Shown here: piece after piece, positions 1 to 64,000 of the stretch
Layout of the letters: each line of letters starts with the position of its first letter
Position numbering within the stretch: the stretch's first letter is position 1
Assembly: GCA_000310025.1 (NCBI GenBank)
Contig: FN649729.1
Location: forward strand, 2,209,316 to 2,273,315
DNA length: 64,000 bases
Reading direction: 5' to 3'
Origin: Ectocarpus siliculosus
Taxonomy: Eukaryota; Sar; Phaeophyceae; Ectocarpales; Ectocarpaceae
The notes under the pieces: model-generated
What the model was told of the DNA's origin: nothing
Databases searched by the model: none
What the model saw: only the letters and a program-made list of their open reading frames with translations
Program-made: the position numbers and the translations under genes

Positions 1-984
1 GTTCCTTCTTCACATCTGTTCTCCACTGCCTGTTCTTTTTGAAGAAAAAAGATCAATCAGCGGATGAAAGATGTCAACAACGAACACGGAAAAGTTTGTT
101 CGAAGTCTTGCTTTCTCCGAAAAAAGTGCCAACATGTGTGTTATCGTCTCCGTGAGTTGCCAAAAAAAAAGGGACGAGGCGCTTCCGTATATCGTCTTGT
201 GATTTTATTTCGGCTCTTGCCTTTGGAATCACAGTGTCAATAGATCAATACGATCAGTTCAAGGTCGAACGAACAACAACAGTTGGCGTCCTGATAAAGG
301 CCGGTGTCCCCAACACCCGCGGTGTAGCATCGCGCATGACGGATCCCGACTGCCCTGCTGCCTTTCCTGGCAACAGCCTGCTCTTGGTTTGTGCAAAGGG
401 ACAATTGCACGGTCGAACAGGCGGACCATAAAAAATCAACTGACCTCGTCAACCGACACTAGGGTGATCTTGTTCTTAATGCAGAAAGAACAACAAGCAA
501 GGGGTCCTGTTGAAGAGTCCCCTCTCTTGACTAGCCAGCGTTCTGAAAAAACACCAGTGTTGTCGACACCGACGGTGTACCATCTCGCGTGGTTGTTCCT
601 GACTGTGGTTTTCCTGGCTAGAGCCCCCTCTCGTTACAGAGAGCAAAGGGTTGGGTCGAAACAGCCGTGCCTTGAAAATCACTTGCTGACTACCAGATAC
701 CACTCGTTTATCGAACCTCGTCAGCCGATACATTGGTGAAAAAAAAAAAAGGTGAGCGGACACAGAATCACAAGAGAGAAGTTCTAATGAAGCACCACCT
801 CCCTTGGTATATGCAGCAGCCCACGGACAGATGATAACACCTTTGACGCCTACTAGGAGGAAGTAGGACTCCGATACGTGTACCTTCTTGAGGTCCTTCA
901 TCCACTTAAGATCTTCATACGTACATCCGTGATTTTCACGCTGGCCGTCGGGGCCTTTTTTCCGGTATGGTCTCAAGAAGATTC
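1..984. other. No gene recognised (left edge)
   Basis: Open frames here are short, overlap on both strands and match no family I know. I see no convincing splice-bounded exon. The stretch could be part of a large ALG14 intron, since the only ALG14-like exon in the window points this way, but no further ALG14 exon is visible. Confidence 0.5.
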
Positions 985-1436
985 TCGGCGTAGCGGGCGA
1001 GGCATTCGTCGAAAAACCGTGACTTGGGGGGTCCGCTGGGGCAGAGGCGTCGTCCTGATGATCGCCCGGAAGCGAAATCTTGGCTCCGTTGCAGCCAGCC
1101 CTGTCAGCGTCAACAATCCCCACGTCCGCCAAATGATAGAAGAGATGGGTTGCCCTGTCCCCTTGCTATCTTGCTCGCCCAGAGTGGGTTCGTTACCGCT
1201 GCACGCGAAGCTCTGGTCCAGAGCTCTGCACCCAGTAGGAACGAGCCCACCCTGGGAGAACAACACCACAAGGAGACGGGGGCGAACCATAGGTTCTGTC
1301 GTTTGGCGGCAGCGGCGATGGTCGACGGTGACAGGACTGACCGCAACAGGAACAGCATCTCTCTGCCAGAAAATGACCAAGCTGACGCCTTTTCCCCAGC
1401 GGATGTGAAATCCCGGCTTTTCGGCCTGAACCTCAC
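985..1436. repeat. Foldback element: long imperfect palindrome
   Basis: The sequence left of position 1217 reads, as reverse complement, like the sequence right of it for about 215-230 nt per arm, at roughly 70-75% identity by eye. The centre is a perfect hairpin, AGCTCTGG-T-CCAGAGCT (1209-1225), with one unpaired base. Both arms also translate outward into related peptides (ISLPGDHQDDASAPAD from the left arm on minus; ISLPENDQADAFSPAD from the right arm on plus). The palindrome may therefore have arisen by inverted duplication of a once-coding or repeat sequence. Alternatives are a foldback transposon or a hairpin-RNA locus. Confidence 0.75.
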
Positions 1437-2614
1437 TAGCTGCGCCGCAAATCTTCCGGAGGCCGTGTCGGTACTAGAAGCACCGTGATCCCCCCCCCCC
1501 CCCTCCCTCTCTCATGGCCGAACAACAACCGGGGAGGGGGGTGAGAATCTTAACCAGAAGACATGTCAGTGGGTGAAAGGCCAGAAAGAACGAGTACAAG
1601 GCAGGTTCGATATTCCTGTTGTCCCCCCGAGTGGGATTAGAGAACGGGTGATGTTGTCTCCCTGACGTACGAAAATATTCGGGAGGAGGTACATCCGTAT
1701 CTTGTTCGTCCCTCTTGCGATATTATTTCTAGGCTCACACTCTCGGTGTCAACGCAAATCGTATCAGCTGAAGAGGCCCATGCCAAGCCTTGGCGCGGGC
1801 CTTCCCGCCTTGCAACAGGCCGCATCAGCCCGCGCCACCTAGCGCCGCTTATAGCGGTTCGATGACGACACCCGGGACACACACGTTTGGGGGGGGGCTC
1901 CAGCATGCCGCTTCATCCCCTGATCCACGCCACCATAGACGCCCTTCGCTGCTCTGGGGGCGGGGAGGGGCGGGCAGGCTTCGCTACGTCTCGGGACTCA
2001 GACTACAGTCCGGTAACGGAACGCCAACAGCAGGCAAATATAGACTTGGTATGTATATCGGCACGCCGAATAAGAAAACAATCCACAGGCGCTCAACAAC
2101 CCAGGCGCCGTTTGGCACCTTCAGGCGTTGGCTGGATTTTGTCCTCCACTACGGGGACCCCCCCTCCCGCCGTTGCCTCTTGAAGTGTCGCGCGCGCTTC
2201 TGACGCTCGGGTGTCTTGCAGGTCGCTGCTAAAAACTTGACGAGGGGGCTCGGAGGCATAGACTGGTGATGCGGTTATCGTTACCCTGAAGCATGTGTCG
2301 ATGCAGTCGCGCTTGCTGGAGGTTCTCCGGCGAACAGTAGTCTGTCGTGTGGAAAAGCCCACGGGATCCTGCTCTGAATCCCCGAGAGCTTTCGACGCGA
2401 CAGGCTACTACTGTTTCGCCGGAAAGCTGCCAGCAAAGCGAGACTGAATCGACACATGCATTTCAGGGCAAACGATAACCACCACCAGTCTGTGCCCTCG
2501 AGCCCCCCGTGATGTCTTTCGTGGCCACCTGCAAAACACCCGAGCGTTGGAAGCGCCCGTGACACTTCAAGAGACAATAACATGTGGGTTTGGTTCAGGC
2601 TTAGTGGGGAGGGC
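1437..2614. other. Spacer, no gene recognised
   Basis: It contains a C14 run at 1490-1503. On the minus strand near 2530 there is a plausible acceptor followed by codons GGHERHH, in the phase the ALG14-like first exon would require. The downstream residues do not continue like ALG14, so I do not call an exon. Confidence 0.45.
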
Positions 2615-2624
2615 TACAGCAGTA

Positions 2625-3717
2625 GAGTTATTTAAAACTCGAAAAAATGCATGAAACCAGTGGAAGAGCCCGAAAAGTGGATGAATCGAGTTTTATATCG
2701 AGGGGACTTTTGGGCAAAAATTCATGAATCGTGAGCAAAAATATGTTTGGGGCTCCAGAGCTCCAAGTATCCAAGTATATATTTGTGTTCCGAGACGAAC
2801 AGACTGCTCTCTCTATCTCCCTCTCGCCCTCTCCTCTCTCCTCGCTTTTGCAGCAAACATCACCGGCGTCACAACAGCAAAGACACAGCACACAGTCATA
2901 ACAACGCCGCCACCACCGCCAGCCCCCAACCAAGCTTTGGGCACTGCCCGAACGATTTTTTGTTGTGCTGCATGCGTATCAACGCGTACGTGAGGTTGCT
3001 GCATGCTGCTGCACCCTCTCTTTTCCCCCCCGCCCTCCTCTCGTCGTGCTCCTTTTTCTTTCTCGCTTTCTCTGGTGCCGCTATCGCACGCAAGCACAGA
3101 CGAACTAACAAGCAGACACAGTTCCACAAGGCTCGCCGCGTAGCTTATAGGCTGCCCCGTTATTCTTTTGGGGGGAGGGCGGCCCTTCCTAGTCGGCATG
3201 GCGGGGGGGCTGGAGGTTGTTGTTGCCGTTGATGCACAGGGTGTGCGTATATGCCTGTCTGCCTGTCTTTTCTAACCCCTCTCTCGTTTTCTCTTTGGCA
3301 CAAAAAAAAGAGAAGAAGGACCAACGGTTTGTTATCATCAACGTGCCCGAGTGCCAACATACAGAGTATCAGCTAGCGTGGGTTGGGGGTGCTCTTGGCA
3401 GAGACGAACGCGCCTTGTCCATTATTCGTTCACTACGTTAGGGTGTGCATATATTCGTATCACCTTGAAAAAAGGCACTCTAATTTCGCTTGCTGCTTGT
3501 TTCCGGTTGATCAAATTTGGCTGCACCACAACGGCAGCACCTGCCCAACACCAACTGTCCGAGGATGTATTGGCGCAGGCTAACAGTCGTGTGTTTTTTA
3601 TCCTGTGAAGATCTATTCTCGAATTATATATCACGAGAGTTTTTCACCAAAAATGTACAAAGCAGCGAAAGGCCCAAAAAAGTCCCGCCGGTCCATGAAT
3701 CGAGTTTTAAATAACTC
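2625..3717. mobile_element. Non-autonomous TIR DNA element (about 1.1 kb)
   Basis: The ends are exact inverted copies: GAGTTATTTAAAACTCG at 2625-2641 and its reverse complement at 3701-3717. Each is flanked by TA (2623-2624 and 3718-3719), which fits a TA target-site duplication of the Tc1/mariner kind. The interior has no transposase-like frame; it is pyrimidine-rich and low in complexity. Related inner copies (ATGAATCGAGTTTTA at about 2680 and 3695) suggest nested or degenerate ends. The superfamily is inferred from the TA flank only. Confidence 0.6.
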
Positions 3718-3847
3718 TAGTAGGAGTGGGGGCTGCCCTCCCATACATAGGGGTCCAACAAAAAAAATAAAAATATTTCGCGCGAAGCGCGAAAAGAAGG
3801 GTCAGAGAGAGACATCAAAGCAAGCGTAGATAGATATGGATGGAGCC

Positions 3848-4743
3848 TACCGTATATGACACAAGATAACACACCTACATAAGAAAGCACACCCCGCACA
3901 GAATACGACACTCCGGTGATAGTTTTGGGCGCTTCTGATAAACCATCGATTTATCACCGGGGGTACATACCCGGTGATATTTTTAGTTGCGCCGCATATA
4001 GTCACGGGGCCCCTCCTTCTATATCACCGGGGTGACAGCATCTGCCCTGGGCAATCACACACACAACCACGTCAGCTGTGTGCGGGAAACACCCCGCATG
4101 GAGACCCCCAACAACATGAACGTGCAGGCAGAGCAGAATGCAGCCGCAAGTACCAAGTAAACGTTTTTGTGAGGGGGGCAGGAAGGATGGCGCACGCAGT
4201 CTGTGGCCACCGCCAATCATCGTATCGGTCGAGGTACCTTCGATTTTTAATTTTTTCTTGCTCGATTCAAGCCCGTATTTTGTTTCAAACTTTTTTTGGC
4301 GATGAGAGGGTTGAGTTATCGCCGAGGTCATGTGCTCAGGAGTTTCGTCACCTCGGTTGAGCCCCTTTGTTTTTCCACGCCCCTTTAGGTAGGTCCCTAC
4401 ACTGCACGTGTACGTGCAGGCATGGCTGTCACACCCCCTTTTATCGCACCCCCTCATTTATCACACCCCAAAGCACACGCTGTGGCTGTTCGGACGTGCT
4501 AGCACACCCCCTTTTATCACACCCCCTCATTTATCACACCCCCAAACACACGCTGTGGGTGTTCGGACGCGCTATCACACCCCCTGTTTTATCACACCCC
4601 CTTAGGGGCCCCTGCGAGCTACACTTTATTACCCGGGGTACACAAGATAACACCCCTCCCCACAGGATACCACACCCGATGATAATATTTTCAAACTCCA
4701 AAATGTTATCACCGGGGTGTGTTTTCTTGTGTCATGTACGGTA
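3848..4743. mobile_element. Second TIR element (about 0.9 kb)
   Basis: TACCGTATATGACACAAG at 3848-3865 is mirrored by CTTGTGTCATGTACGGTA at 4726-4743, with one mismatch in 18. The interior repeats motifs such as TATCACCGGGGTG in both orientations and carries the 72-bp tandem repeat. There is no transposase frame. It lies about 130 bp right of the other TIR element, so this is a cluster of small DNA elements. Confidence 0.55.
4429..4607. repeat. 72-bp tandem repeat, about 2.4 copies
   Basis: Two nearly complete units (about 4430-4501 and 4502-4574) and a partial third share CACACCCCCTTTTATC, ATTTATCACACCCC, ACACACGCTGTGG and TGTTCGGACG. The array lies inside the 3848-4743 TIR element and may be an internal expansion of its end motif. 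Confidence 0.75.
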
Positions 4744-4858
4744 CGCCACCACGTAGGTCACTAGTGCGCACGCTCACACCTCGCCCGATACCACCAGTCA
4801 GTCAGGGGATGAATGGGAGAGCTGTTTCGCTCTCATCATCATCAGCTCAGCGGCAGCA

Positions 4859-4859
4859 G

Positions 4860-4891
<32 letters not shown>

Positions 4892-4922
4892 GCTGTTGCT
4901 GCCGCTGCTGCTGCTGCTGCTG
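4859..4922. repeat. Imperfect CTG/CAG microsatellite
   Basis: About 20 GCT units occur with a few interruptions (TTG, CCG). Neither strand shows a supported exon around it, so I read it as intergenic. Confidence 0.85.
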
Positions 4923-4966
4923 TGCATGGGTGCGCACTTGCTTTCTTCGCTTTCGCTACTGTACTA

Positions 4967-5390
4967 GCAGAGGGCAACAGGCTCTAAAAAAAGGGCCCGA
5001 CCCCTCCCACGACGTGCGTATTTGGCCGCCCGTGGCGTACAGCGCTGTGTACGTCTCACTTGTCTCTGTTTCTGGGGTGCGTCTGTTGTGGAAGCAAAGA
5101 TCGGCCGGCAGACGAAGAGACAGCAGACAGAGATCTGACTTGTGTGCACTCGCATGTTCCCTCGCTTACGCTGCTAGCAGGCCTCGGGGTCTAAAAATAG
5201 CGTCCGACGCCAGCCATGATGTGTGCTTTTGGCCGGCCTTGGCCTACAGCAGTGTGTAGACCTCGTTTTCTCTGTTGTGAGGATGCGTCTGTGCGGGAAG
5301 CTCCAAAGATCGGTAGGTTGAGGGTGATGCAGACGGACCGCGGGTTGACTTGCGTCGTCACTCGCTTGTGCTGCCGTGTCTTGCAAACAA
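4967..5390. repeat. Diverged tandem duplication, about 205-bp unit
   Basis: Unit 1 (about 4967-5170) and unit 2 (about 5178-5390) share the same order of blocks: GGCTCTAAAAA or GGTCTAAAAA, then CGACGTGCG/TGATGTGTGC, TTTGGCCG, CTACAGC/GTACAGC, GATGCGTCTG-like, AAAGATCGG, CTTGTG. No coding role is apparent. Confidence 0.65.
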
Positions 5391-5651
5391 AATGCCGTAC
5401 AGCAGTATTTATGTATTTATGGGTGCTCTGCCGGAGTACTTGTAGGAGGGAGAGAGAGATTTTCACTCAAAGAAGATGCACGATTCAAAAAGGAGCAAAT
5501 TGCGTCCGTCTGTGCGAGGTAAATGCACAGATATTATCCAGCTCAACAGACAGCGGCTTTCCCGACGACTTGGCAGCATGCCGCTCTGCAATCAAGCACA
5601 TGCCGTATGTCAGCAACGAACACAGGACAGTGGCAACTTGACCGCACTCAC

Positions 5652-5841
5652 CTGAACCCAGTACAACCAGGGTGTTGACCTTCCGGCCTGGCCTGCCTGC
5701 TGAAGAGGATGTTCTAGTTTTCTGCTGTGGCGATTGCGCCCGTTGCTGTGCCGGCCTTTGACGCCACCGTCGCGGCAGTATCGCCCACACGCGCCATGCC
5801 AGCAACAGGAGAGCAGTCCCCACTACACGCGCCACCACCAT
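5652..5841 (-). CDS. ALG14: ALG14-like first exon (UDP-GlcNAc transferase anchor subunit), partial
   Basis: The exon has 63 codons plus one base. The ATG at 5841 is fixed by an in-frame TGA two codons upstream. The product has an N-terminal membrane helix (about residues 5-22, GTALLLLAWRVWAIL), then a basic, Gln-rich linker, then NTLVVLGS running into a consensus donor (CAG|GTGAGT at 5652/5651). A short N-terminal anchor followed by LVV.GSGGHT is the plan of ALG14, which docks ALG13 to the ER membrane to add the second GlcNAc of the N-glycan precursor. The phase-1 donor would supply the first base of the next Gly codon. I cannot find the catalytic-scaffold exons between here and position 1. 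The gene may have a very long intron or continue outside the window, or this may be a detached exon copy. It is divergent from the cysteinyl-tRNA synthetase. Confidence 0.5.
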
Positions 5842-7313
5842 CCATCAACGCACACGGACTTGGTGGGGCGGCGGCGCAACTTGCTACGAGGCTGTCCGAG
5901 GTGATTCGGGGCCCCGTGATTGTAGTACCACCATCATGACCACAGCTGTGTATCCCCCTATCATGACAGCCAGCCGACGGCGCCGTGGAGCACGAGCCCA
6001 GCGCGGGGCGCACACACCAACGTGAGAAAGAGAGGAGGGTCAACATGAGGGGAGCATCCACAACAACGCTAGGAATGGTGTTCGCCACCTTTGTTTACCT
6101 GGTGAGAAGTTCGCGTGTTTAGGATGTCATGCGGTCCTCTTGCAGTGCTGCATGCGTTTCTGTACGACATCGACGTACGATATTTGCTGGCGTGTCCCTG
6201 CAAGGCACAAGATAGCGCGCCAGCGTAATTGGAGGTCCAACTTTGGGAACGCGTGCAGCTTCCCGTGCTGATGTTGCTTTGTAAGGGAAAGTGGAACGTG
6301 CCTATTCGAAAATTGCAGCTTCATCCTCTCCATGAGGCATACGGGAGGAAAGGTTGCATCAACTTGGTCTACAGCCTACTGCTGTAGAAGCCAGTCGCGC
6401 GGGAGTGTTGCATCTTTGACATCGTACGCCGGGTGCGCGTCAGATCGAACATCACCTGTCCATGTGGTTTGAATAACAACATTGCGATAGCATGCCGGCT
6501 GAAGCAACTTCCTGGTTTTACGCGACTCCGGCACTCACGTCCGAATCACAAGCTATACATCGAAGAAATACTTAACATGCGATCGCGTGCCGCTCTATTT
6601 CGTGATCGGCCTCGGTGCTGTCGATCACGTTGGTGTCTCAAGATTTGGATTACGTCCACTTGATTATGAAAGGGCCTTGAGGTTGCTCCAGGTGAAGTCC
6701 CCCACGACTGCTGCAAGGCGGCCACATTGTGCGTCAGAAATATACTTTACATTTCTCTTTTTTGTCCTCGGATGATTCAGCAACCGTATTATGCAGCAGT
6801 GGGAACGTTGCGGCGAGAATTGCAGGACCCCGTCACAGCCCAACGCAGCACCCCAACCCACCCGGCCGAGTTGGATGTCGTAACGCGTGGCTGACCACCT
6901 AGTGTTGTGACGCAATTGGAACCCCCCCCCCCCCCCCCCCCGTTCTCTTGAAAAACCAGACTGCGTCATCGTGGCGGACAGCAGCTTCCGCTTTCGTCAT
7001 CCAAGACCCATCTGTGCATCGGAAGCTGTGCCGCCAGTACGAGCAGCGGCAACAACGCCGACTGCCAGCAAGCGACGGCCGTACTACTAGCTCGTACTCC
7101 TCGTGCTTCTTACCGAGAAAGGAGCAGCAGAAAACACTATCTGCTACCGCCAGACATAGCGGCAGTAGAGGGGTAGTCGGCAGCGGCATTCACCATCGTC
7201 GGCACAGCAGAGTTCGGGCGCGAAGCGTAGCGGGAGGCAACGGCGTAGTCGGCGGTTGTGGGGAGTGGCAATGGCGAACGTCGTCGTTGCCAAGGTCATC
7301 GTCGTTGCTGGTG
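5842..7313. promoter_or_regulatory. Divergent 5' region between ALG14-like exon and cysteinyl-tRNA synthetase
   Basis: This is about 1.5 kb between the two start codons. It includes a C20 run at 6922-6941 and one TACTGCTGTA motif at 6377-6386. From 6948 to 7313 the frame of the synthetase start stays open upstream of its ATG but holds no other ATG. This could be 5' leader or the tail of an unseen targeting-peptide exon. No TATA-like or other defined promoter motif stood out. Confidence 0.35.
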
Positions 7314-10300
7314 ATGGGCGGGGCTGGCGAAGGGGGCGGGGGCGCTGGGGCGGAGGTGGAGTCGGGGCTGATGCTGTTCAACACCGAGGGACGGACGAAG
7401 GAGCGGTTTCGGCCCCAGGACAGGAGGCAAGATTGCTTGTTCCGACAAACTGTGGGTGTGTTCCGAGACCAGCGGCACCACCATCGCTACATGGCGTGTT
7501 TTGTCGCTTCTGCATACGCTTTGGCCATTCACCGCTGTTCGTGATTGCTGCTGCTGACTTCTTCCTCTTTTAACTCTTCTCTCTTGCGCTTTTCGCTTCG
7601 GACTGGGTGGCGGAATCGGCTTGGCAGGAGAGTGAAATTTTACAGCTGCGGCCCAACCGTGTACGACATGGCCCACATCGGAAACTTTAGGGCCTTCCTG
7701 ACGTACGACGTGCTCAAGCGATGGCTGCTCTACCAGGGGTGAGTGTGGGGACGGGGGCATACCTGTTGTTAACTTTCGGCCAAGGTATGCGACGCCATAG
7801 CGACGTCAATGTACGCAGGTGCCCCAGGTATCCGGCGTTTTCATTCCAGAGTTCCAGGCGCAACCCACGGAGGGCTCAAGAGGAAATTGCGGTTGCCCCA
7901 ACGAAATATCCTGCGTGCTTTCCAAGTCACAAGTCAAGACGTACTGCGCACACATGCACATCCCCAGAAAAGTTAGGGAACGGAAGAGGTAGAGCCGCTC
8001 GGCGCCGGCCTCGATCCTCTGCCCAACGCAATCGGATATGGTCATGGGTGGCGGCGACACTGCAGCGAAAGGTACCGAAGAAGTGCCTCTTGTGAATGAG
8101 GGAAAGCCCAAGTGGTCTCTGGCACCCCCCATTCACTGCCTTATTCCCTCTGTCCCGGCTTTGTAGGGACGCGAGGTCAATATTCTAACGACTACGACAT
8201 GCACGACTATGAGTACACCCCCCCCCAATATATGTATGCGGTCGTGTTCCCTTGCCCACCAAGTTTCGAGGTGGACCACGTGTGCAACCTGACGGATGTG
8301 GACGACAAGATCATCGCCAGAATGGCGCGCGACGGGGTGAGCCTGGAGGAGCTCACAGGCAAGTACGCCAAGCTGTTTTTCGACGACCTCGAGTCCCTCA
8401 ACATCGTCCCGGCGTCCCGGTACCCCCGCGCCACCGAGCACATCGACGACATCGTGGAGATGGTGCAGGTGTGGAAGAAACGTTGTGTAGGCATTGTTTG
8501 CGCGTGTGCTTTGGTGTGCGTTTTTTTTCTCTTTAGTGGTGCCGAGCGAAGGGTGCGTGCGCGTGATTGTGCTTCCGATTGAGCGCGCCCGCCCTTGCAC
8601 ACGTGATATGGTCTAGAGTTCGCCCTTGGTCTACCTAGCTCAGGCGTGTAGCAACTCAAAGCACGTTGGCGGCGGTAGCGGTGTGGCACGTGTTGTGCTT
8701 ATTCTGTCTCTTGCTTGCAGTGCTTTAGCGTTGTTATCCTTTGCCGGCGTGTACCCGTTTTACACCGCAGCAGAAGGCCGCCGTCAAAGTGTTTTGTATT
8801 GTTTTGTGTGCCGCTTGCTCCCTGGTGTGCTCGGATTGTGCCCGGCATGGGCGCAGCGCTTTGCTTGTTGTCGTGACAAGTCCAACCCTTTGCTACTCGC
8901 TTGGTGCAACATGCTGCGCGTTTGTTCGGCGTCGGCCAACACCGTCGTCTGTTCCACCCCATTTATGGTGACCTGTCCAAAGGCAATGACTGTGGGACTG
9001 ATGTACTTTTGGGAAGCGGAGTACTTTGCTTGGCTATGTATTCTCCCCCTCCCCCCTCGAACAGCGCGGTAGCAGCACCTTTCGTTTCGAATGCACCGCA
9101 CTTGTTTCCGGCGACCTTTTCCGAAATTCGCCGCACCCTTTCCTACTGGTCATCGGGCCACCGCTACCTATTTTGTTGTCGGGGACTGTGTTGTCTTTCG
9201 TCCCGCTGCGGCGGCTGGAACTAGGGGCTCATCGACAAGGAGCTGGCATACAAGGTGAACGGGTCGGTGTACTTCAGGGTGTCAAAACACGGCAAGTACG
9301 GGACTCTGGCCTGCCTCGACACGTCTGGGATGGAGGTGCGATTGTGGTGTTTGCTTGTAGGAGCGCGCTCGAGTCTCTGTCTCGAGCACACATATCGTAG
9401 GTTCCTAGAATCGGCCACAAGCGGCGAATGTGGACCATACCGGTAGAAGCAGCAGCCGGAGCAGGAGCAGCAGCTGCGGCAGTATTGCGCTGGGGTGTAC
9501 TTTTTACAGTTCATGGGAACGTTTAGCCAGCGCAAGGTAGCCCCGCCGATGCTTGTTTTCTTCGTGATAGGGGTGGGGCCAGAAGTGCTTTGGGGCATGT
9601 TTGTTTCTTTTCTTTGTACATCAGAGCCCAGTGCCACCACGCGGCGAGACGACACCACATGCAAGTATACCAGACCGACGATTGAAGCTTTCGGACGTCG
9701 ATATTGGTTGTTTTCGCAGGACGGAGCGGGCGAGGGCGGCGGCGTAAATGACGCGGCCGAGTTCGAGTCGGAAAAGGAAGATGCCAAGGATTTTGCGCTT
9801 TGGAAGGTACAGACGTGATGAACCCATACTTTTTGACTGGAGAAAAACTTCGAGATCCGAGCACCAACGTGCACCATGCGTTAACTACTTCGGAGAAGCG
9901 AAAGCAGAGATCACTCCAATGAGGGGCAATGAGGGTTGCTTTTACTTGAACGGTTTCCGTCGCCACGATTTCTCGAACATAGAGAGACGAGGAACAAAGG
10001 GTGCTCCGTTCGGAACCAATCTCGGTACCACCCTTTTTACGCCTCCGCGTGTGATATTGTCCCGCAACACTTTTTCAGGGGTACAAGCCCGAAGACGGGG
10101 AGGTGTTTTGGGACACTCTGCTGGGCAAGGGTCGGCCCGGGTGGCACATCGAGTGCAGCGCGATGGCCCGGAAGTTCCTCGGGGACACGCTGGACGTCCA
10201 CGCGGGGGGTATCGATCTGGTCTTCCCGCACCACGAGAACGAGGTCGCGCAGTCGGAAGGTTTCACGGTGAGTTTTATGTCTGTTAATTGGTTTGCCGTG

Positions 10301-13002
10301 TCTGTATGTTGTTTCTGGGTGTGCCTTTGGCTGGGGTGTTCGTCGCGTCCCGTGTGTTCATGTGCGCGTGATTCATGTTTTGCGAGTAGGTGAGGTTGTG
10401 CTGGAAGGGCGTTCATGGTACGTATGCATTGCGTGCGCGTGTTGTCTGGTTGGTTGTGCCTTGCATTGGTTTGGTGCATTCCCCGAGGGGCGCGCGAGTG
10501 GGGAGGTGGTGACGGAGGAAGGCAGACAGTACGGAAAATACGGACAAGAGAATTCGAGGCGGTTGAGAGAGAAAAAGCTGTGGTACTAAGCAGTACAATA
10601 TGGAGGTTACGAGGAAAACGGCTTTGACTTTGATGTGTCGCCTGTTTCCCATTCCCGGAAGCGACGGGCGTGCCCAGAGTCCAGGAAGAACCGCGTCATG
10701 ATAACCTTGGTCGACGTAGCTTTCTCTTGCACCGCCCCGGCCCGTCGTTCGCGCGGCCCATGCCCTGTATCCCGTTCGCTGGGCGTGCGTTAGATTTCTC
10801 CGTTGTTAACTCGTTTTCGTCGCTTCTCCCACCTCCACGGCACGCCAAAATGGATCCCTTACGCACCCGTCGTAAAATATCCACATGTGCTTCGGTTACA
10901 CGCTCGACGTACCTCGGTGTCGTCCATTCATCAGCGCGAGACTGATGGATAAATACTTCATCGTGCCTTCCCCCGGATAAATTCATTATCGTGCCTTCCC
11001 CGATTTTGCACGAAATGCGAACAACTGCTCACGAAAACCGGACGGCTGTATGCACCTCTACCTGCACGCGGACCGCTCGCTCACGCTTCTCCAGGGGAAG
11101 CCTTTCTGCAGATGCTGGGTGCACAACGCGTTCGTCAACGTGGACGGCGAGAAGATGTCCAAGTCGAAGGGAAACTTCCTGACGCTCAAGAGCACGCTGG
11201 CCACCGCCCTCGACGTGCGCGCGTTCCGCTACCTCGTGGTGTCGTCGCAGTACCGGACGACCCTCGGGTTCTCCATGAAATCACTTCAGAGTGCCAAGAA
11301 CACTCTCCGGCGCCTTGACAAGCTGCGGGTGAGAGGATGCACACTTGCGGCCCCACAAAGTGTGTGTTTTGCCTGGGGTGGGGGGAGCATGTGTGTCTAC
11401 GCCTGCTCTTTGGTTGAGGAGAATCATGGCAGGATGGTGCGCGAGATGGGCGGGTCGTGTATATGCAGTTGTCCTTGCCGTGGTGAGATCTGCCGCGTGA
11501 TGGCTGACAAATGGCGCAACTACGTGCCTGGTATCAGCCCCCGGAGAGTGCGTCATCCTTGTCTTTGCACGAGCGGCTTGGTACATCGTCTTTTCTACCT
11601 CCCCCGCTCACCTCTGCGTGTCGATTATCCGCGATGCGAAGGTGGCATTAGAAGCTGCTGCAGCAGCCGGGAATGAGGAAGAGCGAGGGGATGCTAGCGA
11701 GGTTTCCCGCGAGTTGCTCGAAGTCGTCCCCAAGAGCCTGGAAGGTTTCGATGCCGGAATGAACGACGACTTGAACACCCCAAGGTAAGTAGCAGTCGTT
11801 CCTGCTCCAGTCATCCGTGGGGTATTTTATGAAATGGATGGATGGGACCGGTCTGTCATGCTTGTTTAGTTCGCAGAGGTTGTGGTTGCCTCCTGGGATG
11901 GCCGTGGGAAATTCCAGGTTGGTGTATTGTGGTTGTAGGGCACGGCGAGGTGAGGGCCGGGAAAGCGCCTCTGTGGGTGTACAATCCCTTGCCTGATTGA
12001 TTCCCGACGGCTCTGGCGTTCGTAATTTTGCACGACGACGTTCCCGTGCGCGCGTCTGCCCCCGGTTACACCTCGCATATTACCAACCAAGAATACAGCA
12101 GCGAGAGCAGCGCGAATAGCGGGTTGATAGCAATCGCGGTGTTGCCTTTTTGTTACGCGGAAGCCTGACTCGTTCTACCTGTGCCCTCTTTGCGCTCTCT
12201 CTACGATTCAAAAACCTCGACCCGTTTTCAGAGCGGCTGCGTCGCTGTTCGCAGTAGTCAAGGCCGGGGAGAATGCCCTTAAGCGGGTTAGATCTGCCAA
12301 CGCTGACGGTGGCGACACTGCCGCTGCTGGAGGAAGCCCTCCGCAGTCGCTGTTGCCCCAAGTCGACGCCAAGTACTTGCTGGCGGCGCTCGATCGCATG
12401 GATTCCGTGTTCGGCATTTTCTACGAGCCCGCGGGGTACGAAGCCGCGAACACGGGCGGTGATAGCGGGGGCGACGGCAAGGAGGCGGATCTACCGGGGG
12501 AAATGGCGGAACTGCTCGCCAGGCGGCTCGCCGCGCGGGAAAACAAGGACTGGGCGACCGCGGACGCCGTGCGGGACGAGATCAAGGCGCTGGGGTATTC
12601 TGTGAAGGTGAGACAGACACATGACGGAGAGAGACTCCGTGGACTTCATCCCCGCGTGATTCGGGTTGCACGAATCGGCCTACATTTGTTACCTTTCGCA
12701 CTCACTTGTCCTGAGAATCTAGCGTGCGGTTTGGCCTGCACGAAAAGAAGTGTGCCTCGCCGAAATACCAGCTTCGTTGATTTGGAGTCTACTGGAGGTT
12801 CCCTCTACAGAACATTGATACGGAGTTGCCACGTTTATCGATGCCGTTGGTAGTGGGAGATGGTCGTACAAGAGCCTCCTTTAGTACGTTCCTCCGTCCC
12901 CCCCTTCACCCATTCAGTATTGCCCCGTCCCTCCTTTCCGTATCGCCATTCGTCATGGCGCAGGACGTCAAGGGCAAAGATCCGGTGGTGTCGCGGATTT
13001 GA
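7314..13002 (+). CDS. CARS: Cysteinyl-tRNA synthetase (class I), 10 exons
   Basis: Charges tRNA-Cys with cysteine. Exons: 7314-7426, 7628-7738, 8264-8468, 9225-9335, 9720-9806, 10079-10267, 11095-11328, 11642-11784, 12232-12607, 12964-13002; they join to 535 residues, a compact bacterial/organellar-type length. Family signatures in order: [15 protein letters not shown] near the N-terminus; [16 protein letters not shown] with the HIGH-type motif and first zinc Cys (about residues 45-56); [16 protein letters not shown] and HHENE, the other zinc ligands; [11 protein letters not shown], the KMSKS loop (about 290); NDDLNTPR; and the [17 protein letters not shown] anticodon-binding end. ATG 7314 is the first in frame, but the frame stays open upstream, so an N-terminal targeting exon is possible. 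Intron 1 uses a GC donor (see findings). Whether the product is cytosolic, organellar or dual-targeted cannot be told from this. Confidence 0.93.
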
Positions 13003-15289
13003 AGGAGCAGGCCGCTCGATCCGACAATTTTATAGCCTAGCCGTTGCGTCACTGTCTCGGCATTGGTGCTAGGAACCCGTGAGCCTTCCACTTGTCTCTT
13101 TTTGTGACGGCTGTTGTGTTCCCAATTGTTTTTTGCAGGCAGAACATACGAGTGATCGTATGTGCTTTCGATAGAAGACGCTAACTGATTTGCCTACAAC
13201 CTTTGTGGAGTGCAAAGTCGGCGCCCACGAAGCATTGAAAACATTTTACTCGCCCTAGTATAGAAGCGGGGGGGAACTCAGCCCCCAAACGAGGTTAAGA
13301 GAGAAAAGAGACAGCGTATCTCCGTAGTTTCTCTGGGTCTGGGAGAGGGCCGCGGCTTCTTGTAGTCGTCCATGGCACCGGGATAAGGGCAAACCCTGCC
13401 GGCTTTGATACAGAGCACCCTCTTTGGTTATTGTCGCTGTTGACGCGCTGCTTTGCGTACCAGCTTTCACCTACGGTGTAACTTGAACGCAATTATCCGG
13501 AGAACTTGCAGAACACGCCACCATTTCAAGATGAACTTGTGATTGCTCGGTTGCGAGGTGTCAGAATGACCAAGAGCCCGCGAGAGAGGTGCACCACTGG
13601 GGCTATAGACAGGAATGAGGTTTCGAAACTGCAATACGCAGCCTGCATTGGCCGGGTCAACGAACACCCCAGATTCCAGGGCGCGGTGAACTATTCTACT
13701 CCTCCGTACAGTAGTACATGGCCGTGGATCAGTTCGGAGGTACGACTAGCCATGGTCGATGTGCGAAGCCATGGCCACCACGTTTCATATGGACAGCGCC
13801 GGCTCCCTGCCTAAACTGGTGTGTTCACGGCCAAGTAGTTCACGGCACCCTGAAATCTGAGGCCCTGACGTCGATTCCCGCATCATCCAGCTCTTTTCAT
13901 CTGCTTGCAAGAACTGCAGCTCTTCATCTTACGATGGCGACTCTTGCGTCAAGGCGAACGTATCCCTCAATAAGGCCGGCATGCCCCCCTCCTCGTCCAA
14001 TCCTCTACCTCTACATAGCTTCTACAACACCAAAATCCCCTCTCAAGCGTAGTGTAGAACAAGATGACGCCAATGATGGGCCCTCCCAGGGGCCTTCACA
14101 TCCATCCATGGGTGACGAGAGGCGTTGCTGCGCCACGAAAAGAACGCAAGCACCAGGATTCGCTGAAAACCAGGAGTCGACAATGGGCGTTAACTCTGAG
14201 CTGAACAGACAGATAGAATATTACGTTTCCGAACCCATCCGACGACTACACCCGCCGCGGCTCGTCAGAAGACACGCAACGACGACACCCCGCACACGCC
14301 TTACACTCACTGCTAATTAAATGTACCTAAAATGGATCCTGCATGTGTACATGCACAATCCATTGCCTTCCGTGTGAGCACCGTTAAGCACATCAGCATG
14401 GACCATGCCATCTTTCAAAGACACTCTTCCGGCATCCAGCGCCAGCTACTGCTGTTGGATGAACACCCATACAGCCACCACACTCTGACCACACAGCAAG
14501 AATAATATTGTAGAAATTCGAAATTCACCGCCTCCTGAGTTGTTCCGCTGAAAGGCCTCGACCACAAAAATACTCAAAGCAGCAGCAGGAGAGTGTGCAA
14601 TACCAATAACTAAAGAGGTACAAGATCAGCGCGCCTTGACTGGCACCCGCGCTGATGCTTGCGGGACAGGCCAGCAAGTGAAGTGCAACTGTGCAACACC
14701 AGGGGTGCATACGCGCGTACCCCTCTGCGTCCCCTGTCTCTACGAAACCCAAATTTGAAAACCTTGGGGCACCGACACAAGACAGCAAGAAGAGAGAGAG
14801 CTGGTAGCACAAGGGACCATGGCCGGGGGCGCGGCTACTGAGCGAAGCAGCGATTGCTTGAGGTAAGTCAGGCCTCGTAGGGTTGCCGCTATCTCGAATT
14901 AGCACATGCTGTTCTCTCGCCGTGTGTGGTGTTTGTTGGGTCCCCGTGGTGTGTGTTGGATCCCCGACGAAGCTGACAGTCCCGTGCACACTAAAAGCGG
15001 TACAAGCAGCAGTAGCGTTTGGCGTGTTCGTGTTGGCTCGTGTGTGTGCTACTCATGCGTGCATTGCCAGTAGTAGATGAGCAGTGCCTGCCAAAAAGTG
15101 ACGACTGCGTCTCTAGACTATACAACGGTCGGTGGTATGGCCTTTGTTTGGTGAGCACACTGCAGGACGGCAGTACAAAGATGACTGAGAGTATGTATGT
15201 GCTTCTTTTGCCAAGTTTTTTGTTGTTTTATTCCATCGGACAGCCGTAGTCATGCGCTACGTGCACATAGGTACTACAGCAGTAGCTCG
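13003..15289. other. Spacer downstream of cysteinyl-tRNA synthetase, no gene recognised
   Basis: The first few hundred bases are probably 3' UTR. Longer open frames near 13.7-14.3 kb (plus) and 14.5-15.0 kb (minus) match no family and lack supported splice sites. One TACAGCAGTA motif lies at 15275-15284. Confidence 0.5.
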
Positions 15290-15430
15290 CCTACATCTCA
15301 CAGATTACCATGGAGCAAACCGTAGTTACATGTAGTTGTCCATGTATGTCTTTCAGATCACCCTATGGAGCAAACATACAGACCTAAGTCCTTCAGAGCA
15401 CCTCGGGCAAACACGTGTACAACCTACCAA
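15290..15430. repeat. Degenerate outlying units of the 42-bp minisatellite
   Basis: Blocks such as TCTTTCAGATCACC, GGAGCAAACATACAGA and CACCTCGGGCAAACA resemble the units at the far end of the main array (17850-17930). This suggests the two parts were once continuous and the 15.4-16.8 kb block was inserted or amplified between them. Confidence 0.5.
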
Positions 15431-16790
15431 TCACATCTAAACTTTTTTCACTTGAAGATCCACTCGAAATAGTAGCAGAAATTTCTCTCGGGCTCTCACG
15501 TGGCTGCATTTGGGCTCTCTAGAGCGCTGACAGGCCTGCATTTCTCCAATCTTCAGTTTCCCGTTTTCCCGATTTGCCGCTTTTTCCCGCTTTTTTCATC
15601 TCTGTCACGTTTCCACCCTTCCTTTCGCACGCCTCTCACACGGGGCCTTCATCTTCCTCTCTCGGTTGTCACACACACATCCATTCTTCACACATCCAGT
15701 CTGCTTTTGCCCGTTGCTCCCCACTGCTGTTCATCGTTCAACATCCACAACATTCAACTTTCCTTTTTGTTGCTGTTCAGTTCCGAAACTTGACTATTAG
15801 TCTACTTAAATAGTTGATCTGTCAGTCTCGTTCTGAACGGACGGGGTTAAATCGGGAATGCCCGTCCCTTTCATCTGCTGCTGCTCTCAGCCATCTACAC
15901 AATTTCATCACGTTTTACACTAGTCTCTCTGTCTCCCCTCACACACCATCATCAGTCTGTCTCTCCCCTCTCGCATGGCCCAGCACCATCTGTCCTGGGT
16001 CTGTAGGCGCCTCATGTTCCTTTCATTCCACTTCTTCTCTTCGGAACGCTTCTCTTCCGATTTTCCCGGGCGAGGGGCGGGGTTTCTTCTCAGTTCCGAC
16101 AATTGACATACTGTCAGTCAGCTGCTCCACTATTTGAGACGTCGATGGACCCGTTGTGCAAGGGTTATCTACACTGCGGGTTGAAACGTAGGCAAGATGC
16201 GTCGTGGTGTGGCGCCCTCTCAGCTCCTCCGCCAACTGTATGCGTTCGTTCATTACCTACCTTTTCACCCCAGCCTCTGCCTCTTCTTCCACATGTCGAG
16301 GAACAGCTTCTCAGCGCAGGCACCCCCAACCAAGCGCAAGCAGGCAGAAGAGTACATCTCTCTCACCCCTCTCGCGTGTCCCACATAATTGCTGCGCAAC
16401 TATCTTTCTGTCTGTCTCGTTGGAGTTTAATTCCGCTTCTCTTCGGAATGACTCTCTTCGAAATTTCCCTGGCGAGGGGCGGGGTTTCTTCGGAAATATA
16501 CATGAACAACAGCACAGTTCTGAGCGGGGCGGCGAAAGCCGCCAGAGTACGCCCTCTCTCTCTTTCTGCAACAAACCGTTTTTTCTTTTTACTAAGTTGC
16601 TTGCGCTTGTCGCATATCTTGGAATCGATCTACTGAGCGGGGCGGCGAAAGCCGCCAGAGGACCCCTTGTCTCGCTCTCTTTGTGTACTAAGCCGTTTTT
16701 CATTTCTTTTCACTATATTGCTACCACCGCTGGCTAATCGCGGATCTTGGAATCGATCTACTGAGCGAGGCGGCGAGAGCCGCCAGACCA
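15431..16790. repeat. Pyrimidine-rich block with direct repeats and three GNRA hairpins
   Basis: The sequence is strongly T/C-rich on plus. A segment with GGCGAGGGGCGGGGTTTCTT occurs near 16470, and a close copy (GGGCGAGGGGCGGGGTTTC) lies near 16070. A unit of about 113-128 bp, containing ATCTTGGAATCGATCTACTG and a GC-rich hairpin, recurs. The hairpins are GGCGGC-GAAA-GCCGCC at 16528-16543 and 16641-16656, and GGCGGC-GAGA-GCCGCC at 16769-16784. No coding frame is convincing. Confidence 0.7.
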
Positions 16791-16799
16791 CTTTGTATG

Positions 16800-17930
16800 C
16801 ATATGTCTTTCGGATCAACTCGGGAAAACATCGCCCAAATACTGATGCATTTCGGATCAACACGGGAAACATAGCCCAATGACCGACGTATTTCGGACCA
16901 ACCCGGGCAACATAGCCCAGTCAACGATGTCTTTCGGATTAACCCAGGGGAAAACATTGCCGACATACGTAACCAACATATCCTATCTCTTTCGGATCGA
17001 CTAGGGCAACATGGCCCAATCACACAAGTATTTCGGATCAACTCGGGAAATATTGCCCAATCACCTATGTCTTTTGGACCAAATCGGGATGTATGGTCCA
17101 ATCACCGAGGTCTTCGGATCAACGGGTAAACATACCCCAATCGCCGATGTCTCGGATCAACTCGGACAAATATACAGTATTGCCCAATCACCGATGCCAC
17201 TCAGGCAAAGATCGCCCAATCACCGATGTATTTCGGGTCAACTCGGGCAAAATAATCAAATCACCGATGTCACTCGGGCAAACATAACTCAATCACCGAT
17301 GTCTTTAGAATCAACGCGGGAAACATGTCCAATCACCGATGTCTTAACTCGGGTAAACATCGCCCAATCCATGTTGTCTTCGGGGCAAACATAGCCCAAT
17401 CGCCGATGTCACCCGGGCAAACATCGCCCAATCACCGATGTCTTTAGGGTCAACTCGAGAAAAACGACCCGATCACCGATGTCACTCGGGGAAACTTGAC
17501 CAACCACCGATGTTTTTGGATCAACTCGGGAAACTATAGCCCAATCACCGATGGCTTTCGGATCTACCCCGGCAAGCATACCGCAACCAAAACATTTTAT
17601 TAGTTGGGCAAACATTGCCCTATCAATCGCAATCACCGATGACTTCGGAGCAACTCGGGCAAACATAACCGATTTGCCGATGTTACTCGGGCAAACATGT
17701 CCCAATCACCCATGTGTTCCGGATCAACTCGGGCAATAATAGCCCATTCATCTACACGTGTCTTTCAGATCAACTCGGGCAAACATAGCCCAATCACGGA
17801 TATCGTTCGGATCAGGCAAATATACACCCGTCACCTATGCCCTTAAGATCACCATACAACGAACATACGAAGATCAACTGTGTCCTTCAGATCACCATGG
17901 AACAAACATACACAGATCACTTATGTGCCT
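16800..17930. repeat. 42-bp minisatellite array, roughly 25-28 degenerate units
   Basis: Consensus blocks are TTTCGGATCAACTCGGGCAA, ACATAGCCCAATCACC and GATGTC. Shorter units lack the first block. At 42 bp the unit keeps frame, so runs such as FGSTRANIAQSPMS appear on plus, but stops and frame breaks interrupt them. I read it as non-coding satellite rather than a repeat protein. Confidence 0.9.
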
Positions 17931-18849
17931 GTTGATGCCACCCGAGTCTGGTAAGGTGTACCCATTAGGTCGAATGGCTGATTATTGTTATGTTTGTGTA
18001 TTATCGGTTGCCATCCGCCCCCGAGGGCGAGGGCCTTCCACCCACCAGGGCACGGAAGGGGAAATGAAGGCCAGAGAGAGAAGGAGGAGTGAACCTCACA
18101 CGGCTCACAGCTCACACACAACGAACGTAAAACACGCTCTCAAGTCGAACAGCCTAATAGAGCCAGTAAGCTCCCATCCGATACGATCTCGTCACTTCTG
18201 GAGAGACACACCGACAGAACCTTGTCCTACAAGTTAAAGTGGACACGCCCTTCGAACGATCTACACTGTAGCTAGTGTAACTGTAGGGATCTATCTGCTC
18301 TGTCCTACGCGTGTGGGCAAGGGCACTACACAGCACGTGGCGCAAGAAGTATGTCTTTGCTGCTCTCTGAATAGTAGGGCAACGGAAAAACAGTTCTGGA
18401 AGGTGCATGTGCATTTAGGTTTCTACTGACAAAAAAAAAGTGGTCATGTGGTTCGAGTCCCATCTCCGCCAATACCGGTGGTCTCAGACGCTGCATGCCC
18501 CTCGCCAGCGTTGAACAATTGACGGTTGATGCACATTTTCCGTAAAAAAACAACAGGGGCCGGCCGTGGGGGGGACTCGAACACGCGTCCAGATCTTGCG
18601 TCAGTAGCGTACTTTACCTCTTATTTTGGAATGAGGCTGACTCGTATTACCGAGCAAAAAAGGTAAATTGCTATGCAGCATTGTAATGACACAGTGTGCT
18701 TCTGTTTTACGCTTTGGCCGGCCGGCCGTAGCGCACCGTCAGACCCGAAAAAAATGCTTGACCTACGCACTTGAACGATCCGCATACAATCCGACCCATT
18801 TCCGACAAAACACCACCGCAACAGTTGCCGGATTATCGGGGCGGCGACA
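17931..18849. other. Spacer with two tRNA-like B boxes
   Basis: GGTTCGAGTCC at 18450-18460 (plus) and GTTCGAGTCC as reverse complement of 18573-18582 (minus) match the RNA polymerase III B-box consensus. Neither has a full cloverleaf: the T stem at 18446-18464 needs a bulge and no D arm or matching acceptor stem is visible. They may be tRNA pseudogenes or remnants of tRNA-derived SINEs. Confidence 0.35.
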
Positions 18850-19050
18850 ATGCTAGGCGTCTCCGGTTACGGAATGCTCACGAGGGCGCAGACACCTGTG
18901 GCGCAACGAGGTCACCGAGCTTTTTTGTTGGGAGTGTCGGGGATATTCGCTGTCGCCGGAATCGCCAGGGCTGCGTGGCCAGACATCGACCAGGTCGATG
19001 ACCACGGCACCAACACTGCCAGCACCAATGGCAGCGTCGACAGCAGATAG
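18850..19050 (+). CDS. Possible small single-helix membrane protein (66 aa), hypothetical
   Basis: I do not recognise this. From ATG 18850 the frame gives a basic N-terminus (about residues 1-27), one hydrophobic helix (AFLLGVSGIFAVAGIARAAW, about 28-47) and an acidic/Ser-Thr tail, ending at TAG 19048-19050. The single-pass plan with a positive N-side resembles small mitochondrial inner-membrane subunits, but that is a guess. No intron is needed. A chance frame is quite possible, as the opposite strand is also open. Confidence 0.3.
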   Translation: MLGVSGYGMLTRAQTPVAQRGHRAFLLGVSGIFAVAGIARAAWPDIDQVDDHGTNTASTNGSVDSR

Positions 19051-20708
19051 TAGTAGAGGTCGGGGGGCGCATCTGTCATGGACAGCACACAACGGCTAGT
19101 CCATGATTATGCACGTTCCCGGTGCGGTACAACCCAGAGTGTATCACGTGTTCGGGACGCGGCTTGTGGCCGATAATCGTCGGAATTTTGGTGTATATCC
19201 CCGTACGGGATAGCACCCAGGTTGCATGGTCCATGTACCAAGCTTGAGGTGTTGACCCGACGCGTCAGTTCTTCGGCTTCAACGTCTGCCTACCATCAGT
19301 TGCGGTAGACCCTCCATGAAAATGCGTATCATCGGCATCCTACAACGTTGACACTATATTGATGATATTCACAGGGTTGATGCCTTGCGGGACCTACCGC
19401 TTCGTCCCGCGATGTTGGTGCTGCTGTTGAACGATAGTGAAAACTCTAAGTTTGGTAGCGTGCTGTAGGTGGTTGGGGCATGTGGATGAGCCGTCATTGG
19501 AATTTTCCACCAAGGCAGCACCTCTGTGGGAGATGCCAGCGCTTGCGATAGCTACTCTAGGCTAGCGGTATTCAGTTGTAAATATATCATTCGCGCCCGG
19601 GCACCACGCACAAGTAGCCTCGGTGAGCGGGGCCAGCCCAAGCGTAGTCTGGTGGTATGTTCGATGCTTTTTTTTGCAATCTCGAGAGAGGCGGAGGGAA
19701 TAGTCTACTCCCGGGTCCCCCCGCACACCGAAACCATTGGTTGATTGCCGGGAGGTTGTTGCCAGCATACCGGTCTGTTGTTGCGAGAGACAGGACATGA
19801 ATGCTACAGATGATGGTTGGTCAAGAGATACGTGTACGAAGAAATCTAATACATTGAAGGCAAAGTCTCGGCTTCGATGTCAACGAAGTTATGTCGGCCA
19901 TGCCTGGGGGTGCAATACTATGTATCGTCACAAGCCCGCATGGTTGACTCAGGGCGCAGTCCGTGGTTTTTCCCGAGCATTGCGTTGTGTGGGGCACCAC
20001 ATTGTGTGCCCACTGATTTGCCACGGACGTCCGAAAATTCCCTGAGGATTCGCAGTTCGTTTCATCCGTTGTCTCCCATTCGTGCGGTACGAACGAGTAT
20101 CCGTCAACGGGAACCCATCGTAAAGTGGCATTTCACAAACCCAGCGCCTTCTGCGTGCCATTCGACCCCGCTTTCCAGCCCGGACGTTCTTGCTACTTTG
20201 GCGTGATGCCGCTGATGGCGACACATGAGCCCCTCCTAGAAGATTCCAACTGGCCTCTGTTTTCGCTAAACACACTCTTCGTGATCGTAGTATGTCTGAC
20301 GTTGCTTTGTTCAGGTTCAGGCCGGCGTTGCTACTCTTCTTGATGTTGATGCTGCCCGCTTGCTCCTGGTGATCAAGCAACACACACCGCAGAGCAACGG
20401 GACGCAAGTATTTCGCACTTCCAGGGATCTCTATTTACTTTGTTGGATGCCTCATGCGAACGCCAACACATGGTTCATCAAAAGCATCAGAGTTGCTTCG
20501 CCATGAAGTGGACCGCTTCTCGGTGCGTTCAGGCGTTTATGCGATGCCCGCTGGAAAGATCGAGAGCTTCTTCCGTACTCCACGATTTGAAATGAACTGG
20601 CGTTTTGGGGCCAATGCACGACCCGTCACGCCTCTCTGATCTCAATTGAATCAAGTTCCGCCGTCGACGAATTTCGAATGAACATTGGTTTTCGGGCTTG
20701 AGGCTGAT
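19051..20708. other. Spacer 3' of the flippase, no gene recognised
   Basis: Part is probably the flippase 3' UTR. A diverged tandem duplication of about 85 bp is visible at about 20578-20720: TTTGAAATGAACTGGCGTTTT against TTTCGAATGAACATTGGTTTT (both shown in part), and TTGAATCAAGTTCCGCC against CTGATTCAAGTCACGCC. Nothing else stands out. Confidence 0.45.
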
Positions 20709-23700
20709 TCAAGTCACGCCCCAGTTGTTTCTAGATACTTTGCTCGTTGTCTTAGAGCCACTCGCCTTTCGTTCATGGTCCGTCTCGTCGTCGCGTTGCT
20801 CATGCGAGGACTCGTCGAAAACGGAAGAATCTGACCTTTCCTCCAGGTCCAACGTCCGTAGGTGGTTTGGTTTTCTGCGGCTTCCCTGCGTAGCAGTAGT
20901 CCAGTGGTGTGCTAAAGGGTGGACCAATCAAAGCAGGTGGCGCCTAGGTGCGTTTCGGATCATGTACCGGGAGGTCTGGGAGTGCATACTGTACGCACAA
21001 AGATAAAACAAGGCGGGTCTGCAGGGGAAAGTAATTTCATCCCTAGTCACCTCGAGTATATTATTGGAGTCGGGCACAAAGCTCTCAAGTATCGCACATG
21101 CAACGCCTTACTTCTATACTTTGTACAAAGGCAGACAAGCGCAGATCGAACGGACTCAGTGTGGGCAGCGTGATCACCTGCGCCTCTGCGCTGAAGATAT
21201 CTCCTGTCCGACGACATCCCTTGTGGTCCCAAAAAGCGCCGCCCATGCTATCCCGAAGTAGGACAGCAGCAGGGAGGCAGCTGTCGTAATGATCAGGGTT
21301 AACCAGAACCAGGCGCTGCCGCCCATCACGCGCATCGTCCCCGATATTTGCGGCAGGTCCGCGGTGAAGAATGGTCTGTGGCGCAAGTACGACCGGGTCA
21401 GATTTCCTTCGATCTAAAGCCGATTTGGTCCGGGTCAGTCTGGGGTAGAGATGATGCAATATCCCGACAGAAAGATAAATTGTACCGCAGCGGAGAAGGG
21501 CGATCATGCGTTGAGAGTACCACCTGAGGTGACTGTTGAACCCTGGAGTGACATCGGCGATGTCCTTATTTCTTTGTCACTGATTTTTCAGGACGGGTTG
21601 CGCTCGGCACCGACGTCTGCGTGTCTATGGGCAATGGTACCCGCGTTTCGGTGCGTTGACCGCATTGCTTGGAATGTTGACCCTGTTGAACCAGATTGAA
21701 CAAGTCTGTGGCGTGGCTCCGTGGGAGCCGAAATGCTGTTTGTCTAACGAATGTACCCCTACCCTACCAATGTTGTGACATCTCCTTTCGACCTGGCGTT
21801 TTTGATTGAGCCGATATGGGTTTGCGCTAGCGTATGGAAGATGAAACAGGCTGTGACTAAATTCTGCAGCGTGCTATACGTGTATTCTGGCAGGCTGCTT
21901 GAGACCGTCCGTTCCCGCGCAGCACACGCCCTCAGGATTATTGCTTCGTACCGGCGGGGTTGGTTACATGCGTTCATGCCGGAATAGCGCCGTGTAGAAC
22001 AAAACCTGGGCCCCAACGTAAGTTGACCGCCCAAACATGTAATAACTGTGTACGTGGTCAAGCCTTATCAAAGAACGTTTCATTATTGTTCGCTCACATT
22101 TCCGAGAAGAAGAAAAAGGCGATGATGAAGGATCCTAGGGACAGTGCGAACACCGACACAAACACCGATGTCCAGAGCTTGTTCTCCATCGCTACACGCC
22201 CGTTTGCCACGAGGACGACGCAGAAAAATACTACCAAACCGTAGCCCCAGAGTCCGACCCCTCTCCCCTCCGGCAGGACGCCTCCGGCGCCGAGCGCACC
22301 CATGGGTAGAGCTGTCACGATACCTGCGTGAATTGCTCCTTCACTCATCCACCTGCTTCCAACGTTCATTGACGGGGCTTGAGAATATCACACCTTGTAT
22401 TGGTCGTCGCGCTTGCTGCAAGCCCTGTAGACTGCACGCCAAATTTCAGTTTACAGGCAGGCGAGCAAAGGCCCCGCCAAGCACTAGACTACGACAACAA
22501 AAGCGACATCGGTTATGATTAGGTAGGGTCTTGTCCTTAATTCACACGAAGGAGCACCGCTTGCTATTGCCCTAATTGCCGCGAAACCCCATCCCCACCA
22601 AAGTTGGGACGCAATCTCACCTCCAGAATATTTGAGGCGTGAGAAACACTCGTTGAATTCCATCCTGGTAGAGAATAGGGTGCGCCAATGCCACCTCCGA
22701 CGTTACGTCCTGGTTTGTGAAAATGAGGCAGAGGGCTCGTATTGCTTTGTTATGCGTATTTCTGCCCAATGAACGATGTCGGTTGTCGAGACAACTATCA
22801 AACCTGTATGGACCTAGCGCGCCTGAAGTTCATGCGAGTGTGTAGTGCGAAAGCTGAAGTGTCTTCTTGTGTTCGTGCATTTCTGGAGGTATCCGGCCGG
22901 GTAACGCACTAACATCCTGCCAAGGACCGAGTTTGCGAACAAGCAGTTCTCTGAGCTATGGGCGCTATTTGCGCGATGAGTCTCTACATTGGTGCTTACT
23001 TGGTCGAGAACCCCGAGGGCGATGATGGGAAGGCTGGTGAAAAAGACGTTGTAGCTCTGGTAGAGCAGGTCGTAGTAGAAGTTCTGACCGGAGGATAGCG
23101 AGAAGAAGGCGAAGAAGAACTGCGGCAGAACCAGCAGAGCGTTCTTGTAGAACATGTAAACCGTCACCTACAACATGTTCATTCGCGGAAGGGACGAAGC
23201 GGGCACAAAACCTAACCCTTGAGCATGGGGGCCACAAAGACAAGAGACTCTCGCACCTCAGGCGCGACCCGAGGGTGATGTGCTGTGGGACCAAGGACGG
23301 CTACAAGCCGCTCCTTGTTGTGGAGCATGTTCCACACGAAAGAAATTGTCGAATGGTGACTTCAACCTCGTTGAGAGTAAGCTGGATGAACAATTATTTT
23401 CCAGAGCAACAATGATAGAAGCATATTAGGGCCGGGATGTTCCAAGTGCCGGCGAACCATCTTCCGCGAGGGGATGGTTCACAAACCAAGTGTGCCCCAT
23501 CGTCAAAAAGGCTGCAAAAGATACGGTGAACGAGGAAGCACTTGGCTGCCGCAAGAACGGGTTTAGTCTTGCTGCGAAACAATACAAGGCACAAACGACT
23601 TCCCTGGGTAGAGGGCGGTGTGCGCGTAGAATCACACGCGGCTTTCCTGCTCAATGACATTTCATCACAAGCACCGCACCTTGCAGATTCTGCGATAACT

Positions 23701-26700
23701 CCAGCGGCCGTGCACCAGGAGCAGCTTCTTCAAGAACCGGAACTGACCTAGGCTGTAGTCCGAGTTATTCACCGCTTGCGCTCCCTCTAGCCCGTGGATG
23801 CCAACGCCGACGTGCGCCGACTGCGGGATGGGACAAGACAGGTCACAAAGAGAAGAGAGAACACACGCGCGATGGATTTCAATGGAGGACGTTTTACTCT
23901 GTTTGACAGTAGGTCCAAAACATAGGATCGTCCACATCATCAACAGAGTAGCTGACAGCATCGCAGCACGCGACACGTCCGTCCTCCCCACTCGGCCCGC
24001 AAGAACGTGAATGGTGCACCCACACTCCTGCCGAGCAGCCCCCCCCCTCAACGGCGCTTCTACGCCTTACAATGCACTCGTGCGTAGGAGAGGGACGAAC
24101 GAAGCACGATATTCGGGTTGTACCTGCAGCATAGGAACGTCGTTGGCCCCGTCTCCCACGCTAAGAGTCACCGCGCTGGGGCTGGCCGTGCGAACCATGT
24201 TCACCACCAGGCTCTTCTGGCGGGGGCTGACTCGCGCGCAGACGACGCTCGCACACAGCTGGCACAGGAACACGAAGTCTCTCTCTAGCCCATATTGAGT
24301 TATTCCCTGAATTGTAGTCAGTGGTTGTTCATGTTCCAAGCGCGCGGGCGAGTGCGAGTTAGGCTGACGAAAGGGAGCACGTGGTCGGGCAGCCGAACGG
24401 GGAGAACCGCCTGGATACTCCTGACTGAGGGGAAGTCATGACATGGCGGGAAAAATGTCACCAGTAGAAGTGCTTTCTTTCGTGTTGGAGGCTTGCCAGC
24501 ACACCACATCTTACCCCCCCCAGAACAATACCAGCAAACTCACGCTGAGAGCGTAGGTGTCGACCACGATGGCGGTCTCAGAGGACGCTCCCGCCGCCCC
24601 TGTCCTCAACTTCGTAGCCTTTGTCGTTAACTCGCTCATCAACCTGCCCATGCCAACCAAAACGGGCCTGTTGTTGTCACCCGAGCAGCTAGGTCTAGAC
24701 TACACGACTGCCGTGAAACACGGCTGCAGTGAAAACGCCAGCCAGGGGAAGGTGAGAAGAAACAGATGGCCGTATGCGTGACAGCTTTGGGCGCAGGACA
24801 CCTATCAATGCAGTGCATGACGGTTCAAGGCAATCTGATAATGAAGTAGAACAACCTCGTGCGTTCAAGCTCCTCGTGCCCGACTCTGTACCGACGTGCT
24901 TTCTCTGCCCTTCCTTCCCACACACCACCTCTCACCCTCGAAGTGACCCCTCGGAGGGGACGCCGCTGGCATCAAGCTCCAGGCTTGTCCGCTCCACCGT
25001 CACCACCACGTCATCATCGATAGCACCCTTCTTACCACTCCCTTTCCCGCCCACCCGTCCCCCCTGCCCGGTGTTGTTGTCGGTTTCGCCCTCCTCTTCG
25101 TCTTCGTCCGCACAGAGGCGGAGGGTGGTCATGTCCGTGTTGAGGAGACTGCAGCTGTGCCCAATGTTGATGGCGGTGTCAACCTTGTCTCCCGTCAGCA
25201 TCCATACCTAGCAGACGGCAGAGATTTCGGGCAAAAGACGGAGATCCGGTCCCAAGGGTGGATGGCGAGCAAACGTCAAGGACCTACGGCGATAAATATC
25301 CTGTGTTTTGTTCCTTCAAGAATTCTTTGGTTAGGAGGTGACAAAAGGTTCGGAAGGATGCATGTCGTCGGCTCATTTCAGCGTGACAGCCAATACATAT
25401 TGTGGGTCTACGTACGGTTCGTACCGCCATCTTTGTGGGGCGTTTCGTAATTTTCCTCACCTTCGTGCCGGCTTTGCGCAGGTAGTTGAGCGCGTCCGGC
25501 ACCCCGTCCTGCAGTTTGTCCTCGATGGCTGTGACCCCCTGTATCTCTAATCCTTGCTCCATTACCTCCATTGCCGCCTTGAGCTGTTGAAGTACACAGC
25601 GACGCAAACAGTGGTTATCTCTGTGTGGGTGTTCTACAGTACACGTGTTGTATGCTTGACTCGCCGCGTCGTTGACGACGCGAGTTGACGTGTTCAGCAT
25701 TACCTACTTTAGGAGAAAGAGCGACGGGTTCCGTTGGCACAGGCAAACCGCGTTTGAAGGCGGTCAAGCTCTGGAAGTAGAGCTACAAGCAAGTAGTGCC
25801 ATGAGAGAGAAAAAAGGGGGAATTTCTTCCAGGCAGACCCCCACGAAACCGTCACTGGTTAGTCACACCTCTATTGCAAATGATTTGCCGCAGCTTACCG
25901 ATCAATGCTGAAAATTCGGTTCATTGTCTTGAAAGAGCACTTCTCGCTTCTAGAGGCACGACTTTGATTGGACGGAGGCAAAAGCAGAATTTCAAGGCTA
26001 AGGAGTGCGTTGGACCTTCTCTTCTCGGCCCTTCATGCTGGTCTCAGCCGCCTGGAAATCTGAGAGCCATTCCAGGTACTGCTCCTCCGACCGTTCCGTC
26101 TTCGCGGTCAGCAGCGTTCGAAGACCTTCATGGCACAACATCAGCGTGTCGACCAAGAGGGTTGACGGAAACAGGCGACGCAGCGAGGCAGAGACTGATG
26201 GATAACCGGCAATGCGATTACCATGCTGTGGACATTGCCAACTAATTGAACACGGGGAAAAGAGGAGCGCACGACCCCTAAACGCTAGCTCTTGTCTGGT
26301 GCCTCAGTTTCATTCCTGCTTGCATGTAGCGAGCATGGTTGAGCCGAAGGACGAATCGTCGCATTCGATCATGTCTGCCCTCCGTCAGGCGCTCATCCCG
26401 AGCAAACACTCACCGTCTCGCGTAAATTCGGCGATGTTCTCCTTCACCGTCTTCACGAGCTCCGCGGGGTTCTTCGCCAAGTCTAGCCGCTCCAATATTA
26501 CGTTGTCCGCCCCCTTGCAGTACACCACCACCCCTCCCGTCCCCTTTCGTACAACCACAGAGCTCCGTTTTCGGTCGCTCGTGAAAGGAAAGGTGTGCAG
26601 GACATGGAAGATCTTTTCCTCCACCTCCTCTTCCTCTCCCCCCACTACAGGGGAACCCCCGCAGACATCTGCCCCCCCGCCCGTGGAAAGGGGCGGGGGG

Positions 26701-29700
26701 GGAGACATAGAGGAGATCTTAGCGCCACCCCCGGCGTTCTGTTGCTGCATCGACAAGGATGTGCTGCCACATCGCCCCCCGCGAGCGCTGTTGCTGCTTC
26801 CCGAAGACGTCGGCTTCGAGGTGGGCTGTGATGCCAGCGGCTGCTCGTGCCGGGTGGTGACGGCGACGGTAATGTCCTTCCCGTCCCGCCGGAGAAAGCG
26901 GTGCCCGAAGTGGGAGGCCGCGTAGATGAGGGCACCCTCGTCTGGGTTCGAGGCAGAGTAGACCACGCTGCCGTCCTGCTGCTGCTCTGGCTGGACCTGT
27001 GCGTCCGTCGGGGGCGCACGCGCGAGCGAAGGGATCACCAACGGGAATCGGAACAGTAGAATCATCGGTCGTAAAGGAATATGAATGGCGTTGTTCGTTC
27101 TGGACATCCTAGACGTTATACAGAGCTCCGCGAAAGTTTCCGCGCGTGAGTAAAGCGCGTCCCGTGCGTTGTGTAGGTTGAGTTCAAGTTGATATATTCA
27201 TGTCCTGGCGGAACGCTCGCGTGTTACATAACCCTACCTCTATGACGTAGATACATTGTTACGGGGTGGAAATTCTGGGGGTCTGCCCTTCGATATGACG
27301 GCGATACGCATCACGAAACGACATCATGATATATAGAGTACCTAGCACATCAACAACACCCCTTCCCGGCATGGCCTTCACGAGGCTCTTCTCTCCAACG
27401 TTCTGACCAAGGGCGCACTCCGTAGGGGTTGGAAACGTCCGCCGAAAGTTCGCATACCTCGTGGTTCAAGGCAAGGTGGAGGTAGAACTCAACAGCGGCT
27501 TCGTGCAGAGGGTGCGCCTTGTTCTCCACCACCCTCGAGAATTCGGGATCGATGAAGTTCACGTGCGGCGTCCGCTTCGCCCCCGGCGGCAGCGGGGGTA
27601 CTGTCGGCACAGGAAGACCGTTCCTAAGGCGGTAGTTTAGGCCAATCTCGGTCGTGCCTAGGCCAAACATTTGGCCGCGAATGCTGGTTGTTGTTGTTGG
27701 CGTGATTAAGAGGGGTGCGCGAGGGCGAGTTGCAGGAGATGAGGAAGGGAACGGAGATTGTTGAAGGCTACAAAAAGTGGGTGATAGAGCCCTGGTCTGC
27801 CTCTGCCGTTGTTTGAATGTCGTTCGGCCAAGTTCTGACATTTAGTTGAACCGTGTTCGATGCAGCGGAGGTCGTGTTCTTACGCATGTGAACCGCCCGC
27901 ACCGAAGACATACTCTAGGATAGCTGGTGCTAAAGCTGACACGACTGGGCTTTCAAAGCTAGGAGTGGCCTAAACTTGAGCCCTTGGTGAAGACAGCATC
28001 TCGTTTCGAGAAATCTAGTCTCACTCGCGTATGACTATCATGAGCCACAGCGTGCCCTAACGCCTTGCACGGTAGCAGCCCCGAAGACCTGACAATGTGT
28101 TCCTTTGTCTAAGGCTGCACCGGCTTGAACGTTTGTACGCTGCACAGCACCCAGAGCCATTGCTCAATCACTTCATCATCAGCACGGGGGCTGAGGCTTA
28201 AGTCATGTGCGCGACACGACACCACTAGGGTCCACGTCACCGTCCTCGTCGTCCTTCGCCAGGCTTGAGCCTACCTGCACTTCCGGAAGTTCATGATGTT
28301 GCACGTCAAGGTACCCGTCTTATCGCTGAAAATGTGCTTCACCCGGCCGAGGTCCTCGTTCAGCTCGCTCGACCTCACCTGTTGGCCGACATAGCAATAA
28401 TAGCGCCTTATACACGTGCGCATCATCAGCCGCCTCGACGGCAACACACAGTGGTTCTGGGTAAACGAGAACCGGAGATTTTCGCCGACGGCTGTGCAGT
28501 CAGCGTAGCGGGGTAAGGCGGGTGAGTCGCAATTGGTGAATGGGCGGCGAAAGGGGGGCGCGCGACACCCTCTCATTAGTTGTCGGCAGTAGCGTTTGCA
28601 GGAACAAACCTGCGCGGGCATCGGTCTCTTCGTCCCGTCGAACTCCCGGGCCTCGTGGTACATCTGCCTGTCCCACGCGATGAACTTGGACTGAAAAACC
28701 TTGACCATATCGAGCGTGATGAGCAGGGAGATCGGCACGAAGTTGGTGAAGATGATGATGAAGGACCAGAACTTGAGGAAAGCGACGAGGGCCGGGGACT
28801 GGGGTTCCTCGTCCTGCCCCAGAATGAAGTACATGTTCTCCACGTCGGACCCGGCGGCTCGAATCCCGGCGAAAACGGCGGCCACAAGACACAAAAATAT
28901 CTGCGGCCGTTTTCCCGAGGGTACGGGGCGGGGGGCGGGAAAGATTGAAAGTTTTTGGAGACAACCTTGGTTTGTGCTTACTGTCGTCGGGGGAATCGCG
29001 ATCTAATCGAAGCGCCGTTTGTAGGTAACTTTAGGCTCTTATCTCTCGGCGGAAGCAACCTGCTCTTACGCGCTGTTCGGCCAACGCTCGAGCCAACTAC
29101 TTCCTGACTCGTTTGCCCAGTTTCCTGGTGGAACACATCCGAAGAGAAGAATACTCGAATGAATATGGAAGCATCACATGCGCGTTTTCCCCGCACCATA
29201 AAGTGCAATCCTCAACACCAACACATTTCTACAGATAGTATCACACCACGGCCAAACACGCTAACACCATACGATGACACACAACAACTCCAACAACCTA
29301 CCTGCACGCACAGCACGTGGAGAGTCTCCCGATCGACATAAGGTTTGAGGGAGGACGACTTCGGAGCGGGCTCGGCTGCGTTCATCTGGATCTTCGTCTC
29401 CCGCCCCGTGTACACCACCACTCCCCGACACCACTCGGTGTTCCGCAGCTGACACCCCCTCAAGAGTATATTCTTACCTTGCAGCGGTATTCGTTCGCCC
29501 CCTTGCAGCTTTCCACCGGGCGCGGAAGTAAAGGAAGGGGGCAAGAGAAAGAACATCGGTATGATTTTCGGCGTGCGCGGACAAGGTAGGGGGCAGTTGT
29601 CGTCCCGGCAACACATCTTCTTCTCTTATCCAAGTGATCGGTCATACGGGAGCTGTGCTTCGAAAACCCTCGCTTCAGTTCTAGAAAACATTATTTATCG

Positions 29701-31355
29701 AAACGATGATTTTTCGGTCCGGGATTGCAGGCTAGTATCCCATCGACGGCCTGCTCAAAGACTCGAGCCAGCGTCAAATGCAGCAAGACTTTCCCCCGAG
29801 GGCACACAATGCTCTGTGTGCAGGGCGTACAAAACTAGGACACAACTCATGTTTCTGTACGGTATCTGCTTTGGAGTGGTTGCTAATCCCCTTACCACCA
29901 ACGCGCCGTCGAAGTGCTCAAGCTTCTGGTTGGGCAGATCGCACTCCACCAAGGCGCCCTTCGCCGCCAACGCCAGCACACTTCCTTGTTCGCCCCCAGC
30001 TAACCCCCCTGCCGACTCCGCGACAGCGGCTGCGCCGTCGGCAGCGGCAATCACCGCCCGAAGATCCGGGCTCACAACCCGTGGCTTCAGGTTAGTCTCA
30101 CCGTCGAGATTAGAGGTCAAAACGAAGCAAGTTCCTTTGGGGTCGCTGCACGACAGCATCACCAGATCCGCCGGGATATTTTCTCGATTTCGGATCTCCA
30201 GCACGTCTCCCACCTGAACGTCCATCCAAGGTACTTCTTCCGTGGCGGCAGGCGGTCGCGGTTTACTGCCCCTGATGCTGCCTCCCGAGTTTTTTCTTTC
30301 TTTCCCACCGCGGCCGCCACCACCTTTTCCTCCCGCAACGCTGTTTCTTCGCTGGCCGGGTACGACGAGTCGTGTTACAGTTCGCGAGTTCTCTTGCGCG
30401 TCCGCCTGGTGCCGAGTGAAGTCTTCAATTCCATCTTTGGTGGACGTTGCCTGGGGTCATCGTGACATTAGTACTGGTGAGCTTGGGATGCCCTTACTAA
30501 CGCCGTGGTGCAGGGGGATCAAAGTGCACACAAGAGAATGGAACGCAGGCGATGACAGCATACTTGATACATGTCCCAAACATGCGAGCAACGATAGAGT
30601 TTCCATTCTGTCGACAACGGGGTGAAGGAAGCACCCATGTACATGCACCTCGACAGTCGAATTCGCTCGTAGACTACTGTAGGCTATCGGATACCATTCA
30701 CCCGCCAGGACTCACAATGAGGACGGCCGTGAGCGGGGCGAGCGTCGTGGGCGTACCACCGGTAATACTTATGGGCTTGATGCATTGGAGGATCGATATC
30801 CCCAGGAAGTACACGTTGGCCGGACGATGAAACTGTTCCCACAGATTCTTGAACACGAAGTTGAGCGCAGTGTACTGTGATGTTTTTTATGGGCATTTGA
30901 GGCACGAAACGAGCCGTGCATAGTTTCAATCAGAGGTGATCCAGCAAACGGAGGGAGATATGCGAATTCACCACTTCACACGCCACATTGCCGATCGGTC
31001 CTATCAGGGAGATGTGGCTGGAATGCAAATGCTACCTTGCTGCTGTTTGTGCACACGCAGTTCTTACGTTCTTATCCATTTTTTCTGCTGTGTTGTGGAC
31101 CTGGAACAGATCGACTTCGAAGTTTGCAATTAGCTAGCAAACCACATTTCTAGAAACATGTTTTCAGCACTGCCGCTGCTGTAGCGCCAGTTATACCTTA
31201 GAGGTGACCACTTCGTTCGCCATGTGTCCAGGACCAGTCACAGGCGGGCCGATTCGGTGAGGTTCCTTTGAGAGAGATTGCTCGTTCTCCGTGTCGCGGC
31301 CGATATGTACGGTGCGGAATGTGGGTGGCGGTATCTGCAGTACCCAGAACCACAT
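20709..31355 (-). CDS. P4-type ATPase (phospholipid flippase catalytic subunit), 19 exons
   Basis: Moves phospholipids from the outer to the cytosolic leaflet. Exons, 5' to 3': 31355-31197, 30874-30716, 30450-29896, 29508-29302, 28900-28610, 28378-28275, 27683-27458, 26996-26414, 26125-26016, 25577-25461, 25207-24936, 24667-24544, 24306-24124, 23820-23680, 23167-23000, 22916-22849, 22352-22098, 21375-21178, 20874-20709; about 1,361 residues. P4 landmarks: [13 protein letters not shown] (TM1 entry), DGETNLK (actuator), [19 protein letters not shown] (phosphorylated Asp, about 476), [12 protein letters not shown] and KGADNVI (nucleotide domain), [19 protein letters not shown] (about 1018), HGRWSYRR and DQDV. 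Long Gly/Ser insertions interrupt the actuator and N domains. Uncertain points: the first exon (ATG 31355, or an upstream exon splicing at 31334), the donor of exon 16, and the last acceptor (20874 or 20885, giving different tails). Confidence 0.9.
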
Positions 31356-32330
31356 GGGCGCCGCCACCGCCATTACAGCAGAACACGAAAAGTGCAACAT
31401 GTGATACTTTCGTACTTTCGATGAAGGCAATGGGTCAATGTAATGTTGTCCGAGAACATGCCTAGATGAGAAAGCGTGCCGCCTGCGCTGGTTTTCTAGG
31501 TGTTCACCCTCTCTGGACTACATATGTATGTTCCGTGGACTGGGCATGATATGAAGACAATAGCAACGGCGACATAAAAAACCAACAGGAAGAATATGGA
31601 TTAGTTGGTGTCAGGGCTGGTCGACGCAGGATTCGGTGTAAGAATTGGCCACACAGCAACGGTCTCCGGCTATTGTAGCCGTTATTGTAGCCGAGTCTAT
31701 AAATTACGCGTCACAGCGCGGGAAAGGTGGAAATGAAGACAGAGAAGTGAGCGATGATACCTATGGGCACCTGGGAGCTGCGAAGCAGTCCGTGATGCCG
31801 GAGCTCAGGCGTCTTGGCGAGTTGAATTCGAATATTACAGGTGCATGACTACATATGCAAATAAAGACGACCTGACCTCGGGGCAACCTGAGCATGCGCC
31901 CGGCCCACAGACACGGGGAACAGAATCAACCACACAAAACACGTACCTCTTGTGTACCCCCCAGCAGGCTCGACCCCCTCCGAAGTGCTCCCTGCATTTC
32001 TGATCGCCAGTTTTACGTGTGACGCGCATACATCTAAGCTCATGGGCCGGGGATGCACATGGTGTGGATGGGAGCACGACCAGACCCGAGCGCGTATCTA
32101 TTGTCCTGAACGCGAAAAGATTCGCAGAAGCCACGACAGTTACACGACAGTCAGGCACGACGTATTCCCGCCGCAAAAAAATGAGAACCTGCTCTCGTAC
32201 AGCAGTACAGGGAAAGTGTACCTACTGCTGTAGTAGCGTAGTAGCCAAACGACTACCCACTTGTTCGCACACCTCTACACCCACACCGATGTACCGAGGC
32301 TGACGAGGAAACCTGCGACCCTCGAGGGCA
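31356..32330. promoter_or_regulatory. Head-to-head spacer between flippase and channel copy A
   Basis: This is about 1 kb between two divergent start codons, so it probably holds both promoters. It may also hold an unrecognised first flippase exon. Two copies of the dispersed 10-mer lie in inverted orientation at 32198-32207 (TACAGCAGTA) and 32223-32232 (TACTGCTGTA), 99-133 bp before the channel ATG. No classical core-promoter motif is clear. Confidence 0.4.
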
Positions 32331-35300
32331 ATGAACCCCTGGAATGAAGACCGGCTGCGGGAGGACAGCGATCCGGAAGACGAGCCTGCGTCCGGACCGA
32401 TCACGACGACTGATTCACCCCGGCGGAGAAGAAGTAGCTTAGGCAGCCGGACCCCCAACGACTTGCCTGGCCTAGAGGTGCCCCCGTCACCCGCTGGTGG
32501 CAATGCGGGCAACTTGCCTTCGAACCGATCTACGTTCAGTCCCGGCGCCTCTCCGCCTACCAGCAGTGGGACGCGGTTCGGACGGCGGCGATCCATCGGC
32601 GCGATATCTCTGAGGTGCGCGGCCCACTATTAATAAACAGCAACCCCACTAATGTATATGTAGTTGTATTAGTGGGGTTGCGTGTTTGTCATCCTGTGGT
32701 ATACGTTGGAGTTCAAACCGGGCAGGGAGGCTCGCCTGCCAGGCACTCTCTCTCTGGTTTCCCCTGCCACGGATATCCCACAAACCCGTCGGAGAGAGGA
32801 AAGCAATGCACCTGTACAAGGCGGATACGAAGAAGTATTTTTGTAGGCAAAGTTGCTGTGGTGGAACCTCTACAGGTTTGTCTCTGGGTCCAGGTTGGGA
32901 ATCAGCTTCTCCGTACCCGTCCGCCGTTGCCGTTTAGTGTGTGTGCTGGGGGTGAGAGAATCTCCGAACCAGAACAGACCTTAAATCAGTGGGCTTCGCC
33001 CGTGCACCACAGGTGCAAAAGCAACATCAGCAGCAGCTACCTGCTGCAGAGGCAACCGCTGCTGCTTTCGTGATGTCGGGATCGGGTCGTTTAATTTCTG
33101 AATTTTCAGTATTCCAGAAGGAAAGATACGCGTTATCTTCAACCATTTGTTTTGTCTGTTGGAGTCTCTGGAGCGGCTCCGGTGCACCGCTGGTGTGTGT
33201 GCTTCTGTGCCGGACCCTTGACCTCGTGTGAGCAACCGCTCGCTGTGTAGCACGTGCACCGTTTGATTTCGCCGTCCGGCAGCCCAGCGCAACGGTACTG
33301 AGGAAAATAACGTTCCGAAAATCAAAGGAAACGTGTGGTACTACAATACGCGTAAGGTACTGTAGGTTTGCGTAAGATACCACACCCCCTGAGAGGTTTC
33401 GGCATCCTCTTTGTTCCACGACAAAGAGGATGCCGAAACCAAGTGACGCAGCTCTCGGCGAGACAGTTTCAACGCCGCCATTTTCCGGCACCGCCACTGC
33501 TGTTGCTCCTGCCGACTAGTCAACCATTGAAATTGGCCCACGCGGGGTGTGATATCTAGTGCAACCTGCAGTACTACTGCTCTACGTTTGAGACTGAAAA
33601 TCCCTGCGCTTCTTGCATTTTGAGCTGTGGCATTTTCTCGAACGGTTATGCAGGCTATTGTGTTGCGTGTGGCGTTGTGGCATACCGTTACAGCAGTATG
33701 CATACATATGGATGCATATGCACTTGTGCACATATTTTCTGAGAAACTCAATGCTGTGATACAGTATACATCGATATTTTTTCAACTTGTGGAAGATGGG
33801 AGGAAGCCGTTTCGGGAAACGATTCCAAATTGGAATCCAGGGAACCATATAGCCTCACGGTGCTCGCCTCATATACGCCCATTTGCAATGAATCCTGCGT
33901 ACGTGGTATTAGTTTGTAGCTCCACTATTGTGACCTTCTTGGAGACAAGCTTGAGTACCTAGCGCGGAGTTTGCGCAGATGATGCCTTGAAATGATCTAT
34001 TTCCAACGATTGATTTCCAATCGGGAGTTTCCAGTTGAATTGATCGTATCCGAGGCAATCCGAGGCGATATGCTCATTGCACACTCCTTTCTACAATTTT
34101 ATGCCCAAAACTTGGTTCCGAAAGGACAAAAAAAATCACAAAGCACAAACAAAATCCCTAGCCAAGCTTCATCAAATACTAAAAGACAAGTGCATGGACA
34201 ACGCAAGCATCGAACCAACGAACCGCGAAACCGTACGCAGGGGCCCGTCGAGGGCGGACGGTGCCCAGATGGCGGACGCCCGGGCGGCGGCGGAGGCTAC
34301 GGCTCGGAACAAGCTGGAGCAGGAGGCCCCCATCCGAGGTCTCGCCAAGTACGTGTTCTTAAGGCCGCACTGGGGGTCGCAGTACTTCCTCTTCAAAAGA
34401 AACAGGAAACGCCTGGAAACGCCTGCAAATCTCGGTTTTCCAAATTCTAACTTCAGTACGAAACTTCCATCGCAAATTGACCGTCCGCCGACCCCCCCTC
34501 GTGTAAAATGTTAGTAGCTGAGGTTGTAGCCCTTGCGATACACGACAGACTAGCGGTCCGCGATTTTCCAAACGATCCTTCTATCATCGAGTTCGGTGAG
34601 CTACAAGCTAGATTTTTGAAGCTACTGTGCGGTTCAATTTTGAAAGCTTCATGCACACGGTGAACACGAATCACCGCCTATGTGAGTGTATGGGGCCGCG
34701 AACTTCAGCGCAGCTCTTCCCTCACATATCCAGCTGGTCGCCATTGTCGATTTGAATGCCTGGGGTCATGTATATGCATGTCTAGCCTGTAAGCAAAGGT
34801 GCTTGAAGCGTTTCAAAATCGGACCTCACAGCAGCTTCAAAAATCTAGCTTGTAGCTCACCGAACTCGATGATAGAAGGATAATTTGGAAAATCGCGGAC
34901 CGCTAATCTTGAGTGTATCGCAAGGGCTACAATCTCAGCTACTAACATTGTCCACGAGGAGGGGTCAGCGGACGGTTAATTTGCGATGGAAGCTTCGTGC
35001 TGAAGTTAGACTTTGGAAAACCGAGACATGCACGCGTTTCCTGGATTTTTCGGAGGAGGTACTGCTATTCCCAGTGCGCCCTTAAACAGCGCAATCTGTT
35101 TTTTGTTTGGTGGTACAGCAGTAGGTGCGATGTTGCAACACCCTCCGGTGGGTCAGAAATTTGGAATTTTGTACCAAAGAGCAAGAGGTTGAGAGTGTCC
35201 TGAAAATGTTACAACAAGGACAGTGCAATCTTTCGTTGAGAAATATAGCGGGCAACGTATGAAAAGTTCAATCAAAAAGAGTGGCCATCTACACGCATCT

Positions 35301-38300
35301 ATGTACACGCCTCGATGAGGGCATCATCCTGCGAAGCAACAGGTCGCGTCGTAAGAGACACCCCCTAAATGTTCCTGATCGAGGTGCTACGAACGCAGCG
35401 TGATGAACAAGGAAAACCTTTGATTGAAAAAATGACCAGGTGCGGTAGTTCGACAATTTCACGTCTCTGTTTGAAAACCAGCACCTGTTCGCTCGCGAGA
35501 AGCCGATGAGCTTCGACTCGAACGTGATGTTTCTAAACGTCGAGCGGTAGCCGTAAGGCAGGGGGGAATATAGCTACCAACGTCGGGTCCATCGGTTGTA
35601 CGTTGTGGTATGTTGGCTTCAGCCATACCGCAAAACCACCCTGATCCCCTCCGAAACCTAGATCGCAGTCCAAGACGCTCCCCCCCCCCGACTAGGGATT
35701 CTGCAGGCCCTCGGCGAAGCACCGCGTGCCCGCGAGAAGCATTCCCAGAAAGCGCAGATCGGTCCTTCGGTTTCAAAAGGAGCAGCTTGAGGTTATCGAT
35801 GATTCTGTTGGCCGCTTCTCCCCAAATAGACGAGCGAAGTTGACCCCTCCTGATCCCAAACTCGGTCCAGGTTGCTACGTGCTGTTCCGGGAGAAAAGTC
35901 ATGCTGAAACAAAGAAGATCAGATTTTCGAGGTATCGTGCGTACAGTATGACGAAAGATGTGACGAACCTTACAGAGCGATTTGTACACTTTCCCGCATT
36001 TCATTAGGCAAGGGGTTCGCAATGAACGCACGCCGCGCACTTCAGTTGCCGTACGCCCGAAACAACAAACGCCCCGAGTTTCACCTATGCCCATCTGCCT
36101 GCCTTTCCGGTGATGGACGACTGGTGTTGACAGACAAATGTCCCGAATGGATATGTTTTCTGGCACCAAAAAGAGCGGCGGCGCGGGCACCAACAGCCGG
36201 CCGGGCCACAAGAAAAACAGCAGTGGGATGGGCTTTCTACTCTCTTCCGCGCAACCCCACTCGAGGGTGCCCTCTAGAACCGACGACAGGTCGCCGTGGG
36301 AGGTGGCCTCGATAGCAACGGCGGCGCCCCCACCGTTGCCGCGACCAACGGGCGCGGGAGTAGCGCAGACACCTGTCGCTGTCACGTCGACAACAGCTGG
36401 GCGACAACAACGGGGCAACCAGGTTCAGCCCGACGGCAACGTCAGTCCCGGGAGGCTCGAAAGGGCTACCGGTGGAGGTGGCGGCGAATATGGGGTTGAT
36501 GGGTGCCGTAATGCTTCCAAGACTCCCGCGGGGGTGGCGGTAACGCACGGCGTTGGGCACAGCGGCGGAGCGGGGGCTAGCCGGCCGCCCCCCCAGGACG
36601 ACGTGAACTACCCCGACACGCCGCCCCCGCTCCGGCGCATGCAACGGCGAGGGAGCCTGGTGAATCGGGAGGTGCCACAGGAGGATGAACCCAAGGAACC
36701 CATCGAGCCCGAGCTCATGATCGGGGAGATTCAGGTCCGTACACACAATGTTGTATGCTGGTCGAAGAGTTTTTTTGTGATACCTCCTGCGGAGCCAACC
36801 CGTGGTACACCGCTCTCTGCCGTCTATTCGGCCCTCCCTCGATAATCTGCACATGTCATCCCGCCAGCAGCAATGTATGTTTTTTTATGCTCCCGTCGCT
36901 GCAGGCTTCCTTCCGCCACTCGATTATCTGAGATTAGTTGATCTCTCCGAGAAGAAAGGCTGTGATTTTTACCCCGCGTGGTCGAGTCGCAGAAGAGCGA
37001 ATGGCTGTCACTGCTCGTCTTGACAACTGTTCCATCGACTGATCCTCATTTGATTTGCCATTCACCCGGGAGGCTTAGCCGCACCCTCGTATCTTGCTGA
37101 GCTGCTGCTATTGCTGCTGCTGCTGTCATTCCTGCTGCCGCCTTGCTCGTGCTTCAGAGTATCCGTCTACACGAGGAGATCGCGCTCGTGCGGAGGGCCA
37201 TCGTGTTGATCATGTTGAGCCTCGTGGCCGCTGTCCTCGTGCGCGCGTTCGCCGGAGAATTGTGAGACACAGGGCGAGAGCGAATGACACCCAGGAAGAC
37301 GTAGATGAGACGAATAGACAGAGCATATGTCAGAGCTGGCTGGTTGGAGAGACACTGATGCTCCCGAACCCATCAGGTTCTGTCGGCATAGCATTACTCC
37401 CTGCAGACGACAAGACCTGTGGTCGTTTCTTTCATATGTTGTTCAGGATCTGTGAAATCCAAAACCACACTAAGTTTGTGTTGGGGCTATGCTCTTGTAC
37501 TGCAAACGCCATGTGTATACCATGTTGCTGTGCGTGGGGGGTCAACATTGGTTATTTTCGCGTTTGGTTTCCATGCAAGAAACGCAAACCCTCTTGTTCG
37601 AGTCAAATCAACCCCGTTGCAGCGAGCCCCTCCACGTTCGCCAAGTTATCGGAGGAGATTGAGGTTGTTTCGCCCAACACATCAAACGCGCAAGGATTGC
37701 CTCGTTTGTTCGCTTTTGGTGTGGATACCGCGCCTACTGCTGTGTAGGCATAGTCAGTGGCGATCTTGGTTGCGACCCTTCCAACCACCATCTCTCACAC
37801 GTGTCTCTCTGCTTGTGCAGGGACAAGGACGTGAACATTCGCGAGGTAGTATTTTTCGTGTCCTTGCTTCTCCTGTCCTTCCCGGTGATCCGCTTCACCG
37901 CCAGACTGTTCGCCTTTGTCATCACCACGAGGGCGTCCGGGCTTCTCTATAGGGGTAACCGGTGCGTGTTGGCGACCGTTCCGTTCAACAAGTGCTAGGC
38001 GTGTTCTCCGTTTGGGCGGGTACGCGTAGCTACGAAAAACATTTTTTGCGTTTGGCCGTGTCCGCAAAGATTGACGGTGTGCTGCCCATTGTCGTGCGGT
38101 CAGACGGAGTTTCGAAGGGTATTATGCATAAGTATAGCACGGCGTGTAGTTGGAACAGCGATCCCCCCCTAGCAAACAACCAATCGTGAAACACCTGGGG
38201 CGTTTCCGCTCTCGTTGTATTTTGTGCGTGCTACGGGCAGCTACTACTTCGTGGTCGCTCTTCACTACGATATTGCCGTTACCATCTGGTCAGTCGTGGC

Positions 38301-41300
38301 CATGTATATTTGGAGGGAGCTGTTTCATCAGTGGGTGTATACGGACGACAGCAAACTGGCGAGAGCTATATTCCGACACGTCAACCCTGCGCTTGAGGTA
38401 TGACCCGTATTTTGCGTTGTGGTGCGCGGAGTCTTTTGTGCTACAGTACCCGGCCGGCACCGCACCACTGTTTCGAGCTTGTTGTTGTGTGATCGTTGTT
38501 GTTCCTTCTCCTTCCGCTGTAGTCGTGTTCCCAACTCCGAGCAAGTAGGCGTGTGCGCAAAATGCTTTCCAAATTGGCCAAAGCTATTCGATCCCAGTCG
38601 CAGAGTGAGCCTGCCACCCTCCGCTTCCTTCTATTTCCGAGAATGCCGTTTTCATGATTGACCGAAATTGACTGGTATATTGCAGAGGACGTCTTGTCCG
38701 CATTCGCGCATCTGAGCAGGTGTTGTAATCGAGGGTGTCTTTTGAACGCGGTCTTCGCAACAGGTACACAAACTCCACATTTCCTTGCTCGTCCCATGTC
38801 CCTGTGTTCGGCGCGCTTGGCGTGCACAGAAGGAGCACAATATTTACTCCTTCTATTGTGGGCATCACAAGTTTTTTTCTTTCCGTTCGTTCTGGCATGC
38901 TTTTCGCAAGCCCTCTGCGGTCATCTTCCAGTTGTTGGGGGCATTGCTTGTCCGGGAGATTGCCAGCGAGCCACTCACAATACCCGCGCTCGGTGGCCGT
39001 GGGCAAACCGATGCTGCTACAAGACGTCGACCCGTTTTTCGCCTGTAGCATGGCGTCTGGGCCGGTAGCAATCATTGAGTGTTCGCATCTATGCAGGCCT
39101 TGAATGAGGCCCCATGGTGTGTGGAACTGTTGATGCAAACAGCCCCGCCCGCTCTGCCTGGTGTCCGATGCCCTCCTGCTTGGTGACCGACGAAACAGTG
39201 CCACCTCGCCCTTCGAGTGGGCATCCTCTTGAAGAACTACTTGGTTCTGCTCGTGGCGACGTCATACCTTTGGCGACCCTACCTACAAAGGGTTCAGGTG
39301 ACTTTGTGTACATAGTAACCTAAAATAGTGGGCGGACATTAAGCGGTTTGCTCAGCAGCGGTTTTTCATGTTTGTTTGCGACCCTGTTTTTTTATTGGTC
39401 TGCTTCACTGCTTCTGGTTGGGCTTTGGTATGGTTTTACGTTTCCCACCTGATCTTGCGTGGTTTGGCTGGGTCGGAGGAACTGCCGTTTGCCTCCGCGC
39501 AATTGTGGCGTAGTCGTCGTCGTCGTCGCAGAATTTATTGTTCATCACGTTGTGTTGAGGTTTTGTGCCTTCGTGCCCCAAGTGGTTTCGACTCCCTTGC
39601 CTGTCTTTGTTTTTGCATCCTCTTCCGGGTCCCGAACTTCGCCGGGGCCAACAGAGCAGCATCCTGGCGCAGTACATCCTGCTGCTGCTCACAGACTACT
39701 GCACCAAGGGCTACTGCAACCCTGGCGACCAGAACTTTGCGATCGAGATGGGTCGGCAGGGCATCAAGGAAGGGAAGAACATCTCGCTCTACGCAGTCTC
39801 GAAGGCCATGGGATTCATTCCCCGGAACAAGCTTGGGCACACGTTTTTCAGGTATGCGAATGCGCACGTGGTGTATATGAGACATGTCTACTGCACGGGT
39901 TGGCGGCGTGTATTGGTCGTCCTTGGTTGCGTTATCTGGCATGTTTTGACTCTGGGCGTCCCGTGGGTTGATTCTGTCCGGTGGTGAATCACTTTGCCCT
40001 CGTTCGTGGCTTGGGGGATCGGCAGGCAGCTAGCGGGAAGCAACACGCTAGATTCGAGTAAGGACGCGACCACGCTCGGGAACTTTCTGTTCGATCAGCT
40101 CATCATCCGCAGCCGCCCGCCACCAGCCCGCCCCACCACGAACACTTCGCCTCCGCGCAAGAGCCTCGCCGCTGCGTTCACCGCGGCCGGAGGCGGGAGC
40201 ATCCGGATGTCGCGAGGCAGTCACGCCGGCGCGGGCACGTACAGGGCTCTCCCCCGCTTCGGCGGTCAGATGCAGAAGCGAAACAGCGAGCCGATGGCGG
40301 TGCCCGCCTCCCCGCGGACCACGGTGGCCTCTCCGAAGAGGTTCTCGATGTTCGAAGCTGGTCGCCCTCAAGTTGAAGGAATGCCGCTGGCGAATGGCGG
40401 TGGGGGCGGCGCTGCGGCGGGTAAGGTGCCGGTTGCCAAGGCGGTCTCCAGCAAGGCTTCCAGCACCCTCAGCAAGCTCGTCCCCGTGGCTGGGCGTGCC
40501 GCGTTGGTGTCGTCCGGCAGAGGGGGTGCCGGCGGCGGCACCGAGAGCAGCGATGCTCGATGTGATGATGTCGGGACCACCTCCTCCGCAAACACCTCCC
40601 CTGGCAGAAGCAGGGTCCGCCGACGTAAGGCTGGGACTTGTGTGGACGGGGTCGACCTGTCGATCGAGGTTGCTTCTGGGGGGGAAACGGAGGCGACTGG
40701 TGATACCGGCACGGAGGGGGAGAGCCCCGAGCAGCCGGTGGCTTCAAAGTCGCCGAGCGGGCGTGATACTAGGATAGATCGGGCCCGGATTCTTGCCCAA
40801 AACAGGAGCGTTTTTACCAGCTGCAGCAGCGTCGCCAGCAGCAGCAACTACGGCGATAAGGAGTGCGGCGACGGCGTTGATGGAGAAGGCCGTCAGAAGG
40901 ACCAAGAGGATACAGTGAAGGGGCAGGCAGCGCGGAGTGGTGAGACGAAAGCCGAGAAAAAGGAGAAGCCAAAGCAGGAGGAGGTGCTGGTGCGGACGAC
41001 ATTTTGCCCGGCGCTTGAGCCGGAGCTGCTCGACGTGGCGTTCAAGATCTTCGACCTCGACAACAGCGGCACCGTTACCAAGGAGGTGCGGCCAGAATAG
41101 TCGGGGCGGCAGTACACGAGATATAACCGGCACGATCAAGGCAAAACTGTGTGTGGCGCAAACGACGACAGATAGTGCACGGGCTTGTTTGTGTCGAAGG
41201 ACCTACGGGTGACTTGAAAGTTCCAAAGACCGATCCTGATTGGAAGGTTGAGCATGCCGACGCTTCTCGAAGGTTGTGAGGAAGAAGTGCCTATACGTTA

Positions 41301-44300
41301 ACTTGAATCTGGGGGGGTGGTCGCATCTGAGGGGGTTACCGATGACGTGCACGCTTGATCTGCTCTCTTCGTATCCGTTCATACTCGTTACCAAGCTGGA
41401 AGAGACCCCGCCAGTACTCTGAAGGTAGACTGCGATGTGTGTGATAGCAAACAAGGTGTGGCATGTTCCGTCTGTCCGTTGGTTCCCGACACGGTTTGTT
41501 TTTTTGTTTCATCATGTCTCGACGTTAACTGTAAAGGAAATGGTGCTGGGCGTTGTCGGGACGTTCAAGGACCACAGGAGCCTCGCCCACACCCTGCAGG
41601 ACAGCGAGCACATCGCGCAAAAGCTTGGCCTCATCATCATGTGTGTCATCCTCTTCATCCTTTTCGTGAGTGAAATGCCAAGCATTGAAAAATCGCGCTT
41701 GTGGCAACCCAGACGAGTTTGCTATGTGCGACTGAGCGATGCTAGTGGGCGGTAACCCGGGGCAATATCCAGTGCAGCCGATGACATCCCACGCATTCGC
41801 GGTGTGTCTTTCACATGGTTGTGGTGCGAAGGCTATACCATGCCGAAGACGTTCACCGTACTCATATTGTTCGAAGGCTTATCATTTGCCATAGGCATGC
41901 CCGCCCACTTTACATCCTCGAGGAGCAGGTTCGTGCCTCCGAAAGGTGAGCCTTGCAACAGCCACCTATTTATCGACAACACGCTCATCGTGAAACACCT
42001 ACCACACCACCATCAATGAATGTTCAGTTCGTGTGGCTGTCGATCTGGGGGGCGGACGTGGTCTCCCTGAGCGTGACCTTCGCGTCGTTCCTGATCGCCT
42101 TCTCCTTCATGATCGGCACCGCGGCGAGCAACCTCATGTCCGCGGTGCTCTTCATCTTCGTGTCGAGGCTGTACGACGTCGGGGACCGGGTGCACATCTA
42201 CAGCGGCAGCAATACCCAAGGCGAGGAGCCCACGAACGTCACGGTCGTGAAGGTCGACCTCATGACGACCGTGTTCAAGCGCTGGGACGAGCAGGTGGGA
42301 GATTGTTTTTTCCACCTCTGGTTGTGTTCTTCCCGTTGTTCCTACACATGCTGAACACCGAGCAGGTGGCGGAAGGGGCGCTGGCGCGTCCGAGAGGGTC
42401 GCGGGAATTATGCGGACCGCTTCTTGGCATCGGCCGCGCTGGCAGACAGACCGACAGAAAAATGACGTCGGTCTAAGCGGAAACAGTGAAAATGCTTCCA
42501 TTAATGGCGCTCTCCCGGCAGGGTGTCCGGGACAGGACGGATAATGTCACCCTCCCGCAACTTGTGGATCCCGAAGCACGTGCCGTGATTTCACCGCTGG
42601 TCCTTCCCAACTCTTTCAAGGTTCAGAACGATTTCCCGTCGTCACGGGCTTTACCCGAATATGGTGCTCGAGTAAAACGGGACTTGTAGACACGAAGACA
42701 AGGTCCAGAGACTGATTGCCCAATTGCCAACGTGTATTCTACGAGTCTACGAAGTCCAGCAGCAACAAAAGCCGGGTTGCGACCCCAAAAACAAGACAAG
42801 CCGATGAATCGGCACCGAGCGAGCCTCACACGAAAAGCAGCCAAGTTATCTTGCTATGTAAAAATGTTGGATCATATCATCCTTTCCCCGGATTCGAAGG
42901 GCAAATATCGTCATGTCTTCGCTCCCGTCCCTCATCCACGCGCTGTTTCACGTCCTGCTCTTGTTGTTGGCTCCAGGTGTTTTATATGCCGAACCATTTG
43001 CTGGCAACGAAGACGATCGTTAATATCCAGAGGACGGCGCACCAATGGCACGAGTTCATGATTCAGGTGTGGTTGTCGTGGAAAGAGGTTGAGGTATTTA
43101 GCCACTTGGATTGGGAAGCCAGAAGAACGGTGTGGTCTTCGCGCGCGTCGAAAAATGTACAGGATGGGTGGCAGCATGGATGTGGACGACTTTTTCGGTG
43201 CACTAGTCGCCTAGTGTGCTATGAAATGAAGCAAAAGGGCGAACCAAGTTCATGTATTTCGATGAAGTGCGTGCGGCATTCATCAAGATGAGGGCACTAC
43301 AGGGTATACCCAAAGTACTACAGGGGTATTCCCAAAGTAGAGCCAACTCTTGTAGTTGTGTCGTCAGGCGAGAGGGTGGCTTCGAGCATACGCTTTTGTG
43401 GCACGGGACGTTTTGATGTCGTCGGGTTTGGGCTCTGCTTGACAGGGCGCGGGCGAGCTCAGGAGATGCGTCCGAATCATTGTGGTATGGAGCACATGTC
43501 TTGTCGTATTTTGACGTGCCGGCAGCCTGAAAGTACGGTGCGAACTACCCCCCATGGCTAACATCCTTGCTGCACTCTCTTGTCGCGTTCGTTAACATGG
43601 TCCGTGCTGTTCGCCTCTCTCTGCTGATGCCGGCGTTTCTGTTTTGCCTCCAGGTTGCAGCTACCACCACCCCCGAGAAGCTGACAGCATTGCAGACCTC
43701 GCTGCAGGAGTTTTCCAAAAGCAAGGACAAGCCCGAGGGTACGTTGGTTGTTAGCGTTCGTCATTGTTGTGATTGGCAATGGTGTTTTGTGAGGTATTTT
43801 GAAGCACGTTGTCTACTGAACTTGCCTTTCATTTGGCATGACGCAGTTTTCAGAAGGGAGCTATGATTGAAGAGTTTCGCACGTGCAAGTCTCATTGAAT
43901 GGCTCTGGCGCTACACAAGAAGCGGCCCAACCTCCGCGTGGTACGTTCGCACGTCCCAAAGAAGATCAAAACCAACCCATTTTCGGTATTTCTTTGCGTT
44001 TCTCGGGGACGGCGAATGGCAGGGCTGTACACGCGCATGGGTTTCTCGCTGGTGAGAATCGAAGACAGCACCAAGCTGACGATTCGTATCACGTTCCGGC
44101 AAAGGGGCAACTGGCAGGTGGGCCAAGAGGCGATAGTGGTCGCGGTAGAAGGCAGTACATCTGTCAAACGCTCCCGCTTCCAAGCTGTCATGGGCAAGTT
44201 CTTCCGAGGAAGGTGTAATAGCACGCCTACCGCGATCCGTGAGGCTGGCCCATTGGGGTAACCTGCCGACAGGAAGGTCGACTGAATAGTGTAAGCTGCG

Positions 44301-45124
44301 TCTTTGTGAGAATTCTCATAGCTTCGACGGCGGGTCACGGGAACGGAGGCTAGGCGGCGTTCATAACCCTTCCGGTGGGGTGCAAATATCGCCAAGGGTA
44401 GCCAGAAGGTTACGTGGCTTGTTGTCGTGTTTCAGCCGCCAGGTTGCTCGCTGAATACGCGCGCGAAAACATCCTGTACCCAGATTTCGAGCTACGATGA
44501 AGGGGTGTGTGGGACTCCGTAGTTCGGCCGCGCAATCCCTTTCCCGTCTTGAGTGCGTTGTGACGTACCGAGCGTAACTTTCCTTCTGTGGTTCGCATGC
44601 GTTGAAGAATACCTCATACACGATCACAATTACAGGCGTTGAATTGGTGTACACCGGCTGGGTCGTTCCATCGGCCATCACACGTTAAACTTTTGTCGTC
44701 ACCTTTGTTTTTTCGCAGAGGGATTGTACTAGGGTTAAGTCGAGAGCAGGTTGCGGCACGTGTTTGAATTGTCCAGCCTCGATTCGTTTCCCGCGCAACC
44801 GATTTTTTAACCTCGTGCCGCCGCCTGTGGCCATGATTGCGGATGTCCATTTTTTTATGGGGCAGTATCATCTGCTTTCTGCTTGAACAAAAACCTATTG
44901 CCTCGACCATCTATCCCTCTCGCCTCCTCCGATCCCCCACCTTTTCCTGTTTTGCTGTCCATACCATATCGTTCGGTCGATCCGCTCTTTCCCATCAGAA
45001 CATGGAAAAGAAGTGGGCCTGCCAGAGTATGTGCACCTGGGCGATCAAGAGCGCCTGTGACAGCCTCAACATTTCGTACTTCCTGCCGGAGGTTCCGGTT
45101 CAGATGAAGAAGAAATCGGCCTAA
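32331..45124 (+). CDS. MscS-type mechanosensitive channel with EF-hand, copy A (15 exons)
   Basis: Predicted tension-gated ion channel of the Msy1/Msy2-like eukaryotic MscS group. Exons: 32331-32614, 34241-34348, 36134-36734, 37158-37261, 37821-37961, 38241-38397, 39199-39297, 39655-39851, 40026-41085, 41537-41665, 42028-42294, 42977-43066, 43654-43738, 44023-44117, 44999-45124; 1,180 residues. Order: disordered N-terminus (1-330); TM helices at about 340-362, 375-400, 415-440 and 475-492; a conserved soluble stretch (LLLLTDYCTKGYCNPGD); a long low-complexity linker (about 570-880); an EF-hand loop DLDNSGTVTKEE (about 907-918) with all calcium ligands; TM5; then the pore-lining helix and MscS beta domain (FMIGTAASNLMSAVLFIF, YDVGDRVHIY, about 980-1060). 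The C-terminus ends MKKKSA. ATG 32331 is supported by the paralogue's matching first exon. Splice phases agree throughout. Membrane location is unknown; Msy1/2 act in the ER. Confidence 0.92.
32640..32681. repeat. Perfect 14-bp inverted repeat in intron 1 of copy A
   Basis: GCAACCCCACTAAT (32640-32653) pairs exactly with ATTAGTGGGGTTGC (32668-32681) across a 14-nt loop. It lies 25 bp after the first-exon donor. Confidence 0.85.
33395..33440. repeat. Perfect 20-bp hairpin in intron 1 of copy A
   Basis: Positions 33395-33414 (GGTTTCGGCATCCTCTTTGT) pair without mismatch with 33421-33440 around a 6-nt loop (TCCACG). Confidence 0.9.
34357..35087. repeat. Long inverted repeat (about 290-bp arms) in intron 2 of copy A
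   Basis: The left arm 34357-34656 and right arm 34799-35087 are reverse complements at roughly 85% identity by eye, around a 142-nt loop. Shared blocks include AAAAATCTAGCTTGTAGCTC, CCGAACTCGATGATAGAAGG and CGCAAGGGCTACAA (as read on the right arm). The left arm starts only 8 bp past the exon 2 donor at 34348. No open frame is conserved, so it looks like a foldback or MITE-like insertion. The paralogous intron in copy B lacks it. Confidence 0.85.
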
Positions 45125-48100
45125 TTTCCCTTATTTGTAATATGGTGCTGTCGTGTTTTGGCGCCGGTAATGGCACACACCCCCGTTTGCGTGAGTATGC
45201 TTTTGGGCGTGTCTGCCTTACCGTATGGTGGCACTAGCTTTACCTGCTGCATTGGGGAGCGTCGATCGGAAAGCCTTCCTGGCTTGTTTTTAGATAAAAG
45301 TCGCTGCTTGTCCTTGTTTGATCAGGACGACGCTGTAGAATCAACTCCCGGCCCTCCGAATGGTACGCGCCCACAGAAAGCACTGGTCGCCTCCTCTTGC
45401 GTACTAGTCGTTTCTGGCTTTTTGTCCACGTCCAGAATCGTTTTCATTTACGCACATAGTTATATGGATGTGGCCCAACCACGGTGAACCTTTGTCAGTC
45501 GTAGATCGCAACGGGTCAATATGATTTCCGACCGTTTCGAATGTAGAGAGTGGGTGGGAGTTCCAAGGCTCCAATATTGGGAGCTTCGAAAGAACGTCGG
45601 CCAACGCGTTGTTGTTGAACCTGTTATCATCTGCGCTGGCATGGGACAATGGTATCGGTCCGGTGACGGGGTCGCAGAAGGAACCACGTAGTATGAGATG
45701 GCAGAGCAGGAGGGGGGGGGGTCCGCTTGTAGTGTAATCCCCGTTATCCGCAAGGGAAACCCATGCTTGCCTTGCACCAATCACCCAACACCACAGGACT
45801 TTCTCCTTGTATTTAATCTATAGGGCAGTACGACGCGCTTTGGGTGTGCGCAAAATATTCGTTTAGATGACAGCTCCTTTGTTTTCTTTAATGTGGTTCG
45901 CTTTGAGTGAAACACGAAGGGTCACCCGGCGGGCTGTCACTCGCATTTTTCGTGTCTGGCGCACCCCCGTTCTAATAGAAAACGTGGGCGTAAGTAAGGT
46001 TGGAATGCCGCGCGTGAAACGCGAGCGACGAACTGCTGCAACTGGGCGTTCGGGCGTGCGTCGTGAAAGTGTACGATAGAATCGTAGTAGTTGGGCTTTT
46101 GGGCGCGAAGAATTGCGTGAGTTTATTTGCCTTTTCGTCAGCCAACATTCGGTAAAGCCCACAGGCAGACGATTTGTCCTATAGATATGGTGTGTGTGTT
46201 GGCGTGTTAGGTACGTCGGGCGTGTGCGTTCGTTTTGGACGCTGTGCTAAGTTTAGTTGTGTCGGTATTCCATCTTGTTGTCTCAGGTATTTGTTAGTGT
46301 TGCGCGTGGTGTTCTAGCTGTTCCGTGTTGAGTGTTGTATGTGTGTTGGCGTGTTCGTGATCCCCATCCGTTTGCCTGCGAAACCGTTGAGGTTCGGCGT
46401 TGCTAGCGCTTTTGATGAGATTGCTAACTTAGCCTTTTCACTCCGTGCCTTATTTAATTTGCCGGGGTATTGAGGAGATGAGTAGATGCTAACTGCTCTC
46501 CTCAAGTGGGTTTGGGACCGAGAAATGGCCAGCTCTGTGTTTGTGGTGCGCGCTTGTGACAAAAGTCATGTCGGGGCTGTCGATCTGAACAAGTTTCATG
46601 GCATATTTTGTCCTGCTTCGAAGCAGTCTATGCATTGCTGCTGTTTTGGTTATTTAGCGTAAGCACGGGTGTGGACCTGGTACTTTCTCTGTTGCTGTGA
46701 CCCCTTTATGTTTAGCTGATCGCAGGTGTCTATTTTCGGCCGCCGTCGCCGTTGAGCGACAAGATACTGGAATAAACCGTTGGGGCTTGTTCAGAAGACG
46801 GCGGCTCTTCTCCGTTGTGATGGAAGCCTTCTTTTATCGGCTGACGGATGGAAGCATTCATTCCCATGCTGTTGCCAAAGCTCTGGACTCGGTGGTGAGA
46901 TGCGACCGTGAGGAATAAACAAATGTGGACATCACGCTGTTTGCAAACCCTACCGTGGCGCCAGCGCACAGACTTCCCGATATTGTCCGGGCTTGAGAGT
47001 GGAAATGTGTGTGCCGTCCACACTCTTTCTGCTTTACTCAGTCGCCGCCGACCGCCTGCTTGGCGCAATACGGCGACAAGGGCAGGCGAGCTGACGCGGT
47101 GTGTCTTTTGTACCACCTCGTGTACCTCTAGCTGACCTGGTGTGTCTTTTTTACCACCTCGTATACCTCTCTGCCTGCATGTCTATCTCGTGCCTTTGCT
47201 GGCGCTGCCCCAGCCTCTACGGGATATTTCGCTAAAGTGGTAGAAAAAGCGTAAAATATATGGGTCGCGACTTTTAGTCCCCATGCCTTCAGCTCGTCAA
47301 GGGTGGTTGAGCACGCGGTGCTTGCAAAAAATGCAAGTCATTGCTAGTGAGCTTCTGCGGGGTGTGAAACCAGCGAGTCATTTGCGGACGCTTCTCAGCG
47401 GTTCGAACATCATCGACGGGTCGTGCTACGCACAGAAGACTATTCGGACGAAGAGCTGTAGCATCAGGGGTTTACCAGCAAGAGAACCGTCAACCGCGAA
47501 CTGGAAGCCATTCTGGTAGATCGGATTCTTTACACGAACAAAACGCAGGAGTCGCGACCCATCTGATGCAGGCGTGACAAAAAAAAGAAGACCGTATGAC
47601 TGGTAAAGATCAAGCGTTTAGGGGGTGCATTTCACGTCACACCCATATAGTGACAAGCACAAGTTCCGGCCAAACAACAGGATTCTCCACCCAACGCTAC
47701 TTGGATCTCAAAGATCAAGCACACACCTCAACGCCCGAACAAGCGAAGGAGACACCCGGTATTCATTGCGTCACGTCCCTTAATCTTCACGGTCTACGGT
47801 CACCACACAGCTTTCGTTATCTTCTCTCTTGCTCCATCCACAACACCTCCACTGAACATTCCGTCCGGATACCCACGTACTCACCTATACTTCAGACTTC
47901 CTGCTGAATCAGACAACAGGAGAAAAACAAGTGCTACACACAAGCCCTCGCAGTCACACTCCCTCCTGAACACAAGAAAAAAAAAAAACGATCTGGTACC
48001 AACAAATGGGGCACTTTCAGATCGAATGCATGAAGGGAGAAACGAGGAGGGGAAAACCACCCGATGACAAGGAACAACGAGAGTATTAATGTCTCACTCT

Positions 48101-48698
48101 AGCACTCAACACCACGTGTGTCGTGTTCAAATCGCTTAAAATCGCGTTATCGTCCCTCTTCGCCGACAGCCAGATAAACATCCTCCCCTATGCATACACA
48201 TAACCCCCCTTTTCACAAAAGTAATGACACCTGCGCAACTCAATTTCGGTAGATAACGTACAAGAGTGATGGGTGTTTGGTCGGCGGAATGGGGGGCGAT
48301 CGGTGGCCTACCACTTCAGAGTAACGCACTCCTGGGTGCAGAGAGCAACGCAGCGAGACTAATGAGCCACGGAAACAGAGGTTAAGGCTGCGGCCAGTGT
48401 ATTTTTTCCGCGCATGTCTTTACGTCGGGACACTGAACGACTTATGCCAAGGGCGGAACACACGCTCAGACAACCACAAACGAATGCGCAGGAAGGACAG
48501 CAGGACGGAAAGCAACAAGCACCATCTTGGGGCTCAGTGAGACAGACACTAAAAACAACACGCCAGCACCTGTAGTACACGCACACAATACAGAACACGT
48601 CTCACCGTCCAACACTTGGCGAACAGGACACAACTATATAAAAGCAAAAAACTGGGTGGCCACGGTAGGAGGTGCTCTGCAAACGGGACTTCAAGAAG
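45125..48698. other. Convergent spacer between the two channel genes
   Basis: The 3' UTRs of both channel copies must lie here. I see no further exon. A 41-bp tandem duplication sits at 47090-47171. The spacer is asymmetrical: I see no inverted similarity between its two halves, so the duplication did not include, or no longer preserves, the 3' flank. Confidence 0.6.
47090..47171. repeat. 41-bp tandem duplication
   Basis: Units 47090-47130 and 47131-47171 share GCTGAC, GGTGTGTCTTTT, TACCACCTCGT and ATACCTCT/GTACCTCT, with about four differences. Confidence 0.85.
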
Positions 48699-51600
48699 TT
48701 AAGATATCTTGTTCTTCATAACGATAGGAACCTCCGGTAGATAGTAGGTGATGCCAATGGTATCGCATGCATTCTTGATGGCCCAGGTACACATGCTCTG
48801 GCAGGCCCATTTTTTGTCCATGTTCTGGTTGGTAAATGGACGGACAGGGACGCGGAATTGTAAGTTGGAGACAGTTTCAATCCATGCTGCACAGACTGGG
48901 AGAGGCGACGGGATGTGCTTTGCTACCGTACAACATTCGCAGGGGGGGCCAGGGGAAGCAACATAACATTTCGAGAGACGAAACACCACCAAACGTCAAT
49001 TCCATTCACTACACAGCGGTCGGGCAGACGCGACTTGACCAGCCGTGTCAGCACATGCCACAGAGAGAGACAGCGTAGACTGCATCAAAGCACATGCACT
49101 TTCTATCGACTGGAGAAAGAATGGCCGCAAGCGCTTTGTTGCCGTCGGCACAGTCGAGCACACCATATCTCTTGAATCTCCACCACCCTCCCCCACTCAC
49201 CCATCCCACCAAACCACACCCCACCCCACGGTTGTTCTCTCGAACCCGTTCGGGTGTCCTGCTGCATCAGTCTCGATCCATACTCTTGCACCGCTGGAAA
49301 CAAAGCAAAAACGAATCGGCTACATCGTTCACCCCTTACGATAAGGTACGATGGAGAGCTGCCGCCTTGCCTACTCCTTTCACGCTCCACACATGCACAC
49401 ACAACGGGGATGCAAGCCCAAAACCGCCAAATCAAGACGCCTCGATTGCCACCATGCGGAGGACTGCTCTGCTGTATCTACGACGCTTTTGCTTTAGACT
49501 CACCTGCCAGTTGCCCCTCTGCCGGAAGATGATCCGGATGGACAGTCTCGTGCTGTCCTCTATTCCCGTCAGCGAGAAGCCCATGCGCGGGTGCAGACCT
49601 ATTTGTCGCCGGCAAAAAGATGTTGAAATGAAAAAAAACGCGGCAACAATGACATATCTTGCTATTCGTTGGTCCGTTGCAACCCTTTGATCTCGAGTCT
49701 ACAACGACAATAGCAAGCTTCTGCGTGGGCGTACAATGCGCAATCCTCCAGTTGCTACGTCGACGCGCTACGACAGAGGTGTGTGCAAGGTATTTCCTAG
49801 AGTTGTAGGGAGCCGATTATTCGACCGTGTGGCTGAGACGCACGTCCTGCTGCATCTTGGCCGGAATAACACATTTCATAGGGTGTTTTCCGATGTGGTT
49901 CCATCTATCACCGAGCAAGACCGACCCGCATAGCCGAGAAAAACAGAAGTGGTGCTTTTGAACACGGGCACGCACGCAGCGGTACCTTCGGGCTTGTCTT
50001 TCTTCTTGGCAAACTTTTGCAGGGCGTCGTGAAGTGTTTCCAGCTTTTGGCTCGAGGTGGTTGCCGCAACCTGAGGTGATAAAGCAAAGACAGCATAAAG
50101 AACAACGGTATAGAGGGGAGCACGACACTAAAAACCTTGCACCCGGCTTGTACAGCGTACACCACGGTGGAAAAAACGTTTTTTTTTATTTTTTTATTCC
50201 GGGACGCTCGCTACTGAATGGTGCCTGTCATCACTCTGAACGATGTTCCTCACGAACCAACTATCTACCATGGTACCCTTAAGCGAATTCTCGGGCTACA
50301 CTACTAAGGCGCGTGTTCACTTCCTCGCCGGATGCTGCACTGCAGAATGTCTATTTTCAAGCCGGGAAGCTGAGAATGTGAATGGGAACAGTTTCTAAAT
50401 CCCGTTATGCGTACTCTTGTGTCGATGGTTCGGCATGAACAAAAGTCGAGTATGGTAGGTCGAAAACCACCAACGGAACCACGTCTACAAGATGTGCAGG
50501 CCCCCGTGCACACACCAAAACGAACAAAATAGCGCCTCGTCGACACAGCACGCACGTGAATGTAGAACTCGTGCCACTGGTGGGCCGTCCTCTGGATGTT
50601 GACGATCGTTTTGTCCGCCAGCAGGTGGTTGGGTATGTAGAAGATCTGTGGGCACCATTTGCGAGACGCCCGACCGACGCGGTAAGCAACAACGCGGGAG
50701 TAGCGCGGGGGGTTACGGCGTGACCGGAGGGAAGCAAAAGCAAACAAAACACAACTCCGTATTTCACGTCTAGGGAGGCAAGCGTTTGACGCGGACAGAT
50801 TGTAAGCGAGAGACTTGCACGCAATGGACGCAAAAGCCCGGATTGGTTGCTTGTAGAAACTGCCGAGTGGAAGAAGGAAGAACACGTCATTCGGGCAAAA
50901 TGTATTTCACGTCTAGAAGCATGCCGTCGAGGGTGCCGTCGACGATTGGACTCCTTGCGTGCACACGCAGACATGGGAGTTCGAGTGCGTGATGCCGAGC
51001 GAAACGTGGTCTCCCGCTGAATTGCAAGGGGAGATAGGGACCTCTCTCACAAAAGGAACCCAAATAGTTTGGGAAAGGGTTCAACTGTCGACACGGAACA
51101 TCTAGAGCGAAGCCAAAGACCACCAGCCCCATGCGTCTATATTGCAGAGCCGGCGCACGGTGAACGGCCCCGCATACGCGTTGTCTTGGCCGCGTTCCGC
51201 GTTCAGTACCAACGGTGAGTGCGCAGTGATTTTCGCGTAGGCCTTTGACTGACGTGGGCATAAACAATACTCGCCAACATGTGGGCAGCATATTGAGCTG
51301 CATCGGCCATTCAAACTTGCTGTTGGAACCTAGTGACCGGAGCGCGCCAGAGCAACAATGACGCCATCGCACATGGACTACTCGTGGACGTTTTCGAGTG
51401 CTCGTCTTGCCATCTGGGCCGCTTGTTTGCGATACACTGCGTCACAATGTTTGCATCTTTTTTTACCATGGACCACACAGCTTCGCCACACGGGAGCTGC
51501 CGTCCTTCGCGAAACATTTGGCTGGTTGGGGCTCGTGCGACATGCCTCTCTGAACCTGCTCGGTTTGGCCGAGTATTCTCGGTCCCGCTGGTCGAAACCT

Positions 51601-54600
51601 CGGAAACGAGTCCAACGGTTAAGCCATCCGATCGTGAGCCGTTACCTCGATAGAGCAGGGCACCAAGACTCCCACCTGTTCGTCCCAACGCCTGAAGGAA
51701 GTCGTCCTCAGGTCGACCTTGACCACCACTACGTTCATGGGCTCCACACCCGCCGTCTGGACATCGTCGTAGATATGCACCCGGTCCCCGACGTCGTACA
51801 GCCTCGACACGAAGATGAAGAGCACCGCGGACATGAGGTTGCTCGCCGCGGTGCCGATCATGAACGAGAAGGCGATCAGGAACGACGCGAACGTCACGCT
51901 CAAGGAGAGCACATCGAACCCCAGGATCGACAGCCACACGAACTGAAAAAAAACGATGTTTTATTTGTCGGTCGGTCGGTCGGTCGGTCGCGCGTGGTTT
52001 GCGGCGAGGGCGTCGTCGACAAAGGGAGAGGGTGGCCGGAGGTTGAGGCTTGACTGACGATGGACGTGTGGTGTTGGGGCTCACCTCCCTCACAGCTGAG
52101 TACGAACAAAACTCGACGGCCTTCCTTATCAACTGCACCGGCATGAGCGGAGTGTGTACTACACGCCGCCATCGGGCGGCTGATCGGGACACCATCGCGA
52201 GGAATTTTTTTCACTGCTTGTATGAGCGGTTCTACGCCGCCTCGACCTTGGTACGGTACCCCTGAGACGTATGATGCGCTTTGCGTGAAGGTGAACGATG
52301 CACTCACGGCAAGGACGAACAATATGAGCCAAAAAATGATGAGGCCGAGCTTCCGCGCAATGTGCTCGCTGTCGTGCAGGGTGTGTGCCAGGCTCCTGTG
52401 GTCCTTGAACGTGTCCACGACTCCCAGCACCATTTCCTGCCTCGGCAAGTCGTAAACCAAAATGAAAGATGAGACAAACGCCAGTTGTGGAAAATAGTCA
52501 TCTCACGTTCGTCGAAGTCACCCTCGAATATGTCCGCACTTAGTGAATAACATTGTTATGCATAGCTTGATGGGTGTCCCTATTTCACCGCTAGTCCTAT
52601 TTCGAATATTTTTCGTGACCCACATCGGATGACCTCGCTTCGTTCTCTGCATTGTGCAGCTTTGATTCGACGTTTGCCGAAGAACTCGTTCTAAGTTCCC
52701 TGCTTACACGGGAACAACGAACCCCTCCGTGCTGCAGTACGTACCGCCTTCGTGATGGAGCCATTGCTGTTCAAATCAAAGATCTTGAACGCCATTTCCA
52801 GCACCTGATGTTCCAGCATCGGACAGAGGGTTTCCCTTGTCAGCAATTCCTCCTCCTGAGGCTTATCTGCCTCGTCGCTGTCCCCCCCCTTCTGTGTGCT
52901 ACCGTTGCTTTGTACATTGGTGCTCTCCTCGTGCTCTTTCTGAACGGTGCCGCCAGCAGAACCTTCGCCCCTGCTGGCACCTCCGGCGTCCTTGTCGTTG
53001 CGATCCTCACTGCTGAAACTGCCTCCGTTTGCGGTTTCCTTCGCAAGCTCGGACACATCGTGACCGTACCTCGGCGCCATAGCATCGACCACACGAAGCG
53101 ACGAAAACTCCATTTCTGCGCAACTGGCGGTGACTTCCGCCTTCGACTCGCCACCTACAAAGGGGTCGCTGTCAGCGAACGAGTCGGCGTCCTCTATGAC
53201 CGATAGGGCTCTTTTTCCTCCTCCGTGGAACTCCCTGAACCCAGCCATACCGCCGCCGCCCTGGCTCGGCAAAACTTCGTCCATCGGGATCTCGCTGCTA
53301 CCGGCATCACTCGCATCGGCTGTGTCGACCGTGGCTGTGGCGGCGCCGGCGGCGCTATCGCTGGCAGCTCTGGCATTGGGACCCATGCGCATCTTGTTGA
53401 CACTGCTTGAAAGTTTGCTCGAGACCCTGGTGACGATCGGAGACCTGCCGCCAGCTTCGCGGGGCGCGCTACCCGCCGCCCGTCCCCCCGCTCCCGAGCG
53501 CGATCTCAACCACGGCGCAGGCTTTAATGTTGCGTCGGAAGAAGTTCGCTTCGAGGGCGAGAGGCTGCCTACGTCGCCTGCCGTCCACGAGGAGGGCAAG
53601 CTCGCGCGTTTGCTCGCGCCGAGTCGACCGCCGCGAAAAGACTTCGCGTTCAAAGTGTTCGCGTTGCTGCCGCCCCCGCCGCCGAGAACGGTCTGGCCCA
53701 CGTTCGCCAGGTACGCCCAGCGCCTCGTGGCGGGGGAAGCGGGCGCGGTGCATCCCGGCGAGTACATGCGACTCCTGAGGAGGAGCTGGTCGAACATGTA
53801 TTCTCCGAGGGTCTTGGCGTCCCTACTGGAGTTCAGCGTGTTGGTCCCGCCTAGCTCGCTGCGGTTACCAGCCAACAGCAAAGAGAAGGGGGCATACACA
53901 GTTGGGATCATGGTTTAAACGAGCGGACAAGAAACAAGAAACAAGAACCGTTGAGGGAGACAGTATGATACCTGCTTCAATCAGAGCGGAATGCTCTGGA
54001 GCTAGGGAAGCCCGCCGCATGAGGGACGGCACCCATATGGAGAGAAAACAACGCCATCGTGTAGCCCCAAACTATGGGGTGTAGCCAGCCCTACACTTGA
54101 GGTCTGTCACTCTAGTTCGGCATCTCAGCGGCTCGAGGAGCACACTGATGTCGACAGCATCACACGCTTGTGGAGATCACCCCAGATTGACCACAACCCA
54201 CAAAGGTATGGGGACGCCTCGCACAGTAGTGGAACACAAAACCAAACAACACCTGCGAACAGCACAACAACTCGGACAGCAAGCGCAGAATACTGCACAC
54301 GCCGCCGCGGCAGACGAAACAAGCCGTGCCAAAAAAGACACGAAGAAAAAAGGGCGTTCACTTGCTGCACCGAAGCGACAGCACTGGGGCCAACAACAGA
54401 CGACCCCGCACCGGAAGAAAGCGTGCCCGAGCTTGTGCCTGGGAATGAAGCCCATGGCCTTCGAAACGGCATAAAGCGAGATCTTCTCCTGCTCCTTGAT
54501 TCCTCGCCGCCCCATCTCAATCGCGAACTTCTGGTCGTCCGGGTTGCACTCGCCCGTGGTAGCGTAGTCCGTCAGCAGCAGCAGGATATACTGCGCCAGG

Positions 54601-57600
54601 ATGCTGCTCTGTTGGACCCCGTGGGGGTAGTTTCGTTGTTGTTTCATTCATAACAAAACAGATACATAGTGAGGAATACGAATGGGGCGCACGTGTGTTA
54701 GCAGCTACAAGAGTCCGCTCGTTGCCTCAGACTTACCGCAATGAGGTTCCATGCCATGCGGATACGCTGATACTATTTATAGTTTCGAGTGTTTCGCGCC
54801 TTTTCGTAAGTCTGATCAGCACGAGCGCGGCATGTTTAGTTTGTGGTTCATCGGTTGACAAGGTGCGTCGCAATACAAGAGATCGCGTTTATTCTTGTTT
54901 CAAGGGGGTGTTCGGATATTGCCCCCATAGTGTAGAACAAATCCCACTTCATACGGTGAATTGGGCCTGGCGGGTGTTTTCTTCTGGTCTCAAAGCAAAA
55001 TTGGGACAGTCATGGCCTTCACAAAGTTGAGGGGTCACGCGAGGTTATTCAACGCTTGGTCACCGGACCATATTTGTTGGAAATTCGAAACGTGTTATAG
55101 TCCCAGACTTGTCACTGGGGCTTCCGGTCGACACAAACGACGTGCTGAATTTAAGCTGTACCTGGTACATATCATACATTTTTCTTTGTTGGTCATTTTC
55201 CACCTCCAAGTTGAAAAACAAACCAGTCCACGGAACGCGATGCGGTTAACGCCAAATGGCCACGAAGTGCTCCGCGCTACCCTAACAAACTCTCAAACTC
55301 GAGACCGATAAAGTGAGGGGCAGGGGGTGGAAACCTTCAAGAGGATAGTAAATACTCTCAGGTGTAAAGACAATCGGGAGACCAGGTGGAGATCCTCTTG
55401 ATCGCGGTTGGCTGTGATCGCACCTGCACCCGTTGCAAGTAGGGCCGCCAGAGGTAAGAAGTGGCCACCAGCAGCACCAAAAAGTTCTTCAACAGCATAC
55501 CAACTCGGTAGGCCACATAGCACTGAAGGAGAACAAATGTTGCGAACGGATACGTAGCACACATCAGATGTCGTTGAAACTCGGCGCATAGCACGACAGG
55601 GGGGTATCGCACGTGTTTGGCTGCGACGCTTAAAGAGGAGGCACAATCAACACGCTGAGGTACCGTGGCATGCAGAACCCCAGGTGAAGTTGTACCTGGA
55701 AAAATTCGTCGCCGTAGCGGTATGCGTTCCCCGATAGCTCACTGTCGGTGGGATACACCCATTCGGCGAACAGCCGCCTCCACACGAACATGGAGGCGAT
55801 AGACCAGATGGTCATGGAGATGTCCTGGTGCAAGGCGACCACGAAGTAAAAGCTTTCCGCACAGCGCAAAGGACGAGGTTGCAAGCGCAGCGAGGGGGGC
55901 GACAACCGCCGTAGGGGGCAGTAAGGGTCGGTTTCCGTGAGGCTAATGCTAAAGTGGAATCGAATCTCGATATAAACCTCGATTCACATGTAAACATCGA
56001 GGGTATGGCATCATAGCCCGAGGGTAGCCGCCCGGCGCATCTCCAGTCCCCGGTATTTTTACTCAGAGAGAGTTCGCGCGGAAAACTCGCAATAGTCGCT
56101 CGCCGTTTGGATCAACATGGTGCCGGTTGCGCCCCCGAATACACATCCAGGAATAGGACTTACGGTGGCACAGTGTCATTTTCTGCTAACACACGTGTGG
56201 CACAAAGTGCACAACTTGAAGATAAACACGACGTGACAACCGAAGACCTGGGTTTTCTGGGAACCCTGTGGACTGTGGACGCCATGCAATCACAGCTGAA
56301 AGTGCCGTTGCTTTCATGCCTCGTTTCGTCACCGTAATTCAAACAAACACCAGGCCACGGCCGAATGGCCTACTTCCGAACTCTTGGTGAATATGGGTTT
56401 CGTGTGGTGACACAGAAATCTGTGGTATATTTTGGCCAGCCAACACATTGAACAACAGCACCACCTTTTCCACAGGTTCCGAACCCGAGGCGTTGAAACG
56501 GCGCATGATGTTTGCGCGGGTGTGAAGAAAGATGGGTCGGGCTGAGAAACAGACCAGGCAGAAACGCATCCATCTACAGGGCCTGCACGACAGGCCAATG
56601 ATGGTGATCAGAGTTGAAGGTGTACCTGTGTAAGAGCCTTTCGGGGAATTCGTAGTGGGACCACACAAAAAAATGAGTAGAAAATGGACGTGTACCTGTT
56701 TCCTCTGTAGAGGAGGGCCGACGCCCTTGTGGTGAGAAAATAGGCGAACAGCCTTATCGTGAAGCGGATCACCGGGTAGGAGAGGAAGATTGTCGACGCA
56801 AACCCGACTACGTGGACGATGTTCACGTCTTTATCTCTGCTCGTCCATCCACCATTGTTCGTCGGGGGTGTCGTTAGAGAAGAGAAGCCGCATGCGTGGG
56901 TGAGAACATGCCGGAATGACACCGAAATGTAGTCAAGAACGATCAACGTTTGCGTGTGATGCGGAAGTGGTGCCAGCAGCACCAGCACAAGCAGCAGCAC
57001 CCGCAGGAAGGCGCCGATCCAGGAGCGGAACGCACGGTAAAACGAGCAGCCGAGAAGAGAAAAAAAGTCAGCATGGGCCGATCTTGTGCGTGGCGCTCTT
57101 CCGCATCTTCGAGGTGAATCGCCTCGTTACGACGTCGTGAGACCGAATATTAGCACGATCGATAACTCACTCCCCAACCCCGCCACATCTTGCCAAATAC
57201 TTCAAAGACCCTTATGTCCATTGACCGACGGTTTGCAAAAGGCAGCACGACATGACTAGGCTATCGGTAACGCTGCACAAGTTTTTTACCGACATGGGTT
57301 CCCTCTCGGCGACACGTCAAATGGGGCAAGGGGTTGTTCGTGCGCATAGCTGACAGCGGTGGTGGTTTCGAGACGACTCCTGACAGTGTAGCTCCTATGG
57401 CATGCGAAATACACAAAATATCAAGCAAGACGTGCCATTGTGGCGAAACTCACAAGGGTCCCGCGAACTCGCGGAACAAGGTGGCCCCGACAAGGCTGAC
57501 GAAGATCAACACTAGAGCCTTCCTCGCCAGCACGATTTCGTCCGTGATTTGGATGCTCTGCATGGCCAACCAAGGAACAGCGTCAAAGGCGAACATGGTC

Positions 57601-60600
57601 ATCGTCGTCAGTAACATAGTTAGTGGCAGCACCATATCCGTATCAGCATGTGTATGTCAGTATCACATCAGTGTCACCAGCACTTGGAACAAACCCCTAA
57701 ACCAAGCACAAAAAATACTAATCCAGCACGCATTTCACATCCGAAATTGAGCGCATCGGCTGAAATCAAAGCGGGGCGGATCGACATACTATTCATCCCA
57801 GAGGGGCGACTACAGGAGCGGAAGGAAACACATGCACCCAACGTGCTGGGAAACAAGTTCCGTTTGCCCTCCGACGGCAAAACGTTGCGCAAGTCGCATA
57901 TCTCGGAATGCGGTATTCCCGGTGGACCCCCCTCCGGCCTCTTTCCTACTCACAGCAGTCCTATTGCCCTATTCGAATCCCGTTCGCATGAACGTGTCAT
58001 ACACTCCGTCGTCCAAAGTACCTTGATCTCCCCGATCATGAGTTCTGTCTCACTCCTGGTGTCCATTCGCTCCTCCTTCGTGTCGTGAACGTGGACCAAG
58101 TTGGGCCGATTCTCAGTGGCATTCAGCTGAGGAGGAGTGGCTGGAATTCTAACTCCATCGAGGGCGTTGGGCAGAGACATGCGGCCGCTGACATGCCCCA
58201 TCGACCCCGTAGCAGGATGACGGCTCGCCTTATCCACGCCGCCGCCAATGCCGCCTTCTTCGAGGTGGTGGGGGTTAACGAAGCCTTGATGGTTTAAGGT
58301 CTGCCGTCGCCCTGATGCCGATGCAGGATAGACTTTCGTCTCGCCGGAGAACGGTTTCGCTCCCACAACGTCTGCTGCAGATAGTCGTGTTTGCCCCGAA
58401 GGAGGCCGCCCTTCTACAGGTGCAGGAGAGGGCCACAGAAACCCCATGAGGCTGCTGGCATTTTTCTTGTGGCTCGGTCCGCCTTGGCTGGTTCTGTGGT
58501 GGTGCGACCCGCTGCCGCTGGTGGTTTTCGAATGCTCCCGCGAACTGGTGCTTTTCGCGCTGCGTGAAAACAGGTCCCAGTTTGATAGCTCCCTGTGTTC
58601 ATGCGGTGAAGAAGCGCACCCAGGTGTGTTGTAACAATGGTCAGGAAAGGTGATGATGAAATGGCGAAAAGTCACCCTGGCTGTAAAGTGAAACATGGCC
58701 AACTCCCGGCGATAGGACGAAACTTCGGCTTGGAACTGGTGAATGTTGAGCTCAACGGTGAAAACGGCCATGCCCATCGAGAAGCACCACCTTGCCGTTA
58801 AAGCACATTCCGCCGGCGGTCCCCTTTCCCCGCCCCCCTTCCACATGCCCGCCCCGTGGCTCATTCCCTGTTCTACTATGTAAGTCAGTGTGATGAAAAG
58901 GCCGGGAGCCCACAGAGGTCAAAAGTACGAAGGAAACTATTTCGTACTTTGCAAGTCCTCGGATCGGGGCCTCCCTCTCCCGCTCCGTTTGAGCTGATTC
59001 TGCGGCCAACGCTTCCTCCAAAAGTTGTGCGTCGTCAGTCCTCGACAAGGTCCTGCTTTTCGTCACGTACGCGGGGGATTGGGGTGGGCGGGCACGAGGG
59101 GAGTGGCTTGTTTCTTCCCCAAAACAATCGTGAAATGGTGCACACGCGCCTTCAATAGCAACTACAGTCTCAACGGACGCACCTCGTTCAAGCGCGCAAT
59201 TACTGTTCCCAACAGCGTACAAGCGACGGCGGGGCGTACAAACCTACTGCTGCTGCTCCGGCGGTGAGCAAGTAGCCAGCAGGACTAGAAGCATGCTGCA
59301 GCAACAGAAGCAGCCCGCAATATTCTACAGCGACAGAGGTTGGTGTCTCCTTCCTTACTAGTTCACGTAAAACCCAGACTCTCAAGAACCAAAACCAGAC
59401 ACCCGCCCTGGCGTCCTGGCACTGCCACTGCAACTCCGCAATGCTGTTGGTTGGTAAAACAAGACACCATGTTTTTGCTGGTGTCACCCGTAGGATCTGT
59501 TCATTTTGCGAGGAAGTATCCCGTGCGACGTGGACACACGCATCAAGCACTGCATGAATTGGCAACACCTCAAAATATTTCACGATAGCGGGTTCTACCA
59601 CTGCCGATGCTGCTTCCAATGTTAGCGCGCGTGCAGCGTTCTTTCATGAAGCCTCGCTTAGGTGGAGAGGGAGGCAAGAGAAGCACACTGTTAGCTCAAG
59701 AGTAGCTGGATGCAGGCTGACTGTACAACAAGCAGCAGAAGCAGCTGCAGCCGCAATAAATGTTTCATCCCTTGCTTGCGTAGCAGACGTACGATCATGC
59801 GCATGCATTTTGTGTTGCACCGTACGCTAATATCGTAGAAAATGCTAGGGCTGCGTGGGCGGGGGTGCCTCAGTGCCAATCTCGCTCCGCGCAAATAAAA
59901 GCCGAAGAGTGGGAGCCAAGCGGGGAAATGAATGAATAGCACCGTATTACATGAGCAAGTTCAGAAAGGAGGTATGCAGCACAGAGCGTTTTCCACTGGT
60001 GTTCTCAAGCCTGACCCCACCGACAGTATATCATGTTCGTGTCTGTACAATGATACAAATCGCAGACCAGAAAGAAAAAAAATGGCCCTACGACGCGACC
60101 GGGGACTGTTTCCAGTCTGCCGATCTGGCCTGACCTGCCTCAAATGAGTACATACGGTCCATCAGTAACGGCTTGGGCGGGTTAAACGTCCATCACGCAT
60201 CAGAAACGTGTTCCCGTGTGAAGGGCCTGGACACAATGAGCTGTGACTTCATGTTTGCTTCACAGCAGTATGTATACGAAGTGCCTATGGGTTTGCGCCT
60301 ATTATGATAGTAGTGTGAACTTTTCAGTCGACCACAAAGTTCGAGGCTGCCAGACCGTGCGTTGCCGTGGGCGAGGGTAAGGGTTGGGTTGGGTTGGGTT
60401 GGGTATCTAATCCAGGTGCGAGCCTAGCCTTCAACATCAGGTTAAGACCTACAGAGTCACTATAATAACAGACCTAAATAGCCTCGTTTTCATGTGTTCA
60501 ACATGATTGTCTGTATGCATGTTTGCCCGATACTGCTATCGGTGCTTACGTGCATGGCTGGGCCGGTCAACCATACCGGTCGGTTGACGAATCTGACCCT

Positions 60601-61550
60601 TAAAACAATGTAACTCTAGTATAAGAGGCCATCAGCGTGAAACAACAGCAGGCTATCACCATATGCAGCCCAGCGGGGAGTGCGTCAATATTTTGTGTCG
60701 GTTACGAAGACTCCGGGGTGCGCGCGTGCTACCACCACCTGTCCGGTTCATTCTCTTGCGCATTGTGTGCGGCGGTGTGTGTGTGCCATCGTTCGGGCTG
60801 GAAAAGCCGGTTCCACCAGCGACACTGCCACCAAAATTCAGCAACCCTGAAAGTTCAGAATAGGTGTGCATAGATTGCATGGACTTCCGGTCGGGGGAAA
60901 AAGCACGCTTACACATAGAGTAAGTAAGCACAACAGCAGGACTGCTGTACCGTAGGTTGAAAGGAAATGGTTTCACGAACGGTCATGTGTGATCCGTTTA
61001 CATATGTACTCCCCAAACCCAAAAACAATTGATTAAACACCCCCATAAATGATTTTCCATTGTACTGCTGTATGTACGGAGAGCGATTGTACCCCCAAAA
61101 CGCAGTGGTCGAAGCGTTCTTGTTTAGTACCGCGTACATATATGCATTCATATGCTGGAAGTAGTATGTAGGAACAATACGGCAAAGCACGGCTGCTGCG
61201 GGTACTGCTGCAGAACTCTGCACCGCCGGAGAGATTGAGCGAGGTGAAGGCAACCAACGACATACGAACCCGCAACAGCGAATAAGCACGCCCTTACGCT
61301 TTACGCTGTTTACTAGAAAAAAGAAGGTTAATGTTCGTTCACGCAGTCTCCCGCCCTTGTCCCTGTCTTCGTCCGCATTATATTTTGAAGTGAAATTCTG
61401 ACAGAAAACGCTTTGCGCTCCCCCACCTGCGGTGCACGATTTGCGATCGCCGTCTCACGAACCTACCCAGCCTACCGCTCGCAGAAGCAAGGCTGTTATG
61501 GTTAGAGTGCGAAGCATCTGCTCCCGTGCGTCTTGTGCTATCGTCATCCA

Positions 61551-61588
<38 letters not shown>

Positions 61589-61692
61589 GGAGGGGGCGGC
61601 AGCTGGTAAGGTGAGCTCCCCGGCCGTCGAGCGATGTCGCTTTCCTCTCGCGGCCGCCGGTAGTTGGCCCCACTGCCTCCGGGAGAGGCCAT
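48699..61692 (-). CDS. MscS-type mechanosensitive channel with EF-hand, copy B (15 exons)
   Basis: Inverted paralogue of copy A. Exons, 5' to 3': 61692-61427, 59052-58948, 58592-58022, 57557-57454, 56836-56696, 55852-55696, 55522-55424, 54608-54412, 53858-52745, 52436-52308, 51942-51676, 50645-50556, 50070-49986, 49598-49504, 48824-48699; 1,181 residues. Twelve of 15 coding exons have the same length as in A; only exon 1, exon 3 and the linker exon 9 clearly differ, plus 3 nt in exon 2. The EF-hand loop is DLNSNGSITKAE, with ligands intact. The pore/beta exon matches copy A at about 74 of 89 residues by my count. Specific to B: a 12-Gln run in the N-terminus and a C-terminus ending MKNKIS. 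ATG 61692 gives MASPGGSGANYRRPREESD, aligning with LREDSD in A. No disabling change was seen, so both copies look functional. Confidence 0.92.
51967..51990. repeat. (GTCG)6 microsatellite in intron 10 of copy B
   Basis: Six perfect GTCG units lie just upstream (on the minus strand) of the acceptor of the pore exon, next to its polypyrimidine tract. Confidence 0.9.
60375..60404. repeat. Interstitial GGGTT repeat, possible G-quadruplex
   Basis: The run reads GGGTAAGGGTTGGG followed by three more TTGGG units, giving at least five G3 tracts on plus. It lies within intron 1 of copy B, where the pre-mRNA would carry the C-rich strand. It resembles, but is not, the TTAGGG telomere unit. Confidence 0.8.
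61552..61587. repeat. (CTG)12 = coding CAG run for poly-Gln in copy B exon 1
   Basis: Twelve perfect CTG units on plus are read as CAG on minus, giving Q12 between LPPPP and LDDD. Copy A has no counterpart. Confidence 0.9.
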
Positions 61693-63209
61693 CACGCTGC
61701 TCTTGCTGGTGTAAGTCTGTCAGCAGGGCGTGCATTCATGTACCACCTGTGGCAGGACCAACGCCACGGGAACTTGCTAAGCGAAATGCTGGTGCAGCGT
61801 GTAGGCTGCTGGAATCTCCCACAACAATCTCCGAAAAACAACCTGCGGAGCGGTGTAACGTGTTACCCCGGATCCCCCGCGGGATCGCCGATGCATAAGA
61901 AATCCGAAATCTCGTCATCATGTTACTGCATGCAGTCACTCTGCCGTGAACAAACGCTAGCACGCGACTCGGTGGAGCTGCCCATAGTGTGATGAATGTT
62001 GCGAAAGAGGACGTGAAATATCGTGACCAAGGCTGCAAATGCCAACGTGACAATACGCCAATGTTTTCAAAGTCTACAGCAGCACAGAAGCTTGGAGCGA
62101 TCTACTATTTAGCTGCTTTTGCGTTGTCTGCGAGAGGGCCTCGGTCGTTACAAGTCACCTCAGACCGTTACACAGTACACAGCAGAAGAGGAGTCAAATA
62201 GATAGGCGGGCTCCCGACTAGTGTCGATAATAGAGGGGGGAGGGGGTCTAAGAGAGGGCCTCCTGTTCGAAAGCTGTGCACGCGTGGAAGGATTACAGTA
62301 GACTAAAACTTGCCAAGAACCATGTCGCGGGTCGTGGGCCTTGCGCAATGATGTCGGTTATGTCGGTGCACACATGGAGTGTGAAGCCATGGGCGGGGCA
62401 GCCCGGCCGGGACTGTCCAGTAGTTGTACCTACACAGATCGATGCCAACGAGGTGCCCCTCGTGTGTCTTCCCTGTACAACGGGTTCCACTACATTGTGC
62501 GAACGATTCTTCTGTCTCTATCCTCTCAAGGGAGAGGGAACATCAGCTAAACAGAAGTTGTTCAACGCAATGTTTACAGGAGTGGTGGCGGGTTGGATCG
62601 GGGGGGTCGAGTGAGGCTGGTATCTCGAATGCGCCATTTATTATTTGCGCTCGATATCTTGAGTGCACGCGATCGGTTTTGTTGTACATACCGGCCACGC
62701 GAACCCAGGAAGAGCCCTGATGCGCTCCACCTCTACTACACGACATCCAAAACAAGTATGGAACCATGGCGCCGATTTTCCATGTCCCGTCATGCGTCGA
62801 AGAGATTACTGCATGTAGGAAAAGCTGTGCCCTAAAACTCACCTTCTCTCCCTGGTGCCCCCGCACCTAACCTGACCTACCCCGCCACCTCTCAATGAAA
62901 ACAATACTGAGAACATGGCTGTAGCGCCGTCGATTCGTTTACATTACATCCCTGCACCACGAAAAACAATAACAGAAAAAAAAATACGCAAACTTGTAAG
63001 TTGCCGTCCGGCTACAGTATTTAGGCTAATTGTCATTCGCCCGCGTTTTCGCCAAAACACCTACGCAGCACACATTTCCCGCAACAAAGACTTTCACCGT
63101 GACACCCGCCTTCTTCCCGAGTTGCTGTAACGGAAGTACCATCAGACAGCACGACAACAAAAGTATTTTCTCCATCCCGCCATGCAAAAAAGAAGCACGA
63201 CTTGACAAT
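61693..63209. other. Spacer between channel copy B and SNW1, no gene recognised
   Basis: This is about 1.5 kb, with the copy B promoter expected at its left end and the SNW1 3' UTR at its right end. No splice-bounded exon or known motif was found. Confidence 0.45.
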
Positions 63210-63853
63210 TTACTTCTTCTTCGAGCTCTTGGCGTCCTTGAGGAAGGCGTCGAGCCCGAACGGGTCGGCCTCTGCCGGGTCCGCCTCGAACTGGACGGGG
63301 GCATTTCTGGCTCCCGTCGCCCCGCTTTCCGTACCCTGGAACAAACACGAACGACGACAACGGGCCACAAACCACCGGCACATTGGACGAAGCCAAGAGA
63401 TCATATGAGCCAAAAATCGTTCGAGCGACATGAATCGTCCTGGGCGCATCCACGACATCGCCTATAATAGAGCAGCATGGAGTGGGCGCGTTTTGCTCCT
63501 TCTTGTCGATACGTGACACGATCAGAGGTACTACACACAAACACTGCTGTTCGATACGTTACCTTCTAGTGGGACCAAACACGATAGTATCAACAACAAC
63601 AACAACAACAACAACCAACAGCCATGGGTAGGTCACCTTGAAGCCGCGGTCGGCGCGGAAGCGCTCCGTCCCCGTCAGCTGGCTCATCTGCTGGTCCGCG
63701 TCCCCCCAGGCGTCGCCGTCGTCCGTCTTCGGCTTGTACACGGACTGCGCCTCGCCGCGGTTGAACATCGGCTTCGAGTACACGCCGTACCCGTCCTCCG
63801 CGCCGAAGCCCGAGTCCATGCCCGCCGACTGGTTGAACAAGCGGGCGTCGTAC
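63210..63853 (-). CDS. SNW1: SNW/SKIP spliceosomal and transcription cofactor, C-terminal two exons (partial)
   Basis: This is the 3' end of the SNW1/SKIP (Prp45) gene. SKIP sits in the activated spliceosome and also coregulates transcription. Exons: 63853-63637 and 63335-63210, phase 0 between them, 113 full codons plus the stop. The first contains the family signature YDARLFNQSAGMDSGF, then EDGYGVYSKP, QSVYKPKTDD and ERFRADRGFK. The second has GARNAPVQFEADP and the hallmark DPFGLDAFLKDAK, ending SSKKK. The upstream splice acceptor (CAG at 63854-63856) follows a T tract, and the SNW domain itself must lie right of the window. The tail after FLKDAK is shorter than in animals and plants. Confidence 0.9.
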
Positions 63854-64000
63854 CTGATGCGCGTGCAAATTTCGCCCCGAGAAAAAAAAAAAAAAAAAGC
63901 AACCGGGGTTTTCAGCAGCAAATGACAACACCGGGGGAGGACGGTTGCACTGGGACTCTGGCCGGTCCATCAACGGTGAGGGCAGCGCAACGTGCGGGGA
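63854..64000 (-). other. SNW1 intron sequence (window edge)
   Basis: This is intron upstream of the first visible SNW1 exon. It includes an A/T run (63881-63898) that forms part of the acceptor's pyrimidine tract on the minus strand. Confidence 0.5.

What the first reader, a model, noticed from the sequence alone, without database searches (positions are those of the whole stretch)
32331..61692. Inverted, tail-to-tail pair of complete EF-hand MscS channels with identical exon structure
Copies A (plus) and B (minus) each have 15 exons. Every intron falls at the same codon and phase, and 12 of 15 coding exons have equal length (for example 104, 141, 157, 99, 197, 129, 267, 90, 85, 95 and 126 nt). 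Introns and spacers show no evident similarity. This points to an old gene duplication in inverted orientation, with purifying selection on both copies. Two closely linked channels of this kind could form heteromers or divide labour by calcium sensitivity.
Basis: partly seen in the sequence, partly recalled or inferred. Interest (0 to 1): 0.75.

Follow-up and report, generated by a model that had tools for sequence, protein, structure and literature searches.

The report
Facing pair of EF-hand MscS channels
Two old, still-constrained copies of a tension-gated ion channel gene sit tail to tail in what looks like an algal genome, and one short stretch coding for the pore and gate is almost identical in DNA although the rest has drifted far apart.

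Summary
Gene A (+, 32331-45124) and gene B (-, 61692-48699) each have 15 exons; all 14 introns are GT-AG at the same codon and phase; 11 (not 12) of 15 exons have equal length. The predicted proteins (1180 and 1181 aa) carry an MscS beta-domain and one EF-hand-like loop; the closest solved relatives are plant MSL10 and FLYC1. The conserved core is 74% identical with omega 0.07 and dS about 2.2-2.6; a pairwise omega far below 0.5 implies constraint on both copies. Introns and flanks show no convincing similarity. No other close relative was found in this genome. So: an old inverted duplication of a known kind of channel. The likeliest cause is a later short gene conversion; position-specific constraint on synonymous sites is the main rival, and weak residual synonymous similarity elsewhere in the core keeps it alive. 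Heteromers, calcium gating, expression and date were not testable here.

The parts
32331..45124 (+). gene A, 15 coding exons, predicted 1180-aa EF-hand MscS-like channel
   Evidence: Pfam MS_channel_2nd 33.2 bits vs cut-off 20.2
48699..61692 (-). gene B, 15 coding exons, predicted 1181-aa EF-hand MscS-like channel
   Evidence: Pfam MS_channel_2nd 38.0 bits vs cut-off 20.2
32331..32614 (+). A exon 1 (284 nt)
34241..34348 (+). A exon 2 (108 nt)
36134..36734 (+). A exon 3 (601 nt), low-complexity N-terminal region
37158..37261 (+). A exon 4 (104 nt), hydrophobic segment 1
37821..37961 (+). A exon 5 (141 nt), hydrophobic segment 2
38241..38397 (+). A exon 6 (157 nt), hydrophobic segment 3
39199..39297 (+). 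A exon 7 (99 nt), hydrophobic segment 4
39655..39851 (+). A exon 8 (197 nt), conserved start of the TM4-TM5 linker
40026..41085 (+). A exon 9 (1060 nt), weakly conserved linker ending in the first 11 residues of the EF-hand loop
41053..41085 (+). A EF-hand loop residues 1-11 (DLDNSGTVTKE; residue 12, E, is the first codon of exon 10 at 41537)
   Evidence: Pfam EF-hand_1 21.6 bits, below cut-off 25.4
41537..41665 (+). A exon 10 (129 nt), leads into TM5
42028..42294 (+). A exon 11 (267 nt), pore helix TM6 and start of beta-domain
42079..42194 (+). A side of the near-identical tract: 116 nt, 1 mismatch to B (26 + 1 + 89 nt)
42977..43066 (+). A exon 12 (90 nt), beta-domain
43654..43738 (+). A exon 13 (85 nt)
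44023..44117 (+). A exon 14 (95 nt)
44999..45124 (+). A exon 15 (126 nt, with stop)
61427..61692 (-). B exon 1 (266 nt)
58948..59052 (-). B exon 2 (105 nt)
58022..58592 (-). B exon 3 (571 nt)
57454..57557 (-). B exon 4 (104 nt), hydrophobic segment 1
56696..56836 (-). B exon 5 (141 nt), hydrophobic segment 2
55696..55852 (-). B exon 6 (157 nt); homologous to A segment 3, but below the hydropathy threshold used
55424..55522 (-). B exon 7 (99 nt), hydrophobic segment 4
54412..54608 (-). B exon 8 (197 nt)
52745..53858 (-). B exon 9 (1114 nt), weakly conserved linker
52745..52777 (-). B EF-hand loop residues 1-11 (DLNSNGSITKA; residue 12, E, is the first codon of exon 10 at 52436)
   Evidence: Pfam EF-hand_1 17.5 bits, below cut-off 25.4
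52308..52436 (-). B exon 10 (129 nt)
51676..51942 (-). B exon 11 (267 nt), pore helix
51776..51891 (-). B side of the near-identical tract (116 nt)
50556..50645 (-). B exon 12 (90 nt)
49986..50070 (-). B exon 13 (85 nt)
49504..49598 (-). B exon 14 (95 nt)
48699..48824 (-). B exon 15 (126 nt, with stop)

Best explanation
A and B are two functional paralogues of a six-TM MscS-like channel of the MSL10/EF-MSL kind, made by an old inverted duplication. Shown: gene models, homology, constraint on the pair. Inferred from family knowledge: each protein forms a heptamer with a disordered N-terminus, TM1-TM4, a long cytosolic TM4-TM5 linker that ends in a single EF-hand loop, TM5, and the pore helix TM6 followed by the beta-domain cage; membrane tension opens a hydrophobic gate (the Phe equivalent to MSL10 F553, A residue F987), and cytosolic calcium at the EF-hand tunes gating. 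The regulatory parts (exons 1-3, 9 and two EF-hand ligands) have diverged while the pore is the same protein sequence. A 116-nt part of the pore exon was most likely copied from one gene to the other long after the duplication (gene conversion between the inverted copies, about 9.6 kb apart).
For: Gene models. Pfam beta-domain above cut-off in both. MSL10 E = 8.8e-26 and FLYC1 1.1e-25 with A alone; with the A+B profile MSL10 is matched over both the TM1-TM4 part (6.2e-06) and the EF-like/TM5/TM6/C-terminal part (3.2e-25). Core omega 0.073, dS 2.24; 0.069 and 2.56 without exon 11. No rate difference. Tract: 89-nt identical run, next longest run 26 nt, the one just upstream of it in the same tract, then 23 nt; 27 consecutive informative codons match, longest run by shuffling positions reached in 0 of 20000 (all 567 codons) and p = 1.5e-4 (347 core codons); under a codon model with exon 11's own base composition 4 of 50000; shuffling B's codons among same-amino-acid sites within exon 11 0 of 20000, and within the tract itself 3 of 20000 for the run and 6 of 20000 for the count. 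Internal control: a similarly conserved block in exons 7-8 matches at 19 of 33 codons, the tract at 35 of 38. Similarity stops at the exon ends.
Against: No RNA, no second species, no physiology. Splice sites partly inferred from the pair itself. EF-hand models score below their curated cut-offs in both copies. With exon 11's own lower fitted dS the run is less rare, 178 of 50000. Outside exon 11 the core also keeps more codon matches than same-amino-acid shuffling gives (162 vs mean 128.5, 0 of 5000 as high), although its longest run (7) is ordinary: so synonymous sites are not fully saturated or are weakly constrained, and the tract sits on a background that is not zero. The tract is very GC-rich at third positions (79 of 80; core without exon 11 643 of 814). 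HSP70 loci of this genome also show long codon-identical runs, but these mix overlapping loci, off-frame readings and probably recent copies, so they neither support nor refute.
Confidence: 0.7

Rival explanations
1. The exon 11 tract is identical because its synonymous sites are themselves selected (an RNA-level signal, splicing enhancer, translation-speed pattern), not because of gene conversion.
For: The tract lies on the most conserved protein segment; third positions are 79 of 80 G or C; weaker excess of codon matches elsewhere in the core.
Against: No unusual RNA folding of the 116-nt tract (z = -0.90; 35 of 200 shuffles fold as well). The same amino acid uses different codons within the tract (Ala, Leu, Ser, Val, Gly, Arg) and the copies nearly always agree, so simple codon preference fails. 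Equally conserved protein in exons 7-8 shows no such effect.
Confidence: 0.27
2. The tract is an assembly or polishing error that copied one gene's reads onto the other.
For: Both copies come from one assembly; the reads were not available.
Against: The tract is only 116 nt inside an exon that differs on both sides; reads longer than the tract would map to their own copy. This argument is general, not a test.
Confidence: 0.04
3. One of the copies is a non-functional relic.
For: No expression data.
Against: 15 open exons with intact GT-AG junctions in each; omega 0.073, rejecting 0.5 by 2 delta lnL 153.6; no rate asymmetry.
Confidence: 0.03
4. The copies assemble only as separate homo-heptamers in different membranes, as is reported for the two fungal relatives, and their closeness on the chromosome has no functional meaning.
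For: Msy1 and Msy2 of fission yeast are reported to have different ER locations and opposite effects on cytosolic calcium (passages of PMC6904872); in Aspergillus one paralogue is at the ER and the other at the plasma membrane (passages of PMC9367656). The N-termini of A and B are very different.
Against: None from the sequence; pore helix and most of the beta-domain are compatible with mixing.
Confidence: 0.5

Closest known systems
Plant MSL10 / Flycatcher1 (FLYC1) plasma-membrane MscS-like channels (PDB 8tdm, 8tdj, 8jwe, 7n5d)
   Same: Same order of parts; profile match over both TM1-TM4 and the linker end/TM5/TM6/C-terminal part; gate Phe and kink Gly of TM6 (F553, G556 in MSL10; passages of PMC10560256) kept as F987 and G990 in A (alignment).
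   Different: About 25% identity over 272 aligned residues; A and B have a regular 12-residue EF-hand loop where MSL10 has a degenerate one with an extra residue; much longer N-terminus and TM4-TM5 linker.
EF-MSL channels of fungi: Msy1/Msy2 (fission yeast), Crm1 (Cryptococcus)
   Same: One EF-hand upstream of the MS channel domain, six predicted TMs; two paralogues in fission yeast (passages of PMC6904872).
   Different: I had no fungal sequence to compare; the likeness is by described architecture only. The fungal pairs are not reported in those passages as linked genes.
MscS channels of stramenopiles
   Same: Every stramenopile in one survey has at least two MscS channels (passages of PMC11085791); Ectocarpus MscS genes are named as mechanosensing candidates (passage of PMC4166355).
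   Different: Those passages give no EF-hand, gene linkage, orientation or conversion for MscS; I did not see figures or supplements.

Membership tests
MscS superfamily | MscS beta-domain (PF00924) above curated cut-off | tested here: met
   33.2 and 38.0 bits vs 20.2. The six-frame genome search with the same model found nothing, not even A and B, because the domain is split by an intron.
MSL10/FLYC1-like (EF-MSL) subgroup | sequence match to MSL10/FLYC1 better than to bacterial MscS | tested here: met
   MSL10/FLYC1 about 1e-25, next YnaI-type 1.7e-4 and MscS 7e-4 or weaker
MSL10/FLYC1-like (EF-MSL) subgroup | six transmembrane helices, pore helix last | tested here: inconclusive
   Simple hydropathy: six regions in A; in B the third (exon 6) is below threshold. 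Profile match to MSL10 covers TM1-TM4 and TM5-TM6.
MSL10/FLYC1-like (EF-MSL) subgroup | EF-hand in the cytosolic linker before TM5 | tested here: inconclusive
   Regular 12-residue loops DLDNSGTVTKEE (A) and DLNSNGSITKAE (B), EF-hand_1 E = 1.4e-4 and 0.0029 but below the curated cut-off. Calcium binding not testable.
MSL10/FLYC1-like (EF-MSL) subgroup | hydrophobic gate Phe and kink Gly in the pore helix | tested here: met
   Alignment with residue numbers of PMC10560256
MSL10/FLYC1-like (EF-MSL) subgroup | heptamer opened by membrane tension | not testable with these tools
   needs protein and patch-clamp
Gene-conversion tract between paralogues | block of synonymous near-identity with abrupt edges in otherwise diverged copies | tested here: met
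Gene-conversion tract between paralogues | copies within a species more alike in the tract than orthologues between species | not testable with these tools
   no related eukaryote held; searches gave no orthologue

The most novel reading that the evidence does not exclude
Repeated short gene conversion, favoured by the facing arrangement of the two genes, keeps the pore helix and gate of the two channels identical while their sensor and linker parts diverge, because the subunits mix in one heptamer and a mismatched pore would be harmful: a 'shared pore, separate sensors' pair.
Probability: 0.12. Interest if true: 0.65.

Novelty: new member of a known kind. Interest (0 to 1): 0.4.

Why it matters
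If both copies work, this alga-like genome carries a linked pair of EF-hand MscS channels with the same pore and different regulatory parts, a natural experiment on how calcium and tension sensing are tuned in the MSL10/FLYC1 kind. The tract, if it is conversion, shows that a few dozen bases of an otherwise anciently diverged pair can be homogenised exactly over the gate, and makes trees or dates built on the pore exon alone misleading.

Tried and rejected
Third or partial copy in the window: tblastn of both proteins on the exon-masked window gave no hit at E <= 0.5. Further relatives in the genome: three protein pieces and the tract DNA gave only A and B (4 matches of 5 candidates; 2 of 2; 4 of 4; 6 of 6). 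Each search reads exon by exon and scores only the best candidates, so distant MscS genes (for example organellar ones) can be missed; the Pfam search missed even A and B.

Orthologues elsewhere: viral contigs and genome contigs gave 39 and 48 pattern hits and no relative (only two short peptide patterns each); a degenerate pore pattern gave 0 in viral contigs and 5 in genome contigs, of which one reads the peptide in a 49-aa open frame that does not look like a channel and the others did not give it; phage records no match.

Controls for the tract: HSP70 and Ras exons of the same genome. 385 rows, most of them overlapping loci of one gene or off-frame readings, so not usable as a clean control; four Ras rows (two of them the same gene pair region) match at 0.48-0.58 of codons with runs of 3-7; HSP70 rows mostly match at above 0.8 with long runs. 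RNA structure in the tract: none.

Rates: Biopython's YN00 failed for most exon sets and NG86 gave no dS for exons 3 and 15; my GY94 fits for 'all', exons 1-3 and exon 9 gave absurd dS and are not used.

Literature: searches showed no description of this pair; most subscription papers are not held.

Full report
Observation. The window lies at C4:2209316-2273315 of a genome of 189 Mb in 492 contigs. Comparing plus-strand and minus-strand reading frames found collinear coding matches in opposite orientation and inverted repeats that coincide with exons. I built both exon chains: A on + from 32331 to 45124 and B on - from 61692 to 48699, each of 15 exons, 14 GT-AG introns, same phases, 1180 and 1181 aa. 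The exact count of equal-length exons is 11 of 15. The stop codons are 3574 nt apart. In-frame stops lie 9 codons upstream of each start.

What the proteins are. Pfam finds the MscS beta-domain above cut-off in both, and EF-hand models below cut-off in both. The best solved relatives are MSL10 and FLYC1, and a profile of A and B matches MSL10 over TM1-TM4 and over the linker end, TM5, TM6 and the C-terminal domain. In passages of PMC10560256, MSL10 is a heptamer with six TMs, a gate at V549/F553 and a kink at G556; by the alignment these are I983, F987 and G990 in A. The same passages describe parts of the MSL10 TM4-TM5 linker and N-terminus as unresolved, which fits the weakly conserved exons 1-3 and 9 here. 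Passages of PMC6904872 name the six-TM, one-EF-hand architecture EF-MSL. I therefore file the pair there, with the EF-hand and the number of TMs marked inconclusive.

Age and constraint. Over 1123 aligned codons identity is 52.5%; in exons 4-8 and 10-15 it is 74.0% of 496, in exons 1-3 and 9 it is 35.6% of 627. My GY94 fit gives core omega 0.073 and dS 2.24, and rejects omega 0.5 by 2 delta lnL 153.6. NG86 gives a lower dS (0.895) and dN 0.180 for the core, so dS depends on method. If one copy had drifted freely the pair would average about 0.5 or more, so both were constrained for most of their history; this is inference from a pair without an ingroup outgroup. Against MSL10 neither copy is faster. 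Introns and flanks show nothing above chance. The duplication is old in substitutions; its date in years is unknown.

The tract. Exon 11 is unusual: 57 of 71 informative codons match, against 162 of 276 in the rest of the core. Within it lies an identical run of 89 nt (A 42106-42194, B 51864-51776), preceded after one mismatch by 26 identical nt. It codes for the pore helix with the gate, up to the start of the beta-domain. Three kinds of control were run: shuffling positions (0 of 20000 over all exons; p = 1.5e-4 in the core); simulating under the fitted codon model with exon 11's base composition (4 of 50000; 178 of 50000 if exon 11 is given its own lower dS); and shuffling B's codons only among sites of the same amino acid, which removes codon usage as a cause (0 of 20000 in exon 11; 3 of 20000 within the tract). 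A block of equal protein conservation in exons 7-8 matches at 19 of 33 codons, the tract at 35 of 38. No third copy of the tract was found in the genome. Gene conversion between the inverted copies explains a short block with sharp edges; so would a selected RNA signal, but folding shows none. A result that counts against a clean contrast: outside exon 11 the core also has more codon matches than same-amino-acid shuffling (162 vs 128.5; 0 of 5000), chiefly in exons 7-8, with exons 4-6 and 10 weaker.

How it probably works. Inferred: tension-gated heptameric channels in a cell membrane, opened by rearrangement of the gate Phe, tuned by calcium at the loop before TM5 (A: D, D, S, T, T, E at ligand positions; B: D, N, N, S, T, E). 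B has one acidic ligand fewer, so weaker calcium binding is a guess. The pore sequence is shared, so similar conductance is expected; regulation and location are where the copies differ. The fungal pairs Msy1/Msy2 and MscA/MscB show that two such paralogues can sit in different membranes.

Organism. The genome has many light-harvesting protein genes (87 matches) and one type III polyketide synthase match, so it is photosynthetic; 'brown alga' is my guess from genome size, G+C and intron style and comes from no call.

Literature. Of the papers I saw passages of six (PMC11085791, PMC6163359, PMC4166355, PMC6904872, PMC10560256, PMC9367656) and only listings of the rest. None of these described a linked inverted EF-hand MscS pair or a conversion tract in one.

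Verdict. A real, well-preserved inverted pair of a known kind of channel. Its most interesting part is the tract on the gate, which one alignment with a related species would explain.

Noticed in passing
window 34407-34645 and 34811-35049 (intron 2 of A): Inverted repeat with 239-nt arms, 90% complementary, 165 nt apart. One arm has 41 listed matches in the genome (302 first-look candidates, 40 scored), several as +/- pairs about 400 nt apart: a fold-back or MITE-like element family.
   Followed up: partly
G000:C16:245426-282213: Nine light-harvesting (PF00504) matches that alternate + - + - + - + - + every 4-6 kb: inverted neighbouring duplicates seem not to be rare in this genome.
   Followed up: no
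G000:C92, C232, C488: Arrays of PF00504 matches with equal scores, suggesting very recent copies or homogenisation.
   Followed up: no
G000:C119, C12, C478 (L006-L016): HSP70 genes on different contigs with long runs of identical codons and third positions about 95% G+C in the main frame.
   Followed up: partly
window 8100-8579, +: Exon of a cysteinyl-tRNA synthetase (PF01406, 59.7 bits).
   Followed up: no
window 16034-17851: Block of diverged repeats (64-88% alike).
   Followed up: no
window 61427-61692, -: Glutamine run (about 12 CAG codons) in exon 1 of B, absent from A.
   Followed up: no
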